From Actinomycetospora sp. TBRC 11914 (lineage in GTDB: Bacteria; Actinomycetota; Actinomycetes; Mycobacteriales; Pseudonocardiaceae), in the NCBI RefSeq assembly GCF_012933465.1, contig NZ_JABBND010000009.1:124001-188000 (forward strand): DNA of 64,000 nt. The letters are read 5' to 3'. Shown here piece after piece: positions 1-64,000 of this stretch. A program made the translations under genes and the position numbers. Within the stretch, counting starts at the first letter, position 1. The number at the start of each line of letters is the position of its first letter. The notes below the pieces were generated by a model. It was given only the letters and a program-made list of their open reading frames with translations, was not told the DNA's origin and did not search any database.

Positions 1-72
1 ACGCCGCACAAGCCTAGGCACACCCTCCCGACGCGCCGTCATCGCCCGTCCCCCCTGGATCGATTCCACCAC

Positions 73-78
73 TACGCT
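73..78 (+). promoter_or_regulatory. -10-like box for leaderless glgE
   Basis: TACGCT ends 7 nt before the GTG at 86, so a transcript would begin at or next to the start codon. There is no Shine-Dalgarno sequence and no clear -35. Bases 1-72 hold no gene I can support. Confidence 0.45.
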
Positions 79-85
79 GCGTCGC

Positions 86-3000
86 GTGAGCGTGCTGGGG
101 AAGTGGTGGGGGTCCGGACGACGCGCCGAGGACGCCCCGGACGGAGATCTCGAGGACCAGGGCGAGCCGACGACGGGCCCCGCGAGCGGCGGATTCGACC
201 TCCTGCCGCACGGGTCAGAGGAGGCCTCCCGACGGCGGACCGGCCCCTGGAGCGGACGCTTCCGGGCCGTCCTGACCGGCCAGCGCGACGAGGGTCCCGA
301 CGACGCCGGGCGCAGCCCGGCCGCCGAGCCGGCAGGCGGTCCCGCCGAGGCTCCCGCGGCTCCGCGCGCCGGGGACCTCCCGCCGCGCTACGACCCGCGC
401 CAGCCCGCCCACCGGGGCCCGCTGCCGGGGTGGGGCTCGGCGCGCGACGTCGAGCTCGGCCCGCCCCCGCCGCCCGACGCCCCGGTGAACCCGGGCTCGC
501 CGTCGGGACCCATCCCCGTCATCGGGCGCACCTCCCGGTCGTCGGTGGCGTTCGCCGACGACGCGGCGGCGCCGGACCGCCCCGACCTCGAGGCCTCCAT
601 CGCGGCCGGCCCGACGATCCCCTCCGCGCCGATCCCGCCGGTCGCCCGCCAGACCCCGCGCCCGGCGCGCCCGACCTCCCCCGCGGGCCCGGCCGGCCAG
701 GGCCCCGCGAACCGCTCCGCCGGCACGTCCGACGCCTCCGGGCCCGCCGCGCCGGCCTGGTCGCGGTCGAGCCCGACCGGCGGCTTCCGCGCCGTCGTCC
801 CGCCGTGGCGCCGGCCCGTGGTGCCGCAGTCCGCGGCCGAGCCGCCCACCGCGCAGGCCCGGACCACCGCCGTGGAACGGCCCTCCCCCGAGGACGCGCC
901 GACCGCGCTCACCGGTCGTCCGAGCGCTCGGTCGGCATCGAACACGGCCACATCGGGTAGGGCGCCCGACATGACCTCGTCCGCTGACCGGCCGACCGAC
1001 GACCACGGGACGTCCACGCCGGACGGTCCCGCGGCCGACTCGTCCCACGAGGCGCCGACGGCGACCACGGCGACCACGGCGGCCGCCGGGCGGCACGCGC
1101 GCTCCGCCACCGCGCTCGGCGCGGTGGAGCCGGTCGCCCCCGTGGCCCCGGTGCGCGCCGCCGACCCGGTGGAGCCGGTTCGCGCGGCCGACCCCGTGGA
1201 GCCGGCGCGCGCGGCCGACCCCGTGGAGCCGGTGCGCGCCGCCGACCCCGTGGAGCCGGTGCGCGCCGCCGACCCCGTGGAGCCGGTGCGCGACCCCGAC
1301 CCGCTGGACCCGTCGACCCCGGCCCCCACCAGCACCTGGGAGCCGTTCCCCCCGGCCTCGTCCGCTCTCTCCCCCGAGCCGGTGGAGGACGCCCCCGTCA
1401 CCGCCGACGAGCCCGCCCCGGCCGCGGAGGACACCCCGGCGGTCGAGGAGCCCGAGGTGGCCACCCCGACCGTCGACGAGACCGGCACCGCCACCCCCGC
1501 CCCCGGCACCCCGCCGGCGTCCACCACGGCGGCGGCGCTCGCCCAGACCGACCCCACACCGAACGCCGACCGGCCGACGCCCAGCCCCGCCACCGAGCCG
1601 ATCGCCTCCGAGCGCGCCCGGCTCGCCCAGGGCCGCCTCGGCATCGACGACGTCACGCCCGAGGTGTCGGGCGGGCGGTTCCCGTCGAAGGCCGTCGTCG
1701 GGGAGGTCGTCCCGGTGCAGGCCACGGTGTGGCGCGAGGGGCACGACGCCGTCGCCGCGACGCTGGTCTACCAGCGCTGCGCCGACGTCGACCACGCCGA
1801 CGCCCAGGCCGTCGCGATCGCGCCCACGGTCGGCGAGGAGCGCACCGTGCGCATGGCCGGCCTCGGGCCGGAGACCGACCGGTTCGCCGCGAGCCTGGTC
1901 GCCGACACCGAGGGCCTCTGGCGCTTCCGGGTGGACGCCTGGAGCGACCCGTGGGCGACGTGGCGCCACGCCGTCGAGGTCAAGGTCGCGGCCGGCCAGG
2001 GTCCGGCCGAGCTCGCGAACGACCTCGAGACCGGGGCGCGCCTGCTCGAGCGCGGCGCGGCCCAGATCGAGGACCGGGCGAGCGCGTCCGACGTCGCGGA
2101 GCAGCGGGTCACCGACTCGACCACCCCGATCGACATGCCGCCCACGCTGGTGTTCGCGACGGAGCTGCGGGACGCCGCGGGCGCGCTGCGCGACACCGAC
2201 AAGGGCCTGCCCGAGCGGCTCGCCAAGGCGCTCTCGGAGCCGGTGGGGCGCACGATGGTCGAGCGCCCGGTGCGCGACCTCGTGACCCGCGGCGCCGACC
2301 ACCACGTGCTCGTCGAGCGGGCCCGGGCCCTCGACGGGGCCTGGTACGAGTTCTTCCCGCGCTCGACCGGCGGATGGGACGACGAGGGCCGTCCGGTGCA
2401 CGGCACGTTCGCCACCGCGCAGCGCGAGCTCGAGCGGGCCGCGGCGATGGGCTTCGACGTCGCGTACCTGCCGCCGATCCACCCCATCGGCGTGGTGAAC
2501 CGCAAGGGGCCGAACAACACGCTGACCCCGGGTCCCGACGACGTCGGGTCCCCCTGGGCGATCGGCTCGGCCGACGGCGGGCACGACGCGGTGCACCCGC
2601 AGCTGGGGACGATCGACGACTTCGACGCGTTCGTCGCACGGGCGACCGAGCTCGGGCTCGAGGTAGCGCTGGACTTCGCGCTGCAGTGCGCCCCAGACCA
2701 CCCCTGGGCGGCATCGCACCCGGAGTGGTTCACGGTGCGCCCCGACGGGACGATCGCCTACGCCGAGAACCCGCCGAAGCGCTACCAGGACATCTACCCG
2801 GTCAACTTCGACACCGACCCCGAGGGCATCTACCGCGAGTCGCTGCGGATCGTCCTCTACTGGCTCTCGCACGGCGTGCGGATCTTCCGGGTGGACAACC
2901 CGCACACCAAGCCGGCCGACTTCTGGTCCTGGCTGATCGCCAAGGTCCACGAGGTCGACCCCGGCGTGGTGTTCCTCGCCGAGGCGTTCACCCGCCCGGC

Positions 3001-3712
3001 GCGGCTGTTCGGCCTGGCCAAGGCCGGGTTCAGCCAGTCCTACACGTACTTCACGTGGCGGACCGGCAAGGACGAGATCCGCGAGTTCTTCGAGATGCAC
3101 CGCGACCGGCTCGACGAGTGCCGGCCGAACTGCTTCGTCAACACCCCGGACATCCTCCACGAGTCGCTGCAGGTCGGGGGCCCGGGCATGTTCGCGATCC
3201 GGGCGACGCTGGCCGCGACGCTGGCGCCGTCGTGGGGGGTCTACTCGGGGTTCGAGCTGTTCGAGTGGCAGCCGGTGCGCTCGGGCAGCGAGGAGTACCT
3301 GGACTCGGAGAAGTACCAGCTGCGCCCGCGCGACTTCGACCGTGCGCTCGCCGAGGGCCGCAGCCTGCAGCCCTGGATCACGCGGCTCAACGAGATCCGG
3401 CGGGCGCACCCGTCGCTGCGCCAGCTGCGGACGCTGCGGTTCCACGACGTCGACAACGACGCGCTGCTCGCGTACTCCAAGACCGACCCGGTCACGGGCG
3501 ACACGACGCTGTGCGTGGTGACGCTCAACCCGTTCGGCGCCGAGGAGGGCACGGTGCGCCTCGACATGGCCGCGCTCGGCCTCGACCCGTTCGCGCGGTT
3601 CGGCGCGTTCGACGAGGTCAGCGGCCAGGTCTTCGACTGGGGCCAGGCCAACTACGTGCGCCTCGAGCCGTGGCGGGACGTCGCGCACGTGATCTCGGTT
3701 CAGAAGCGGTAG
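86..3712 (+). CDS. glgE: Alpha-1,4-glucan:maltose-1-phosphate maltosyltransferase with long N-terminal extension
   Basis: GH13_3 enzyme that moves maltosyl units from maltose-1-phosphate onto alpha-1,4-glucans. The family core starts near residue 511 ([18 protein letters not shown]) and reaches the end. The catalytic triad is visible: nucleophile D937 in RVDNPHTKP, acid/base E966 in FLAEAF, and D1022 in NTPDILHE. The first ~510 residues are low-complexity Pro/Ala/Thr-rich sequence with a 9-residue tandem repeat (VEPVRAADP) near residues 355-405. Known GlgE proteins are about 660-700 aa, so the extension is extra. I keep the GTG at 86 because the frame is open throughout and a -10 box lies 7 nt upstream, but a start closer to residue 500 cannot be excluded. 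It works with treS, mak and glgB downstream. Confidence 0.93.
1146..1299 (+). repeat. 27-bp tandem repeat coding VEPVRAADP
   Basis: About five to six in-frame copies of a 27-bp unit inside the glgE N-terminal extension. Copies differ by a few bases, for example VEPARAADP in one copy and VEPVRDPDP at the end. The unit keeps the reading frame, so it adds a flexible protein linker and is not a CRISPR-like array. Confidence 0.85.
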
Positions 3713-3732
3713 TTCGGACCCTCCGGCACCGT

Positions 3733-3780
3733 ACGAACGGCCGGTTCGTGACCTTCGAAGGTCATGGACCGGCCGTTCGT
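3733..3780. repeat. 48-bp nested palindrome, family A copy 1
   Basis: Outer arms ACGAACGGCCGGT (3733-3745) and ACCGGCCGTTCGT (3768-3780) pair perfectly over 13 bp. Between them lies a second perfect palindrome, TGACCTTCGAAGGTCA (3749-3764). It begins 20 nt after the glgE stop. There is no T-tract. A sister copy with the same outer arms but a different inner stem is at 24852-24899. Likely a transcript 3'-end hairpin. Confidence 0.85.
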
Positions 3781-3824
3781 GCGTTCGGGGGAGGCGCCCG
3801 CTCACGCCGGGGCCGGGCCACCAC

Positions 3825-3955
3825 GGGCGAACGGCGCCGTCCTCGCATCCAGCGCGAGCAAGGTGCCATTGCCGGCACGAGACGGCGCCGGCCCGCCATG
3901 GGTGAACGGCGCCGTCCTCGCATCCAGCGCGAGCAAGGTGCCATTGCCGGCACGA
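3825..3955. repeat. Tandem 56-bp repeat, family D copies 1 and 2
   Basis: Two nearly identical 56-bp units (3825-3880 and 3900-3955, one difference seen) with a 75-bp period. Each holds the palindrome ACGGCGCCGT near its left end and the inverted pair GTGCC/GGCAC around ATTGC near its right end. A third, diverged copy is at 57271-57326. They fill the glgE-fxsA gap together with the 48-bp palindrome. I see no gene in the 327-nt gap 3713-4039. Confidence 0.85.
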
Positions 3956-4039
3956 CCACGACCGCGACCACGACGGCGGCCGCGGGCACTTTCCCGGCCG
4001 CCCGCGCGTTGGAGAGGGTGAGACACCCTGGAGGTCCCC

Positions 4040-4585
4040 GTGCCCGTCCTGCTCGCCCTGCTGGCCTACGTCGCCCTCGAGATCTGGGTCCTGGTCCTCG
4101 TCGGCCAGGCCGTCGGGTTCCTCGGGCTGCTGGGCCTGCTCGTCGCCTCCGCGCTCGTCGGCGCGTGGGCCCTCAAGCGGGAGGGCCGCCGCTCGGTCGC
4201 CGACCTCGGCCGGGCCGTGCGCTCGGGCCGCCCGGCCGAGGCCGAGGTGGCCGGCGGGATGTACCTCGCGCTCGCGGGGGTCCTGCTCGTCGTGCCGGGC
4301 CTGCTCTCCACCCTCGCCGCGCTGGTCCTGCTGGTGCCCCCGGTCCGCCGCGCCCTCGCCCGCCGGGCCGCGGCGCGGGCGGTCCGCGCGGGCAGCGCGC
4401 GGATGGGTCCGTCGATCACCGTGGTGGGCGCGGGAGCACCCGGCGGGTACGGCCCCCGGGGCCCGGCCGGCCCGCGGGATCCGTGGCACGGAAGGGTCAT
4501 CGAGGGGCACGTCATCGACGCCCCCGCACCCGACGACGACCGTCCGGACGGGGAGGGCCCCGGTCGCGCGCGCCACGGGGGCTGA
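4040..4585 (+). CDS. fxsA: FxsA family membrane protein
   Basis: 181 aa. An N-terminal hydrophobic pair (residues 2-45, ALLAYVALEIWVLVLVG then a Gly/Leu-rich helix) is followed by a short cytoplasmic stretch and a second hydrophobic pair (about 75-105). This layout and the E-I/V-W region match FxsA, a small inner-membrane protein whose E. coli member relieves phage T7 exclusion by F; the cellular role is unknown. The C-terminal ~70 residues are polar and Pro/Gly-rich. GTG start with GGAGG just upstream (4030-4034). It is inserted between glgE and treS, with an 18-nt gap to treS. Confidence 0.8.
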   Translation: MPVLLALLAYVALEIWVLVLVGQAVGFLGLLGLLVASALVGAWALKREGRRSVADLGRAVRSGRPAEAEVAGGMYLALAGVLLVVPGLLSTLAALVLLVPPVRRALARRAAARAVRAGSARMGPSITVVGAGAPGGYGPRGPAGPRDPWHGRVIEGHVIDAPAPDDDRPDGEGPGRARHGG

Positions 4586-4589
4586 CCAC

Positions 4590-4595
4590 TAGCGT
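4590..4595 (+). promoter_or_regulatory. -10-like box for leaderless treS
   Basis: TAGCGT lies 8 nt before the treS ATG at 4604, and there is no Shine-Dalgarno sequence. It overlaps the fxsA-treS gap, so treS may have its own leaderless transcript as well as read-through from fxsA. Confidence 0.4.
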
Positions 4596-4603
4596 GACGC
4601 CTG

Positions 4604-6418
4604 ATGAACGAGGGGATCGGGGCGGTCCGCACTGGCGCGACCGACACCAGCACGACCGGCAACGCCCCCGCGCCACGGGGACCCGAGGAGACCGTGGAAC
4701 CGCTGGTCGAGCCCTCGTCCGACGACTTCCGCAGCGCCCGCCAGCTCCCGGTCGAGGAGGGCTGGTACAAGCGGGCGGTCTTCTACGAGGTGCTGGTCCG
4801 CGCGTTCGCGGACTCCAACCGTGACGGCTTCGGGGACCTGCGCGGCCTCACCGACAAGCTCGACTACCTGGCCTGGCTCGGGGTCGACTGCCTGTGGCTG
4901 CCGCCGTTCTACGACTCCCCGCTGCGCGACGGCGGCTACGACATCCGGGACTACCGCAAGGTGCTCGGCGAGTTCGGCACCGTCGAGGACTTCGTGGAGT
5001 TCCTCGACCAGGCGCACGCGCGGGGCATCCGCGTGATCACCGACCTCGTCATGAACCACACCTCGGACTCCCACCACTGGTTCCAGGAGTCGCGCCGCGA
5101 CCCGGAGGGGCCCTACGGCGACTTCTACGTCTGGTCCGACGACGACACCCGCTGGTCGGAGGCCCGGGTCATCTTCGTCGACACCGAGTCGTCCAACTGG
5201 ACCTACGACACGGTCCGCGGCCAGTTCTACTGGCACCGCTTCTTCTCCCACCAGCCGGACCTGAACTTCGACAACCCGGCCGTGTGCGAGGCGATGATCG
5301 ACGCGCTGCGCTTCTGGCTGGACCTCGGGATCGACGGCTTCCGGCTCGACGCGGTGCCCTACCTCTTCGAGCGCGACGGCACCAACGGCGAGAACCTGCC
5401 CGAGACCCACGCGTTCCTGCGCCGCGTGCGCAAGGTCGTCGAGGACGAGTACCCGGGCCGGGTCCTGCTCGCCGAGGCGAACCAGTGGCCGGCGGACGTC
5501 GTCGAGTACTTCGGCGACGCCGAGGTCGGCGGGGACGAGTGCCACATGGCGTTCCACTTCCCGCTGATGCCACGCATCTTCATGGCGGTGCGGCGCGAGT
5601 CCCGCTTCCCGATCTCGGAGATCCTGGCCCAGACCCCGGAGATCCCCGAGAACGCGCAGTGGGGCATCTTCCTGCGCAACCACGACGAGCTCACGCTCGA
5701 GATGGTCACCGACGACGAGCGCGACTACATGTACGCGGAGTACGCCAAGGACCCGCGCATGAAGGCCAACATCGGCATCCGCCGGCGCCTGGCCCCGCTG
5801 CTCGACAACGACCGCAACCAGCTCGAGCTCTTCACCGCGCTGCTGCTCTCCCTGCCCGGCTCCCCCGTCATCTACTACGGCGACGAGATCGGGATGGGCG
5901 ACAACATCTGGCTGGGCGACCGCGACGGCGTCCGCAGCCCGATGCAGTGGACCCCGGACCGCAACGCCGGGTTCTCCACCTGCGACCCCGGGAGGCTCAA
6001 CCTGCCGGTGGTGATGGACCCGGTCTACGGGTACCAGGCGGTCAATGTCGAAGCCCAGTCGAACTCCACGGCCAGCCTGTTGCACTGGAACCGTAGGATG
6101 ATCGAGATTCGCAAGCAGCACCCGGCGTTCGGGCTCGGCGACTTCCACGAGCTCGGCGGCTCGAACTCCAGTGTGCTGGCCTACGTGCGCGAGTTCGTCG
6201 ACGAGGAGGGCACCCGGGACGTCGTCCTGTGCGTCAACAACATGTCTCGCTTCCCCCAGCCCGTGGAGCTCGACCTCATCGCCTGGAAGGACTGGACCCC
6301 CACCGAGCTGACCGGGGGCGTCCCGTTCCCGGCGATCGGTGAGCTGCCCTACCTGTTGACGCTTCCCGGCCACGGCTTCTACTGGTTCTCGATCCACCCG
6401 GCCCAGGAGCGGGGATGA
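4604..6418 (+). CDS. treS: Maltose alpha-D-glucosyltransferase / trehalose synthase
   Basis: 604 aa, the usual TreS length. GH13_16 enzyme that interconverts trehalose and maltose and so feeds maltose to the kinase encoded next. The GH13 regions are intact: [17 protein letters not shown] at the N-terminus, nucleophile D249 in GFRLDAVPY, acid/base E291 in LLAEANQWP, and D361 in RNHDELTLE. The C-terminal beta domain ends [11 protein letters not shown]. The stop overlaps the maltokinase start by 4 nt (ATGA), which implies translational coupling. Many actinobacteria carry TreS and Mak as neighbours or as one fused protein; here they are separate but overlapping. Confidence 0.97.
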
Positions 6419-7842
6419 CGGGGCCGCAGGGAACGCCGACCGGGACCGCCCCGGCGCTGGAGGCCCTGCTGCCGGGGATGGTCGACTGGCTGCCCACCCA
6501 GCGGTGGTTCGCCGCGAAGGGGCGCGACGTCGCCGGGGTGCGCCTCGTCGGCCACCAGGACGTCACCGCGCCGGACGCCGAGCCCGCGGTCGCGCACGCC
6601 GTGATCGCCGTGGAGTTCGCCGACGGCGGCCCGGAGGACTGGTTCCAGCTGCTGCTCGGGTCGCGGACCCGGGTGTCCGGGGACCTCGAGTACGCGGTGA
6701 TCGGCACGTCCGGGGACCGGACGGTGTACGACGGGCTGGCCGACGGCGAGATCAGCCGGCTGCTGCTGTCGATGATCGTCTCCGACACGTCGGTCGGGTC
6801 GCTGCGCTTCGTCCCGGAGCCGGGCACCGAGCCGCCGATCGTCGGGCCGGGGCGCCCGCTGCTCGGCGAGCAGTCGAACTCGTCGGTCATCTACGGCGAG
6901 CGCGCCATCCTCAAGCTGTTCCGCCGTGCCACCGCCGGCCTGAACCCGGACCTCGAGCTGCACCGGGCCCTGGGCTCGCAGCACTCGCGGGAGGTGGCCC
7001 CGCTGCTCGGGGCGATCGAGGGTGAGCTGTCGGACGGCGCCGGGGGCACCGTCCCGATGACGGTCGCGATGCTGCAGGACTACGCGTCGAACTCCGCCGA
7101 CGGCTGGTCGATGGCCCTGACCAGCGTGCGCGACCTGCTGGCCGAGGGCGACCTGCGTCCCGACGAGGTCGGGGGCGACTTCGCGGGTGAGGCCACCCGG
7201 CTCGGCCGCACGGTGGCCGCGGTGCACACCGAGCTCGCCCGCGCGCTGGGCACGGCCCTCCTCGACGCCGACGGCGTCGCCGCCGTCGCGGACTGGATGC
7301 TCGCCCGGCTCGACCACGCCGCCGAGGCCGTCCCCGAGGTCGCCGAGCGCCGTGCCGCCATCGCCGAGGTGCTCCGCGGCGTCACGTCCGCCGACGGCCT
7401 GCTCGTCCACCGCATCCACGGCGACCTGCACCTCGGCCAGGAGCTGCGCACCCCGCGCGGCTGGCTGGTCATCGACTTCGAGGGCGAGCCCTCGCGGCCG
7501 CTGACCGACCGGGTGCGCCCCGACTCGCCGCTGCGCGACGTGGCCGCGATGCTGCGCTCGTTCGACTACGCCGCGTTTCACCAGCTCGCCGAGTGGGAGA
7601 CCGGCAGCGAGGCCCCGGGCTACCTGCAGCGCCGCGCGCAGGAGTGGGCCGACCGCAACCGGTCCGCGTTCTGCGACGGCTACACCGAGATCGCGGGACA
7701 CGACCCCCGCGCGGACCTCGCGGTGCTGCGGGCCTACGAGCTCGACAAGGCCGTCTACGAGGTGCTCTACGAGACCCGCAACCGGCCGAACTGGTTGCCC
7801 ATCCCGCTCCGCTCGATGGAGCGTCTCCTCCGGAGCGTCTGA
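6415..7842 (+). CDS. mak: Maltokinase (Pep2/Mak)
   Basis: 475 aa, typical for the family. It phosphorylates maltose with ATP to give maltose-1-phosphate, the GlgE substrate. The aminoglycoside-phosphotransferase-like fold shows the catalytic loop HGDLHLGQ and the Mg-binding IDFEGEP about 20 residues later. The N-terminal cap begins [20 protein letters not shown]. It overlaps treS by 4 nt. A small hairpin follows at 7857-7870, then glgB 103 nt downstream. Confidence 0.95.
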
Positions 7843-7856
7843 GCCCGTGTGACCCG

Positions 7857-7870
7857 CCCCGCCGACGGGG
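7857..7870 (+). terminator. Small GC hairpin after mak
   Basis: CCCCG-ccga-CGGGG, a 5-bp stem 15 nt after the maltokinase stop, followed by TAGGAGA. There is no U-run, so this is at best a weak terminator or processing site. Confidence 0.3.
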
Positions 7871-7945
7871 TAGGAGACTCGTACTGCAGTCGAGCGTCTA
7901 GCCCGGACGCTGGACGACACCCCCGATCCCGGAGTCGTACCGCCG

Positions 7946-10228
7946 ATGACCCGCTCCACCCCGTCGCCGTCGAAGGGCCCGCTCCCGGTCGCGCCCGGGG
8001 AGCTCGACACCTACCTGCTGCTCGAGGGCTCGCACCGCGACCCCCACGGCGTCCTGGGCCCGCACCGCCGGCCGGACTCGCCGGGCACCGTCGTCGTCCG
8101 GACCCTGCAGCCCGGCGCCGACGAGGTGGACGTCGTCATCGAGCAGGGCCCGACGGCGGGGCGCTACCCGCTCTCGCCGGTCGGCTCGGACGGGCTGTTC
8201 GCCGGGACCGTGCCCGGCCCGCTCCCGCACTACCGGCTCGCGGTCCGCCACGGCGCCGACCTGGGCGGGGAGACGACCGAGACGATCGTCGACGACCCGT
8301 ACCGCTTCTCCCCCGTGCTCGGCCCGGTCGACCTGCACCTCATCGGCGAGGGGCGCCACGAGCGGCTGTGGGAGGCCCTCGGGGCCCACTTCCGGTCCTG
8401 GCCGACGCCGTCGGGGCCCGTCGAGGGCACCTCGTTCACGGTGTGGGCGCCGAACGCCCGCGGCGTGCGCGTCGTCGGCGACTGGGCGCCCGAGCGGGGC
8501 AGCTGGGACGGCGTCGCCACGCCGATGCGTGCCCTGGGCTCCGGCGTCTGGGAGATCTTCCTGCCCGGGGTCGGCGTCGGGACCCGGTACGGCTTCCGCA
8601 TCCTGACCCCCGACGGGCACTGGCTGGACAAGGCCGACCCGATGGCCTTCGCCGCGGACCTCCCCCCGACGCCCGCGTCCGTCGTCACCACCTCCACCCA
8701 CGAGTGGGCCGACGCCGCGTGGATGACGCGGCGCGCGTCCTCGCACCCGCACGCCGAGCCGATGAGCGTGTACGAGCTGCACCTCGGCTCCTGGCGGTAC
8801 GGCGCCACCTACCGGGAGCTGGCCGACGAGCTCGTCGACTACCTCACCGCGCGGGGCTTCACCCACGTCGAGCTGCTCCCGGTCGCCGAGCACCCCTTCG
8901 GCGGCTCCTGGGGCTACCAGGTCAGCTCCTACTACGCGCCGACCTCCCGGTTCGGCACCCCGGACGACTTCCGCTACTTCGTCGACACCCTGCACGCCGC
9001 GGGCATCGGCGTGATCGTCGACTGGGTGCCCGCGCACTTCCCGCGCGACGACTGGGCGCTCGCCCGCTTCGACGGCACGCCCTGCTACGAGCACGGCGAC
9101 CCGCGCCGCGGCGAGCAGCACGACTGGGGCACGCTCGTCTTCGACTTCGGTCGCTCCCAGGTCCGCAACTTCCTCGTCGCGAACGCGCTCTACTGGCTCG
9201 AGGAGTTCCACGTCGACGGGCTGCGCGTCGACGCCGTCGCCTCGATGCTCTACCTGGACTACTCGCGCTCGGACGGCGGCTGGGTGCCCAACAAGTACGG
9301 CGGGCGGGAGAACCTCGAGGCGGTGTCGTTCCTCCAGGAGGTCAACGCCACCGTCTACAAGAACCACCCCGGCGTCGTCACCATCGCCGAGGAGTCCACC
9401 GCCTGGCCCGGCGTCACCCGGCCCACCCACCTCGGCGGCCTCGGGTTCGGCATGAAGTGGAACATGGGCTGGATGCACGACACGCTCGACTACGTCATGC
9501 GTGACCCCGTGCACCGCGGCTACCACCACAACCAGATGACGTTCTCGCTGACCTACGCGTGGTCGGAGAACTACGTGCTGCCCTTCAGCCACGACGAGGT
9601 GGTGCACGGCAAGGGCTCGCTGTGGACCCGCATGCCCGACATGGGCCGCGGCGACCACGGCAAGGCCGCCGGGCTGCGCGCGCTGCTGGCCTACATGTGG
9701 GCCCACCCCGGCAAACAGCTGCTGTTCATGGGGCAGGAGTTCGGGCAGGTCCGCGAGTGGTCCGAGGAGCGCTCGCTGGACTGGGAGCTCCTCGACGACC
9801 CGCGCCACGCCGGCCTCGCCCGGCTGGTCACCGACCTCAACGCGGTCTACCGCGACCACCCCGCCCTGTGGACGCTCGACACCGACCCGGCCGGGTTCTC
9901 CTGGATCGACGCGAACGACGCGGTCGGCAACGTCTTCTCGTTCGTGCGCTCCGGTCCCCCCGGCACGCCGGACCTGGTGTGCGTGGCCAACTTCGCCGGG
10001 ATCGTGCACGACCGCTACCGCGTGGGGATGCCCCGCGCCGGCCGGTGGCGCGAGGTCGTCAACACCGACGCGGAGATCTACGGCGGCGACGGGGCCGGCA
10101 ACTACGGCTCGGTGTTCGCCGCGTCGGTCTCGACCCACGGACGGCCCGCGTCGGCGGAGATGACGCTGCCGGCCTCGGGCGTGCTGTGGCTGGTGCACGA
10201 CGGCGGGGAGCCGCTGCCCGGGGAGTGA
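7946..10228 (+). CDS. glgB: 1,4-alpha-glucan branching enzyme
   Basis: 760 aa. GH13_9 enzyme that makes alpha-1,6 branches on the glucan built by GlgE. It shows an N1 domain, a CBM48 domain (about residues 130-230, [20 protein letters not shown]), and the catalytic barrel with nucleophile D429 ([16 protein letters not shown]), E482 ([11 protein letters not shown]) and D550 ([12 protein letters not shown]). The start has GGAG 10-13 nt upstream. In M. tuberculosis glgB and glgE are adjacent; here they flank treS-mak, so one locus holds the whole TreS-Mak-GlgE-GlgB route. Confidence 0.97.
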
Positions 10229-10234
10229 GCCCGG

Positions 10235-10252
10235 GCGGGGCGGAATCCCCGC
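10235..10252 (+). terminator. Hairpin after glgB
   Basis: GCGGGG-cggaat-CCCCGC, a 6-bp stem starting 6 nt after the glgB stop and followed by GTTCGG. It is a plausible 3' end for the glucan operon, but it lacks a U-tract. Confidence 0.45.
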
Positions 10253-10294
10253 GTTCGGCCACCACACGCCGCGCCGGTCCACCACACTGGACGG

Positions 10295-11653
10295 GTGCAC
10301 AGGACGGCGCTGGTGGTGGCGGTGTGCGCGGTCGTGGCGCTGCTCGCCTCCGGGTGCGCCGCGTCCGTCGACGGGCAGGCGTTCGCGTCGGCCACGGTGA
10401 CCGCGGGGATCGACCCCGGCTTCGTGCACGGCACCGACGGCGGCGACGACGACCGGCTGGCGGCCGCCGTGCTGCGCGACCTCGAGACGTGGTGGGGCGG
10501 GCAGTTCCCGGCGCTCGCGGGCGGTGCCCGCTTCACCCCGCTCAAGGGCTACTTCTCGGTGGACTCCTCGCGCGACGGCCCCGGCCCGCCGTGCACCGAC
10601 TCGGCGTCGGACGTCGAGGGCAACGCGTTCTACTGCCCGCGCGCGGACATCATCGCTTACGACCGCGCGGCCCTGCTGCCGGTGCTGCGCCAGAAGTTCG
10701 GGGACTCGGCGGTCGTCGTCGTGCTCGCCCACGAGTTCGGCCACTCGGTGCAGCAGCGCCTGGAGTCGACGTCGCGGACCTCGGCCGGCCTCGACTCCGG
10801 CGCGCCGACGATCCTCTCGGAGGGCCAGGCCGACTGCTACGCGGGCACCTTCCTGCGCGCGGTGCACGACGGCGACCTGCCCGACCTGCGCACCGACGAC
10901 CGCGGGATCGACGGCGCGATGAGCGCGCTGATCACCTTCCGGGACCCGGTGGGCACCGACGCCGCGGACGACCGCGCGCACGGCAACGCCTTCGACCGCG
11001 TCTCCTCGTTCCAGGACGGCTACGACGGCGGCCCCCCGGCGTGCGCCGGCATGACGCTGCAGAACCGCAGCTTCACCCAGCAGTCCTTCGCCAGCCTCTC
11101 CGACGCGCAGAGCGGCGGGAACCTCCCCCTGCCCGACCTGCTCAAGGCCATCGGCACCGACCTCGACCGCTACTTCGGTGGGCTCGTCCGCCAGCGGGGC
11201 GGGCAGTGGACCCCGCCCGCGATCCGCGAGAACGCCGCCGGGTGCGGGAAGGACGCCGTCGACCTGTGCGCGGGGACGCCCCCCACGCTCGCGGTGGACG
11301 ACCGGGCGCTGGCCCGCGTCCACGACGGCATCGGCGACTACGCCAGCGGCACCGTCGTCGCCTCCCGCTACGCGCTGGCCGCGATGGCCGCGCTCGGGCT
11401 CCCGACGACGGGCGCGCAGGCCGGCACGACGGCGCTGTGCCTCGCCGGGGCCTACACCGGCGACGTCGGGAAGCCCGGGTCCGACTTCACCCTCTCCCCC
11501 GGCGACCTCGACGAGGCCGTCGGACTGCTCGAGCGCGACGACTCGGCCGCGCGCAGCACCGACGGTGCCGCCCCGGCGGGCGGCGCCTACGCGCGCATCG
11601 AGGACTTCCGGCGCGGCGTCGGCGGCGGCGCGACGAGGTGCCTGGCAGGCTGA
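10295..11653 (+). CDS. Secreted lipoprotein, putative neutral zinc metallopeptidase
   Basis: 452 aa. The N-terminus is a lipoprotein signal: charged start, hydrophobic stretch, then LLASGC with the lipid-acceptor Cys at residue 21. The zinc motif HEFGH is at residues 146-150, and a downstream SEGQADCYAG block matches the E-x-Q-A-D-C-x-A-G signature of the YpfJ-like zinc-peptidase family (PF04228, from memory). It likely acts outside the membrane; substrate unknown. GTG start with no good Shine-Dalgarno. The next gene starts 6 nt after the stop and may be co-transcribed. Confidence 0.8.
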   Translation: MHRTALVVAVCAVVALLASGCAASVDGQAFASATVTAGIDPGFVHGTDGGDDDRLAAAVLRDLETWWGGQFPALAGGARFTPLKGYFSVDSSRDGPGPPCTDSASDVEGNAFYCPRADIIAYDRAALLPVLRQKFGDSAVVVVLAHEFGHSVQQRLESTSRTSAGLDSGAPTILSEGQADCYAGTFLRAVHDGDLPDLRTDDRGIDGAMSALITFRDPVGTDAADDRAHGNAFDRVSSFQDGYDGGPPACAGMTLQNRSFTQQSFASLSDAQSGGNLPLPDLLKAIGTDLDRYFGGLVRQRGGQWTPPAIRENAAGCGKDAVDLCAGTPPTLAVDDRALARVHDGIGDYASGTVVASRYALAAMAALGLPTTGAQAGTTALCLAGAYTGDVGKPGSDFTLSPGDLDEAVGLLERDDSAARSTDGAAPAGGAYARIEDFRRGVGGGATRCLAG

Positions 11654-11659
11654 CCGGGG

Positions 11660-12367
11660 GTGGCGGTCAGCCTCCGCAACCGGCCCGAGACGGTCCCGGT
11701 CGGCCTCCTGCTCTCCGCGGTCGGCGGGTTCCTCGACGCCTACACCTACGTCGGCCACGGCGAGGTGTTCGCCAACGCGCAGACCGGCAACGTCGTCCTG
11801 CTCGGGGTCGGGCTGGTCCGGGGCGACGTCGGCGGGGCCCTGCGCCACCTGCCGCCGCTGCTCGCGTTCCTGGTCGGGCTCGGGGCCGCCGAGTCGCTGG
11901 CCCGGGTCCCGCGGCGCCCACCCACGCCGCGGCCGCTGCGGCGCCCGACGCGGGTGGTGCTCGCCGTCGAGGCGCTCGTGCTGGCGCTGTGCGCGGCGGT
12001 GCCGCTGCCCGACGTCGTCGTGACCGTCGCGGTCGCGTTCGTCGTGGCGCTGCAGGTCTCGACCTTCAAGTCCGTCGGCGACGTCCCCTACAACGCGACG
12101 GTGACCACCGGCAACCTGCGCAGCCTGGTCGCCGAGATCGCGCGCTGGGCCGGCGACCGGGCACCCGACGCGGGACGCCGCGCCGGGGTCCTCGGCGGCA
12201 TCGTGCTGTCGTTCGCCGCCGGAGCCGCGGTGGGGGCCGCGCTCACGGTGACGACCGGCCGCTACGCCGCGGTGGTGGCGGCCGCGGCGGTCGTCGTCGT
12301 GCTGGTCGCGATCGTCGTCGAGACCCGGCGCCGCGACCGCGCGCAGCCCGACGCGACGGCTCAGTAG
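11660..12367 (+). CDS. DUF1275 (YoaK-like) membrane protein
   Basis: 235 aa with about six hydrophobic segments. It carries the family signature near the N-terminus, GGFLDAYTYVGHGEVFANAQTGN, and the second-half motif VGDVPYNATVTTGNLR. Role unknown; DUF1275 proteins are predicted transporters or channels. It follows the lipoprotein gene by 6 nt and converges on the thioredoxin gene. The TAG stop lies in a short direct repeat that also holds the other gene's stop. Confidence 0.85.
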   Translation: MAVSLRNRPETVPVGLLLSAVGGFLDAYTYVGHGEVFANAQTGNVVLLGVGLVRGDVGGALRHLPPLLAFLVGLGAAESLARVPRRPPTPRPLRRPTRVVLAVEALVLALCAAVPLPDVVVTVAVAFVVALQVSTFKSVGDVPYNATVTTGNLRSLVAEIARWAGDRAPDAGRRAGVLGGIVLSFAAGAAVGAALTVTTGRYAAVVAAAAVVVVLVAIVVETRRRDRAQPDATAQ

Positions 12368-12394
12368 ACGACTCAGTAGAGGACGACTCAGTAA
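12360..12394. repeat. Threefold CTCAGTA repeat carrying both convergent stops
   Basis: CTCAGTAG/CTCAGTAG/CTCAGTAA begin at 12360, 12372 and 12387; the last two sit in a 15-bp direct repeat GACGACTCAGTARAG. The first copy supplies the TAG of the DUF1275 gene and the last supplies the TGA of the minus-strand thioredoxin gene. Confidence 0.7.
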
Positions 12395-13434
12395 AGGGCG
12401 CGGGCGAGGGCTCGCCGGGCGCTGGTGACCCGCGGGTCGTCGGCCGCGAACAGCTCGAACAGCCCGACGAGGTGCTCGCGGGCGGCGTCGCGGTCGTCGC
12501 CGCCGGTGCGCTGGACCGTCTTCACGAGCCGGTCGAAGGCCGCCTCGACCCGCCCTGCCGCGAGCTCGGCGTCGGCGGCCGCCTTCTGGGCGTCGACGTC
12601 GTCGGGGGCGGCGTCGGCGCGCGAGACCGCCGTCGGGTCGGCCTGCTCGGCCCGCGACATGAAGCGGACCTGGGCGAGCGCCGCCGCCGCCTCGGTGTTC
12701 GCGGGCTCCTCGGCGAGGATGCGCTCGTAGGCGGCCACCGCGGCGTCGTAGTCGCCCTGCTCGAGGGCCTCCTCGGCGGCGGTGAAGCGCGGGTCGTCCG
12801 GCTCCGGCGCGGGCTCGGCGCCGTCCTCGGAGCCCCCTGCGGCGGCGCGGGCCTCGGCCTCGGCGATGCCCGGCATCCGGTCGCGGAGCGCGTCGAGGAT
12901 CTGCCCGATCCAGCCGCGGAGCTCGTTCTCCGGCTGGACCCCCGAGAACGACGTGACCGGCTGCTGCGCCACCACCACGTACACCGTCGGGATCGACTGC
13001 ACCTGGAACATCTGGGCGATGCGCGGGTTCGCGTCGACGTCGACCTTGGCGAGGATCCACGCCCCGCCGCCCTCGTTCGCCAGCTTCTCCAGCGTCGGCG
13101 AGAGCTGCTTGCAGGGCTGGCACCAGTCGGCCCAGAGGTCGACGACGACGGGCACCGTCATCGACCGCTCGAGGACCTCGGTCTGGAAGGTGTCCTCGGT
13201 GACGTCGATGACGTACGCACCGGCCGGCGGGGGTGCCCCCTCGACCACCGGCGCGCCGTCACCCCCCGCGGGCGCCTGCGGGGCGCCACCGGCGGGCGGG
13301 CCACCGGCGGGACCGCGCTGGGCGGAGCCGCGCTGCTCCGCGCGGGCCTTCAGCCCGGACAGGTCGACGGCGCCGGCCATGGCCGAGGACAAGGCCGCCT
13401 GCGCGGCCTGCTGACGGGGATCGGGACGTGCCAC
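12388..13434 (-). CDS. ybbN: Thioredoxin-TPR co-chaperone, YbbN/CnoX-like
   Basis: 348 aa from the GTG at 13434, which keeps [20 protein letters not shown] as the N-terminus. A thioredoxin fold (about residues 75-190) has active site WCQPCK (C105, C108) and cis-Pro in SIPTVYVV. The C-terminal half is a helical TPR-like region ([23 protein letters not shown]). E. coli CnoX protects chaperonin substrates under oxidative stress and lacks a full CxxC; here both cysteines are present, so redox activity is possible. A Pro/Gly/Ala-rich segment (about 35-65) precedes the fold. M. tuberculosis has a similar gene near glgB (from memory). Confidence 0.85.
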
Positions 13435-13466
13435 GACCCCAATCCTGCCAGCCGTCGGGGAACCCG

Positions 13467-13802
13467 TCAGGCCAGGTCCCGGCCCAGGTGCTCCTCCACG
13501 CGCGCCACCTTCGCGGCCAGCTGTCCGGTCCACCCCGGGCGGATGTCGGCCTTGAGGACGAGCGACACCCGCGAGCCGTAGCGACCGGCGGCCTCGGTGG
13601 CCCGCTTGACCACGTCCATGACCTCGTCCCACTCCCCCTCGACCGAGGTGAACATCGACGACGTCTCGTGCGGCAGCCCCGACTCGCGGACCACCCGGAC
13701 CGCGGCGGCGACGGCCTCGCTCACGGAGTCGGACACCTGGCCCGGGGACTCGTGGCTGTCGGGGGCGGGGCCCGAGGGCGCGACGCTGAAGGCGACGATC
13801 AT
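13467..13802 (-). CDS. DUF77 / thiamine-binding family protein
   Basis: 111 aa. It begins [12 protein letters not shown] and ends with [23 protein letters not shown], which fits the MTH1187/YkoF-like family of small ferredoxin-fold proteins that bind thiamine or related ligands in some members. The exact ligand here is unknown. It is divergent from the marR gene (56-nt gap) and 32 nt upstream of the thioredoxin gene on the same strand. Confidence 0.75.
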
Positions 13803-13843
13803 CGTCCCAGCCTGCCAGGGCCCCTCCCCCGGCCGCGGCTTGC

Positions 13844-13849
13844 TAGATT
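13844..13849 (+). promoter_or_regulatory. -10-like box for the MarR gene
   Basis: TAGATT ends 9 nt before the ATG at 13859. It is one of the better -10 matches in the window and leaves a leader of about 2-3 nt with no Shine-Dalgarno. Confidence 0.5.
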
Positions 13850-13858
13850 CCGGGCCTG

Positions 13859-14362
13859 ATGGCCGCGTCCGATCCTCTCCCGTTCGACCCGATCGCGCGG
13901 GCCGCGGACATCTGGTCGGCCAAGATCGGTCCGTCGTCGGCGATGGCAGCGGTGACCAGCGTGTTCCGGGTCCAGCAGGTCCTGCAGCAGGCCGTCGACG
14001 CCGCGCTGCGCCCCCACGAGCTCACCTTCGCCCGCTACGAGGCGCTCGTGCTGCTGCGGTTCTCGCGCTCGGGGGCGCTGCCGATGAGCCTCATGGGGCA
14101 GCGGCTGCAGCTGCACCCGACGTCGATCACCAACATCGTCGACCGCCTCGAGGGCGCCGAGCTGGTCCGTCGCCGGCCCCACCCCACCGACAAGCGCACC
14201 ACCCTCGTCGAGATCACCGAGGCGGGGCGCCGCCGGGGCGAGGAGGCGACGGCGTCGGTGACGGCGGTCGACTTCGGCCTGGTCGGGCTCTCCGACGACG
14301 AGGTCACCGCGCTCACGGCGCTGCTCGCGAAGGTCCGCCGCGCCGCCGGCGACTTCAGCTGA
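13859..14362 (+). CDS. MarR family transcriptional regulator
   Basis: 167 aa winged-helix protein: dimerisation helices at both ends, recognition helix MGQRLQLHPTSITNIVDRLE and wing RRPHPTDKRTTLVEITEAGR. Ligand and targets are unknown. It is divergent from the DUF77 gene, which it may regulate along with itself. It converges on cydDC, with a compound palindromic repeat in the 94-nt gap. Confidence 0.9.
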   Translation: MAASDPLPFDPIARAADIWSAKIGPSSAMAAVTSVFRVQQVLQQAVDAALRPHELTFARYEALVLLRFSRSGALPMSLMGQRLQLHPTSITNIVDRLEGAELVRRRPHPTDKRTTLVEITEAGRRRGEEATASVTAVDFGLVGLSDDEVTALTALLAKVRRAAGDFS

Positions 14363-14379
14363 CCGCTCCCCCACCCGCG

Positions 14380-14489
14380 CGAGGGGAACCCTCGTGCGGA
14401 TAGAGCGACCGGATCCTCCCCTCGCGCCGCCCGCCCTCGCACCGCGAGGGGAGGATTCAGCCCACGAGAGCGACCGAGGGTTCCCCTCG
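14380..14489. repeat. Compound inverted repeat between marR and cydDC
   Basis: Hairpin CGAGGG-gaa-CCCTCG (14380-14394), then a 14-bp inverted repeat ATCCTCCCCTCGCG (14413-14426) with CGCGAGGGGAGGAT (14443-14456), then hairpin CGAGGG-ttc-CCCTCG (14475-14489), which is the exact reverse complement of the first. AGAGCGACCG also recurs (14403 and 14467). The right-hand part overlaps the last ~11 codons of cydDC. Probably a two-way terminator. Confidence 0.75.
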
Positions 14490-17400
14490 TGCGGTGTCGA
14501 CGAGCCGGCCGTCCTCGAGGTGCAGGACGCGGTCCACGCGGTCGAGCCCCTCGGGCCGGTGGGTCAGGAGCAGGACGGTCGCCGGGGTGTCGAGCAGGTC
14601 GGCCATCAGCGCCTCCGCGGTCTCGACGTCGAGGCCCTCGGTGGGCTCGTCGAGCACCCGGACCGCGGGGTCGGCGAGCAGGAGCCGGGCCGCCGTGAGA
14701 CGCCGCCGTTCCCCACCGGAGACCGTGTCCGGGCCGATCACGGTGTCCAGCCCGTCCTCGAGCCCGGAGACCCACCCGGCGAGCCGGACCCGGCGCAGCG
14801 CGTCGAGCAGGCGGGCGTCGTCGGCGTCGGGCGCGGCCAGGAGCAGGTTGGCGCGCACGCTCGCGGTGAAGACGTGGTCGTGGTCGCCGAGCAGGCCGAT
14901 CCGGCGCCGGACGTCGTCGCCGGAGAGCTCGCCGAGCGGCACCCCGCCGAGGGTCACGCTCCCCGCCGCCGGGTCGAGCAGCCGCAGCAGCACCGCCGCG
15001 AGGGTCGACTTGCCCGACCCCGACGCGCCGGTCACCGCGACCCGGGCGCCCGCGGGCAGGTCGAGGTCGACGCCCTGCAGCGCCGCCGAGCCCGCCCAGC
15101 CGGCGGTGAGCCCGCTGGCCCGCAGGTCGCTGCCCGCGGGCAGGGGCCGGGGCCGGGCCGGTTCGACGGCGGGTTCCGGGGCCTCGGCGAGCACGGCGAG
15201 CCGGCGCCGGGCCTGACCGCCCCGCACGGCCGCCCGGGCGGCCCCCGGCAGGGCCAGCACCGTCGCGGCCAGGGCGGTCGGGAGGAGGACGACGATCCCG
15301 ACGAGCCCCGGCGCCGCCCCGCGCAGCCCGGCGGCGGCGAGCGCGGCGCCGAGGGTGGCGACGGCCAGCGCGAGGTGGGCGGCGGCGTCGGCGAGTCCCT
15401 CGTGGCGGGCGGCCCGCCGGCGGGCGGCGCCGAGCGCGGCGGCGCGGTCCCGCACGACGGCGAGGGCGACGTCGCGGTCGCGGGCGGCGAGCTCCTCGCG
15501 GGCGGCGAGGGTCTCGCCGACCGCGGCCCCGAGCCGCTCGCCCGCGGTGTCGAGCGCCGTGCCGTCGCGTCGGGCGGCGCGGGCCGCCAGCGCGGGGACG
15601 ACGAGCACCGCCGCGCCGAGCCCGCCGGCGAGCGCGGGCAGCGTCGTCGGGACCGCCGAGAAGGCGACGGCGAGCACCACCGGCACGACGACCGCCGCCA
15701 CGAGCAGCGGCTGCCGGCCCCGGACCAGGCCGTCGAGGCGGGTGTCGACGTCGTCGACCGCGCGGGCGAGCAGCTCGCCCCGCCGCCCGGCGACCGCGCC
15801 CGGGACCCGGTCGACGAGCACGGCGACGAGCGCGCGGCGCCAGCCCGCCACCCGGGCGAGCGCCCCGTCGTGCACCACGAGCCGCTCGAGGTGGCGCAGC
15901 AGCGGCCGCAGGATGGCCGTGGCCCGCACGAGCACGACCGCGATCGAGAGGGTGAGCACCGGGGGCCGGGCGTCGGCGCGCACGATCAGCCAGGTCGAGA
16001 CCGCGGTGAGCAGGAGCCCGGCGAGCACCGCGCCCGCGCCCAGCGCGACCCCGGCCGCCGTCGTGCCCCTGCGGGGCTCCGCGGGCGCCGCGGCGTCCGC
16101 GCTCGGCCGCGGCTCGACGGGCCGCTCGCTCGCGTCGGTGGGCGGGCGCCGCAGGGTGACGACCCGGTCCGCCGCCGCGAGGGCGGCCGGGCGGTGGGCG
16201 ACGAGCAGGACGGCCGCGCCGCGGTCGGCGGCCGCGCGCAGCAGCCCCAGCACCCGCGTCTCGGTGGCGGGGTCGAGGTGGGCGGTGGGCTCGTCGAGGA
16301 GCACCGTCGCGTGCGGCGCGTCGGAGAGGGCGAGCAGGACGCGGGCGAGCGCGAGCCGTTCCCGCTGCCCCGCCGAGACCGAGCCGCCCTCCTCGGCCAG
16401 CGCATCGTCGGGGTCGAGGGGCAGGTCGAGGGCGGCGAGGACGGCCCGCATCCGGGCGCGCGGGACCTCGCCGAGGGCGTCGGCGACGCTGCGGGCGTGC
16501 GGCAGCGTCGGGCGCTGCGGCAGCACGAGCACGGGGTCTCCGACGGCGACGGTGCCCGCGTCGGCCCGGACGGCACCGGAGAGCACCCGCAGCAGCGTCG
16601 TCTTGCCCGCGCCGGACTCCCCGGCCAGCGCGACGAGCTCGCCGGGCGCGACGGCGAGGTGGTCCAGCGCGAGCGCGTCGGCGCGGCGGCCCGGGTAGCG
16701 GACGCGGACACCCGAGGCGCGCGCGCCAGGTGAACGAACGTGGTCGCCGGGACGACCGAATCCGTTCACGTGGTCGGCGACCACGCCGGCCTCGGCCGTG
16801 TCGTGGAACCGCGCACCGACCTCGCGGATCGGGCGGTACGCCTCGGGCGCGAGCAGGATCGCGACGAGCGCCGGCGCCAGCCCGAGCGACCCGTCGACCA
16901 CCCGCAGCCCGGCCGACACCGCGACGAGCCCGACCGACACCGTCGCGACGAGATCGAGCGCCGTCGTCGACAGGAACGCCACCCGCAGCACCGAGCCGGT
17001 CGCGCGCCGGTGGGCCTCCCCGACGCGGGCCACCTCGTCGACCTGCCGCCGCGCCCGGCCGAACAGCCGCAGCGTGGCGAGGCCGGTGACGACGTCGAGC
17101 ACGTGGCCGGCCAGCCGCTCCCCCGCCGCCCACTGCCGGGCCGCGCGGGCCCGCGTCGCCCAGCCGACCAGCGCCGCGAACACCGGCAGCAGCGGCAGGG
17201 TCAGCAGCACGATGAGCGCGGAGGTCGGGTCGGCGACCGCGAGCCCGACCAGGACGAGCGGCGGCAGCACGACGGCGAGGACCAGGGCCGGCAGGTAGGC
17301 GGTGAACCACGCCCGCAGGTCGTCGATCCCGCCGGAGGCGAGCGCGCGCCGCACCCGGGCCCCCGGGTCCCGGCGCTCGGCGTCGGGGTCCCGCGCGTCC

Positions 17401-17687
17401 AGCAGCCGCTCCCGCAGCGGCTCGACCACGCGGTCCGCGGTCCCCGCGGCGACCCGCGGCGCCACGCCCGCGACCAGGGCCCGCACGACGAGGGCCGCGG
17501 CCAGCGCGGCGAGGGTGGCGCGCGGCGACGTGCCGTCCACCAGCGCGGCGACCAGGAGGCCGGCCGCGACGAGGGCGGTGGCGTCGGCGAGGGCCCCGAC
17601 GACGCCGAGCACGACCTGGCCGGCGACCCGCGGCAGCGCCGGACGGGCGAGGCGGAGCAGGCGGGGGTCGACCGGGCCGGCACTCAT
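14457..17687 (-). CDS. cydDC: Fused ABC transporter CydDC, cytochrome bd assembly
   Basis: 1076 aa, two ABC half-transporters in one chain. CydD half: six-helix domain (about 1-305), then an ATPase with Walker A GESGAGKTT (K362), signature SAGQRE and Walker B VLLDEP. CydC half: second membrane domain (about 545-840) and an ATPase with Walker A GASGSGKST (K893), signature SGGERR and VLDEPTEG. The transporter exports cysteine/glutathione (or heme, debated) and is needed for cytochrome bd. Separate in M. tuberculosis but fused in several actinobacteria. It starts in an ATGA overlap with cydB. Residues 306-321 are encoded by a 48-bp palindromic element lying in the CydD linker. Confidence 0.95.
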   Translation of the reverse strand: MSAGPVDPRLLRLARPALPRVAGQVVLGVVGALADATALVAAGLLVAALVDGTSPRATLAALAAALVVRALVAGVAPRVAAGTADRVVEPLRERLLDARDPDAERRDPGARVRRALASGGIDDLRAWFTAYLPALVLAVVLPPLVLVGLAVADPTSALIVLLTLPLLPVFAALVGWATRARAARQWAAGERLAGHVLDVVTGLATLRLFGRARRQVDEVARVGEAHRRATGSVLRVAFLSTTALDLVATVSVGLVAVSAGLRVVDGSLGLAPALVAILLAPEAYRPIREVGARFHDTAEAGVVADHVNGFGRPGDHVRSPGARASGVRVRYPGRRADALALDHLAVAPGELVALAGESGAGKTTLLRVLSGAVRADAGTVAVGDPVLVLPQRPTLPHARSVADALGEVPRARMRAVLAALDLPLDPDDALAEEGGSVSAGQRERLALARVLLALSDAPHATVLLDEPTAHLDPATETRVLGLLRAAADRGAAVLLVAHRPAALAAADRVVTLRRPPTDASERPVEPRPSADAAAPAEPRRGTTAAGVALGAGAVLAGLLLTAVSTWLIVRADARPPVLTLSIAVVLVRATAILRPLLRHLERLVVHDGALARVAGWRRALVAVLVDRVPGAVAGRRGELLARAVDDVDTRLDGLVRGRQPLLVAAVVVPVVLAVAFSAVPTTLPALAGGLGAAVLVVPALAARAARRDGTALDTAGERLGAAVGETLAAREELAARDRDVALAVVRDRAAALGAARRRAARHEGLADAAAHLALAVATLGAALAAAGLRGAAPGLVGIVVLLPTALAATVLALPGAARAAVRGGQARRRLAVLAEAPEPAVEPARPRPLPAGSDLRASGLTAGWAGSAALQGVDLDLPAGARVAVTGASGSGKSTLAAVLLRLLDPAAGSVTLGGVPLGELSGDDVRRRIGLLGDHDHVFTASVRANLLLAAPDADDARLLDALRRVRLAGWVSGLEDGLDTVIGPDTVSGGERRRLTAARLLLADPAVRVLDEPTEGLDVETAEALMADLLDTPATVLLLTHRPEGLDRVDRVLHLEDGRLVDTARGEPSVALVG
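16726..16773. repeat. 48-bp nested palindrome, family B copy 1, inside cydDC
   Basis: Outer arms CCAGGTGAACG (16726-16736) and CGTTCACGTGG (16763-16773) pair at 10 of 11 positions; the inner stem is GGTCG/CGACC (16742-16757). It matches the intergenic copy at 21596-21643 in length, outer arms and inner stem. It is in frame and encodes HVNGFGRPGDHVRS (minus strand) between the CydD membrane domain and its ATPase. Confidence 0.85.
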
Positions 17688-18670
17688 GCCGTGACCTCCC
17701 GCCCACTCGCCACCCGCCGCCGGAACACCCAGTACGAGAACGCCTGGTAGGCGAGGACGCCGGGCAGGATGACGATCCCGCCGATCGTGATCACCTCCAG
17801 CGCCACCGGCGACGCGGCCGCCCCGGCCACGGTGAGCGACCACGCCGGGTCGAGGGTCGAGCGCAGCACCACGGGCAGGTGCGCCGTGAACGCCGCGACC
17901 ACGCCGCCCAGCACGGCCAGCGAGGCCGCCGCGAACGCGAGGGCCTCCCGACGACGGGCCGCGGCGAGTCCGGCGCCGACGGCGAGCACCGCGACCGGCG
18001 CCGCCGCGGGCGTGGTCGTCCCGGCCGTCACCGCGGCGCCGACCGCCACCAGCCCCGCCGTCGTGACCGCCACCCACCGCGCCCGGACCCGCACCGGCCC
18101 CGTCGTGCGCAGCCCGAGGAACGCCGCGCCCTGCAGCAGGGCGGCCAGCACCCCGGCCAGCGCCCCGGCGAGGGCGGGCCAGGTGGCCAGCGGCGCCAGC
18201 GAGCGGGTCAGGCCCGAGCCGGCCACGGCCGCGTCGGGACCCAGCGCGAGACCCGTCGTCGCCAGCGCGACCACCGCCCCGAAGCCCGCCGCGCTCACCA
18301 GCGACGACACCCCGAGCACGAGGTCGCAGCGCCGCCGCCAGGCCGCGGTGTCGACCTTCCCGCGGAACTCGAGCGCGACGCCGCGCGCCGCGAGCGCGAG
18401 CAGGACGACGACCACGGGGAGGTAGAGCCCCGAGAGGAGCGCGGCGTACCAGGCGGGGAAGGCCGCGAACGTCACGCCGATCGCGGCGACCAGCCACACC
18501 TCGTTGCCGTCCCACACCGGGCCGACGGTGCGGACGGCGGCGCCGCGCTCGTGCTCGTCGCGGCCGAGGAGGCCGGCGAGCATGCCGACCCCGAAGTCGA
18601 AGCCCTCGAGCACGGCGAAGAGCACCCAGCAGAGCACGACGAGGGCGAACCAGAGCATCGCGAGATCCAT
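17684..18670 (-). CDS. cydB: Cytochrome bd ubiquinol oxidase subunit II
   Basis: 328 aa multi-spanning membrane protein beginning MDLAMLWFALVVLCWVLFAVLEGFDFGVGML, the classic CydB opening, followed by VGPVWDGNEVW. It forms the heterodimeric bd oxidase with CydA, reducing O2 with quinol at high affinity. The start at 18670 is 14 nt from the cydA stop, and its stop overlaps cydDC by 4 nt, so cydA-cydB-cydDC form one operon. Confidence 0.96.
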   Translation of the reverse strand: MDLAMLWFALVVLCWVLFAVLEGFDFGVGMLAGLLGRDEHERGAAVRTVGPVWDGNEVWLVAAIGVTFAAFPAWYAALLSGLYLPVVVVLLALAARGVALEFRGKVDTAAWRRRCDLVLGVSSLVSAAGFGAVVALATTGLALGPDAAVAGSGLTRSLAPLATWPALAGALAGVLAALLQGAAFLGLRTTGPVRVRARWVAVTTAGLVAVGAAVTAGTTTPAAAPVAVLAVGAGLAAARRREALAFAAASLAVLGGVVAAFTAHLPVVLRSTLDPAWSLTVAGAAASPVALEVITIGGIVILPGVLAYQAFSYWVFRRRVASGREVTA

Positions 18671-18684
18671 GACCGGCCTCCGAA

Positions 18685-20136
18685 TCAGTAGCTGGGCTCG
18701 GGGACGGCGAGGTCCTCGTCGGACGCGGCGGGCCCCGGGACGTGCAGGTCGACGAGGTCGGCCCGGGACACGTGGAGCACCAGGCGCACCCAGACGACCG
18801 CGAGCACGCCGTAGACCAGCGCGAAGCCGGCGAGGGACGCGACGAGCTCGACGGGGGTGAGCGTCGGGGACACGCCGTCCGCGGTGCGGAAGAGCCCGAA
18901 GACCAGCCAGGGCTGGCGCGCGGTCTCGGTGAAGAGCCACCCGACGGTCGCCGCGAGCGCGGGCAGCGCCGGGACGACGGGCAGGAAGCGGACGAGCCAG
19001 CGGTCGGCGAGAGCGAACCACCCGCGGCCGGCCGGGTCGAGGTCGCGGCCCTTCCGCGTCCGCCACAGCACCCACGCCGCGACCGCGGTCGCGAGCACGC
19101 CGAACCCGATCATCAGGCGGAACGTCCAGTAGGCCACCGGGATCCACGGGGTGTAGTCCCCGGCACCGAACTGCGTCGCGTACTGGGCCTGCAGGTCGTC
19201 GATGCCCCGCACCGTCGCGGTCGGGTCGCCGGTGGCGAGGAAGGAGAGCAACCACGGGATGTCGAGCGAGACCGGCTGGGCCTGCCCGGGCAGCTGCACG
19301 GCGAAGATCGAGAACGGGGCGTGGGACGTCGTCTCGTAGAGCGCCTCGGCCGCGGCCATCTTCATCGGCTGGACCTCGGTCATCACCTTGCCCAGCACGT
19401 CCCCGCTCAGCGCGACCGCGACGCCGCCGACGAGCGTGGTCCACGCCCCGACCCGGGCGACCAGCCGCCACACCGGGCCCTCGTCGCCGGCGTCGGCCTT
19501 CCACCGCCGCCACACGCCGAGCGCCAGGAGCAGCGCGCCGCCGGCCATGAACGCGCCCGCGATGGTGTGCGGGAAGGACGCGACGACGACCTCGTTGCTC
19601 ATCAGCGCGCCGAAGCTGCCCAGCCGCGCCCGGCCCGTCGTCGGGTCCAGGGCGACCCCGACCGGGTGCTGCATGAACGCGTTGGCCGCGAGGATCACGT
19701 AGGCCGAGATCAGGGTCCCCACGGCGACGACCCAGATCGTCGCGAGGTGCACCGCCGGGCGCAGCCGGTCGCGGCCGAACCACCACAGCCCGAGGAAGGT
19801 CGCCTCGAGGAAGAACGCGAGCATGCCCTCGATCGCGAGGGTCGGCCCGAAGACGTCGCCGTAGTACTGCGCGAAGGCCGACCAGGAGAGCCCGAACTGG
19901 AACTCCTGGACCAGGCCGGTCACGACGCCGACCGCGAACGTCGCCAGGAGCAGCTTCCCGACGAGCAGCGTCGCGCGGCCGAGCCGGGCGTCCTCGCGCC
20001 CCGCGCGGCGGCGGCGCCACCACGCCGTCTGCAGGCCCGCCGCGAGCGCCGAGAGCGAGATCGACAGCGGGACGAACAGGTAGTGGTAGACGGTGACGAC
20101 GGCGAACTGCAGTCGTGAGAGCTCCAGTGCGGTCAC
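18685..20136 (-). CDS. cydA: Cytochrome bd ubiquinol oxidase subunit I
   Basis: 483 aa, GTG start at 20136 behind a strong AAGGGAGG. Carries the hemes and quinol site of cytochrome bd. The first helix has the heme-ligand His at residue 18 (VYHYLFVPLSI, like E. coli His19), and GLVQEFQFGLSWSAFAQYYGDVFG and WVLWRT segments match the family. It is divergent from the BlaI-type repressor, and the shared 108-nt region has operator-like dyads, so that repressor is a candidate regulator. Cytochrome bd serves respiration at low oxygen or when the bc1-aa3 branch is blocked. Confidence 0.96.
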   Translation of the reverse strand: MTALELSRLQFAVVTVYHYLFVPLSISLSALAAGLQTAWWRRRRAGREDARLGRATLLVGKLLLATFAVGVVTGLVQEFQFGLSWSAFAQYYGDVFGPTLAIEGMLAFFLEATFLGLWWFGRDRLRPAVHLATIWVVAVGTLISAYVILAANAFMQHPVGVALDPTTGRARLGSFGALMSNEVVVASFPHTIAGAFMAGGALLLALGVWRRWKADAGDEGPVWRLVARVGAWTTLVGGVAVALSGDVLGKVMTEVQPMKMAAAEALYETTSHAPFSIFAVQLPGQAQPVSLDIPWLLSFLATGDPTATVRGIDDLQAQYATQFGAGDYTPWIPVAYWTFRLMIGFGVLATAVAAWVLWRTRKGRDLDPAGRGWFALADRWLVRFLPVVPALPALAATVGWLFTETARQPWLVFGLFRTADGVSPTLTPVELVASLAGFALVYGVLAVVWVRLVLHVSRADLVDLHVPGPAASDEDLAVPEPSY

Positions 20137-20171
20137 GACGCCTCCCTTCGCGGGGCGAGGTCCACGACGCC

Positions 20172-20199
20172 TCGTAGTACCTACGACAAAGGGTAGTAC
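20172..20199. promoter_or_regulatory. Operator-like dyads between cydA and blaI
   Basis: TCGTAG-tac-CTACGA (20172-20186) is a perfect 6-bp dyad. GTAGTAC occurs twice as a direct repeat (20174-20180 and 20193-20199), 19 nt apart. The second copy overlaps a possible cydA -10 (TACCCT, minus strand, 20195-20190). BlaI/MecI repressors bind TAC/GTA dyads, so this is a likely site for the adjacent repressor. Confidence 0.55.
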
Positions 20200-20210
20200 G
20201 ACATTCTTCG

Positions 20211-20237
20211 TTGACACACCGTGTCGCTGGGTACACT
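20211..20237 (+). promoter_or_regulatory. Promoter of the BlaI-type gene
   Basis: TTGACA (20211-20216) and TACACT (20232-20237) are separated by 15 nt. The -10 ends 7 nt before the GTG at 20245, giving a leaderless mRNA. The 15-nt spacer is shorter than ideal. Confidence 0.55.
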
Positions 20238-20244
20238 CACCCGC

Positions 20245-20631
20245 GTGGCCCTCGGAGAGCTCGAACGCGCGGTCATGGCACAGCTGTGGTCGGCCGACGC
20301 GCCGCTCACCGTGCGGGACGTCCACGACCGGCTCGAGCGCGAGCTCGCCTACACCACCGTCATGACGGTGCTGGGGCGGCTGGCGAAGAAGGGCCTGGTC
20401 CGGCAGGAGCGCGACGGCAAGGCATACCGCTACGCCGCCGCCTCCAGCCGTGAGCAGATGGCCGCCGAGCTCATGCTCGACGCCCTGGGCGACGTCGGCG
20501 AGGACCGGACGGCCGCGCTGGTCGCGTTCGTCGACCGCGTGGGCCCCGAGGAGGCCGAGGCCCTGCGCCGCGCGCTGGACAACCCGGCCGAGATCTCCCC
20601 GCCCACCACGCCGCGATCACCCGAGTCGTGA
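20245..20631 (+). CDS. blaI: BlaI/MecI/CopY family repressor
   Basis: 128 aa from GTG 20245. The winged helix opens ALGELERAVMAQLWS and continues AYTTVMTVLGRLAKKGLVRQERDGKAYRY, closely following BlaI proteins. An upstream GTG at 20221 would add MSLGTLTR; I prefer 20245 because the -10 is 7 nt away, though the LTR resembles mycobacterial BlaI N-termini. M. tuberculosis BlaI has been reported to control the ATP synthase operon and itself. Here the gene is divergent from cydABDC and 32 nt upstream of an M56 protease, a BlaI-BlaR-like pair without a beta-lactamase gene. Confidence 0.85.
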   Translation: MALGELERAVMAQLWSADAPLTVRDVHDRLERELAYTTVMTVLGRLAKKGLVRQERDGKAYRYAAASSREQMAAELMLDALGDVGEDRTAALVAFVDRVGPEEAEALRRALDNPAEISPPTTPRSPES

Positions 20632-20663
20632 GAAGGGCCATAGACGCGCCACACTGACCTGTC

Positions 20664-21587
20664 ATGGCGTCGGTGTGGTTGACGGGGCTCGCCCTCGTGC
20701 TCGCCGGGCCCGTGCCTGCCCTGCTCGCGCGCGCCCGGTGGCCCCGCGCCGTGCCCCGGGCCGCCATCGTCCTCTGGCAGGCCGTCGCGGTCGCCGCCGT
20801 CCTCGCCGCCGTCGGGAGCGCGCTGGCCGCCCCCGAGGCCCTGCTGACCCTCCTGACCCACCCCCAGGAGCGCACCGGCGTGCCGCTGGTGATCGCCGTC
20901 GGGGTCGCCGCCCTGCTCGCGTCGCTGATCGTCGCCCGACTGCTCGGCGTGCTCGTGCTGCTCGCCGTCCGCACCCGCGTGCGCCGGGCCCGCCACCGCG
21001 ACATGGTCGACCTGCTCGCGCGGGCCGAGCAGAACGACGCCGTCGGGTCGCTGCGCTCCGGGACGGTGCTCCGCGTGCTCGACGGAGCCGTGCCGTTCGC
21101 CTACTGCGTGCCGGGCCGGGTCGGGCGCGAGGGCCGGGTGGTGGTCACCGGCGCGACGCTGGACACCCTCTGCCCGGACGAGCTCAGCGCGGTCATCGCC
21201 CACGAGCAGGCCCACCTCGCCGCGCGCCACGACCTCGTCCGCGAGGGCTTCACCGCCCTGCACAAGGCCTTCCCCGTGGTGGCGCGCAGCCGCGAGGCCC
21301 GCGACGCGGTCGCGCTGCTGCTGGAGATGCTCGCCGACGACGCCGGGCGCCGGCGCCACGGCGACGACGCCATGGCCGGCGCGCTGGACGCGTTCGCCTC
21401 GAGCGCCGCGCCGGGCGAGGGCGACGACGTGGTGCAGCGCCGCGACCGCATCCGCGCCCACGTGCGCGGCACGCCGGCCCTCGCCGTCGGGACCTACCTC
21501 GCCGCGGTCGCGCTCGTCGTCGTCCCGACCGTCACGATCGTCATCCCGTGGCTGGTCGACGCCCTCCCGGTGGTGGGGGTCCGGTAG
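20664..21587 (+). CDS. M56 family membrane metallopeptidase (BlaR1/HtpX-like)
   Basis: 307 aa. Hydrophobic segments near residues 5-20, 30-55 and 70-100, then a cytoplasmic protease domain with HEQAHLAARHDLV (HExxH) and a nearby downstream Glu/Asp region, and a final C-terminal helix (YLAAVALVVVPTVTIVIPWLV). It lacks the extracellular penicillin-binding sensor of BlaR1. Paired with BlaI it may cleave the repressor on a membrane signal; that is inferred from context only. A 48-bp palindrome begins 9 nt after its stop. Confidence 0.85.
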   Translation: MASVWLTGLALVLAGPVPALLARARWPRAVPRAAIVLWQAVAVAAVLAAVGSALAAPEALLTLLTHPQERTGVPLVIAVGVAALLASLIVARLLGVLVLLAVRTRVRRARHRDMVDLLARAEQNDAVGSLRSGTVLRVLDGAVPFAYCVPGRVGREGRVVVTGATLDTLCPDELSAVIAHEQAHLAARHDLVREGFTALHKAFPVVARSREARDAVALLLEMLADDAGRRRHGDDAMAGALDAFASSAAPGEGDDVVQRRDRIRAHVRGTPALAVGTYLAAVALVVVPTVTIVIPWLVDALPVVGVR

Positions 21588-21595
21588 GCCGGAGG

Positions 21596-21643
21596 CCATG
21601 TGAACGAATCTGGTCGTCCCGACGACCACGTCCGTTCACATGG
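21596..21643. repeat. 48-bp nested palindrome, family B copy 2
   Basis: Perfect 11-bp outer arms CCATGTGAACG (21596-21606) and CGTTCACATGG (21633-21643); perfect 7-bp inner stem GGTCGTC-cc-GACGACC (21612-21627). It begins 9 nt past the M56 stop. Same length and arms as the copy inside cydDC at 16726-16773. Confidence 0.9.
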
Positions 21644-21782
21644 GCGTGTCCCCCGGCCAGTCCCGCATCGCCCCGCCCTCGCGCCCGCGGTGCGCCCCGC
21701 GGCGGCGCCGGCGCCGGAACCGTCCCGCGAACCCGGCCGTCTCCAGGAGCGCCAGCGCCCCGACCACCCACCAGCACAGCAT
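21636..21782 (-). CDS. Candidate 48-aa membrane microprotein
   Basis: A short reading frame not expected by chance to carry such a good ribosome site: AGAGGAG lies 8 nt before the ATG at 21782. The product begins MLCWWVVGALALLETAGFAG, a plausible membrane helix, followed by an Arg-rich stretch and a short acidic/Trp tail ending PGDTPM. It is 75 nt downstream of meaB on the same strand and its stop falls inside the right arm of the 48-bp palindrome. No family recognised. Could be a spurious frame. Confidence 0.4.
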   Translation of the reverse strand: MLCWWVVGALALLETAGFAGRFRRRRRRGAHRGREGGAMRDWPGDTPM

Positions 21783-21857
21783 CGCCGTCTCCTCTCCGCA
21801 CGAGAGCAGACGCTATGCACTCACCAGGCGTCCACCCGGCAGCGACACGCCGCTGAG

Positions 21858-22829
21858 TCAACCCTCGTCGACGGCGGCCCCGCGCAGTCGGTCCGCCGCC
21901 GCGAACGGGTCCAGCCCGCCGGCGGCCACCTCCTCGGCCAGCCGGTCGAGGGCCGCCGACCCCGACACCGCCCGCAGCTGCGCGCGCAGGTCGGCGAGCG
22001 CGATCGCCTCGATCTCGGCCCGGGCCCGACGACGGCGGCCCTCGTCGCCGCGGCCGTGCTCCACCATCCAGGCCCGATGGGAGTCGATCGCTGCGAGCAG
22101 CTCGTCCAGACCCTCGCCGGTCGACGCGACGGTGCGCACCACCGGCGCCCGCCACCCCGGCCCGCTCTCCCGCCGCGTCATCGCCATGGCGTTCTGCAGC
22201 TCGCGCACGGTCGCGTCGGCGCCCTCGCGGTCGGCCTTGTTGACCCCGAAGACGTCGGCGATCTCCAGGACCCCGGCCTTCGCCGCCTGCACGCCGTCGC
22301 CCATGCCGGGGGCCAGCAGCACCACGGTCGTGTCGGCCAGCGCCACCACCTCCACCTCGGACTGCCCGACCCCGACCGTCTCGACGAGCACCACGTCGCA
22401 GCCCGCCGCGTCGAGCACCCGCAGCGCCTGCGGGGCCGCCGCCGCCAGCCCGCCGAGGTGGCCGCGGGTGGCCATGGACCGGATGAAGACGCCCGGGTCC
22501 GTCGCGTGCTCGCCCATCCGGACCCGGTCACCGAGCAGCGCTCCCCCGGAGAACGGGGAGCTGGGGTCGACCGCGAGCACCCCGACGCGACGGCCGTCGG
22601 CGCGCAGCGCACCGACCAGGGCCGACGTCGTCGTCGACTTCCCGACGCCGGGCGGTCCGGTCAGCCCGACGACGACGGCGTGCCCGGCGTGCGGCGCGAG
22701 GGCCGCGGCGAGGTCCCGCACGCGCGGGCTCTGGTCCTCCACGAGGGAGATCAGCTGGGCCACCGCCCGCGCGGAGCCGTCGCGGGCGCGCGTGACGAGG
22801 TCGTCCAGGTCCGTGCGTGCAGTCGCCAT
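21858..22829 (-). CDS. meaB: MeaB-type G-protein chaperone of acyl-CoA mutase
   Basis: 323 aa from ATG 22829 (AGGA about 10 nt upstream); an ATG at 22847 would add six residues. P-loop GTPase of the MeaB/ArgK family: Walker A GPPGVGKSTTT, VDPSSPFSGGALLGDRVRM, and ETVGVGQSE (switch region) with NKADREGA. It protects and reloads B12-dependent methylmalonyl- or ethylmalonyl-CoA mutases. It is divergent from the epimerase and near ccr; the likely partner mutase meaA is at 37.6 kb. Confidence 0.93.
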   Translation of the reverse strand: MATARTDLDDLVTRARDGSARAVAQLISLVEDQSPRVRDLAAALAPHAGHAVVVGLTGPPGVGKSTTTSALVGALRADGRRVGVLAVDPSSPFSGGALLGDRVRMGEHATDPGVFIRSMATRGHLGGLAAAAPQALRVLDAAGCDVVLVETVGVGQSEVEVVALADTTVVLLAPGMGDGVQAAKAGVLEIADVFGVNKADREGADATVRELQNAMAMTRRESGPGWRAPVVRTVASTGEGLDELLAAIDSHRAWMVEHGRGDEGRRRRARAEIEAIALADLRAQLRAVSGSAALDRLAEEVAAGGLDPFAAADRLRGAAVDEG

Positions 22830-22939
22830 CGGGGCGCATCCTGGCATTCCGGGCCCGCCGACCGGCCCGCTCGGAGGGGCTCACCCGTCCGGGGTCGGGG
22901 TGGCGGCCGTCACCTGCGAAGCGTTTCGATTCAGTCGCT

Positions 22940-22945
22940 TACTGT
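22940..22945 (+). promoter_or_regulatory. -10-like box for leaderless epimerase gene
   Basis: TACTGT lies 7 nt before the ATG at 22953. No Shine-Dalgarno is present. Confidence 0.45.
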
Positions 22946-22952
22946 CCCAAGC

Positions 22953-23405
22953 ATGACTGCACTGGTGGACGCGAGCGTCGGCATCGTGGGCGTGGACCAC
23001 GTCGGGATCGCCGTGCCCGACCTGGACGCGGCGATCGACTGGTACGCCCGGACCCTCGGTCTCGAGGCCACCCACACCGAGACCAACGAGGAGCAGGGCG
23101 TCCGGGAGGCGATGCTGCACGCTCCCGACGACGAGACCGGGGCGGCGGTCCAGCTGCTGGCGCCACTGCACGAGTCCTCGACCATCGCCAAGTTCATCGA
23201 CCGCAACGGCCCGGGTCTGCAGCAGGTGGCCTATCGGGTACGCAACGTCGAGGCGGCCGCGGCGGCGCTGCGGGAGAAGGGCGTGCGCCTGCTCTACGAG
23301 AACGCGCGGCGCGGCACCGCCGACTCGCGGGTGAACTTCGTGCACCCGAAGGACGCCGGCGGGGTGCTCGTGGAACTGGTCGAACCCGCGGCCACCGCCC
23401 ACTGA
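22953..23405 (+). CDS. mce: Methylmalonyl-CoA/ethylmalonyl-CoA epimerase
   Basis: 150 aa vicinal-oxygen-chelate protein. Two paired modules: VDHVGIAVPDLDAAIDWYARTLG with metal-ligand His, and GLQQVAYRVRNVEAAAAALREKGVRLL followed by FVHPKDAGGVLVELVEP with the second His and Glu ligands. It epimerises the 2R/2S forms of methylmalonyl-CoA, and in the ethylmalonyl-CoA pathway also ethylmalonyl-CoA. It lies between meaB (divergent) and ccr (same strand, 88-nt gap). Confidence 0.95.
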   Translation: MTALVDASVGIVGVDHVGIAVPDLDAAIDWYARTLGLEATHTETNEEQGVREAMLHAPDDETGAAVQLLAPLHESSTIAKFIDRNGPGLQQVAYRVRNVEAAAAALREKGVRLLYENARRGTADSRVNFVHPKDAGGVLVELVEPAATAH

Positions 23406-23493
23406 CCGACCGACACCCGTCACAGCCACTTCTCCGCCGTACCTACCCGTCGGTAGCCTGCTGGGCCAACCCGACACTCCGGAGGCATTGACC

Positions 23494-24825
23494 GTGCAGG
23501 AAATCCGCGACGCCATCCTCGCCGACGAGACCGCCGCGCTGGCCGGGATCACCGTGCCCGAGTCCTACCGGGGCATCACCGTCCACGCCGACGAGGCCGA
23601 GATGTTCGCCGGCATGGCCTCGAAGGAGAAGGACCCGCGCAAGTCGCTGCACCTCGACGAGGTGCCGACGCCCGAGCCCGCCGCCGGTGAGGCGCTGGTC
23701 GCCGTCATGGCCAGCGCGATCAACTACAACACCGTCTGGACCTCGATCTTCGAGCCGGTCTCGACCTTCGGCTTCCTCAAGCGCTACGGGCGCATCTCGC
23801 CGCTGGCCAAGCGCCACGACCTGCCCTACCACGTGGTGGGCTCGGACCTCGCCGGCGTCGTCCTCAAGACCGGCGAGGGCGTGCAGATGTGGAAGCCGGG
23901 CGACAAGGTCGTCGCGCACTGTCTGTCGGTCGAGCTCGAGAGCCCCGACGGGCACGACGACACGATGATGGACCCCGAGCAGCGCATCTGGGGCTTCGAG
24001 ACCAACTTCGGCGGCCTGGCTGACGTGGCGCTGGTCAAGACCAACCAGCTGATGCCGAAGCCGGACCACCTGACCTGGGAGGAGGCCGCCTCCCCCGGGC
24101 TGGTCAACTCCACCGCCTACCGGCAGCTGGTCAGCCACAACGGCGCGAACATGACGCAGGGCGACGTCGTGCTGATCTGGGGCGCCTCGGGCGGTCTCGG
24201 GTCCTACGCCACCCAGTTCGCCCTCAACGGCGGCGCGACCCCGGTCTGCGTCGTGTCCTCGCCCGAGAAGGCCGAGCTATGCCGCAAGATGGGCGCCGAG
24301 CTGATCATCGACCGCTCCGCCGAGGGCTACAAGTTCTGGTCCGACCCCGAGACCCAGGACCCCCGCGAGTGGAAGCGCTTCGGCTCGAGGATCCGCGAGC
24401 TGACCGGCGGTGACGACCCCGACATCGTCTTCGAGCACCCGGGCCGCGAGACGTTCGGCGCCTCGGTCTACGTCGCCAAGCGCGGCGGCACGATCGTCAC
24501 CTGCGCCTCGACGTCGGGCTTCATGCACCAGTACGACAACCGCTACCTGTGGATGAACCTCAAGCGGATCATCGGGTCGCACTTCGCGAACTACAAGGAG
24601 GCCTACCTGGCGAACCGCCTGGTGGCCCAGGGGAAGATCCATCCCACGGTCTCGAAGACCTACCCGCTCGCCGAGACCGGTGAGGCGGCCAACGACGTCC
24701 ACCACAACAGCCACCAGGGCAAGGTCGGCGTGCTGTGCCTCGCGCCCGAGGAGGGCCTCGGCGTCACGAACCCGGAGCTGCGCGAGCAGCACCTCGAGGC
24801 CATCAACCGCTTCCGCGGCGAGTAG
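23494..24825 (+). CDS. ccr: Crotonyl-CoA carboxylase/reductase
   Basis: 443 aa medium-chain reductase that converts crotonyl-CoA, CO2 and NADPH to (2S)-ethylmalonyl-CoA. It has the Ccr N-terminus (SYRGITVHADEAEMFAGM), SAINYNTVW, WGFETNFGGLADV, the nucleotide-binding GASGGLGSYATQFALNGGA, and the insert DPREWKRFGSRIREL. GTG 23494 is chosen because GGAGG (23481-23485) sits 8 nt away; a TTG at 23488 is too close. It supplies C2 assimilation and ethylmalonyl-CoA extender units. A family-A 48-bp palindrome starts 26 nt after the stop. Confidence 0.96.
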   Translation: MQEIRDAILADETAALAGITVPESYRGITVHADEAEMFAGMASKEKDPRKSLHLDEVPTPEPAAGEALVAVMASAINYNTVWTSIFEPVSTFGFLKRYGRISPLAKRHDLPYHVVGSDLAGVVLKTGEGVQMWKPGDKVVAHCLSVELESPDGHDDTMMDPEQRIWGFETNFGGLADVALVKTNQLMPKPDHLTWEEAASPGLVNSTAYRQLVSHNGANMTQGDVVLIWGASGGLGSYATQFALNGGATPVCVVSSPEKAELCRKMGAELIIDRSAEGYKFWSDPETQDPREWKRFGSRIRELTGGDDPDIVFEHPGRETFGASVYVAKRGGTIVTCASTSGFMHQYDNRYLWMNLKRIIGSHFANYKEAYLANRLVAQGKIHPTVSKTYPLAETGEAANDVHHNSHQGKVGVLCLAPEEGLGVTNPELREQHLEAINRFRGE

Positions 24826-24851
24826 GCCTGCCGGCCCCCACGGCTTCTCGG

Positions 24852-24899
24852 ACGAACGGCCGGTTCGGCACCCACGAGGGTGACGGGCCGGCCGTTCGT
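24852..24899. repeat. 48-bp nested palindrome, family A copy 2
   Basis: Outer arms ACGAACGGCCGG (24852-24863) and CCGGCCGTTCGT (24888-24899), identical to copy 1 at 3733. The inner stem is CACCC-acga-GGGTG, different from copy 1 but still self-complementary. It lies after ccr. Confidence 0.9.
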
Positions 24900-25019
24900 G
24901 CGTGTGGCCCGGGGCCCCGGGGCGGGGTGACCGGACTCACGACCGGCGTGACCGGGAGCGTTCCGGGCGGCGACGGCGTGTCCGTCACCCGTCCGTGGCC
25001 GTGTCGCACACAGCCCTAG

Positions 25020-25025
25020 TAACCT
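25020..25025 (+). promoter_or_regulatory. -10-like box for leaderless DivIVA-like gene
   Basis: TAACCT lies 6 nt before the ATG at 25032, and no Shine-Dalgarno is visible. Confidence 0.45.
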
Positions 25026-25031
25026 GGGCCG

Positions 25032-26144
25032 ATGCCGTCTGGCGACCGTGATCTGCTGCCTCTGGGCACCGGCTTCGACGTCGTGCGCCGCGGGTACGAC
25101 CGCGGGCAGGTCGAGGAGCACCTCGACCGGGTCGAGGCCGATCTGCGCATCCTCACCGCCGACCGGGACGCCGCGGTCGCCCAGGCGTCCGAGCTCGCCC
25201 GGGCGCTGGACCGCACCCGCGCCCACGTCGAGGAGCTCCGGGCCCAGATCGACCGGCTGGCGGCGCCACCGGACTCCATGGAGGGGCTCTCCGAGCGGCT
25301 GCAGCGCATGCTGCGGCTCGCGCAGGACGAGGCGCGGGAGATGCGCTCCAGCGCCGAGCAGGCCGCGCGACGGACCCGTGAGGAGTCCGACGAGCGGGCC
25401 CGCACCACGGTGGCCGACGCGGAGGACCAGGCCCACCGCACGATCACCGAGGCCGACGAGCACGCCCGGCGGACGGTCGCCGAGGCCGACGAGCAGGCCC
25501 GCACCACCATCGACGAGGCCCGCCGGCACGCGCGCGAACTGCTCGAGGCCGCCGAGGCGGAGGCCGCCGAGGTCCGCACCCGGTACGACGCCGGGCTCGC
25601 GGACAACGAGCGCCGCCGCGGCGACATGGAGGACGAGCACCGCACCACCATGGAGGGCGCCCACGCCGAGGCCGCCCGCATCCGGGCCGAGGCGGAGGCC
25701 GAGCGGCGGCGTCTCGACGAGGAGTCCCGGGCCCGCCGGGTGCAGATCGAGGAGGACTTCGAGATCGCGATGGCCTCGCGGCGCACGGAGTCCATGCGCG
25801 TGCTCGCCCGCAACGAGGCCGACGCCCGCACCCGCGCGGAGACCCAGCTGCGGGACGCCGCCCAGGAGTCGAGCCGGCGGCTGCGCGAGGCCGACGCCGA
25901 GGTCGCGGAGGTCCGCCGGCTGCGCACGCGCGTGACCAACCAGCTGGCCGCGCTGCGCGAGTCCCTGGCCGAGCTGCCGGGCCTGGACGCGTTCCCCGAG
26001 GAGTCGCCCGACGCGACGCACCCGATGCGCACGGCCGGCCCGGCGGCCACCGCCGCCCCCGAGCACCGCGAGGCCCACGACGACGACCGCGACGCGGGCC
26101 GCGCCTACGGCGCCCGCAGCGCCGCGGCCACGTCGTCGTCCTGA
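25032..26144 (+). CDS. DivIVA-domain coiled-coil protein (FilP/Scy/Wag31-like)
   Basis: 370 aa. The N-terminal ~60 residues carry a DivIVA-like motif (GFDVVRRGYDRGQVEEHLDRVEADLRIL). The rest, to about residue 320, is a long charged coiled coil rich in E/A/R with heptad-like repeats such as ADAEDQAHRTITEADEHARRTVAEADEQARTTI. This fits polar-growth or cytoskeletal scaffold proteins of actinobacteria. In Streptomyces, filP/scy lie next to epimerase and meaB genes (from memory), matching the neighbours here. Start by leaderless rule. Confidence 0.75.
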   Translation: MPSGDRDLLPLGTGFDVVRRGYDRGQVEEHLDRVEADLRILTADRDAAVAQASELARALDRTRAHVEELRAQIDRLAAPPDSMEGLSERLQRMLRLAQDEAREMRSSAEQAARRTREESDERARTTVADAEDQAHRTITEADEHARRTVAEADEQARTTIDEARRHARELLEAAEAEAAEVRTRYDAGLADNERRRGDMEDEHRTTMEGAHAEAARIRAEAEAERRRLDEESRARRVQIEEDFEIAMASRRTESMRVLARNEADARTRAETQLRDAAQESSRRLREADAEVAEVRRLRTRVTNQLAALRESLAELPGLDAFPEESPDATHPMRTAGPAATAAPEHREAHDDDRDAGRAYGARSAAATSSS

Positions 26145-26148
26145 CGGG

Positions 26149-26409
26149 TCAGCGGCGCCGCCAGCACCCGGTGTGCCAGTGGCGGCGCTCGTCGCCGCCG
26201 CCGATCTCGTCGACCGGCCAGGCGACGACGTGCGCCGTGCCCGGCCGGATCTCCTGGTTGCAGCCCGGGCAGCGGTAGGACTTCGTCGCCGCCGAGCCGC
26301 TGACGGCCCGCACCGCGTACCGGCGCCCGCCGCGCTCGACGTGCGAGAGCGCACCACCGAACAGCGGACGGGATTCCCCGCCCGCTGTCCGCCGGTTCTT
26401 CCTGGCCAT
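26149..26409 (-). CDS. Conserved small zinc-binding-like protein
   Basis: 86 aa, basic. It has YRCPGCNQEI and HWHTGC, a C-x2-C...H-x-H-x2-C arrangement that could hold one zinc ion. Similar short proteins of unknown function occur next to coiled-coil/DivIVA genes in actinobacteria (from memory). It converges on the DivIVA-like gene with 4 nt between stops, and follows the 3-hydroxyacyl-CoA dehydrogenase gene after the 26431-26470 palindrome. Confidence 0.65.
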   Translation of the reverse strand: MARKNRRTAGGESRPLFGGALSHVERGGRRYAVRAVSGSAATKSYRCPGCNQEIRPGTAHVVAWPVDEIGGGDERRHWHTGCWRRR

Positions 26410-26430
26410 GGTGAGGTGCGCTCCGCGCCC

Positions 26431-26470
26431 GTGAGCACTAAGTGCCGCTATACCGACATTTAGTGCTCAC
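26431..26470. repeat. 40-bp nested palindrome, family F
   Basis: Perfect 11-bp arms GTGAGCACTAA (26431-26441) and TTAGTGCTCAC (26460-26470) enclose a weaker inner pair TGCCG/CGACA. It starts 15 nt after the stop of the minus-strand dehydrogenase. It is more AT-rich than its surroundings. Confidence 0.8.
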
Positions 26471-26485
26471 AAGGCCGCAGGCCAC

Positions 26486-28264
26486 CTAGCTGTAGTCCCG
26501 GAACCCGTGCCCGGTCTTGCGGCCGAGGCGGCCCGCCGTCACCAGGTGCTCGAGCAGCGGCGCGGGCGCGAACCCGGGCACGCGGAACTCCTGGTAGAGC
26601 GAGCGCTCGATCGCGAGCGACACGTCCAGGCCCACGACGTCGAGCAGCGCGAACGGCCCCATCGGCAGCCCGCAGCCGTTCTTCATCGCCGAGTCGATGT
26701 CGTCGACGGTCGCGTAGTGCGCCTCGAGCATCGCCACCGAGTCGTTGAGGTAGGGGAAGAGCAGCGCGTTGACGATGAACCCGGCGCGGTCGCCGCAGAG
26801 CACCGGCGCCTTCCGGATCTTCGCGCACAGGTCGCGCACGGTCGCCGTGACCTCGGGCGACGTGGTGATCGGCGAGACGACCTCGACCAGCTTCATCACC
26901 GCGGCCGGGTTGAAGAAGTGCATCCCGATGACGTCCTCGGGCCGCGAGGTGGCGGCGGCACACTCCACGACGGGCAGCGACGAGGTGGTCGTCGCGAGGA
27001 TCGTGCCGGGCTTGCAGACCTCGTCGAGGGCCGAGAACGCCGCCTGCTTGACCCCGAGGTCCTCGGCGATGGCCTCGACCACGAGGTCGCACTCGGCCAG
27101 GCCGGAGAAGTCGACGGTCGTGGTGATCCGGCCCAGCGTGGCGTCGCGGTCGGCCTCGGAGAGCTTGCCCTTGACGACGGCCTTCTCCAGCGACTTGCGC
27201 ACCGCGGCGACCGCGCCGTCACCCTTGGACTCCGAGCGGCCGCGCACGACGACGTGGTAGCCCGCCTTGGCGAACACCTCGGTGATGCCGGTGGCCATCG
27301 TGCCGGTGCCGACCACGCCGACCCGGCTGACCGGCCGCAGCGCGGAGTCGTCGGCGCCGGGCGGCGGCGGGGTGAGGCCGTCGGCCACCACCTCCGAGGA
27401 CCCGGGCTCGGCGTAGGTGTAGAAGCCCCGCCCGGTCTTCCGGCCGAGCAGGCCCGCCGTGATCATCTGCTTGAGGACCGGGGCCGGCGCGTGGCGCTGG
27501 TTGCGCGACTGCCGGTACATCTCCTCGAGGATCTCGTACGCGGTGTCGAGGCCGATGAGGTCCATCAGCGCGAGCGGGCCCATCGGGTAGCCGCAGCCGA
27601 ACTTCATCGCGGCGTCGAGGTCCTCGCGGCCGGCGTAGTGGGACTCGAACATGCCCACGGCCTGGTTGAGGTAGGTGAACAGCAGCTGGTTGGCGATGAA
27701 GCCGGCGCGGTCACCGCAGACGACCGGCGACTTCCCCAGCCGCACCGCGAGCTCGCGCACGTCCTCGACGACCTCGGGCTCGGTCACCACGGTGCGCACC
27801 AGCTCGACCAGGGCCTGGACCGGCGCCGGGTTGAAGAAGTGCATCCCGACGACGCGGCCGGGCCGCTCGGTGCGCACCGAGAGCTCGGTGATCGAGAGGG
27901 ACGAGGTGTTCGACGCGAAGATCGTGTCCGGCCCGCAGATGCCGTCGAGGGCCGTGAACACCTGCGCCTTGAGCTCGAGACGCTCGGGCACCGCCTCGAC
28001 GACGAGCGCCACGTCGGCGAGGTCGGTCAGGTCGGTCGTCACGCGGACGCGCTCGAGCAGCGCCGTGCGGTCGGCCTCGTCGAGCTTGCCGCGGGAGACG
28101 GCCCGCGCCGTCGAGTTCTCGACGTGCTCCCGGCCGTGGGCGGCCGCGGCCTCGTCGACCTCGACCGCGACGACCTCGATGCCCGCGCGGGCGAACACCT
28201 CGACGATGCCCGCCCCCATCGTGCCCAGACCGACCACACCCACCCGGGCGAACTCGCGCGCCAC
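26486..28264 (-). CDS. Tandem 3-hydroxyacyl-CoA dehydrogenase
   Basis: 592 aa made of two full 3HCDH units. Unit 1 (1-285): VGVVGLGTMGAGIVEVFARAG, SNTSSLSITEL, GMHFFNPAPV, and catalytic-domain DRAGFIANQLLFTYLN with GRKTGRGFYTY. Unit 2 (about 305-592): VGVVGTGTMATGITEVFAKAG, TTTSSLPVVEC, GMHFFNPAAV, DRAGFIVNALLFPYLN, GRKTGHGFRDYS. The Glu of GxGxMGxGI becomes Ala in unit 2 (GTMATG). Likely oxidises or reduces 3-hydroxybutyryl-CoA and longer acyl-CoAs, and could supply crotonyl-CoA precursor to ccr. No hydratase domain. GTG start. Confidence 0.9.
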   Translation of the reverse strand: MAREFARVGVVGLGTMGAGIVEVFARAGIEVVAVEVDEAAAAHGREHVENSTARAVSRGKLDEADRTALLERVRVTTDLTDLADVALVVEAVPERLELKAQVFTALDGICGPDTIFASNTSSLSITELSVRTERPGRVVGMHFFNPAPVQALVELVRTVVTEPEVVEDVRELAVRLGKSPVVCGDRAGFIANQLLFTYLNQAVGMFESHYAGREDLDAAMKFGCGYPMGPLALMDLIGLDTAYEILEEMYRQSRNQRHAPAPVLKQMITAGLLGRKTGRGFYTYAEPGSSEVVADGLTPPPPGADDSALRPVSRVGVVGTGTMATGITEVFAKAGYHVVVRGRSESKGDGAVAAVRKSLEKAVVKGKLSEADRDATLGRITTTVDFSGLAECDLVVEAIAEDLGVKQAAFSALDEVCKPGTILATTTSSLPVVECAAATSRPEDVIGMHFFNPAAVMKLVEVVSPITTSPEVTATVRDLCAKIRKAPVLCGDRAGFIVNALLFPYLNDSVAMLEAHYATVDDIDSAMKNGCGLPMGPFALLDVVGLDVSLAIERSLYQEFRVPGFAPAPLLEHLVTAGRLGRKTGHGFRDYS

Positions 28265-28364
28265 GTCGTCATCCCTTCGTCGCCATCAGCGTCGCGCGAT
28301 CCTGACACGGCCCGGCGCCGCGCGGATCCCTCGTGACGGACAGCATGCCTACTGGGGGGTAGCT

Positions 28365-29894
28365 TTACCGGTTCCGCCGGTAGATGAGGCCGGCGAGCAC
28401 CGTCATGGCCTTCACGACCCAGCCCGGCCGGTCGAACGTCATGACGTTGATGCTCTTGAAGCGCCGCTCGGAGACCGCCAGCGCGCGGGTGAACTCCCGC
28501 AGTCCGTCGCGGCCGTGGATGCGCCCGAACCCGGAGTCCCCGACGCCGCCGAAGGGCAGCGAGGGCATCGCCGCGAAGGCGATGACGCCGTTGACCGAGA
28601 CCATCCCGCAGCGCAGGCGCCGCGCGACCTCGTAGCCCCGCTGCTTCGCGAACACCGAGCCGCCCAGGCCGTACCGCGACGCGTTGGCCCGCTCGACGGC
28701 CTCGTCGATGTCGCGGACCCGGTTGACGACCACCGTCGGGCCGAACGTCTCGTCGGTGACCGCCGAGGAGTCCTCGGGGACGTCGGCGAGCACCACGGGG
28801 TCGACGTAGGGCGCCCGCACCGAGTCGCGGCCCCCGACGACGGCCCGTCCCCCGCGGGAGAGGGCGTCGTCGATCTGGGAGGAGATGATCCCGAGCTGGC
28901 TCGGCATCGTGATCGGCCCGTAGATCGAGCGCGGCTCGCCGCCGGGGCGGATCTTCGCCGCGCGCTGGGCGATCTTGTCGAGGAACGCCTCGGCGACCGA
29001 GTCCACGACGTACACCCGCTCGACCCCGACGCAGGTCTGCCCGGCGTTGGACATCGCGCCCCAGACGGCCGCGGCGGCCGCGTCGTCCAGGTCGGCGTCG
29101 GCGTCGACGAGCAGCGCGTCCTTGCCGCCGCACTCGACGAGGACCGGGGTGAGCGACTCCGCACAGGTCGCCATGACCTTCTTCGCGGTGGCGGTCGAGC
29201 CGGTGAAGGCGACCTTGTCCACGCCCGAGCGGCACAGCGCCGCGCCGGTCTCGCCCTCGCCGGTGACCAGGCCGAACACCGCGTCGGCGCCCTCGGTGTG
29301 CGGGTCGGTGCCGCGCAGGGTCTCGGCGAAGGTGTCGACGAGCCAGCGCCCCACGCCCGGCGTCAGCTCGGAGGGCTTGAAGACGACGGCGTTGCCCGCG
29401 GCGAGCGCGTAGACGATCGAGCCGCAGGGGGTGAAGACCGGGTAGTTCCACGGGCCGAGCACGCCGATGACGCCCAGCGGCCGGTACTCGACCGTGGCCT
29501 TGTGGTTGACCATGAGCGCGCCGGCCTCGGAGCGCCGCCGCCCGAGCGCGGCCTTGGCGTGCTTGCCCGCCCAGTGCAGGTGGTCGATGACGAGGACGAC
29601 CTCGATGCGCGCGTCGTCGAGCGGCTTGCCGGTCTCCCTGCTGACCAGGGCGGCCAGCTCGTCGGTCCGGGCGATCAGCAGCCGGCGCCACGCGGCGAGG
29701 CGGCTGCGGCGGCCGTCGAAGCCGAGCTCGGCCCACCAGTCGGCGACACCGCGCGCCCGCCGGACCACCTCCGCGACCTGCTCCGGGGTGTGCCGGGGGA
29801 AGGAGGCGACGACGGAACCGTCCCGCGGGTCGAGGGAGTCGAACGTGTCAGCGCCGGATCGGGTGGCCGCGGGCTTCGGTGCCGTGCTCGTCAT
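28365..29894 (-). CDS. NAD(P)-dependent aldehyde dehydrogenase
   Basis: 509 aa from ATG 29894. ALDH superfamily with LGPWNYPVFTPCGSIVYALAAGNAVVFKPSE (cofactor), E254 in VECGGKD, catalytic C288 in GQTCVGVER, and PFGGVGDSGFGR. The sequence is closest in style to mycobacterial succinate-semialdehyde or betaine/fatty-aldehyde dehydrogenases; the substrate is not clear. The C-terminus (VVKAMTVLAGLIYRRNR) is hydrophobic then basic and could touch the membrane. TAACGT (29908-29903) 8 nt before the ATG suggests a leaderless start; a GTG at 29921 is possible. The stop lies in hairpin TACCGG/CCGGTA (28366-28382). Confidence 0.85.
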   Translation of the reverse strand: MTSTAPKPAATRSGADTFDSLDPRDGSVVASFPRHTPEQVAEVVRRARGVADWWAELGFDGRRSRLAAWRRLLIARTDELAALVSRETGKPLDDARIEVVLVIDHLHWAGKHAKAALGRRRSEAGALMVNHKATVEYRPLGVIGVLGPWNYPVFTPCGSIVYALAAGNAVVFKPSELTPGVGRWLVDTFAETLRGTDPHTEGADAVFGLVTGEGETGAALCRSGVDKVAFTGSTATAKKVMATCAESLTPVLVECGGKDALLVDADADLDDAAAAAVWGAMSNAGQTCVGVERVYVVDSVAEAFLDKIAQRAAKIRPGGEPRSIYGPITMPSQLGIISSQIDDALSRGGRAVVGGRDSVRAPYVDPVVLADVPEDSSAVTDETFGPTVVVNRVRDIDEAVERANASRYGLGGSVFAKQRGYEVARRLRCGMVSVNGVIAFAAMPSLPFGGVGDSGFGRIHGRDGLREFTRALAVSERRFKSINVMTFDRPGWVVKAMTVLAGLIYRRNR

Positions 29895-29921
29895 GCCGGT
29901 TGACGTTACCGGCGGGTACAC

Positions 29922-30380
29922 CTACGGCGCGAGGGGGAGCGACGCGCGCAACCGGGTCGCGACGGCGTCCAGCGCGCCCCGTGGCACCAGGTGGAAGCGG
30001 TCGTCGAGCCGCAGGCCGTCGCCGGGCGTGCGCGGCAGGACGTGCAGGTGGGCGTGCCAGACCTCCTGGCCGGCCGCCCGCCCGTCGGCGAGGAAGAGGT
30101 TCACCCCGTCCGCGAGACCGGCACTGCGGGCGGCGGCCGCGACGGCGCGCCCGAGCTCCCACACCGCGGCGCCCTCGTCGGCGGTCAGGTCCGCGAGCGC
30201 GTTCGCATGCCGGCGGGGGACGACGAGGGCGTGTCCGGTGACGGCGGGCTGGACGTCGAGGAACGCGGTCGCGAGCTCGGTGGTCGCGACGAGGCTCTGC
30301 TCGGCCCGGCCGGCGACGATCGCGCAGAAGACGCACTCGCCGTCGACCTCGGCGGGCAGGGCGACACGCCGCCTGGCCAT
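29922..30380 (-). CDS. HIT family nucleotide hydrolase/transferase
   Basis: 152 aa. It has the HIT layout: CVFCAIVAGRAEQSLVATTE at the front, GHALVVPRRHANALADL, and the histidine triad HAHLHV (in QEVWHAHLHVLPR). HIT enzymes cleave nucleoside phosphoramidates or adenylated nucleotides. I use ATG 30380; an ATG at 30419 would add 13 basic residues. Its stop is 27 nt from the aldehyde dehydrogenase start on the same strand. Confidence 0.88.
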   Translation of the reverse strand: MARRRVALPAEVDGECVFCAIVAGRAEQSLVATTELATAFLDVQPAVTGHALVVPRRHANALADLTADEGAAVWELGRAVAAAARSAGLADGVNLFLADGRAAGQEVWHAHLHVLPRTPGDGLRLDDRFHLVPRGALDAVATRLRASLPLAP

Positions 30381-30472
30381 CCTGAGAGGCGGACGTCGGC
30401 GGATCGGCGGGAACGGCATCGTCAGTGTGCGTTTCCGGACGTCCAGCGTCTGCGATGCGACACCGCTGGCAC

Positions 30473-31132
30473 TCAGAACAGCCGGAACTCGTCGGACTCG
30501 ATGCCCCGCAGGGCGTCGTAGTCGAGGGTGACGCAGCGGATGCCGCGGTCGGTGGCGAGCACCCGCGCCTGGGGCTTGATCTGCTGCGCGGCGAAGATGC
30601 CCGCGACGGGGGCCAGCAGCGGGTCGCGGTTGAGCAGCTCGAGGTAGCGGGTGAGCTGCTCGACCCCGTCGATCTCCCCACGGCGCTTGATCTCGACGGC
30701 CACCGAGCTCCCGGAGTCGTCCCGGCAGAGCAGGTCGACGGGGCCGATGGCGGTCGGGTACTCCCGCCGGACGAGCGTCCAGCCCTCGCCGAGGGTGTGC
30801 ACGTGCTCGGCGAGCAGCTCCTGCAGGTGCGCCTCGACGCCGTCCTTCACGAGCCCGGGGTCGACCCCGAGGTCGTGCTGCGAGTCGTGCTGGATCTCCT
30901 CGAGGGTGATCGTCAGCGTCTCGTCGGCCTTGTTCCGGACCGTCCACGAGCCCGGTTCCTCGGTGAGCCGGCACGGCGGGCTCATCCAGTTCAGCGGCTT
31001 GTAGGCGCGGTCGTCGGCGTGGACGCTCACCGAGCCGTCCGCCTTCACCAGCAGGAGGCGCACCGCACTGGGCAGGTGCGCGGTCAGGCGGCCCGCGTAG
31101 TCGACCGTGCAGCGGGCGATGACGAGACGCAC
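30473..31132 (-). CDS. nucS: Mismatch-specific endonuclease NucS/EndoMS
   Basis: 219 aa. N-terminal DNA-binding domain begins [22 protein letters not shown]; the C-terminal RecB-like nuclease has D133 (GPVDLLCRD), E147 and K149 (VAVEIKRRG) and QLTRYLELL. The last residues, EFRLF, look like a sliding-clamp-binding tail. In actinobacteria lacking MutS/MutL, NucS cuts mismatches and keeps mutation rates low. GTG start. The gene lies 16 nt downstream of the b-like ATP synthase gene on the same strand. Confidence 0.95.
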
Positions 31133-31148
31133 GTCGTCGTCGGCGAGA

Positions 31149-31637
31149 TCAGTTCGAGGAGACCGAGCGCTGGAGCTCGTCGATGAAGGAGTCCACCGAC
31201 TCCTTCTTCGCCTGGTCGGACTCGAGCTCCTGGCGCACGAGGCGGCTCGCGAGCTCCGTGGAGTGGTGGCCCAGCTCGGCCTTCAGCTCGCGCACCACCT
31301 GGGAGCGGGCGTTCTCGAGGGCCTCCTCGCCACGGCGGCGGAGGCGCTCGACCTCCTGCTCGGCCTTCTCGCGCATCTCGTCGGCGATGCGCTGGGCGTC
31401 GGCCCGCGCGTCGTCGCGGATGCGGGCGGCGTCGTTCTGGGCGTTGTCGACGGCCTCGCGGTACGCGGCCTCGGCCTGCTCCAGGCGCTCGCGGGCCTTG
31501 CGCGCGTCCTCGACCTGCTGGGCGATCTCCTTCTCGCGCTTCTCGGTCATCTGCTTCAGCGGCGGCACCACGTAGCGGTAGATCACGTAGATGACGATCA
31601 GGAAGGCGACGATCTCAGCGATGATGGTGCTGACCAT
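31149..31637 (-). CDS. Orphan ATP synthase b-like subunit
   Basis: 162 aa. One N-terminal membrane helix ([22 protein letters not shown]) followed at once by PPLKQM and a long charged helix, as in F-type b subunits, ending in a helical tail ([13 protein letters not shown]). The shape and start resemble the b-like N-terminal half of the mycobacterial fused b-delta subunit (AtpFH), not the operon b subunit, which has a longer N-terminus. It lies about 11 kb from the atp operon and just upstream of nucS (16 nt). Function as a second stator partner is inferred. Confidence 0.8.
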
Positions 31638-31693
31638 GTGCTCTGCCGTGCTCCCGTTCCGCGATGACCGGTCTCGTCCTGCTCGCGCGGAGC

Positions 31694-32767
31694 CTAGCAA
31701 GGGTCGGGCGACGACGGCTGTTCGGCCGACGACGGTTCCCCCGACGACGTTCCTCCCGACGACGGTTCCCCCGACGACGGGCGCGGCCGGGACACGATGA
31801 TCTGCGCGATGCCCACGAACAGCACCCCGAGCGTCAGCAGCCGCTCGGTCGGCGGCAGCTCGCGCACGTAGCCGTAGATCTGGATCGCGACGGCGGCCAC
31901 CTGCGCACCGAGCGGGAGGATGATCGCGGGCCAGCCGGTGATCTCCCGGGCGGGCTGCGGGCCCGCCGGGATCCGGGTCGAGCCCACGGCGATCGCGAGC
32001 GCGCCGGCGCTCCACAGGAAGTCGTACGGCCCTTCGTGCGACACCGTGTCGGTCGCGGCGACGCTGTAGACCGCGTCGGCCACGGTGAGACAGATCAGGC
32101 CCACCGCCACCCACGGCCAGCTGCCGTGCAGCCGCCACGACAGCAGCGGCAGGCTCCCGAGGAGGGCCCCGAGCAGCAGGACGTCCCCGACGGGGTAGGC
32201 CACGTCCACGACCAGCCCGAGGGGATCGATCGGCGAGGCCTGCAGCACCGGGACGATCACCAGCGCGACGCCCGGGGTCGCGACGATGAGGACGACGACG
32301 AAGCCGTCGAGCCACCGGTGCCACGGGACCCCGATCACCCGGGCCCGCACCATGAGCACGAGGCCCGCCATGAACAGCGGGTAGGTCGCCAGGTAGAGCA
32401 CGTCGGTCGGGTTGGGGGTCGGGACGATGCCGCCGCGGGAGTAGAGCTCCCCCCACGTGATCTCGGCGATCGCGAAGAGCAGCAGCGCCACGGCGAAGCA
32501 CCACCACGCCCCCCGCGCCGGGCCCGGCCCCCGGCGCACCGCGCCCCGCGCACAGACGGCGCTCGAGGCGAGGATGAGCCCGGCGTGCAGCCAGTCGTCG
32601 ATCGGCGCGAAGTCCGGGGCGTCGTTGCCCGCGGCGATCTGGTGGACCGCCTCGACCACCAGCCCGACCCCGAGCACCGCGACGACCAGCCGCGACCATC
32701 CCGGCCGGGCAGCGCCGGACCGGCCTGTGGGCTCGCGGCGCTGCGCGAGCCGGCGCGCGTGGGACAC
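31694..32767 (-). CDS. Multi-spanning membrane protein, sensor-domain-like
   Basis: 357 aa with about nine hydrophobic helices in residues 28-325. Helix motifs such as LYLATYPLFMAGLVLMVRAR and DVAYPVGDVLLLGALLGSLPLLSW resemble the membrane part of some GGDEF/EAL signalling proteins (from memory), but no catalytic domain follows. The C-terminal ~30 residues are a Ser/Gly/Glu/Pro repeat (SSGEPSSGGTSSGEPSS) made by a degenerate 15-bp DNA repeat at about 31716-31790. GTG start. Function unknown. A 56-nt gap separates it from the b-like gene. Confidence 0.7.
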   Translation of the reverse strand: MSHARRLAQRREPTGRSGAARPGWSRLVVAVLGVGLVVEAVHQIAAGNDAPDFAPIDDWLHAGLILASSAVCARGAVRRGPGPARGAWWCFAVALLLFAIAEITWGELYSRGGIVPTPNPTDVLYLATYPLFMAGLVLMVRARVIGVPWHRWLDGFVVVLIVATPGVALVIVPVLQASPIDPLGLVVDVAYPVGDVLLLGALLGSLPLLSWRLHGSWPWVAVGLICLTVADAVYSVAATDTVSHEGPYDFLWSAGALAIAVGSTRIPAGPQPAREITGWPAIILPLGAQVAAVAIQIYGYVRELPPTERLLTLGVLFVGIAQIIVSRPRPSSGEPSSGGTSSGEPSSAEQPSSPDPC

Positions 32768-32978
32768 GGCCCGCCTCCCCGGTGCCGACGCCTGGAACGT
32801 ACCGCGACCGGGACGGCTCGTCGCGGAACGGAGAGGAGCCGACCACCCACCCGGTGCGTTTCACCGTATCGGGTGATGCTCGAGCCCGTAGCGGATCTAC
32901 CTATGGTGACGATCTCCCGGTGTGCGGCGTCCCGTCCGGGGCAGCCGGGCCCGGCTGGGTGTCTGTGAGGGGATCGTC

Positions 32979-33761
32979 ATGGCGGGTGCGCATCGGGCAG
33001 TGGCCTCCGGGTCGTTCGGCGGCGTCCCGGTCTTCGTCGACGCGAGCGGCCGCCGCCGGCGCACGCTCACCCTCGTCGGGTGGCTCGGCGCCGCGGTCTG
33101 CGCCGCGTACGTCGCCGCCTTCGGGGTCACGCTGACCACCAGCGTCGGCGCGCTCGGCGAGGTCACCGGCTCGACGCTCACGCCGACTCCACTGCCCCCC
33201 GACGACGACGGCGACGATCCCGGCACGCCCGACGCGACGGGCCCCGACACCGCGGCGGCGCCCGTCGTCGTCGCGACCCCCGCCACCGCCGCGCCCGCCC
33301 CGGCCGCCGCGGCCGTCCGCCCGGTGGCCGCCTCGCAGCCGCTCGCGACGACCCGCTCCGGCACCGGCCTCGTCGAGCTCCGCCGGCGCGAGGCCGCGCC
33401 GGCCACCCGAACGGTGCCCCTCGTGCGGCGCTCCCCCGCGGCGGTCGCGGCACCGCGCCGGGCCGCGGCGCCCGCCGCCACCCCGGCCCGCGCCGCCACG
33501 CCGGCCCGCGCGGCCACCCCGGCGACGACGACCGCCCCGGCCGCCCCGGCGACGGGGGGCACGACGACGCCGCGTACCGGCACCGGCACCGGCACCGGCA
33601 CCGGGACCTCGATCGGGACGGGCACCGGCACCGGCACCGGCACGCCGACCACCCCGACCACGACCGCCACACCCCCGACCACCACACCCCCGACCACCAC
33701 GCCCGCCGTGCCCCTCGACGCCGCCACCTCCGGCGTCTCCACCCTCTCCGGGACGGCCTGA
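32979..33761 (+). CDS. Membrane-anchored Thr/Pro/Gly-rich surface protein
   Basis: 260 aa. After a short cytoplasmic head (to about residue 28, RRRRTLT) there is one membrane helix (LVGWLGAAVCAAYVAAFGVTL), then a long low-complexity outer region rich in Ala, Pro and Thr with (GT)n runs near residues 203-225 and TPPTTT runs after. ATG 32979 has GAGGGGA just upstream. Its stop is 1 nt from the start of the deacetylase/synthase gene, so the two are surely co-translated. It probably spans the wall as a spacer; no enzyme domain seen. Confidence 0.75.
   Translation: MAGAHRAVASGSFGGVPVFVDASGRRRRTLTLVGWLGAAVCAAYVAAFGVTLTTSVGALGEVTGSTLTPTPLPPDDDGDDPGTPDATGPDTAAAPVVVATPATAAPAPAAAAVRPVAASQPLATTRSGTGLVELRRREAAPATRTVPLVRRSPAAVAAPRRAAAPAATPARAATPARAATPATTTAPAAPATGGTTTPRTGTGTGTGTGTSIGTGTGTGTGTPTTPTTTATPPTTTPPTTTPAVPLDAATSGVSTLSGTA
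33585..33700 (+). repeat. GGCACC-type simple repeats in the surface protein gene
   Basis: Runs of the hexamer GGCACC (coding Gly-Thr) near 33585-33642, then Thr/Pro hexamers to about 33700. In frame. Prone to slippage in 6-bp steps, which keep the frame. Confidence 0.7.
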
Positions 33762-33762
33762 C

Positions 33763-36087
33763 GTGGCCCGCCACAGCGCCGCGCCCTCGCGCGCCGGCTG
33801 GCGTGCCCGGCCGGCGTCGTCGGGACCGCGCGGACCGCGCCGCCGCCGCTGGCTGCCGCGGCCCGGCGTCGTGCTCGTCGTGGTCGCGCTCGTGATGTTC
33901 GGCTGCCTGCTGCTGGTCAACGGGCTGGCCCACTCCGAGGTCGGCGTCGACGCCGAGGGCGGGAAGGTGACCGACACGACGAACATGGACGAGGTGCCGC
34001 GCAGCGTCACCGACGGCGGTCCGGTGCTCGACACCCGCGGCGCGGAGCCCCGCAGTGCCGCGATGCCGGCGAAGACGATCGCCCTGACCTTCGACGACGG
34101 CCCCGACCCGACCTGGACGCCGCAGATCCTGGCGGTGCTCGCGAAGCACCACGTGCCCGCCACGTTCTTCGTGGTGGGCTCGCGGGCCGCCAGCAACCCC
34201 GGTCTGCTGCGCCAGATCCGCGCCGCCGGCTCCGAGGTCGGGATCCACACGTTCACCCACCCCGACCTCGGGCAGGTCTCGACCCTGCGGATCGACCGCG
34301 AGCTCGCCGAGACCCAGCTCGTGGTCAACGGGGCGACCGGCCAGACCAGCTACCTGCTGCGCCCGCCGTACTCCTCGACCGCCAACGCCGTCGACAACGA
34401 CGCCCTGCGCTCGTTCCGCGAGACCGGCGCCGACGGCTACGTCACCGTGCTCTCCGACGTCGACAGCCGCGACTGGGAGCGGCCGGGGGTCGACGCGATC
34501 GTCCGCAACGCCCAGCCCGCCGGCACCGCCGGGGCGATCGTGCTGCTCCACGACGCCGGTGGCGAGCGCTCGCAGACCGTCGCCGCCCTCGACCGGCTCA
34601 TCCCGGACCTGCAGGCCCGCGGCTACCGCTTCACCACCCCCGAGGCGGCGGTGGGCCTGCCGGCCGACAACCAGCCCGCGTCGGCCCCCGCCCACGCGAT
34701 GGGTGCCACGATGATCGGGCTGGTCGCGGTGGCCGGCGGTGTGGTCGACGCCCTCGCGTGGCTGCTGCTCGTGGTGGGCGTGCTGGTCGTCGTCCGGCTG
34801 GCCCTCATGCTCGCCGTCGCGTGCCGCCAGCACCGTCGCCGCCACCGGCCCGGCTTCTCCTGGGGGCCGACGGTGCGCGCCCCGGTCTCCGTGGTCGTCC
34901 CGGCCTACAACGAGAAGGAGAACATCGCCGCCACGGTGCGCTCCCTCGTCGCGAGCGAGCACCCGGTGGAGGTGCTCGTGGTCGACGACGGGAGCACCGA
35001 CGGCACCGCCGACATCGTCGAGGCGCTGCGCCTGCCGAACGTCCGGGTGCTGCGCCAGGCCAACGGCGGCAAGCCGAGCGCGCTCAACGCCGGCATCGCC
35101 CACGCGCGCCACGACCTCATCGTCATGATCGACGGCGACACGGTGTTCGAGCCGGCCACCGTCGGGCGGCTCGTGCAGCCCTTCGCGGACCCGTCGGTCG
35201 GCGCGGTCGCGGGCAACGCCAAGGTCGCCGCCCCCACCCGTCTGGGGTTCTGGGCCGGCCTGGTGTCGCGCTGGCAGCACATCGAGTACGTGATGGGCTT
35301 CAACGTCGACCGCCGCGTCTACGACGTCCTGCGGTGCATGCCGACCATCCCCGGCGCCATCGGCGCGTTCCGGCGCGCGGTGCTGCTCGAGGTCGGCGGG
35401 GTCAGCCACGACACCCTCGCCGAGGACACCGACCTGACCATGGCGATCTGCCGCACCGGGTGGCGCGTGGTCTACGAGGACTCGGCGCGGGCCTGGACCG
35501 AGGCCCCGGGCACGCTCCCCCAGCTCTGGCGGCAGCGCTACCGGTGGAGCTACGGGACCATGCAGGCGATGTGGAAGCACCGCCGCGCGGTGCTCGACCG
35601 CGGCGCGTCGGGCCGGTTCGGCCGGCTCGGGCTCGCCCACCTCGCGGTCTTCCAGATCCTGCTGCCGCTCCTCGCGCCGCTGGTGGACATCTTCCTGGTC
35701 TACGGCCTGGTCTTCCTCAACCCGGTGACGACGCTGCTGCTGTGGGCGGCCGTGCTGGCGATCCAGGTGCTGGCCGCGGTCGTCGCGTTCCGGCTCGAGC
35801 GGGAGCCGCTGCGTGTGCTGTGGCTGCTGCCGCTGCAGCAGGTCGTGTACCGCCAGCTGATGTACGCCGTGCTGATCCGCTCCACCGTCACCGCGCTGGG
35901 CGGCATCCGGCTGGGATGGCAGAAGCTGCGGCGGGTCGGCGGCCTCGATGCCCTGCTCGCGGCGCCCCCGGACGGGCATGCGGCGGGTCCCCTGGCTCCC
36001 CGACGTGACGGGGCCGGGCATGATCGGGCCCGTGGAGACGCTCTCGAGCCGGCAGGTGTACGAGAACCCCTGGATGACCGTCCGTGA
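33763..36087 (+). CDS. Bifunctional polysaccharide deacetylase / family 2 glycosyltransferase
   Basis: 774 aa. One N-terminal membrane helix (about 30-52), an extracellular NodB deacetylase with TFDDGPDPTW (near residue 108), HTFTH (162-166) and RPPYSS, then two hydrophobic helices (about 310-350). Next is a processive GT2 domain: VVVPAYNEKEN (373), VDDGST, MIDGDT (about 456), EDTDLT (553) and Q590-RYRW, followed by C-terminal helices. The order matches a PgaB-like deacetylase joined to a PgaC-like synthase, so the product may be a partly deacetylated beta-linked GlcNAc polymer (inferred). The 3' end overlaps the NUDIX gene. Confidence 0.9.
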   Translation: MARHSAAPSRAGWRARPASSGPRGPRRRRWLPRPGVVLVVVALVMFGCLLLVNGLAHSEVGVDAEGGKVTDTTNMDEVPRSVTDGGPVLDTRGAEPRSAAMPAKTIALTFDDGPDPTWTPQILAVLAKHHVPATFFVVGSRAASNPGLLRQIRAAGSEVGIHTFTHPDLGQVSTLRIDRELAETQLVVNGATGQTSYLLRPPYSSTANAVDNDALRSFRETGADGYVTVLSDVDSRDWERPGVDAIVRNAQPAGTAGAIVLLHDAGGERSQTVAALDRLIPDLQARGYRFTTPEAAVGLPADNQPASAPAHAMGATMIGLVAVAGGVVDALAWLLLVVGVLVVVRLALMLAVACRQHRRRHRPGFSWGPTVRAPVSVVVPAYNEKENIAATVRSLVASEHPVEVLVVDDGSTDGTADIVEALRLPNVRVLRQANGGKPSALNAGIAHARHDLIVMIDGDTVFEPATVGRLVQPFADPSVGAVAGNAKVAAPTRLGFWAGLVSRWQHIEYVMGFNVDRRVYDVLRCMPTIPGAIGAFRRAVLLEVGGVSHDTLAEDTDLTMAICRTGWRVVYEDSARAWTEAPGTLPQLWRQRYRWSYGTMQAMWKHRRAVLDRGASGRFGRLGLAHLAVFQILLPLLAPLVDIFLVYGLVFLNPVTTLLLWAAVLAIQVLAAVVAFRLEREPLRVLWLLPLQQVVYRQLMYAVLIRSTVTALGGIRLGWQKLRRVGGLDALLAAPPDGHAAGPLAPRRDGAGHDRARGDALEPAGVREPLDDRP

Positions 36088-36571
36088 GGACACCTTCCGG
36101 CGGCCGGACGGCTCCGAGGGCATCTTCGGCGTCGTCGACAAGCCGGCCTACGCCCTGGTCATCGCGCTGGACGGGACCGGCCCGTCGGCGCGGGTGATGC
36201 TGGTCGAGCAGTTCCGGTACCCGGTGGGCCGCCGCAGCTGGGAGTTCCCGCAGGGGACGGCTCCCGACCGCGACGAGATGGAGCCCGCGGCCCTGGCGGC
36301 GCGGGAGCTCCGCGAGGAGACCGGCCTGCGAGCGGGGCGCTGGGAGCCCCTCGGCCTCCTCCACATCGCCCCCGGCCTGTCCTCGCAGCGCGGGCAGGCC
36401 TACCTGGCCACCGACCTCACCCAGGGCGAGCCGGAGCGGGAGGAGACCGAGGCGGACATGCGCACCGCCTGGGTCACCCGCGCGGAGTTCGAGGACATGG
36501 TGCGGTCCGGCGACGTCACCGACGCCCAGTCGATCGCGGCGTACGGCCTGCTCCTGCTCGCCGGTCACTGA
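36020..36571 (+). CDS. NUDIX hydrolase, ADP-ribose pyrophosphatase-like
   Basis: 183 aa from ATG 36020 (IGPVETLSSRQVYENPWMTVRED). NUDIX box around GTAPDRDEMEPAALAARELREETGL: the RELREETGL part is exact, while the loop before it is one residue off the usual spacing. The opening and VLVEQFRYPVGRRSWEFPQG fit ADP-ribose pyrophosphatases. It overlaps the previous gene by 68 nt in another frame; GTG 36032 is an alternative start, still overlapping. Confidence 0.85.
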   Translation: MIGPVETLSSRQVYENPWMTVREDTFRRPDGSEGIFGVVDKPAYALVIALDGTGPSARVMLVEQFRYPVGRRSWEFPQGTAPDRDEMEPAALAARELREETGLRAGRWEPLGLLHIAPGLSSQRGQAYLATDLTQGEPEREETEADMRTAWVTRAEFEDMVRSGDVTDAQSIAAYGLLLLAGH

Positions 36572-36624
36572 GAGCGCCGAGATCGGTACCGCGGGTCCCT
36601 CGTGATCGAGGGAAGACTGGATCC

Positions 36625-37512
36625 ATGCCGCTCGTGCGCCTCGGTCCGCTGGCCGTCCCCACGCCCTCCGAGGTCCTGGGGTGGACGGCCGACCTCGTCG
36701 ACGTCGGGTCCCGGCTACCGGCCCGCGTGGACGGGCTGCTCGACGAGGTCACCCGGCTGCTCGGCGCCCTCGGGCGGATCGCGGACCGCGTCGACGGCCT
36801 CGTCGACCGGGCCGAGGGCATCGTCGGCGACATCGAGGGCGTGATCGGCGAGGCCCGCGGGATCACCTCGGGGGCCGCGTCGGTGGTCGACGAGGCCCGC
36901 GGGATCACCGGGGGCGCCTCGGAGGTCGTCGAGTCCGCCCGTTCCATCACCACCGGGGCCGACGGCGTCGTCACCGAGGCCCGCGCGATCACCCGCGGCG
37001 CCTCGGCCGTCGTCGACGAGGCCGGGACGATCACCAAGGGCGCCCGGTCCGTCGTCGACGAGGCCGGGAGCATCACGACGGGTGCCGCGTCCGTCGTCGA
37101 GGACGCCCGGGGGATCACCCGGGGCGCCGCCGAGGTCGTCGACTCGGCCCGCACGATCACCTCCGGCGCCGACGACGTGATGTCCTCCGCCTCGATCACC
37201 AGCCGCCACGCACAGGAGCTGCTCGACCTCTACCGGCCGATGCTCGAGCGCGCCGCGCCGCTGACGCGGAAGTTCGTCGACGACCTGGCGCCCGAGGAGA
37301 TCGACGCCGCGATCCAGCTCGTGGACGAGCTGCCGGCGCTGGCCCACCACCTGTCCGAGGACATCCTCCCGATCCTCGAGACCCTCGACCGGGTCGGGCC
37401 GGACCTCGCCGAGCTGCTCGACGTCACCAAGGACCTCCGCCGCGCCATCGACGGCATCCCCGGCTTCTCGTTCCTCAAGCGCCGTGGGGACGCCAAGGCC
37501 GACGAGCAGTAG
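36625..37512 (+). CDS. Protein with eight 14-residue helical repeats
   Basis: 295 aa, no family recognised. Residues 1-70: helical, RVDGLLDEVTRLLGALGRIADRVDGLVDRAEG. Residues about 73-184: eight 14-residue repeats of the form VVDEARGITxGAxx, with hydrophobic positions spaced as two heptads. Residues 185-295: a helical tail that ends FSFLKRRGDAKADEQ. No signal peptide or membrane helix. It looks like a cytoplasmic fibrous or amphipathic-helix protein, perhaps binding membrane or polymer granules (phasin-like), which is a guess. A GAGGGAAG lies 9 nt before ATG 36625. Confidence 0.65.
   Translation: MPLVRLGPLAVPTPSEVLGWTADLVDVGSRLPARVDGLLDEVTRLLGALGRIADRVDGLVDRAEGIVGDIEGVIGEARGITSGAASVVDEARGITGGASEVVESARSITTGADGVVTEARAITRGASAVVDEAGTITKGARSVVDEAGSITTGAASVVEDARGITRGAAEVVDSARTITSGADDVMSSASITSRHAQELLDLYRPMLERAAPLTRKFVDDLAPEEIDAAIQLVDELPALAHHLSEDILPILETLDRVGPDLAELLDVTKDLRRAIDGIPGFSFLKRRGDAKADEQ
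36841..37176 (+). repeat. 42-bp tandem repeat coding the 14-residue unit
   Basis: Eight consecutive in-frame 42-bp units. Frequent blocks are GTCGTCGACGAGGCC and ATCACC followed by GGGGCC or GGCGCC. Units have diverged at the DNA level but keep V-V-x-E/S-A-R-x-I-T-x-G-A. Confidence 0.85.
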
Positions 37513-37601
37513 GCGCGCCGCCCACCGGGTGGACCGCTACGGCTCCCGCACCGACCCTCAGAGTCCACTCGACCCCGTCGGGATGGCGATGAACTCCGTC
37601 C

Positions 37602-39665
37602 TCAGGCCGGAGCCTGCTCGCGCTCCAGGCCGTGGGCCTCGCGGACGACGTCGACGAACTCCCCCATGATCCCGGTGAGGGAGTAGGACTTCGGCGTCAC
37701 CACCCGGTGCACCCCGAGACGCTGCAGCTGCTCGGCGTCGGCCGGCGGGATGATGCCGCCGACCACGACCGGGATGTCGGCCGCGTCGGCGCGCGCGAGC
37801 CCGTCGAGCACCGCGGGGACCACCTCGAGGTGCGAGCCGGAGAGCACCGAGAGGCCCACGACGTGGACGCCCTCCTGCACCGCCGCCGCGACGATCTCGG
37901 CCGGGGTGAGCCGGATGCCCTGGTAGATGACCTCGAAGCCGGCGTCGCGGGCGCGCACGGCGATCTGCTCGGCGCCGTTGGAGTGCCCGTCGAGCCCCGG
38001 CTTGCCGACCAGCATGCGCAGCGCCGGCACCCCGAGGTCGTCGGCGGTGCGCCGGACCCGGTCGCGGACGGCGTCGAGGTCGCTCGGCTCGCCGTCGTGG
38101 CCCGCGTCGGGTCCGGCTCCCGACGACGAGGCCGCGGTCACCCCGGTCGGGGCGCGGTAGGAGCCGAACACGTCACGCAGCGCGCCGGCCCACTCCCCCG
38201 TCGTCACGCCCGCCCGGGCGCACTCGAGGGTCGCGTCCATGAGGTTCTCGCTGGTGCCGGCCGCCTCGGTGAGCCGGCCCAGGGCCGCCTTCACGGCGTC
38301 CTGGTCGCGGTCGGCCCGCCACGCGGCGACCGCCTCGCGGGCCTGCTCCTCGACCTCCTTGTCGACCACGAAGATCGCCTCGGCGCCCTCGGCCTGCAGC
38401 GGGCTCGGCTCGGTGGAGGTGAACTTGTTGACCCCGACGACGACGTCCTCGCCCGACTCCAACCGCATCCGCCGCGCGGCGAGCGAGGACACCAGCTGGG
38501 ACTTCATGTAGCCCGAGTCGACCGCCTCGACCGCGCCGCCCATCTCGGCGACCTTGGCGATCTCCGCGCGGGCGCCCTCGACGATCGAGGCGGTCTTCGC
38601 CTCCATGACGTGCGACCCGGCGAAGACGTCTTCGTAGTCGAGCAGGTCGGTCTCGTAGGCGAGCACCTGCTGCATGCGCAGCGCCCACTGCTGGTCCCAG
38701 GGGCGGGGCAGCCCGAGGGCCTCGTTCCACGCCGGGAGCTGCACGGCGCGGGCGCGGGCGTCCTTCGAGAGCGTCACCGCGAGCATCTCGAGCACGATGC
38801 GCTGGACGTTGTTCTCCGGCTGCGCCTCGGTGAGCCCGAGGGAGTTGACCTGCACGCCGTAGCGGAAGCGCCGCATCTTCGGGTCGGTGACGCCGTAGCG
38901 CTCCTGGCATAGCTCGTCCCAGAGCTGCGCGAACGCCCGCAGCTTCGCGATCTCCTCGATGACGTGCAGCCCGGCGTTGACGAAGAACGAGATGCGCCCG
39001 ACGACCGTGCCGAACTCGGACTCCGGCACCTGGCCGGAGTCGCGGACCGCGTCGAGGACCGCGATGGCCGTGGAGATCGTGTAGGCGACCTCCTGCGTCG
39101 GCGTCGCCCCCGCCTCCTGCAGGTGGTAGCTGCAGATGTTGATGGGGTTCCACTTGGGGACGTTCGACACCGTCCAGGCGATCGTGTCGGTGATCAGCCG
39201 GACGCTCGGCGCGGGCGGGAACGCGTAGGTCCCGCGCGAGAGGTACTCCTTGACGATGTCGTTCTGCGTGGTGCCGGCGAGCTTCGCACGCACCGCCCCG
39301 ACGTCCTCGCCGGCGGCCTGCGCCTGCTCGTCGGCCACCGTCACGTAGAGCGCGAGCAGCCACATGGCCGTCGCGTTGATCGTCATCGAGGTGTTGGCCT
39401 CGTTCAGCGGGATGCCGTCGAAGAGCGCCCGCATGTCGCCGATGTGGCTGACCGGCACGCCGACCTTGCCGACCTCGCCGCGGGCGAGCTCGTCGTCGGG
39501 GTCGTACCCGGTCTGCGTCGGGAGGTCGAAGGCGACCGAGAGCCCCGTCTGCCCCTTGGCCAGGTTGCGCCGGTAGAGCTCGTTGGACGCCTTCGCCGAC
39601 GAGTGGCCGGCGTAGGTCCGCATGACCCAGGGGCGGTCACGGGAGTCGTCGGTCGGGTACGGCAT
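37602..39665 (-). CDS. meaA: B12-dependent ethylmalonyl-CoA mutase (MeaA)
   Basis: 687 aa. The mutase barrel opens RPWVMRTYAGHSSAKASNELYRRNLAKGQTGLSVAFDLPTQ, followed by PLNEANTSMTINATA and NICSYHLQEAGATPTQE. The C-terminal B12 domain has the DxHxxG motif with H561 (GLDGHSNGAEQ), GLSVLSGSHL and VVVGGIIP. The sequence style is that of MeaA (isomerises ethylmalonyl-CoA to methylsuccinyl-CoA) and not of the classical methylmalonyl-CoA mutase large subunit. GGAGG lies about 6 nt before the ATG; TAACCT at 39703-39698 is a likely -10. It completes the Ccr-epimerase-Ecm part of the ethylmalonyl-CoA pathway with MeaB as chaperone. Confidence 0.95.
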   Translation of the reverse strand: MPYPTDDSRDRPWVMRTYAGHSSAKASNELYRRNLAKGQTGLSVAFDLPTQTGYDPDDELARGEVGKVGVPVSHIGDMRALFDGIPLNEANTSMTINATAMWLLALYVTVADEQAQAAGEDVGAVRAKLAGTTQNDIVKEYLSRGTYAFPPAPSVRLITDTIAWTVSNVPKWNPINICSYHLQEAGATPTQEVAYTISTAIAVLDAVRDSGQVPESEFGTVVGRISFFVNAGLHVIEEIAKLRAFAQLWDELCQERYGVTDPKMRRFRYGVQVNSLGLTEAQPENNVQRIVLEMLAVTLSKDARARAVQLPAWNEALGLPRPWDQQWALRMQQVLAYETDLLDYEDVFAGSHVMEAKTASIVEGARAEIAKVAEMGGAVEAVDSGYMKSQLVSSLAARRMRLESGEDVVVGVNKFTSTEPSPLQAEGAEAIFVVDKEVEEQAREAVAAWRADRDQDAVKAALGRLTEAAGTSENLMDATLECARAGVTTGEWAGALRDVFGSYRAPTGVTAASSSGAGPDAGHDGEPSDLDAVRDRVRRTADDLGVPALRMLVGKPGLDGHSNGAEQIAVRARDAGFEVIYQGIRLTPAEIVAAAVQEGVHVVGLSVLSGSHLEVVPAVLDGLARADAADIPVVVGGIIPPADAEQLQRLGVHRVVTPKSYSLTGIMGEFVDVVREAHGLEREQAPA

Positions 39666-39697
39666 CAGCTACCTCCGCGCAGGGGCCGGACCCGCTG

Positions 39698-39703
39698 AGG
39701 TTA
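39698..39703 (-). promoter_or_regulatory. -10-like box of meaA
   Basis: TAACCT on the minus strand, about 32 nt before the meaA ATG, leaving room for the visible GGAGG. Confidence 0.4.
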
Positions 39704-39773
39704 CCGACGGGTCGGCCCGGGACCCATCCGTCGCGGCCATGCCGCTTTTCACAGGATCGGTCAGGATGGGGTC

Positions 39774-40070
39774 ATGGTGGGGTCGGTGGGTGAGATCTTC
39801 ACGGCGCTGGCGGTGGTGGTCCTGCTCGCCGGCGTGCTGCGCTGGACGTTCGGCACCGGACCGAAGGGCGCCGTGCCGAGCGACGACGGCGACGTCGGGC
39901 TGCTCGAGACGGTCGCGACGGCGCCGACCCGCGAGGCCGCCGAGGTCCTGGCCGCCCGGCTGGCCCGCGAGAAGGTGCGGTCCACGATCGCCCACGGCGA
40001 GGCCGGCTGGAACGTGCTCGTCTTCCCCGGCGACGTCGACGACGCGAAGGTCGCCCTGCGCGCCGGGTGA
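39774..40070 (+). CDS. DUF2007-like small membrane-anchored protein
   Basis: 98 aa. One N-terminal helix (residues 6-27, EIFTALAVVVLLAGVLRWTFG), a short linker, then LLETVATAPTREAAEVLAARLAREKVRSTIAHGEAGWNVLVFPGDVDDAKVALRAG, an alpha-beta module like DUF2007 (putative signal-transducing) proteins. AGGA about 9 nt before the ATG. Its TGA is separated from the murA stop by a single base (convergent, TGACTCA). Confidence 0.6.
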   Translation: MVGSVGEIFTALAVVVLLAGVLRWTFGTGPKGAVPSDDGDVGLLETVATAPTREAAEVLAARLAREKVRSTIAHGEAGWNVLVFPGDVDDAKVALRAG

Positions 40071-40071
40071 C

Positions 40072-41379
40072 TCACCGCTGGGGCGGGGCGTGGACCCGGT
40101 GGACGTCGCCGCCGAGCGCGGTGAGGTTCTCGACGAAGCCCGGGTAGCCGCGGTCGATGTGGGCGACGTCCCACACCTCGGTCTCACCGTCGGCCACCAG
40201 CCCGGCCAGCACCAGGCCCGCGCCGGCCCGGATGTCCGAGGCCCACACCGGCGCCGACGAGAGCCGCTCCACCCCGCGCACGACCGCGTGGTGCCCGTCG
40301 GTGCGTGCATCCGCGCCGAGGCGGACCATCTCCTCGACGAAGCGGAACCGGCCCTCGAAGACGTTCTCGGTGATCATGGAGGTGCCGTCGGAGACCGCGG
40401 AGAGCGCGATCGCCATCGGCTGCAGGTCGGTCGCGAACCCCGGGTACGGCAGCGTCACCCAGTCCACCGAGCGCGGCCGCCCGCCGGCGCGGACCCGGAA
40501 GGCCGGGGCGCCGTTGCCCGCCTCCGGTGCGGGGGTCACGGTCTCGGTGGTCGCGCCGGCCTGGGTGAGCTTGTCGAGCACCAGGTCGAGGTGGTGCGGG
40601 TCGACCCCGCGCACGGTGACGTCGCCCCCGGTCATCACGGCCGCGAAGGCCCAGGTGGCGCCGACGATGCGGTCGCCGATGACGCGGTGGGTGGTCGGGG
40701 TGAGGTCGGCACCGCCGTGGACGGTGAGCGTCGACGTCCCGCCGCCGGAGATCTTCGCGCCCATCTCCTGGAGCATGCGGACGAGGTCGACGATCTCCGG
40801 CTCGCGCGCGGCGTTGTCGATCACCGTGGTGCCCTCGGCGAACACCGAGGCCATGAGGATGTTCTCGGTGGCGCCCACGGAGGGGAAGTCGAGCCAGATC
40901 TGCGCGCCGCGCAGCGCCACGCCCGGCCCGTCCGCCTCGGCCACCACGCAGCCGTGCGAGATCTCCGACCGGGCACCGAGGAGCCGCAGGCCGGCCTGGT
41001 GCATGTCGAGTGGCCGCGAGCCGATGGCGTCGCCGCCGGGCAGCGGCACCACCGCGCGCCGGCAGCGGGCCACCAGCGGGCCCAGGACGCAGACAGACGC
41101 GCGCAGCCGCGACACCGAGCGGTAGTCCGCCTCCGGGTTCAGCTCGGCGGGCACGTCGATGACGACGACGTCGCCGTCGACCGACACGTCGCACCCCAGG
41201 CTGCGCAGCACGTCGCCCATGAGCGGCACGTCGAGGATGCGGGGGCAGTTCGTGATCGTCGTCCGGCCCTCGGCCAGCAGCGCGGCCGCCATCAGTTTGA
41301 GCACGCTGTTCTTGGCGCCGACCACGTCGACGGCACCCTCGAGGGGTCCCGCCCCCCGCACGACGAAGTGCTCGTTCAC
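40072..41379 (-). CDS. murA: UDP-N-acetylglucosamine 1-carboxyvinyltransferase
   Basis: 435 aa, first committed step of peptidoglycan synthesis (UDP-GlcNAc plus PEP). The flexible loop reads [11 protein letters not shown] with Asp at residue 117, where most bacteria have Cys; the same Cys-to-Asp change makes mycobacterial MurA fosfomycin-insensitive, so intrinsic resistance is expected. N-terminal [27 protein letters not shown] has the conserved K-N pair. GTG start, apparently leaderless (TAGCGT 8 nt upstream), divergent from the PduO gene. Confidence 0.96.
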
Positions 41380-41387
41380 GCTCGGCG

Positions 41388-41393
41388 ACGCTA
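41388..41393 (-). promoter_or_regulatory. -10-like box for leaderless murA
   Basis: TAGCGT on the minus strand, 8 nt before the GTG at 41379. Confidence 0.5.
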
Positions 41394-41464
41394 CCGGCCG
41401 CGCTCCGGCCCCCTGACCCCGGCCGCCCCCGGCCGAGCGGCGCCGCGGCGGGCGGGTGCGCCCC

Positions 41465-41470
41465 TAGACT
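41465..41470 (+). promoter_or_regulatory. -10-like box for leaderless pduO
   Basis: TAGACT, 6 nt before the GTG at 41477. Together with the murA box it gives two divergent leaderless promoters in a 97-nt gap. Confidence 0.5.
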
Positions 41471-41476
41471 GGCCAC

Positions 41477-42061
41477 GTGGCCGTTCACCTCACCCGCATC
41501 TACACCCGCACCGGTGACGACGGGACGACCGGTCTCTCCGACTTCTCGCGGGTGCCCAAGACGCACCCCCGCCTCGACGCGTACGCCGACTCCGAGGAGG
41601 CGAACGCCGCGATCGGCGTCGCCCTCGCCGTCGGGGACCTCTCCGAGCGGCTCGCGGCGCCGCTGCGCCAGATCCAGAACGACCTGTTCGACGTCGGGGC
41701 CGACCTCGCCACCCCGATCGTGGAGGCTCCGGAGTATCCGCCGTTGCGGGTCACCGAGGCGCAGGTCGAGCGGCTCGAGGGGTGGTGCGACGAGTTCAAC
41801 GAGGAGCTGGCGAAGCTCGACTCGTTCATCCTCCCCGGTGGGACACCGGGCGCGGCGTACCTGCACGTGGCGCGGGTGGTGACGCGCCGGGCGGAGCGCG
41901 CCACGTGGGCGGTGATCGAGGCCGACCCGGAGCGCACGAGCGTGCTCCCGGCGCGCTACCTCAACCGGCTCTCGGACCTGCTGTTCATCTTCGGGCGCGT
42001 CGCCAACCCGGGCGGGGACGTCCTGTGGGTCCCCGGCGGCCCCGAGGCGCAGCAGGGCTGA
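41477..42061 (+). CDS. Cob(I)alamin adenosyltransferase, PduO type
   Basis: 194 aa. The opening IYTRTGDDGTTGLSDFSRVPKTHPRLDAYADSEEANAAIG is the PduO ATP-binding signature, and VTRRAERATWAVIE with YLNRLSDLLFIFGR completes the active site. It makes adenosylcobalamin, the cofactor used by MeaA encoded 2 kb away and perhaps by other mutases. GTG start. It converges on the DUF2550 gene with repeats between. Confidence 0.95.
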   Translation: MAVHLTRIYTRTGDDGTTGLSDFSRVPKTHPRLDAYADSEEANAAIGVALAVGDLSERLAAPLRQIQNDLFDVGADLATPIVEAPEYPPLRVTEAQVERLEGWCDEFNEELAKLDSFILPGGTPGAAYLHVARVVTRRAERATWAVIEADPERTSVLPARYLNRLSDLLFIFGRVANPGGDVLWVPGGPEAQQG

Positions 42062-42085
42062 CCGCGCCGACACCGCTGCCCGCCT

Positions 42086-42209
42086 CGAGCGAAGGGCACC
42101 GTCGCTCGTTCTATCCGCCCACGGGCGCCCATCGCCGGAATCCCGGTCGGCCCGCTGTGGTGACCGAAGGGCACCGTCGCTCGATCCAGCCGATCGAAGG
42201 TGCCCTTCG
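42086..42209. repeat. Family C repeats after pduO
   Basis: CGAAGGGCACCGTCGCTCG occurs twice (42090-42108 and 42165-42183). The first copy is a hairpin by itself (CGAGCGA/TCGCTCG, 42086-42108). The second is the left side of a nested palindrome: outer arms CGAAGGGCACC (42165-42175) and GGTGCCCTTCG (42199-42209), inner pair TCGATC/GATCGA (42181-42197). It sits between convergent pduO and DUF2550, so it may end both transcripts. Confidence 0.8.
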
Positions 42210-42224
42210 CTCGGAGCGGTGGGA

Positions 42225-42695
42225 CTAACTCGCCTGGCGGTACCCGGTCGAGCGGCCGGGCGGGATCGACTCCAGCCAGGAGGAGAAGCCGGTGAGGACG
42301 TCGGCGCCCATCGCCAGCTCGTAGGTGCCGGTCGACGTCCGACATCGCAGGACCGTGGCCCCCGGCGCGTGCAGCTCGGTCGGCCGCGGGGGCCGGCGGT
42401 CGACGATCTCGACGTCCAGCCGGTCGAGGACGACGTTCGGCCCCGAGCGCAGCCCGCTGACCCGGTACCAGCGGAACTGGTCGCCCCGGTAGCGGGCGAT
42501 CCCGGAGTGCCAGCCGCGCTGGTCCTCGGCCGGCGACGGCGCGGCGTCCGACGTGGCCGGGGCACCCCGCAGCGCGACGTCCACCCCGCCGCGGCGCAAC
42601 TGCTGGATGCGGCGCAGCGCGACCAGGGCGAGCAGGAGCAGGACCGCCGCGACCACGACGAGCACGATCTCCACGACCATCCCGGAGATCGTCAC
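42225..42695 (-). CDS. DUF2550 membrane protein
   Basis: 156 aa. One N-terminal helix (VVEIVLVVVAAVLLLLALVALRRIQQL) followed by a soluble beta-rich domain (WHSGIARYRGDQFRWYRVSGLRSGPNVVLDRLDVEIVDRR). The family is found just after atpC in actinobacteria; function unknown. It follows atpC by 39 nt and probably belongs to the same transcript. Confidence 0.88.
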   Translation of the reverse strand: MTISGMVVEIVLVVVAAVLLLLALVALRRIQQLRRGGVDVALRGAPATSDAAPSPAEDQRGWHSGIARYRGDQFRWYRVSGLRSGPNVVLDRLDVEIVDRRPPRPTELHAPGATVLRCRTSTGTYELAMGADVLTGFSSWLESIPPGRSTGYRQAS

Positions 42696-42734
42696 GCCCG
42701 TCGCTCCCGCACGCGCCCCTGGTCCGCCGTCCCG

Positions 42735-43121
42735 CTACTCGGAGCCCTGGCCGGCGGCCGCGAGCCGGGCCTCGGCCCGGGCCTTGGCGGCGCGTCCCTC
42801 GGCGTCGTCCTCGTTCGCCGAGTCCCGCGCCTGCTGGGCGGCGGACACGTCGATCTCGTCGCCCAGCTCCGCCTCCTCCGCGAGGATCGTGAGCTTCTCG
42901 CCGTCCATCGACAGGAACCCGCCGAAGACGGCCGCCCGGACCGACTCGCCGTCGGTCGGGTCGATCCGGACCATGCCCGCCTCGGTGAGCTGGGCGATGA
43001 GCGGCTCGTGACGAGGCAGGATGCCGATCTCGCCGACGCTCGTGCGGGCGAAGACGAACTCGGCGGTGCCGGACCACACCTGCCGCTCCACCGCGACGAG
43101 GTCGACCTGCATCTCGGCCAC
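42735..43121 (-). CDS. atpC: ATP synthase F1 epsilon subunit
   Basis: 128 aa. Begins MAEMQVDLVAVERQVWSGTAEFVFARTSVGEIGILPRHEPL, the beta-sandwich, then a C-terminal helical part of about 45 residues. It regulates rotation and ATP hydrolysis. AGGACG lies close to the ATG. A perfect 15-bp hairpin fills most of the 73-nt gap from atpD. Confidence 0.95.
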   Translation of the reverse strand: MAEMQVDLVAVERQVWSGTAEFVFARTSVGEIGILPRHEPLIAQLTEAGMVRIDPTDGESVRAAVFGGFLSMDGEKLTILAEEAELGDEIDVSAAQQARDSANEDDAEGRAAKARAEARLAAAGQGSE

Positions 43122-43148
43122 TGGGTGACGTCCTTTCGTCGAACAGGA

Positions 43149-43182
43149 CCCGGGCGGGGCGCGCGCACGCGCCCCGCCCGGG
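43149..43182 (-). terminator. 15-bp perfect hairpin between atpD and atpC
   Basis: CCCGGGCGGGGCGCG (43149-43163), loop cgca, CGCGCCCCGCCCGGG (43168-43182). All 15 pairs are GC. No U-run follows. It could reduce read-through into atpC or protect the atpD 3' end. Confidence 0.6.
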
Positions 43183-43194
43183 ACTCACGGAGGA

Positions 43195-44631
<1,437 letters not shown>

Positions 44632-45621
44632 TCAGTCACTCCCCTGCGAGGCGAGGGCGTCGGCACCACCGACGATCTCGCTGATCTCCTGCGTGATCTG
44701 GGCCTGACGCGCCTGGTTGGCCTCGCGGGTCAGGTTGTCGATGAGCTCGTTCGCGTTGTCGGTCGCGGCCTTCATGGCCCGGCGCCGCGCCGCGGACTCG
44801 GACGCGGCGGCGTCCAGCATCGCCGCGAACACCCGCGTGCGGAGGTACTTCGGCAGCAGGACGTCGAACAGCTGCTCGGCGTCGGGCTCGAAATCGTACT
44901 CCGCCTCGCTGTCGCCGCCCTCGTCCGACGAGTCGTCCGAGTCCCCGGAGTCGAGCTCCTCCAGCGACAGCGGCGCGATCTGGCGGGCCTCCGGCGTCTG
45001 GGACAGCATCGTCTCGAACGCGGTGAACACGATGTGGATCTCGTCCACCCCGTTCAGGCCCCGCATCTCCTCGGGGGCGATGACCGGCGGGTCCTCGTCC
45101 TCCTCGGGGCCCTCGATGGTCCCCTCGCCGCCGACGAGGAACGCCGAGGCGAGCGAGTCCGCGACCTCGACCGCGTTCTCGTAGGCGGGCTGCTCGGAGA
45201 AGCCCGTCCAGCTCTGCACGACCTCCCGGCCGCGGAACCGGAAGAAGTCCCGGCCCTTGCGGCCCACGACGAACAGCACCGGCTCGTGCCCGGCGTCGGC
45301 GAGCTCGGTCAGCCGATGGTTGGCCAGCCGCAGCGTGTTGGCGTTGTAGCCGCCGGCGAGGCCGCGGTCGCTGGTGATGACCAGGACCCCCACCCGCGAC
45401 ACGTTCTCGCGCGCGACCAGGAGCGGGTGGTCCGTGGCCGCGGCCTTCGCGGCCTGGGCCAGGACGTTGGTGAACTCCCGCACGTAGGGTCGGGAGTTCT
45501 CCACCCGCGCCTGGGCCTTGGAGATCCGCGACATCGCCACGGTCTCCTGCGCCTTGGTGATCTGGGCGATGTTGCGGGACGACCGGATGCGTCGCCGCAG
45601 TACGCGCAGTTGGGCCGGCAT
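44632..45621 (-). CDS. atpG: ATP synthase F1 gamma subunit
   Basis: 329 aa, longer than the usual 285-305. The coiled-coil ends (AQLRVLRRRIRSSRNIAQITKAQETVAMSRISKAQ and MLDAAASESAARRRAMKAATDNANELI) are standard. Residues 221-247 are an acidic insert (DSGDSDDSSDEGGDSEAEYD), and a second acidic stretch EGPEEDEDPP is near 165-175, where mycobacterial gamma subunits also carry an extra loop. Confidence 0.97.
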   Translation of the reverse strand: MPAQLRVLRRRIRSSRNIAQITKAQETVAMSRISKAQARVENSRPYVREFTNVLAQAAKAAATDHPLLVARENVSRVGVLVITSDRGLAGGYNANTLRLANHRLTELADAGHEPVLFVVGRKGRDFFRFRGREVVQSWTGFSEQPAYENAVEVADSLASAFLVGGEGTIEGPEEDEDPPVIAPEEMRGLNGVDEIHIVFTAFETMLSQTPEARQIAPLSLEELDSGDSDDSSDEGGDSEAEYDFEPDAEQLFDVLLPKYLRTRVFAAMLDAAASESAARRRAMKAATDNANELIDNLTREANQARQAQITQEISEIVGGADALASQGSD

Positions 45622-45629
45622 GCGCTACC

Positions 45630-47312
45630 TCAGCTCTCGCCGGAGCCGTCGTCGGACCCGGACGAGTCGGACCCGGACGAGTCGGACCCGGACGAGTCGG
45701 ACCCGGACGAGTCGGACCCGGACCGCGACTGCTCCGCGTCGTCCCCGGACTCCTCCACCGAGGACCCGTCGGTCGTCTCGAAGGACTTCTTGAACTCGGC
45801 GACCGCGTCGGCCAGCCGCTTCTGGTTGTCCTCCTCGAGCTTCCCGGTGTCCCGGATCTCCGAGAGGATCTCCGAGCCGTTGCGCTGCAGGTGCTCCAGG
45901 AACTCGCTCTCGAAGCGGCGGACGTCCTCGACCGGCACCGAGTCCAGGTGACCGAAGGTGCCGAGGAAGATCGCGGCGACCTCCTGCTCCACCGGGTACG
46001 GCTCGCCCTGGCCCTGCTTGAGCAGCTCCATGAGGCGCTGGCCACGGTCCAGCTGCGCCCGCGAGGCGGAGTCGAGGTCCGAGGCGAAGGCCGCGAACGA
46101 CTCCAGCTCGCGGTACTGCGCGAGGTTCACGCGCAGCGACCCGGCGACGGACTTCATCGCCTTGATCTGCGCGTCACCACCGACGCGCGAGACCGAGACA
46201 CCGACGTTGATGGCGGGGCGCTGGCCCTGGTTGAACAGGTCCGACTCGAGGAAGCACTGCCCGTCGGTGATCGAGATGACGTTCGTCGGGATGTACGCCG
46301 AGATGTCGTTGCCCTTGGTCTCGATGATGGGCAGACCCGTCATCGACCCCGCGCCGAGCTCGTCGGAGAGCTTGGCGCAACGCTCGAGCAGCCGCGAGTG
46401 CAGGTAGAAGACGTCGCCCGGGTACGCCTCACGGCCCGGCGGGCGGCGCAGCAGCAGCGAGATCGCGCGGTAGGCCTCGGCCTGCTTGGACAGGTCGTCG
46501 AAGATGATCAGGACGTGCTTGCCCTGGTACATCCAGTGCTGGCCGATGGCCGAGCCGGCGTAGGGCGCGATGTACTTGTAGCCCGCGGGGTCGGAGGCCG
46601 GGGCGGCGACGATGGTCGTGTACTCCATCGCGCCCGCGTCCTCGAGCGCCGCCTTCACGCCGGCGATCGTCGAGCCCTTCTGGCCGACCGCGACGTAGAT
46701 GCAGCGGACCTGCTTCTCCGGGTCGCCGGTCTCCCAGTTCTCACGCTGGTTGATGATCGTGTCGGTGCAGACCGCTGTCTTCCCGGTCTTGCGGTCGCCG
46801 ATGATCAGCTGGCGCTGGCCGCGACCGATCGGCGTCTGGGAGTCGATCGCCTTGATCCCGGTCTGCAGCGGCTCGCTGACCGACTGGCGCTGGACGACCG
46901 TGGGCGCCTGCAGCTCGAGGACGCGCCGCTCCTCGCTCTCGATCTCGCCGAGGCCGTCGATCGGCTCCCCGAGGGGGTTGACGACGCGCCCGAGGAAGCC
47001 GTCGCCCACCGGCACCGAGAGGACCTCCTCGGTGCGGCTGACCTGCTGGCCCTCCTCGATCTGCGAGTAGTCGCCCAGGACGACGACACCGATCTCGCGC
47101 TCGTCGAGGTTCAGGGCGAGACCGAGCGACCCGCTCTCGAACTTCAACAGCTCGTTGGTCATCGTCGACGGGAGACCCTCGACGTGGGCGATGCCGTCAC
47201 CCGTGTCGACGACGGTGCCGACCTCCTCGCGGGACGACTCCGCCGAGAAGGACGACACATAGTTCTCGATCGCGCTCTGGATCTCGTCCGAGGAGATCGT
47301 CAGCTCCGCCAT
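45630..47312 (-). CDS. atpA: ATP synthase F1 alpha subunit with repeat tail
   Basis: 560 aa. Walker [11 protein letters not shown] (K178), [24 protein letters not shown], and the arginine-finger region are intact. After about residue 515 the chain continues past the usual end with [20 protein letters not shown] and then a Ser/Gly/Asp repeat. Mycobacterial alpha subunits have a different C-terminal extension that blocks ATP hydrolysis; this acidic tail may play a related role (inferred). Confidence 0.97.
45655..45721 (-). repeat. 15-bp tandem repeat in the atpA 3' end
   Basis: About four and a half units of GGACGAGTCGGACCC (plus strand), coding the SGSDS repeat of the alpha-subunit tail. Units are almost identical, pointing to recent slippage. 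Confidence 0.9.
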
Positions 47313-47358
47313 GGTTCCCTGCTATCTGTTCTCACGACTGCGTGGTCTGGGGGATGGG

Positions 47359-47404
47359 GCGGCCCGCGCCGGCCCGGGGAGTCACCCGGGCCGGGGCGGG
47401 CCGC
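47359..47404 (-). terminator. 20-bp hairpin between atpH and atpA
   Basis: GCGGCCCGCGCCGGCCCGGG (47359-47378), loop gagtca, and its partner 47385-47404, with 19 of 20 bases paired. It lies right after the atpH stop (47409) and 46 nt before atpA. It is too early in the operon to be a full terminator; an RNA-stability or tuning element is more likely. Confidence 0.6.
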
Positions 47405-47408
47405 GCGC

Positions 47409-48236
47409 TCACGTCGGGAAGGCGTCGGCGGCACCGCGCAGGTGACGGGCGACGCTGCCGTCGAGCAGCTCCCCCCCGACCTGCACGACCAGGCCACCCA
47501 GGATGTCCGGGTCGACGTCGGACTGCACCGAGATCGAGCGGCCGTACAGGCGGGAGAGCACGTCGCCGAGCTTCTCCTCCTGCTCGTCGGTCAGCGCGAT
47601 CGGGGCGACGACCCGGGCGATCGACCGGTCCCGCCGCGCCGCCGCCGCATCCGCCAGGCGCTCGGCCGCGTGGTCGAGCGCCTTGGAGTACGGGTGGCGC
47701 ACCGCCTGCGCGAGCAGGCGGTGGGTGGTCGGGGTGACCTTGTCGCCGAGCACCTGCGAGAGCAGTTCCTCCCGCTTGTCGACCGGTGCGGTGGAGTCCG
47801 CCAGCAGCGTCCGCAGGCGCGGCTCGCGCTGGAGGATCCGGCCGAAGCGGAACAGCTCGTCCTCGGTGTCCGAGAGCGTGCCGTCCTTCTCCGCCGACGC
47901 CAGGGCGGCGGTGCGCCCCAGGATCTCGACGGCCTCGACCAGGTCGGTCGGCGAGGTCAGCCGCGTCTCCACCAGGGTGGTGAGCAGCTGGACCGTCGTC
48001 CGGTCGACCTTGTCCGAGAAGAGGTTCTCGACGAGGTTGCGGCGCAGCGACGCCGACCCGGTGGGGTCGACGAGGTGACGGCGCAGCTCGATGTGCTCGC
48101 CCAGGACGGCCGCGACGGAGTAGAGCTCGTCCGACACCCGCGCGAGGTGGTCGGCGGTGCCCGACTGCTGGTCGGAGACCACCTGCTCGAGCTGCTCGAC
48201 GGCGTTGTCGAGGGCGGCCTGGCTCGCGCTGTGCAT
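47409..48236 (-). CDS. atpH: ATP synthase F1 delta subunit
   Basis: 275 aa. Starts HSASQAALDNAVEQLEQVVSDQQ and ends DPDILGGLVVQVGGELLDGSVARHLR, the delta/OSCP signature. Unlike mycobacterial AtpH it has no b-like domain at its N-terminus; a matching free domain is encoded at 31149-31637. Its ATG overlaps the atpF TGA by one base (TGATG). Confidence 0.95.
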   Translation of the reverse strand: MHSASQAALDNAVEQLEQVVSDQQSGTADHLARVSDELYSVAAVLGEHIELRRHLVDPTGSASLRRNLVENLFSDKVDRTTVQLLTTLVETRLTSPTDLVEAVEILGRTAALASAEKDGTLSDTEDELFRFGRILQREPRLRTLLADSTAPVDKREELLSQVLGDKVTPTTHRLLAQAVRHPYSKALDHAAERLADAAAARRDRSIARVVAPIALTDEQEEKLGDVLSRLYGRSISVQSDVDPDILGGLVVQVGGELLDGSVARHLRGAADAFPT

Positions 48237-48880
48237 CAGCCCTCCCCCGTCCCGGACCCCGACGAGCCCGCCGCGACCGTGCTCGTGCCGGCCCCGTCAG
48301 CGGACGACCCCGACGTCGTCCCGGCCGGCTCCGACGAGCCGATCGAACCGACGTAGGAGTCGATGGTCGAGCGGGCGGACGTCTCGTCCGAGATCGACCG
48401 GCCGAGGATGCGCTCCGCGAGGGTGCGCGCGAAGTCGGGCAGCCGCTGCTGCAGGTCGCCCCGTGCCCGGGACCGCTGGTCCTCGAGCTCGCGCTCGCCC
48501 CGCTGCCGGACGTCCGAGATCTCCCGCTCCGCCTGCGCGCGCTGCTCGGCGGCCTGCTCCCGGGCGGTCGCGCGGGCCTCGTCGCGGATGGACGAGGCCT
48601 CGTTGCGGGCCTCCGAGAGCACCTCCGCGTGACGGCGCTCCGCCTCCTGGTACTTCTCGTCGGCCTCCTCGCGGTCCCGCTGCAACTGGCGGACCCGCTC
48701 CGCGCGCTCCTCCATCGCCCGCCGGATCGGCGGCACGACGAACTTCGCGAGCAGGACGAAGACGACGACGAACAGGATGAGTTCGAAGAAGAACGTGCCG
48801 TTGGGGAGCAGGAAGTTCTGGGAACTGCCCCCCTGCGCCAGCACGGCTTCCGTGCTCGGCAGTCCGGCCACGTCGATCAC
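48236..48880 (-). CDS. atpF: ATP synthase F0 b subunit
   Basis: 214 aa. About 22 residues precede the membrane helix ([22 protein letters not shown]), then a long charged helix to about residue 175 ([24 protein letters not shown]). The C-terminal ~40 residues are low-complexity Ser/Gly/Ala. GTG start overlapping the atpE stop (GTGA). Confidence 0.95.
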
Positions 48881-49164
48881 CCGCTGCCGAGGACGAAGAC
48901 GAACAGCGCCATGAACGCCAGGTTGATGAAGTACATGGCCTCGACCAGACCGACGGTCAGGAAGAAGATGTTGAACAGGCGGCTCTGCGCCTCCGGCTGG
49001 CGGGCGACGCCGGCGATGGTCTGCGCACCGACGAGACCGTCACCGATGGCCGCGCCGATCGCGCCGCCGGCGAGGGCGATGCCACCGCCGATGAAGGCCC
49101 CACCGGACTTCAGCCCGGTTGTGGGGTCTCCGCCCTGGGCCAGGACGGACTGCACAAGCGACAT
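48877..49164 (-). CDS. atpE: ATP synthase F0 c subunit
   Basis: 95 aa hairpin proteolipid: [31 protein letters not shown] polar loop, then [19 protein letters not shown] with the proton-carrying E75. An extra ~12 residues precede the first helix. It forms the rotor ring, the target of bedaquiline in mycobacteria. Confidence 0.97.
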
Positions 49165-49206
49165 GACGCTCCTTCTGAGCTCGTTGGGTTGGGGAACGAG
49201 AGGCCG

Positions 49207-49229
49207 GCCGACCGCCGGGTGCGGTCGGC
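49207..49229 (-). terminator. 9-bp hairpin between atpB and atpE
   Basis: GCCGACCGC (49207-49215), loop cgggt, GCGGTCGGC (49221-49229), in the 77-nt gap between the single-copy a subunit and the multi-copy c subunit. Confidence 0.5.
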
Positions 49230-49241
49230 GGCGAGGGCGAC

Positions 49242-49976
49242 CTAGTGGCCTTCCTCGCTCACGGCCGGGCCGAAGAACTGCATGATGGTCAGCAGCGCGA
49301 AGATCAGGGCCTGGATGGCACCGATGAACAGGTCGAACAGCTTCCACGCCGCGTTCGGGATCCACAGACCCCACCACGGGATCAGCGCGATCACGCCGAT
49401 CATGATCGTGCCGGAGAGGATGTTGCCGAACAGTCGCAGCGAGAGCGAGATCGGCTTGGCGATCTCCTCGATGATGTTCAGCGGCGCGAGAGCGGCGTAG
49501 GGCTGCACGAAACGCCGCAGCGTCCCGACACCCTGCTCGCGGAAGCCCCACACCCAGGCCGAGATGAACACGAACACCGCGAGGGCGTAGGCGGTGTTGA
49601 CGTCCGCCGTCGGCGGGCGGAGGTACTCGGGGTGGCCGCTGGGGATCACGCCGAGCCAGTTGCAGAAGAGGATGAACGCGAACAGCGCGATGGTCAGTGG
49701 GGCGAGGTACTCGGCGGGACGTCGTCCCATCCGGCCCTGCACCTGCTCGATCATGTAGCCGGTGAGTGCCTCGTAGGCCATCTGCACCTTGTTCGGGACT
49801 TCCGACGTCACCCGGGACCGGACGTAGAAGCCCGCACCCACGACGATGACCGCCGCGATGGTGGAGGCCCACATGGTGTCGCCGTTGAAGGTCATGCCGA
49901 GGAACTCGAACTGGCCGACGTGCTCGCTCGGCGAGATCGAGCTGCCACCCTCGGCGGCGAGGAATCCGGTCGTCAC
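49242..49976 (-). CDS. atpB: ATP synthase F0 a subunit
   Basis: 244 aa with five to six helices. The essential Arg is in [31 protein letters not shown] and the last helix [18 protein letters not shown] are typical. It overlaps the upstream atpI-like gene by 4 nt. Confidence 0.97.
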
Positions 49977-50386
49977 TTGCGGAGCTCCTTGAGCGCAGGC
50001 ACGGATCCGACGATCGTGTTGATGACTTGGAACAGGGCGAGCCCGAGGAACGTGCCCAGGCCCACCGGGAAGAAGAAGTACGCGAGCGCGACCGCCACCA
50101 CCGTCACGACGGCGAGGCGCGCTCCGACGCCGCGCACGAGCGCGGCCTTGCTGGGCAGGTCCGCCGCCGAGGCGCGCAGGACCGAGCGCTGGACCATCAG
50201 CGCGTTCGACGCACCGAGCACCAGGCCCAGGCAGCCGAACGCGGCCATGGCCGCCACGCCGAACAGCGCGCCGAGCACGAGCCCGAGGACCCCCACCACC
50301 AGCGCGACGATCAGGGAGAGCCGGAACGCCTCACGCGTGGCCCCGGGAACAGTCAGCATCGGCGCGTGTCCGAGGGGTTCGTTCAC
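49973..50386 (-). CDS. atpI: ATP synthase protein I-like membrane protein
   Basis: 137 aa with four hydrophobic segments ([41 protein letters not shown] and [30 protein letters not shown]). Position directly before atpB and the four-helix form fit AtpI, a Mg/assembly factor of F0. GTG start, one base after the atpZ stop. Confidence 0.8.
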
Positions 50387-50387
50387 A

Positions 50388-50594
50388 TCAGCTCCCGAGG
50401 AACTTCCGCATCTCCGTGTAGGCCAGCCTCGCGGCCGCCACGATCCCGAGCACCAGCCCGATCAGGAGGAAGATCGGGAAGGTACCGGCAAAGTGGTCCA
50501 CCAGCCACCCGAGCAGCGTCGGTCCGATCAGGCAGCCCGCCAGCGTGGTGCCCAATCCGAGGAGCGCCCACCCATCCGCGCGTTGGTCCGCCAT
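50388..50594 (-). CDS. atpZ: AtpZ/AtpI family small membrane protein
   Basis: 68 aa, two helices: GWALLGLGTTLAGCLIGPTLLGWLVDHF and FPIFLLIGLVLGIVAAARLAYTEMRKFL. This is the AtpZ pattern (often called AtpI in databases). First gene of the atp operon, preceded by a 9-codon leader frame with a strong ribosome site. Confidence 0.85.
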   Translation of the reverse strand: MADQRADGWALLGLGTTLAGCLIGPTLLGWLVDHFAGTFPIFLLIGLVLGIVAAARLAYTEMRKFLGS

Positions 50595-50612
50595 GCCAGG
50601 TCGCCGACCCTC

Positions 50613-50642
50613 TCATACGGGACGCAGGGCTGACACGATCAT
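50613..50642 (-). promoter_or_regulatory. Nine-codon leader ORF before atpZ
   Basis: ATG at 50642 with GGAGGA 7 nt upstream encodes MIVSALRPV and stops at 50613, 18 nt before the atpZ ATG. This is the best Shine-Dalgarno in the atp leader, while atpZ itself has a weak one, so re-initiation from the leader ORF is possible. Confidence 0.45.
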
Positions 50643-50772
50643 GGTCAGTCCTCCTCGACGACGACCGGCGAACACGCGGAGCAGCCCGGCGCCACGTTCC
50701 CGTGCCGTCCTCGGGCGGCCCGGTTCACTCATCTGGACCACTCGATTTGCCCCGTTTCGGCGGGACGCGAGA

Positions 50773-50807
50773 AACCTATCACAGGCCCTACGACGACCTG
50801 TCGTCGT
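50773..50807 (-). promoter_or_regulatory. atp operon promoter with overlapping dyad
   Basis: TAGGTT (minus strand 50778-50773) is a likely -10. A perfect 8-bp inverted repeat ACGACGAC-ct-GTCGTCGT (50790-50807) covers its -35 region. The half-site TACGAC also occurs between cydA and blaI, so the BlaI-type repressor may bind both. The stretch 50643-50863 contains nothing else I can name. Confidence 0.4.
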
Positions 50808-50863
50808 CGGTGAACCGCACTTCAGGGGCCGTGTCGTGATCGTCCGCGGGCCGTGATCGCCGA

Positions 50864-52018
50864 TCATCGCGCGCGCAATCGGGGGATGGCGGAGGCCAGG
50901 ACGGCGACGAGCAGGCCGACCGCCACGACCCCCACCACGAGGAAGACGTCGGTGATCAGCGCGAGGGCCACCGCCCCGAACGCGAACACCCCGGCCCAGA
51001 GGTAGATGAGCAGGACGGCCCGGCGCTGCGAGTGCCCGATCTCGAGCAGCCGGTGGTGCAGGTGCATCTTGTCCGGCGCGAACGGGCTGCGCCCGGCGCG
51101 GGTGCGGCGCACGACGGCGAGGGCGAGGTCCAGCAGCGGGACCAGCACGACGGCGGCGACGACGACGATCGGGGCGAGCAGAGCCAGGGCGTTGCGCGGC
51201 GCGGAGTCGGCGTAGGTGATCCGGCCGGACGCGCTCGTGGTGGCCGCGGCGAGCATCAGCCCGATGAGCATCGAGCCCGAGTCGCCCATGAAGATGCGGG
51301 CGGGCTGGAAGTTGTGCGGCAGGAAGCCCGCGCAGGCCCCGGCGAGCACCGCGGCGATGAGCGCCGGCGGGTAGGCGGTGACGTCCCCGCCGCGCTGCTC
51401 GAGCAGGCCGAGCGAGAACGCCAGCACCGCGGCCGACGCGATCAGCCCGATCCCGGCGGCGAGCCCGTCGAGCCCGTCGACGAAGTTCACCGCGTTGACC
51501 AGCACCACGCAGAGGAACACGGTGAGCACGACGCCCTGGTTGGGGTCCAGGATCAGCAGCGTCCAGCCCGAGCCCCCGGAGCCGTCGGGGATGGGCAGCA
51601 CGAACCACTGCACGCCGAGCAGCACCAGCACGCCCGCCGAGGTGGCCTGCCCGGCGAGCTTGGTGAGCGCGTCGATGCCGAAGCGGTCGTCGAGCGCGCC
51701 GACCAGCACGATGAGGCCGCCCGCGACCATGACCGCGCGGGTCTCCGAGGAGTAGTCGAACGCGCGGCGCAGCACCGGCAGCTGCGAGGCCACGAACACC
51801 CCGGCGAGGACGCCGATGTACATGGCGACCCCGCCGAGGCGCGGGATGGGCACGGTGTGGACGTCGCGCCCGCGCGGGACCGCGATGGCGCCGGCGCGGA
51901 TCGCGAGCCGCCGCACGATCCCGGTGACCAGGAACGTCACCACCGCCGCGCAGAGGCCGACCAGGAGGTACTCCCGGATCGGCAGCCCCTGCGGGGCGAA
52001 CGGTGGCAGCGGGCCCAC
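50864..52018 (-). CDS. wecA: Undecaprenyl/decaprenyl-phosphate GlcNAc-1-phosphate transferase
   Basis: 384 aa, about eleven helices. MraY/WecA family motifs: [28 protein letters not shown] and the C-terminal [13 protein letters not shown]. It adds GlcNAc-1-P to polyprenyl phosphate, starting the arabinogalactan linkage unit in mycolata or wall polymers elsewhere. It precedes the atp operon, as in M. tuberculosis. Confidence 0.95.
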
Positions 52019-52108
52019 GACGGTCAGGTTAGACGGTCGTTCTCAGGAACCTCGCACGCCAGCGCTCCTCCCTCGCGCCGTCGTGCGACCTCCGCAGACG
52101 TGGTGGCG

Positions 52109-53398
52109 TCAGCCCCTCGGGTAGGCGGGGAAGCGTGCGACGAGTGTCCCGACCTCGTCGCGCACGTCGGCGAGCGTCCGCTTGCCGTCCTCGGTGGTCT
52201 CGTCGGCCGTGATCGCGGCGGCGATGAGGCGGGCCACCTCTCCCATCTCGGCCGGCGTCATCCCCTGGGTGGTGATCGACGGCGAGCCGACGCGGATGCC
52301 CGACGCCGTCATGGGGGGCTGCGGGTCGTACGGGATCGCGTTCTTGTTCAGCGTGATCCCGGCCAGCCCGCTGCGGGCCTCGGCCTCCTTGCCGGTGACG
52401 CCCAGCGGCTGCAGGTCGAGCAGCGCGAGGTGGGTGTCCGTGCCGCCGGAGATGGCGCGCATCCCCTGGTCGACCAGCCCGGACGTGAGGGCCTGCGCGT
52501 TCTCGATGACCGTGCGGGCGTACTGCTGGTAGGCCGGGGTGGCCGCCTCGGCGAGCGCCACCGCCTTGCCGGCGACGGCGTGCATGAGCGGGCCGCCCTG
52601 CAGGAACGGGAACACCGCCTTGTCCAGCGCCTTCGCGTGCTCGGCCCGCGACACGAGCATCCCGCCGCGGGGGCCGCGCAGGACCTTGTGCGTGGTGAAG
52701 GTGACGACGTCGGCGTAGGGCACCGGGCTCGGGATCGCCTGGCCGGCCACGAGGCCGATGAAGTGCGCGGCGTCGACCCAGAGGATCGCGCCCGCCTCGT
52801 CGGCGATCTCGCGGAACCGCGCGAAGTCGATGAGGCGCGGGTAGGCGGTGGCCCCCGCGACGATCATCTTCGGCCGGTGCTGCAGGGCCAGGTCACGGAC
52901 CTGGTCGTAGTCGATGAGGTGGTCGTCCTCGCGGACGGTGTAGGGCACCGGCTCGAACCACTTGCCCGAGAAGCTGACCTTCGCGCCGTGGGTGAGGTGC
53001 CCGCCGTGCGGCAGGCTCATCGCCAGCACCTTGTCGCCGGGCTGGCAGAACGCCGCGTACACCGCGAGGTTGGCGTTCGCGCCCGAGTGCGGCTGCAGGT
53101 TGGCGTGCTCGGCGCCGAACAGCGTCTTCGCGCGCTCGATGCCGATCTCCTCGGCGCGGTCGACGACCTCGCAGCCGCCGTAGTAGCGGCGGCCGGGGTA
53201 GCCCTCGGCGTACTTGTTGGAGAGCGTCGAGCCCAGCGCGGCGAGCACGGCGGGGCTGGTCAGGTTCTCGCTCGCGATGAGCTGGAGGCCGCCGCGCAGC
53301 CGGGCGAGCTCGTCGTCGACGACCTGGGCGATCTCGGGGTCGACGGCGGCGAGGGCCTGGTAGTCGGGCCCCCAGAAGTGCTCGTTCGTGGCTGCCAC
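52109..53398 (-). CDS. glyA: Serine hydroxymethyltransferase
   Basis: 429 aa from GTG 53398, with GAGG 9 nt upstream; GTG 53413 would add five residues. PLP enzyme converting serine and THF to glycine and methylene-THF. PLP-lysine K238 in TTHKVLRGPRGG, IASENLTSPAVLAALGSTLSNKYAEGYPG, and WVDAAHFIGLVAG are present. Its position between tsaD and wecA is not the usual one in mycobacteria. Confidence 0.97.
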   Translation of the reverse strand: MAATNEHFWGPDYQALAAVDPEIAQVVDDELARLRGGLQLIASENLTSPAVLAALGSTLSNKYAEGYPGRRYYGGCEVVDRAEEIGIERAKTLFGAEHANLQPHSGANANLAVYAAFCQPGDKVLAMSLPHGGHLTHGAKVSFSGKWFEPVPYTVREDDHLIDYDQVRDLALQHRPKMIVAGATAYPRLIDFARFREIADEAGAILWVDAAHFIGLVAGQAIPSPVPYADVVTFTTHKVLRGPRGGMLVSRAEHAKALDKAVFPFLQGGPLMHAVAGKAVALAEAATPAYQQYARTVIENAQALTSGLVDQGMRAISGGTDTHLALLDLQPLGVTGKEAEARSGLAGITLNKNAIPYDPQPPMTASGIRVGSPSITTQGMTPAEMGEVARLIAAAITADETTEDGKRTLADVRDEVGTLVARFPAYPRG

Positions 53399-53485
53399 GG
53401 TGGTTGACCTCACTCCGATCGGGATGGACCGACGGATCGGCGCCCCCGGAGTGGGACGACACCGTCGATCCGGAACCGGGGTTCG

Positions 53486-53491
53486 AGGTTA
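53486..53491 (-). promoter_or_regulatory. -10-like box of glyA
   Basis: TAACCT, minus strand, about 88 nt before the glyA start. The GC-rich leader can fold, but I cannot match it to a known riboswitch class. Confidence 0.3.
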
Positions 53492-53544
53492 CCGGTCCCC
53501 CGGGTCGGGCCGAGGGTCGATGGTGACCCGTCACACCTCCCGCG

Positions 53545-54555
53545 TCACCAGTCCGCGATGGTCAGCGAGGTGTCCGGGCGCGGGCGGTCGTCGAGGCCAC
53601 GGGCCAGGTAGTCCCAGGCCGCGAGCCCGATCATCGCGCCGTTGTCGGTGGACCAGCGCAGCGGCGGCAGGCACAGCGACACCCCGGCCTCGTCGCACAG
53701 CCGCCCGGCCGCCGCCCGCAGCTGGGGGCTGGCCGCGACCCCGCCGACGACGACGAGGCAGCGGCTCGGGTAGCGCTCGAGCGCCTTGCGGCACTTGGCG
53801 ACGAGCACGTCGAGGCAGGCGTCCACGAACGAGGCGGCGACGTCGGCGTGCGGGTGGTCGGGGTTCGCCGCGAGGAAGCGCGACACCGACGACTTCAGCC
53901 CGGAGAAGGAGAAGTCGAGCTCCAGGTCCCGGGCCGGCCGCGGGAACGCGACGTCGGCCGTGCCCTCCTTCGCCAGCCGGTCGATGGCCGGCCCGCCGGG
54001 GTAGGGCAGCCCGAGCATGCGGGCGACCTTGTCGTAGGCCTCCCCCACCGAGTCGTCACGGGTCGAGCCGACCAGCTCGACCTCGCCCGGCCCGGCGAGG
54101 TGCGCGAGCAGCGTGTGCCCACCGGAGACCAGCAGCACCATCGCCGGGTACTCCACGCGGCGCTCGTCGAGGTCGGCGCTGCGCAGGTGCCCGCGCAGGT
54201 GGTTGACCCCGTACACCGGCAGGCCCCACCCGTCGCCGAGCCCGACGGCGCTGTTGGTCCCCACCACGAGCGACCCGATGAGGCCCGGCCCGCGGGTGAC
54301 GCCGATGGCGGTGAGGTCGGCGGGGCGCAGGTCGGCGTCGGTGAGGACCTTCCGGACCGTCGGGAGGATCGCGTCGACGTGCGCCCGGCTCGCCATCTCG
54401 GGGTAGACGCCGCCGTAGCGGTCGTGCAGCTCGACCTGGGAGGCGACGGCGGCCGCCACCACCTCGCCGCCGGGACGCACCACCGCGACGCCGGTGTCGT
54501 CGCACGAGGTCTCGATGCCGAGCATGATCCCGTCGTCGGGAAGCACCGCGGTCAT
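53545..54555 (-). CDS. tsaD: tRNA N6-threonylcarbamoyladenosine transferase TsaD
   Basis: 336 aa. ASKHA-fold enzyme that puts the threonylcarbamoyl group on A37 of ANN-decoding tRNAs. LGIETSCDDTGVAVV, RGPGLIGSL, metal ligands in NHLRGHL, FSFSGLKSSV, and the C-terminal STDNGAM are intact. Its ATG overlaps the stop of the tsaB-tsaC fusion (ATGA). Confidence 0.97.
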   Translation of the reverse strand: MTAVLPDDGIMLGIETSCDDTGVAVVRPGGEVVAAAVASQVELHDRYGGVYPEMASRAHVDAILPTVRKVLTDADLRPADLTAIGVTRGPGLIGSLVVGTNSAVGLGDGWGLPVYGVNHLRGHLRSADLDERRVEYPAMVLLVSGGHTLLAHLAGPGEVELVGSTRDDSVGEAYDKVARMLGLPYPGGPAIDRLAKEGTADVAFPRPARDLELDFSFSGLKSSVSRFLAANPDHPHADVAASFVDACLDVLVAKCRKALERYPSRCLVVVGGVAASPQLRAAAGRLCDEAGVSLCLPPLRWSTDNGAMIGLAAWDYLARGLDDRPRPDTSLTIADW

Positions 54556-55796
54556 TGGTGGAGCACCCTCTCGATCTCCTCCGCCGGGACCGCGCCCTCG
54601 CGCTCGATCCGAGGCGTGTCCAGGTGGCAGTTCACGACCGTCGACGGCACCCCGGAGCGCACGCCCCCGTCGACGACGGCGTCCGGGCGTCCCGCGAGCT
54701 GGTCCAGGATCGGCCCGGGCGCCTGGGCCGTCGGCTCGCCGTGGGCGTTCGCGCTGGTCACGAGCAGGGCACCCACGTCGGAGAGCAGCGCGCGCAGGTC
54801 AGGGTCGGAGGGCACGCGCACCCCGATCTCCTCGCGGCCCGCGAGCCACGCCGGCGCCACGGCGGGGTCGACGCCCATCGCGACGGTGATCGGCCCCGGG
54901 GAGAACGCGGCGAGCAGCCGGCGGGCCTGCTCGGTGACCTGCACGCCGAGGGCGGGGAGCTCGTCGGGGGTGGCGACCATGATCGGCAGCTCGCGGGTGC
55001 GCGGCCGGTCCTTGAGGGCGAACAGCGCGTCGATCGCGTCGGGACGCCGCGGGTGCACGGCGAGCCCGTAGACGGTGTCGGTCGGCACCAGCGCCACCCC
55101 GCCGTCGAGCAGCGCCTCCCGCGCCGCGGTGAAGGCGTCGCCGCGGAACCGGACCGACGACTCGGTCAGCGGGGCCGCGCTGACCACCGCCGGCTCGTGG
55201 TCGCCGGCGCGCAGGCGGACGGTGAGGGCGTCGACGTCGGGGGCGTCGAGCCCGGTGTCCCGCGCGGCGAGCCCGTGCTCGGCGAGCAGGGCCGCCGCCG
55301 GCCCGCGCCGCGCGCCCGCCAGCGCCACCGTCACCCCGGACCCCTCGCCGATCCGCTCGGCGAGCTCCTTGACCACCACGTCGAGCTCGCCGTGGCGCAG
55401 CACCACGTGGCCGTCCGCGCCGGTCAGCGACGCGTAGACCGCGGCGCCGCCCGCGGGGCGCAGAACCAGGGCCGGGAGGTGGCCGGTCTGCGTGGTCAGC
55501 AGCGAGAGCGAGTCGATCGCGACGACCGGGACGCCCCGGGCGAACGCCACGGCGTTGACGTAGGCGATGCCGGCCCGCACCGAGGCGAGGTTGCCGGGCC
55601 CGACGTCGACGGCGAGCCGGTCCAGGTCGGTGACCGACCGCCCGGCGTCGCGGATGACCCCGCCGGCCAGCACCCCGACGTCGACGAAGCCGGGGTCGCC
55701 GCGGTCCGCGCTCGCCCGGGCGACGACGCGGTCGTCGTCGAGCAGCGCGGCGCCGTAGACCCGCGAGGAGGTCTCGACGGCGAGCGTGAGGGTCAT
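54552..55796 (-). CDS. tsaB: TsaB-TsaC fusion protein for tRNA t6A synthesis
   Basis: 414 aa, two domains. Residues 1 to about 215 are TsaB (AVETSSRVYGAALLDDDRVV, VDVGPGNLASVRAGIAYVNAVAF), the partner that dimerises with TsaD. Residues about 219-414 are a complete Sua5/TsaC threonylcarbamoyl-AMP synthase (LVPTDTVYGLAVH, KDRPRTRELPIMV with the K-x-R pair, FSPGPITVAMG, LLVTSANAHGE with S-A-N). TsaB is more often alone or fused to RimI. The frame is unbroken across the join. It overlaps tsaD by 4 nt and lies 42 nt after tsaE. Confidence 0.92.
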   Translation of the reverse strand: MTLTLAVETSSRVYGAALLDDDRVVARASADRGDPGFVDVGVLAGGVIRDAGRSVTDLDRLAVDVGPGNLASVRAGIAYVNAVAFARGVPVVAIDSLSLLTTQTGHLPALVLRPAGGAAVYASLTGADGHVVLRHGELDVVVKELAERIGEGSGVTVALAGARRGPAAALLAEHGLAARDTGLDAPDVDALTVRLRAGDHEPAVVSAAPLTESSVRFRGDAFTAAREALLDGGVALVPTDTVYGLAVHPRRPDAIDALFALKDRPRTRELPIMVATPDELPALGVQVTEQARRLLAAFSPGPITVAMGVDPAVAPAWLAGREEIGVRVPSDPDLRALLSDVGALLVTSANAHGEPTAQAPGPILDQLAGRPDAVVDGGVRSGVPSTVVNCHLDTPRIEREGAVPAEEIERVLHQ

Positions 55797-55838
55797 GCCT
55801 GCTCCGTGCGTGCTCGTGCCGGGCTGTGCTGGGTGTGC

Positions 55839-56333
55839 TCAGGGGGTGGTGCTGCTGGGCGCGGGCGCGGCCAGCGCGTCGAGCGCCGGCGCCCACCGGG
55901 CGCTGCCGCGCACCGTGATGCGCCGGGCCGCGGCGTCGTCCGGGTCGGCGGCCAGGTGCATCCGCAGCGGGTCGACGAACTCGCCGGCCACCAGGTCGCC
56001 CCACTCGACGAGCGCGATGACCTCGTCGAGGTACTCGTCGAGGCCGAGGTCGCGGAACTCGGTGAGGTCGTCGAGGCGGTAGGTGTCGACGTGCAGGACC
56101 CGCGGCCCCGGGGTCGCGTAGAACTGCGCGAGCGAGAACGTCGGGCTGGACACGGCCGCCTGCGAGCCGAGCGCCGCGACGAGCGCCGACACGAACGTCG
56201 TCTTGCCCGCGGCGAGCTCGCCGGTCAGCAGCACCGCGTCGCCCGCCCGGAGGTGGGGCGCCAGCGCCGCCGCGACCCGCGCGGTGCCCTCGGGTCCGTC
56301 CGCGTGCAGCACCGTCTCCACCTGCTCGTCCAT
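55839..56333 (-). CDS. tsaE: tRNA t6A ATPase TsaE
   Basis: 164 aa. P-loop GELAAGKTTF (K44), SSPTFSLAQFY, VLHVDTYRLDD and VALVEWGD are the TsaE signatures. ATPase that drives turnover of the TsaB-TsaD complex. ATG 56333 is preceded by GGGGAGG. 38 nt separate it from the tsaC stop. Confidence 0.95.
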   Translation of the reverse strand: MDEQVETVLHADGPEGTARVAAALAPHLRAGDAVLLTGELAAGKTTFVSALVAALGSQAAVSSPTFSLAQFYATPGPRVLHVDTYRLDDLTEFRDLGLDEYLDEVIALVEWGDLVAGEFVDPLRMHLAADPDDAAARRITVRGSARWAPALDALAAPAPSSTTP

Positions 56334-56371
56334 CGCCTCCCCATGATAGGAGGCCCGCCGCGGCCGCCCGG

Positions 56372-57016
56372 TCACGCGGTCGCCGGGGTGCGGCCCAGCA
56401 CCTCGGCGATCGCCGCGGCGCTCACCGCGCCCTCGCGCCGGATGACGGGCTCGGGGCCGGTGAGGTCGACGATGGTGGACCCGGCGTCGGCCGCGAGCGG
56501 CCCGCCGTCGAGGTAGACGTCCACGGCCTCGCCGAGCTGGGCGTACGCGTCGCCGCAGTCGTGCGGGACCGCGCCGCTGTCCGCGTTCGCGCCGGTGATG
56601 GCCATCGGGCCGCACTCCCGCAGCAGCTCCAGCGCGACGGGGTGCAGCGGCATCCGGAGCACGACGGTGCCCCGGGTGCGCCCGAGGTCCCACGCCAGCG
56701 AGGGCGCGTGCGGCAGGACGAGCGAGAGGCCGCCGGGCCAGAACGCCTCGACGAGCTCCCGCGCGGTGCTCGGCACGACCGCGACCAGGCCGTCGATCGT
56801 CGACCAGCTCCCGACCAGCACCGGGACGGGCGTCTCCGGGCCCCGGCCCTTGGCGGCGAGCAGCGCGCGGACCGCGGCCTGGTCGAACGCGTCGGCGCCG
56901 ACGCCGTAGGAGGTGTCCGTCGGCACCACGACGAGCCGGCCCGCCCGGACGGCGGCCGCCGCGGCGGCGAGCCCCGCGGCCCGGGTGTCGGGGACGCGGC
57001 AGTCGAAGGTCGTCAC
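56372..57016 (-). CDS. tsaC: L-threonylcarbamoyladenylate synthase (Sua5/TsaC)
   Basis: 214 aa from GTG 57016 (leaderless by TACCCT 7 nt upstream). VVPTDTSYGVGADAF, AKGRGPETPVPVLV with K-x-R, and FWPGGLSLVLPH fit the family. The usual S-x-N loop is replaced by TGANADSG, so the Ser of the K-R-S-N set is Gly here. It follows prmC as in M. tuberculosis, so this is the ancestral copy; the fused domain in the next-but-one gene is a second one. Confidence 0.92.
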   Translation of the reverse strand: MTTFDCRVPDTRAAGLAAAAAAVRAGRLVVVPTDTSYGVGADAFDQAAVRALLAAKGRGPETPVPVLVGSWSTIDGLVAVVPSTARELVEAFWPGGLSLVLPHAPSLAWDLGRTRGTVVLRMPLHPVALELLRECGPMAITGANADSGAVPHDCGDAYAQLGEAVDVYLDGGPLAADAGSTIVDLTGPEPVIRREGAVSAAAIAEVLGRTPATA

Positions 57017-57023
57017 GCGGGCG

Positions 57024-57029
57024 AGGGTA
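57024..57029 (-). promoter_or_regulatory. -10-like box for leaderless tsaC
   Basis: TACCCT on the minus strand, 7 nt before the GTG at 57016. Confidence 0.45.
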
Positions 57030-57091
57030 GGCCGCGCGGTCCGTGCGCCGCGGCCGGGCGGGCGAGGGGCGCGGGCGGCGGCGCTGGCCGG

Positions 57092-57251
57092 CCCGACGAG
57101 GGGCACACAGTGCAGCCTTGCGGGCGTCCGGACCTACCCCATGTGCCCGTGATCATGGCCGCGCACGCGAGCGGCAGTGGCCCGCCCGACGAGGGGCACA
57201 CCACCCAGGCCCGCTGGCTCTTGGGCCTGCCCCACGTGCTCGTGATCATGG
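57092..57251. repeat. Two tandem 67-bp palindromic repeats, family E
   Basis: Units 57092-57158 and 57185-57251, 93-bp period. Both begin CCCGACGAGGGGCACAC and end GTGATCATGG. Outer pairing is GGGCACA/TGTGCCC in unit 1 and partly decayed in unit 2; unit 2 has an inner stem CAGGCCC/GGGCCTG. They fill the 339-nt prmC-tsaC gap with the family D copy below. No gene seen there. Confidence 0.8.
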
Positions 57252-57270
57252 GCGGCCGGCCCGGCGCGAT

Positions 57271-57326
57271 GCGCGAACGGCGCCGTTCTCCCGCTGTACG
57301 CCAGGAATGTGCCATTGCTCGCACGG
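57271..57326. repeat. 56-bp repeat, family D copy 3
   Basis: Matches the 3825-3955 repeats at both ends (GCGAACGGCGCCGT and TGCCATTGC..GCACG) with a diverged centre and the same 56-bp length. It lies 29 nt beyond the prmC stop. Confidence 0.75.
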
Positions 57327-57355
57327 AGGCGGAGGCACCGAGGCGGAGGAAGAGC

Positions 57356-58198
57356 TCAGGCCCGACGGCGGGTCCCGACGGACATGCGCGGGCGCCCCGC
57401 GAGGTCGGCGCGGGTCCCGACGTCGGCGAAGCCCGCGCCCTCGAGGACCTCGCGGACCTGTTCGGCGTGCGACTCGTCGTGCTCGACCGCGACCCGCCCG
57501 CCGTCGCGCAGCAGCCGCGCGGCGGTCGTCGCGAGCGGGCGGACGACGGCGAGGCCGTCGGGCCCGGCGAAGACGGCCTCGTGCGGGTCGTGGTCCACCT
57601 CGGGGGCGACCGGCGTCCCCTCCGGCACGTACGGCGGGTTGGCGACGACGACGTCGACGCGGCCCTCGAGCGTCGCGAGGGTGGCCGGGTCGGTGACGTC
57701 GGCCGCGGTGAGCCGCACCCCGGAGCCGTCGAGGTTGCGGCGGGCCCACGCGAGCGCGCCCGGGTCGAGCTCCACGGCGTGGACCTCGGCGTCCGGGCGC
57801 GTCGTGGCGATCGCGAGCGCGAGGGCGCCGGACCCGGTGCACAGGTCGACGATCCGTGGCTCACCGATGCCGCGGACGGCCGCGACCGCCTCGGCGAGCA
57901 GCAGCTCGGTCTCCGGCCGGGGCACGAACACCCCCGGGCCCACGGCGACCGACACCGGCCCGAGCACCGCGCTGGAGACCAGGTGCTGCAGCGGTTCGCG
58001 GGCCGCGCGGCGCGCGACGAGGGCGTCCAGCCGGGCCTCGGCGTCGTCGTCGAGGTCGGGGGCGAGCACCAGGCGGGTGCGCGGGACGCCCAGCACGTGA
58101 GCGGCGAGCAGTTCGGCGTCGACGCGGGGGCTCTCGACGCCGGCCTCGGCGAGCCGGGCGGCGGCGTCGGCCACGCGGGTGCGGGTCGGTGCGGTCAT
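57356..58198 (-). CDS. prmC: Peptide chain release factor N5-glutamine methyltransferase
   Basis: 280 aa. SAM-binding [16 protein letters not shown] and the catalytic [10 protein letters not shown] motif identify PrmC/HemK, which methylates the Gln of the release-factor GGQ loop. It starts in an ATGA overlap with prfA, its substrate's gene. Confidence 0.95.
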
Positions 58199-59313
58199 CG
58201 CACACCTCCCTCCTGGCCGGCGTCCTGCGCGGCCTCGGCGAGCCGTTCCTCGCGATCCGCCGCCCGGAGGGCGTTCAGCACGCCGTCGAGCTCACCGTCG
58301 AGTACCCGGTCGAGGTCGTACGACTTGTAGCCGATGCGGTGATCGGAGATCCGGTTCTCGGGGAAGTTGTAGGTGCGCACACGCTCGGAGCGGTCGACGG
58401 TGCGGACCTGGCTGCGGCGGTCGGCGGACGCCTCCGCCGCCTGCTTCTCGTCGGCCAGTGCCTGGAGGCGCGACCGGAGCACCTCCATGGCGCGGGCCTT
58501 GTTCTGCAGCTGCGATCGCTCGTTCTGGCAGGACACGACGATGCCGGTGGGCAGGTGGGTGATGCGCACCGCGGAGTCGGTGGTGTTGACGCCCTGCCCG
58601 CCCTTGCCCGAGGAGCGGAAGACGTCGATGCGCAGGTCCTTCTCGTCGACGTCCACGGTCTCGGCGACGTCCTTCTCGGGGTACACGAGGACGCCGGCGG
58701 CCGAGGTGTGGATGCGGCCCTGGGACTCGGTGACGGGCACGCGCTGCACGCGGTGCACGCCGCCCTCGTACTTCAGCCAGGCCCACACACCGTCGGGCTC
58801 GCTGCCGGGCGCGGTGACGGTGACGGTGACGTCCTTGAACCCGCCGAGGTCGGACTCGGTGCCCGAGAGCACCTCGACCTTCCAGCCGCGCCGCTCGGCG
58901 TAGCGGGAGTACATCCGCAGCAGGTCGCCGGCGAACAGCGCCGACTCCTCGCCGCCCTCCCCCGACTTCACCTCCACGACGACGTCGTTCGCGTCGGCCG
59001 GGTCGCGCGGGATCAGCAGCTCGCGCAGGCGCTCCGACAGGGTGGCGACGGTGCCCTCGAGGGTCCGGGCCTCCGCGGCGAACGCGGGATCCTCGTCGGC
59101 GAGCTCGCGGGCGTCGGCGAGGTCGGCCTCGGCGCGCTCGAGCTCGCCGGCGGTCGCGACGATGGGGGCCAGCTCGGCGTACCGGCGTCCCAGCCGGCGG
59201 GCCAGCGCCTGGTCGGCGTGCACCTCCGGCTCGGCGAGCCGCGCCTCCAGGCCGGCGTGCTCCTCCACGAGGGCGCGCACCGAGTGCGCCGATCCGCCTG
59301 CCACCTGGGTCAT
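58195..59313 (-). CDS. prfA: Peptide chain release factor 1
   Basis: 372 aa from ATG 59313 with GAGGAGG upstream. Stop-codon reading tripeptide PVT in [15 protein letters not shown] (RF1 type, UAA/UAG), and GGQ (Q240) in [17 protein letters not shown]. Overlaps prmC by 4 nt. Confidence 0.97.
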
Positions 59314-59406
59314 GCTTCCTCCTCGCGCCACGGTGGCGCTGGGTCGCCGCTCGTCCCTCGCGCCGCACCAGCGTCCACCGGCCCGCCTGACACTCCGAAC
59401 GCACGA

Positions 59407-59446
59407 ACGCCCGCCGTCGCCACCCGGGGGCGGCGACGGCGGGCGT
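59407..59446 (-). terminator. Strong terminator hairpin after rpmE
   Basis: Perfect 15-bp stem ACGCCCGCCGTCGCC (59407-59421) with GGCGACGGCGGGCGT (59432-59446), 10-nt loop, 8 nt after the rpmE stop; read on the minus strand it is followed by TCGTGCGTTCGG. Confidence 0.75.
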
Positions 59447-59454
59447 CGTGGGAG

Positions 59455-59673
59455 CTACTTGCGGCCGGCGCGCTTGCCGTACCGGGCCTCGAAGCGGGCG
59501 ACCCGACCGCCGGTGTCCATGATGCGCTGCTTGCCCGTGTAGAACGGGTGGCAGGCCGAGCACACCTCGACGTTGATCACGCCGTTCGTCTTGGTGCTGC
59601 GCGTGGTGAAGGAGCTGCCGCAGCCGCAGTTGACCTGCGTCTCGACGTACTCGGGGTGGATGCCCTGCTTCAT
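59455..59673 (-). CDS. rpmE: 50S ribosomal protein L31
   Basis: 72 aa. [10 protein letters not shown] opening, CGCGSSF and [12 protein letters not shown]. With C16/C18 and C37/C40 it is the zinc-binding (C+) form. Good GAGAGGA ribosome site. Sits between rho and prfA as in many actinobacteria. Confidence 0.97.
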
Positions 59674-59793
59674 GTGGCTGGTTCCTCTCGTTCTCGGCCG
59701 CCGGGTCCCCGTGTCGTCCGTCGGGGTGAACCGGAGGCAGCTGTGCCACGGGACATTCTCTCAGGAACGTCCACTGACCCCGTCAACAGCCCC

Positions 59794-59818
59794 GGCGACC
59801 GGGATGTTCCCGGCCGCC
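59794..59818 (-). terminator. Hairpin after rho
   Basis: GGCG-a-CCGGGA-tgt-TCCCGG-c-CGCC, 10 pairs with one mismatch, 17 nt beyond the rho stop; no T-run. Confidence 0.5.
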
Positions 59819-59834
59819 GAGGGCGACGGAAGGC

Positions 59835-62057
59835 CTAGTCTTCCTCTTTGCCGGGGGTCGTCTTGGCCACCTGCATGAGGAACTCGATGTTGGTGCGCGT
59901 CTTGCGCAGCCGGTCGAGCACCAGCTCGATCGCCTGCTGCGGGTCGAGCGCGGCCAGCACGCGGCGCAGCCGGTGCATCACGGCCATCTCGTCGGGCGAG
60001 AGGAGGAGCTCCTCCTTGCGCGTGGACGACGAGTCCGGGTCGATCGCCGGGAAGATGCGCTTGTCGGCGAGCTTGCGGTCGAGCTTGAGCTCGGCGTTGC
60101 CGGTGCCCTTGAACTCCTCGAAGATCACCGTGTCCATCGTCGACCCGGTCTCGACCAGCGCCGTCGCGAAGATCGTCAGCGACCCGCCGTCCTCGATGTT
60201 GCGCGCGGCGCCGAGGAAGCGCTTGGGCGGGTAGAGCGCCGTCGAGTCGACACCGCCGGACAGGATGCGGCCCGACGCCGGCGCGGCCAGGTTGTAGGCC
60301 CGGCCGAGGCGGGTGATCGAGTCGAGGAGCACGACGACGTCGTGGCCCTGCTCGACGAGCCGCTTGGCCCGCTCGATCGACAGCTCCGCCACCGAGGTGT
60401 GGTCCGACGGCGGCCGGTCGAAGGTCGAGGCGATGACCTCGCCCTTCACCGTGCGCTGCATGTCGGTGACCTCCTCCGGCCGCTCGTCGACGAGCACGAC
60501 CATGAGGTGGACCTCGGGGTTGTTCGTGGTGATCGCGTTGGCGATCGACTGCAGCACCATCGTCTTGCCGGCCTTGGGCGGCGAGACGATCAGCGCGCGC
60601 TGCCCCTTGCCGACCGGCATGACCAGGTCGATCACGCGGGTGGACAGCAGGTGCGGCTCGGTCTCGAGGCGCAGCCGCTCGTTGGGGTAGAGCGGGGTGA
60701 GCTTGGTGAACTCGGGCCGGCGCTTCGCCGCCTCCGGGTCGAGGCCGTTGACGGTGTCGACCCGCACCAGCGGGTTGAACTTCTGCCGGTTCTGCTCGTT
60801 CTCGCGCTGCTGGCGCACCTGGCCGGTGACGGCGTCGCCGCGGCGCAGGCCGTGCTTGCGCACCAGCGAGAGCGAGACGTAGACGTCGTTCGGGCCGGCC
60901 ATGTAGCCCGAGGTGCGGACGAACGCGTAGTTGTCCAGCACGTCGAGGATGCCGGCGACCGGGATGAGGACGTCGTCCTCGCGCACCTCCGGCTCGCCGC
61001 CGCCCTGGCCGCCGCCCTGGCCGCGCTCGCCGCGGTTGCGGCGGCGGTCGCGGAACCGGCGCCCGCGACGCCGGCCGCCGCCGGCCTCGTCGTCGTCCTC
61101 GTCGTCGGGGCCGTTGTCGCGGTTCTGCTGGCCGCGCTGCTGGCCGCCCTGGTCGGAGTTGCGGTCGCGCCCGTCCTGGTTGCGGTCGCGCTGGCTGCCG
61201 CCGCCCTGGTCCTGACCCCGGCCGCCCTGGTTCTGGCCGCCCTGGCCGTTGCGGTTGCGGCGGCCACCGCGGTCGCCGTCGCCGTCGCGGTCCTGGTCGC
61301 CGTCGGCGGTGTCCGGGCCGGAGCCGCCCTGGTCCTGGTTGCCCCGGCCCCGGCCGTTGCTGCGGCCGCCGTCCTCGCGGGGCCCGCGCTCGGGCGCCTC
61401 GGCCGGCGCGGCGGCGGGGGCCTCGACCGAGCCGGTCGGCTCGTCGGGGGTGGACTCCGGGGCGGAGTCCGCGCCGGGACCGGCGTCGCGGCGGGCGCTG
61501 CGGCGCTGGCGGCGCGGCGCGGCGGGCGCGTCGGTGGCGGCCGTCCCGGTGGTCGTGTCCGCGGCGGCGGCCGTGTCGGCGTCGGCGGCGGGCGCGTCGG
61601 TGGTGGCCGTGACCTCCTGGGCGACCGACGAGGCGGCCTCCGGGGTCGCGGTGCGCGCCGCCGGGTCGGCCGCCGTCTCCTCCGGGGTCACCGCCTTGCG
61701 GCGGCTCGCGCGACGGCGGGCCGGCTTGGCCGCGGCCTCGTCGTCGCCCGCGGCGGCCGCCGGCTGCCCGCCGGACGGGGCCGCGGCGTCGTCGCCGAGC
61801 GGGAGCTGGGCCGCGCCGCTGCCCAGGTCGCCGGACTGCCGCTTCTTGATCTCGGCGATCAGGTCCCCCCGGCGCATGCCGGTGGTGTCGGTGACGCCGA
61901 GCGTCCCGGCCAGCTCGCGCAGCTCGGCGAGCACCATGCCGGACACACCCCCGCGGCGGCGCCGTTCGGTGCCGCCGGAGCCGGAGGACGGGGCGTCCTC
62001 ACCCCGGGCCTCCGACGAGGAGGCGACATCGGTGGAGATGACGTCGGTTTCGGTCAC
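59835..62057 (-). CDS. rho: Transcription termination factor Rho
   Basis: 740 aa from GTG 62057 (AGGAAGGA upstream). Order: Rho N-like helix domain (about 35-70, SGMVLAELRELAGTLGVTDTTGMRRGDLIAEIKKRQ), an Ala/Pro/Asp-rich spacer, a Gly/Arg/Asn/Gln-rich segment (about 190-335), the RNA-binding cold-shock-like domain (YAFVRTSGYMAGPNDVYVS), then the RecA ATPase with Walker A SPPKAGKT (K498), DSITRLGRAYN, and GGVDSTALYPPKRFLGAARN (Q-loop region). Long charged inserts are known in high-GC actinobacterial Rho; this one is very Asn/Gln/Gly-rich. Confidence 0.97.
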   Translation of the reverse strand: MTETDVISTDVASSSEARGEDAPSSGSGGTERRRRGGVSGMVLAELRELAGTLGVTDTTGMRRGDLIAEIKKRQSGDLGSGAAQLPLGDDAAAPSGGQPAAAAGDDEAAAKPARRRASRRKAVTPEETAADPAARTATPEAASSVAQEVTATTDAPAADADTAAAADTTTGTAATDAPAAPRRQRRSARRDAGPGADSAPESTPDEPTGSVEAPAAAPAEAPERGPREDGGRSNGRGRGNQDQGGSGPDTADGDQDRDGDGDRGGRRNRNGQGGQNQGGRGQDQGGGSQRDRNQDGRDRNSDQGGQQRGQQNRDNGPDDEDDDEAGGGRRRGRRFRDRRRNRGERGQGGGQGGGEPEVREDDVLIPVAGILDVLDNYAFVRTSGYMAGPNDVYVSLSLVRKHGLRRGDAVTGQVRQQRENEQNRQKFNPLVRVDTVNGLDPEAAKRRPEFTKLTPLYPNERLRLETEPHLLSTRVIDLVMPVGKGQRALIVSPPKAGKTMVLQSIANAITTNNPEVHLMVVLVDERPEEVTDMQRTVKGEVIASTFDRPPSDHTSVAELSIERAKRLVEQGHDVVVLLDSITRLGRAYNLAAPASGRILSGGVDSTALYPPKRFLGAARNIEDGGSLTIFATALVETGSTMDTVIFEEFKGTGNAELKLDRKLADKRIFPAIDPDSSSTRKEELLLSPDEMAVMHRLRRVLAALDPQQAIELVLDRLRKTRTNIEFLMQVAKTTPGKEED

Positions 62058-62302
62058 GCAGGTCCTTCCTGACCGGTCCGGGTCGTGATACCCGGGCCAG
62101 CGGACGTGTCCGCACGGCTCGTGGTGCGTACGGATCCGCCGCAACGAACGGGCGCCGGCGGGCTCACGGAAGGAGGTTCGGTGGCCCGGGAACTCGATGC
62201 GCTGCGGAACATACGGGGCCAACGACCACGCGTGGAGCCGTCCGAGAACGCCGACCCGCCTGCACCGCCGGGCGGATGCGGGACCGGAGCGGGGAAGACC
62301 AT
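62054..62302 (-). other. Possible upstream ORF overlapping rho start
   Basis: An 82-codon frame (MVFPAPVPHPPGG...) in the rho leader ends in a GTGA overlap with the rho start. It has no good ribosome site and a low-complexity product, so coding is doubtful, but the exact overlap could couple translation. Confidence 0.2.
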
Positions 62303-62423
62303 CCCGGAGAATCCGGGACGTGGTACCGGCGCGGATCACGCTGGTCGCTGTCGCCGCCCAGGGTAGACCCCCCCACGACCGGCGGCAACAACCGGGTGCT
62401 CCCCGGCGCGCCCCGGTCCGCGA
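62058..62423 (-). promoter_or_regulatory. rho leader and promoter
   Basis: In this 366-nt gap, TTGCCG (minus strand 62388-62383), 17-nt spacer and TACCCT (62365-62360) form the best sigma-70-type promoter of the window. It gives a leader of about 295 nt. A perfect hairpin TCCCGGA-gaa-TCCGGGA lies at 62302-62318. Long rho leaders are used for autoregulation in other bacteria; here that is inferred. Confidence 0.55.
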
Positions 62424-63341
62424 TCACCCGACGGCGACCGCGCCCTGCTCGTCGATCGGCAGCGGCATCGTCGTGAAACCGCTGGTGGGGAGATCGTCGG
62501 GGAGGGCGTCGCCGGTGGTGAGCGCCAGCACCGTCGGGCCGGCGCCGGACACCACCGCGGGCACGCCCGCGCGGCGCAGCGCGTCGACCAGCTCGGCCGT
62601 GGCCGGGTAGGCGGGCCGGCGGTAGGGCTGGTGCAGCCGGTCCTCGGTGGCGGCGAGGAGCAGCTCCGGCGCGCCGGTCAGCGCGTGCACCAGCAGCGCC
62701 GAGCGGGCCGCGGTGAAGGCCGCGTCGGCGTGCGGGACGCGGTCGGGCAGCAGCCCGCGCGTGGCCTCGGTGGAGCTGGAGTGCTCGGAGACGAACACGA
62801 CCGGCGCCACCTCCGGGTGCGTCGTGAGCCGGGTGCCCCGGAACGAGCCGCCCTCGCACCAGGTGACCACGAGACCGCCGTACAGGCAGGCCGCGACGTT
62901 GTCGGCGTGCCCGTCGAAGCGGGCCGCCAGGTCGAGCACCGCCGCGTCGTCGGGCGCCTTCCCCGGCCCCAGCAGCGTGCAGGCGGCGACGATGCCCGCC
63001 ACCGCCGCCGACGCCGAGGACCCCAGCCCACGGCTGTGCGGGATGGCGTTGTGGCAGGTCAGGTGCAGCGGCGGGCGGGCGACGCCGGCCAGCTCGTAGG
63101 TCGCGCAGGCGGCCTTGAGCACGAGGTGGCGCTCGTCGCGCGGGACGCGGCCGGCCCCTTCCCCGTGGACGTCGACGACGCTCGGGCGACGGTCCTTCCC
63201 CGTCGCTGCGCTCGCCAGGTCCTCGAGCTCGGTGAGCTCCACGTGGTCGTGCAGGGCCAGCGCGAGACCGAGCGTGTCGAAGCCGGGACCGAGGTTGGCC
63301 GAGGTGGCGGGGACGCGGACACGCACCCCGGGGCCACCCAT
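62424..63341 (-). CDS. thrB: Homoserine kinase
   Basis: 305 aa GHMP kinase. VRVPATSANLGPGFDTLGLAL, the ATP loop [17 protein letters not shown], and the C-terminal GVPAVVSGAGPTVLAL. Phosphorylates homoserine for threonine synthase, encoded 13 nt upstream in the same operon. Confidence 0.96.
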   Translation of the reverse strand: MGGPGVRVRVPATSANLGPGFDTLGLALALHDHVELTELEDLASAATGKDRRPSVVDVHGEGAGRVPRDERHLVLKAACATYELAGVARPPLHLTCHNAIPHSRGLGSSASAAVAGIVAACTLLGPGKAPDDAAVLDLAARFDGHADNVAACLYGGLVVTWCEGGSFRGTRLTTHPEVAPVVFVSEHSSSTEATRGLLPDRVPHADAAFTAARSALLVHALTGAPELLLAATEDRLHQPYRRPAYPATAELVDALRRAGVPAVVSGAGPTVLALTTGDALPDDLPTSGFTTMPLPIDEQGAVAVG

Positions 63342-63354
63342 CAGCGCCGGCCCA

Positions 63355-64000
63355 TCAGACGAGGCCCAGCGCGTCGGCGACCGCGTCCACGCGCTCCGGG
63401 ACGACGACGGGCTCGGGCACGTCGGCGAGCGCGGTGCCGGGGTCCTTGAGGCCGTGGCCCGTGACGGTGCAGACGACGAGGCGGCCCGGCGTCAGCTCCC
63501 CCGCCGCGGCGCGCGCGAGCAGGCCCGCGACCGACGCGGCCGACGCCGGCTCGACGAACACGCCCTCCCGGGAGGAGAGCAGCCGGTACGCGGCGAGGAT
63601 CGCGTCGTCGTCGACCTTGGTGATCCGGCCGCCGGACTCGTCCCGCGCCGCGATCGCGCCGTCCCAGGACGCGGGCGACCCGATGCGGATCGCGGTCGCG
63701 AGGGTCTCCGGCTGCGTGACCGGCGCCCCGTCGACCAGCGGCGCGGCCCCGGCGGCCTGGACCCCGTGCATCTCGGGGGTGGCCCCGACGACGCCGTCAC
63801 GGTGGTACTCGACGTAGCCGCGCCAGTAGGCGGTGATGTTGCCGGCGTTGCCGACCGGCAGCACGTGCAGGTCCGGCGCGCGGCCGAGCTGGTCGCAGAT
63901 CTCGAACGACGCCGTCTTCTGGCCCTCGATGCGCGCCGGGTTCACCGAGTTGACCAGCGCGATCGGGTGCTCCTCGGCCGCCTTGCGGGCGAGCTCGAGG
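63355..64000 (-). CDS. thrC: Threonine synthase, 3' part
   Basis: Runs off the right edge: the reading frame continues upstream through [27 protein letters not shown] to base 64000. Visible are [35 protein letters not shown] and the tail TGHGLKDPG, all typical of PLP-dependent threonine synthase; the PLP lysine lies outside the window. Thr pathway order thrC-thrB-rho as in M. tuberculosis. Confidence 0.95.

Follow-up and report, generated by a model that had tools for sequence, protein, structure and literature searches.

Two palindrome families at gene 3' ends in Actinomycetospora, one of them rewritten in place at 14 compared sites

Four palindromes of similar length, built on two sets of outer arms, recur in the window (the whole 64,000-nt stretch of Actinomycetospora DNA that was analysed; GC = 74%), and they raise the question of what such elements do and how they come to resemble one another. 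The earlier note described elements of exactly 48 bp at 3733, 16726, 21596 and 24852, and suggested either a multi-family element that serves as an RNA 3' end or a short palindrome mobilised in trans. The positions and folds of all four were confirmed and lie far beyond chance (controls 0). These four and a fifth palindrome are:

3733..3780, no strand: family A palindrome, 48 bp, 20 nt past the stop of the glgE-like ORF 86-3712 (Pfam GlgE domains), in a tandem pair
16726..16773, no strand: family B palindrome, within ORF 14457-17687 (minus strand, ABC transporter)
21596..21643, no strand: family B palindrome, 8 nt past the TAG stop of ORF 20664-21587
24852..24899, no strand: family A palindrome, 48 bp, 26 nt past the stop of ORF 23494-24825 (ccr)
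26431..26470, no strand: GTGA...TCAC palindrome of exactly 40 bp, separated by 15 nt from the stop of ORF 26486-28264

The ccr ORF carries zinc dehydrogenase domains, and ORF 26486-28264, on the minus strand, is a 3-hydroxyacyl-CoA dehydrogenase. The gene before 21596, previously read as M56, matches Peptidase_M48 in Pfam. The ORF around 16726-16773 has two ATPase matches and is scored as an ABC transporter; three plus-strand ORFs at that locus gave no Pfam match at 1e-5. Among the layouts listed earlier as related, 26431-26470 is a member of the same GTGA-40 set as family B, whereas those at 42165, 14380 and 57092 fall outside A and B and were set aside as other palindromes. A known RNA family was rejected, since Rfam at gathering score gave no match at the elements and only an L31 leader in the window, at 59696-59740.

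Two dispersed families

The window is a sample of two dispersed palindrome families, A and B, and the genome-wide search proposed by the earlier note returned 44 A copies and about 67 B places in this genome (G000). Family A has the arms ACGAACGGCCGG...CCGGCCGTTCGT. With a variable centre, N{10,40}, these arms were found at 27 places, every one 48 bp long (reversed-pattern control = 0), and at 37 places when up to 3 mismatches were allowed at fixed length (control = 0); 47-bp relatives were added by covariance models. After removal of L111 and L113 as chance matches from 46 listed candidates, the family comprises 37 copies of exactly 48 bp and 7 of 47 bp. This count is a lower bound: of 12084 candidates in the covariance-model scan of G000 with R1, 150 were scored, and at least one copy went undetected (L003:1429, 47 bp, 41 bits), so that family A copies in a different dialect may have been overlooked in this genome.

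Family B has the arms CATGTGAACG...CGTTCACATG, which with N{18,48} matched 46 places (control = 0), 45 of them with a 40-bp core and the remaining one an unrelated 39-bp palindrome. Covariance models gave 134 strand matches for the approximately 67 places, and 61 copies were kept from 70 listed candidates once nine non-48-bp rows, including L029 and L107 (47 bp) and weak chance matches, had been removed. The fixed length of 48 bp reported earlier holds for the 37 family A copies, but in family B the outermost pair is formed in only 20 of 52 distinct copies: its '48 bp' is a soft length, and what is conserved is a 46-bp core around a 40-bp GTGA...TCAC heart. Family B is part of a broader set of GTGA...TCAC palindromes; in stretches of five genomes, 24 of 31 of these measure exactly 40 bp. 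B copies are mostly single; six doublets, inverted and 77-85 bp apart, fold as one long REPIN-like hairpin. At L075, two B copies lie 1044 bp apart with an ORF between them, which was considered as a lead for a mobilising enzyme and which we take not to resemble a transposase.

Placement and pairing

The reported position just after gene 3' ends stands as a strong genome-wide bias, although the element at 16726-16773 departs from it. Called genes contain 3 of 44 A copies and 4 of 61 B copies. Intergenic copies with both neighbours called lie in 23 convergent, 15 tandem and 2 divergent gaps for family A (40 copies) and in 36, 19 and 2, respectively, for family B (57 copies), whereas divergent gaps account for 31% of the intergenic bases in a 228-kb yardstick stretch (avoidance P = 1e-4 for A and 2e-7 for B). 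All 38 family A copies near stops are within 50 nt of the nearest one (median 19 nt), compared to 37% for random placement in non-divergent gaps, and 37 of the 38 are 0-46 nt past the stop. Family B reaches into the coding sequence itself: of 82 coding sides, 42 take their stop from a TGA within the element and 13 from a TAG 8 nt ahead of it. The sequence past the stem is slightly richer in T downstream than upstream (1.50 vs 0.88 T in bases 3-9, P = 0.03; downstream T motif, P = 0.05; 24 tandem sites).

Pairing was found to be kept while the sequence changes, as the earlier note had claimed, though controls were mixed. Cells changed on both sides of the stem numbered 11 (vs 5.1) in family A of G000 and 15 (vs 7.8) in family A of A. 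endophytica, each above all 500 shuffles, and 26 (vs 17.4) in family B, above 496 of 500 (53 of the 61 B copies, with some doublet members and the most decayed copies omitted). Pair- and type-counting measures of covariation were exceeded by only 6 and 5 of 500 shuffles for family A in G000, but were not beyond shuffles for family A in A. endophytica (147 and 114 of 500) or for family B (241 and 368 of 500). The findings that would have counted against the element were not obtained: the genome has many further copies, their bias to 3' ends is strong, and the inner stem has changed on both sides.

At the compared sites, family A keeps its place and is rewritten

Orthologous sites make it possible to distinguish insertion from rewriting in place. 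A search of the 44 G000 A copies against 29 A. endophytica loci gave 14 matches; L009, whose flanks align far from the element, was dropped and the ccr site was added, leaving 14 pairs. At all 14, the A. endophytica copy is enclosed by the aligned flanks of its G000 counterpart, the alignment coming to within 40 nt on at least one side; it does so on both sides at 10, and L002, L007, L069 and L073 have only one flank well aligned beside the element. A second palindrome lies near L007. Fifteen A. endophytica copies have no counterpart among the G000 loci compared.

Orthologous family A copies are no more alike than non-orthologous cross pairs (0.783 vs 0.784), and 3254 of 5000 shuffled pairings reached the observed ortholog mean, while likeness within each genome at the same 14 sites is 0.884 in G000 and 0.859 in A. 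endophytica. Thus, at the compared sites, the position of family A is retained and its sequence is rewritten alike per genome. Family B shows ordinary descent at its 7 compared sites, where orthologs score 0.878 against 0.796 for cross pairs (shuffles 4 of 5000).

The two dialects are distinct at pair 11, where symmetrised counts give G:C in 72 of 74 for G000 and C:G in 56 of 58 for A. endophytica. The pattern CGAACGG...CCGTTCG with any centre occurs at 32 places in G000 (29 known A copies and 3 unmatched) and at 31 in A. endophytica; CCGG lies inside both arms in 27 of those 29 known copies and in 0 of 29 48-bp copies of A. endophytica. Since one pattern finds both CCGG and non-CCGG copies, the dialects are not merely an effect of the search. 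When right arms were shuffled among the 14 ortholog pairs, 27.9 of 32 double changes were retained (maximum 36), indicating that cross-species pairing mostly reflects shared dialect.

Individual window sites were followed in further congeners. Eight genomes have a CGAACGG-type palindrome at the ccr site, and at the ortholog sites of seven congeners the inner stems differ. The likeness of the G000 ccr element to its ortholog (0.85) slightly exceeds its likeness to the mean G000 copy (0.83). In a comparison of six species, likeness was 0.51 between the glgE and ccr elements of one species and 0.30 between orthologs (label permutation 80 of 5000), with weak glgE-ccr likeness in two of the six (0.22 in G017 and 0.10 in G002). 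For family B, the counterpart of 21596..21643 is degraded in A. endophytica (G006) and absent in G010. At the 16726..16773 site, G006 and G002 have strong palindromes, with a different stem in G002; those of G017, G009 and G013 are imperfect as judged by eye, and that of G005 is decayed.

Possible mechanisms, related systems and meaning

We consider it probable, with some reserve, that these are REP-like RNA hairpins of gene 3' ends, likely bidirectional terminators, and that family A is homogenised in place. Long stems of ~20 bp would be held at 3' ends as RNA structures, most likely as U-poor 'I-shaped' terminators acting both ways between convergent genes, and family B elements would also provide stop codons. 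The multi-family RNA 3'-end element proposed earlier fits the placement, the pairing and the weak downstream T; a role in termination is suggested by these sequence features. Family A copies would be homogenised within each genome without leaving their ancestral sites, dispersed copies copying non-reciprocally by ectopic gene conversion or by replication template switching at hairpins. Such copying may overwrite one or both arms, with selection for pairing then retaining the copies that fold; pair 18 is C-C or G-G in 8 of 37 G000 family A copies, as expected of half-overwritten copies. Repeats of 48 bp are short for conversion by RecA pathways. A dedicated or replication-linked process that recognises hairpins and spreads the locally dominant arm from site to site is possible, and we propose it tentatively; by such homing-like spread, dozens of unlinked 3' ends would be rewritten together, without net insertion or a known transposase.

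It is unlikely that each species instead has its own active short element, recently inserted past stops by an enzyme acting in trans. Such mobility would suit the restriction of the exact family A arms to 1 of 18 genomes of the genus (absent from 17 congeners), the abundance of family B in three of the 18 (46, 29 and 10 matches), the recurrent loops TTCGAA, TTCTTC and ATCGAT, and the B doublets. However, with the A. endophytica copy between aligned flanks at all 14 A sites and the ccr palindrome common to eight genomes, independent insertion is too coincidental, unless old palindromes are insertion targets. Mobilisation by RAYT was rejected, as no Y1/RAYT transposase (PF01797) was found in 7 genomes, with positives in 5 of 14 control genomes. 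The mobile palindrome of the earlier note thus finds no support in the form proposed, given also the descent of the 7 B sites and the overwriting in place of the 14 A sites.

Parallel selection, in which a stem-binding trans factor shifted its preference per lineage and the sites followed by point mutation and compensation, appears improbable. The nearly invariant outer arms with variable inner stem and loop, and some covariation, are compatible with it, but it requires the same C:G to G:C swap of pair 11 at nearly all sites, and family B in the same genomes lacks such turnover at the 7 compared sites. That the dyads are read as double-stranded DNA, as operators or nucleoid-protein sites, is very unlikely: fixed length suits a dimeric protein, but placement past stops, avoidance of divergent gaps and pairing-preserving stem changes are unexpected of an operator. 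DNA uptake sequences (DUS) occur mostly singly. A role as DUS of the Neisseriaceae type, which show many-site species dialects and form inverted pairs that also serve as terminators, is hardly credible and was rejected, for although passages of PMC3630211 describe such dialects and terminator-like inverted pairs, the arms here occur almost solely in palindromes (55 of 56 matches to the 14-mer arm lie in known ones).

The preferred reading, of REP-like hairpins homogenised in place, has close relatives. REP/BIME elements of the GTAG and CGTC superfamilies, in the sections of PMC3733652 that treat them, measure 20-40 bp, have an unpaired tag and, in the CGTC group, stems of 8-9 bp, lie next to 3' ends between convergent or unidirectional ORFs and sometimes within genes, often provide a TAG stop at GTAG ends, and fold into larger structures as inverted dimers. 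The present elements likewise are high-copy dispersed palindromes, mostly outside genes and near 3' ends in convergent and unidirectional gaps, with stop codon supply, some intragenic copies and inverted dimers that fold larger. Unlike REPs, they are 40-48 bp (47-48 bp in A and a 46-bp core in B, the figure of 40 bp applying to the GTGA heart alone) with ~20-bp stems, and no Y1 transposase was found; no such tag was seen, the symmetrised family A flank consensus in G000 beginning G-C-G rather than with GTAG or CGTC, and family B flanks, read by eye, showing no constant tag, with CGTC beside some copies. The main text of PMC3733652 makes no mention of Actinobacteria, Streptomyces or Mycobacter. 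Family B doublets resemble RAYT-mobilised REPINs, as outlined in parts of PMC3116915, in folding as one long hairpin, but most B copies are single and PF01797 is missing from the 7 genomes. With the I-shaped mycobacterial terminators of PMC12288462, in the portions describing them, the elements share a strong, stable hairpin without a U tail soon past the stop (≤50 bp); those form a structural class, whereas these are genome-wide sequence families with species dialects. Keyword searches on extragenic palindromes, terminators, concerted evolution and Actinomycetospora, mostly judged by titles, found no earlier report.

The elements are thus a variant of a known REP-like type, the 3'-end hairpin, and the rewriting in place is the unexpected part. 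A 1988 review by Higgins et al. reportedly asks in its title whether REP-like palindromes evolve by gene conversion. Within the same Actinomycetospora genomes, the compared sites are rewritten in family A but not in family B, which provides a built-in control. The GTGA-40 set has stop codons built into the hairpin in a fixed register. If termination is confirmed, dozens of terminators would be changing in sequence together within one genus.

Copy number and fixed length of the two palindrome families

The four palindromes of exactly 48 bp that the earlier note had claimed in the window are real and were borne out on re-examination. Two dispersed palindrome families, A and B, were followed through the 6.52-Mb genome of Actinomycetospora sp. 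TBRC 11914, in which the window occupies C63:124001-188000. Family A with exact arms has 27 copies, every one 48 bp long with 34-64 bp permitted, and 37 copies were found with up to three mismatches. There are also at least seven 47-bp relatives, six of the seven recovered in the scan with R1, the family A covariance model. Exact family B arms gave 46 matches, 45 of them with a 40-bp core, and reversed-pattern controls gave 0 matches in the same genome for both patterns. R2, the family B model, gave at least 134 strand matches, or at least about 67 places. Because the R1 and R2 scans scored the best 150 of 12084 and the best 150 of 15223 candidates, and R1 overlooked a 47-bp copy of 41 bits (L003:1429), these copy counts are lower bounds. 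The elements and neighboring features of the window are as follows.

3733-3780, family A element at the 3' end of glgE
14380-14489, palindrome of a further repeated type, CGAGGGGAACCCTCG, long-looped and about 51 bp in length, also at C63:103675 of the same contig and present in A. endophytica TBRC 5722 and the congeners G005, G002, and G009
16726, palindrome within an ABC-transporter ORF
21596, family B element
24852-24899, family A element at the 3' end of ccr
57092-57251, unit with CCCGACGAGGGGCACAC and GTGATCATGG in two tandem copies
59696-59740, minus strand, L31-Actinobacteria ribosomal protein leader

Family B falls within a wider set of GTGA...TCAC palindromes, surveyed over about 1.1 Mb of five genomes; a stretch was counted if it spanned 30-59 bp and its arms were complementary at 75% or more of their pairs. 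Exactly 40 bp was the length of 24 of the 31 stretches (seven each in TBRC 11914 and A. endophytica, six in G002, three in G005, and one in G017), and the inner stems of these 40-bp palindromes differ widely. Their fixed length may be a simple outcome of inheritance under maintained pairing, because an indel in one arm alone would disrupt the stem.

Gene context, pairing and putative termination

Gene calling relied on a codon-usage script for which the window served as training set, so starts are approximate, but each stop is exact given the frame chosen. Family A elements (n = 44) comprised 23 convergent, 15 tandem, 2 divergent, 3 genic, and 1 unplaced, and family B elements (n = 61) comprised 36 convergent, 19 tandem, 2 divergent, and 4 genic. 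The nearest stop lay 0-46 nt before the family A element in 37 of 38 cases, with a 19-nt overlap in the other. Family B elements abut or overlap the stop codon: of 82 coding sides, 42 terminate on a TGA formed by element bases 6-8 and 13 on a TAG 8 nt upstream of the element. By eye, short hairpins of 4-5 bp often flank family B. Repetitive extragenic palindromes (REPs) are reported to lie no more than 20 bp from 3' ends, and those of the GTAG type to provide TAG stops (PMC3733652); the gene context of both families is therefore REP-like.

Six inverted family B doublets with a spacing of 77-85 bp were observed (L016, L021, L100, L102, L103, and L104, at about 1470-1730 in each locus). Folded with their flanks, they form hairpins of -116 to -131 kcal/mol, and in this they resemble REPINs, in which an inverted doublet gives a long hairpin. 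At L075:2248-3339, a minus-strand ORF of 329 aa lies between two B copies, its stop inside one of them. The PF01797 profile for the Y1/RAYT transposase had no match in 7 genomes, with 5 of 14 control genomes positive.

In both families, the number of cells changed on both sides within a genome was higher than in nearly every shuffle and in every slid structure. Covariation by pair or type counts went beyond shuffles only for family A of TBRC 11914, and the between-species both-sided excess was small once dialect was allowed for (32 vs. 27.9). Pair 18 is C-C or G-G in 8 of the 37 family A copies, which we read as half-overwritten copies. The T count in bases 3-9 past the stem was 1.50 downstream vs. 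0.88 upstream (P = 0.03, 24 tandem sites in two species), and the convergent-flank count of 1.55 resembles the downstream side. This enrichment weakly supports termination. Mycobacterial I-shaped terminators, with no U tails and at most 50 bp from stops, have been described and disputed (PMC12288462). The elements of both families are REP-like 3'-end hairpins and probable terminators, which is the ordinary part of the finding.

Distribution and occupied sites among congeners

Exact family A arms were absent from 17 congeners. Family B arms gave 46 matches in TBRC 11914, 29 in A. endophytica, 10 in G010, and 0-6 in the remaining congeners, where all among the matches listed were unrelated. Across 84,980 species genomes, a collection that may leave out records of the window's own genome, the full family B pattern occurred in 18 stretches, all of them from A. 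endophytica or a single Actinomycetospora MAG. Each of the six Actinomycetospora genomes searched contained 26-72 matches to the CGAACGG...CCGTTCG pattern; of 144 other genomes in the family, 140 had 0-18, where reversed controls gave up to 8. The remaining four, which belong to other genera of the family, showed outbursts of this pattern, with 148, 129, 40, and 32 matches in G030, G126, G096, and G021.

At the ccr 3' end, a palindrome lies 11-26 nt past the stop in eight genomes (TBRC 11914, A. endophytica, G010, G017, G005, G013, G002, and G009). Its outer arms are near CGAACGG/CCGTTCG, its inner stems differ, and its length is 36-53 bp in the seven genomes measured (all but G010). No CGAACGG-type element was found at this site in ten more distant congeners; by eye, about five of them (L130, L134, L136, L137, and L138) carry another palindrome in the gap, GGACGGGTG...CACCCGTCC, its right half being conserved among the other congeners. 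The glgE 3' end has a CGAACGG- or CGAGCGG-type element in six genomes, and a GTGA-type palindrome takes its place in A. endophytica. At the 16726 site, strong palindromes occur in A. endophytica and G002, and by eye the site is an imperfect palindrome in G017, G009, and G013 and decayed in G005. At 21596, A. endophytica has a degraded family B element, and none was seen in G010, G017, G005, G013, G002, or G009; thus, family B sites are not all old.

One family B element (L092:1538-1585, matched to L184) has the asymmetric center CGCTGGGACG in TBRC 11914; its A. endophytica counterpart reads CGTCCCAGCG, as though the element had been flipped in place. Other palindromes were also observed: some with a TGATCA end in G002, G005, and A. 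endophytica, and a gene-end family of 53-63 bp near GACAGGAAAGCGTCGTTGCTGTCA...TGACAGCAACGACGCTTTCCTGTC in G005 and G002, also in G009 and G013, located in joined regions as follows.

G005:10791, GACAGGAAAGCGTCGTTGCTGTCA...TGACAGCAACGACGCTTTCCTGTC family
G005:102957, same family
G002:26825, same family
G002:219265, same family

Concerted change in family A

In A. endophytica, a strict search pattern picked out 31 CGAACGG...CCGTTCG palindromes; counting the outer bases, 29 measure 48 bp. Matching flanks between the two species, with ccr added from a separate comparison, gave 14 site pairs, at which flank identity was mostly 83-94% (one 76%). Likeness between the 14 ortholog pairs was 0.783 vs. 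0.784 for cross-species non-orthologs, and the within-genome means at the same sites were 0.884 and 0.859. Thirteen of the 14 TBRC 11914 elements were less like their ortholog than like the mean copy of their own genome, some only slightly (L005 and L010); the exception was ccr (0.85 to its ortholog vs. 0.83). Ascertainment was checked with CGAACGG...CCGTTCG and a free center, which matched 32 places in TBRC 11914 vs. 31 in A. endophytica. Known family A copies account for 29 of the 32, and 27 of these 29 have CCGG within both arms; CCGG occurs in 0 of 29 A. endophytica copies. Each of the 29 A. endophytica loci fetched was matched by R1 with a score of at least 35.6 bits. Family B retains an ortholog signal (0.878 vs. 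0.796, 4/5000 permutations, 7 pairs). The rewriting of family A in place, with family B as the control, is the point worth following.
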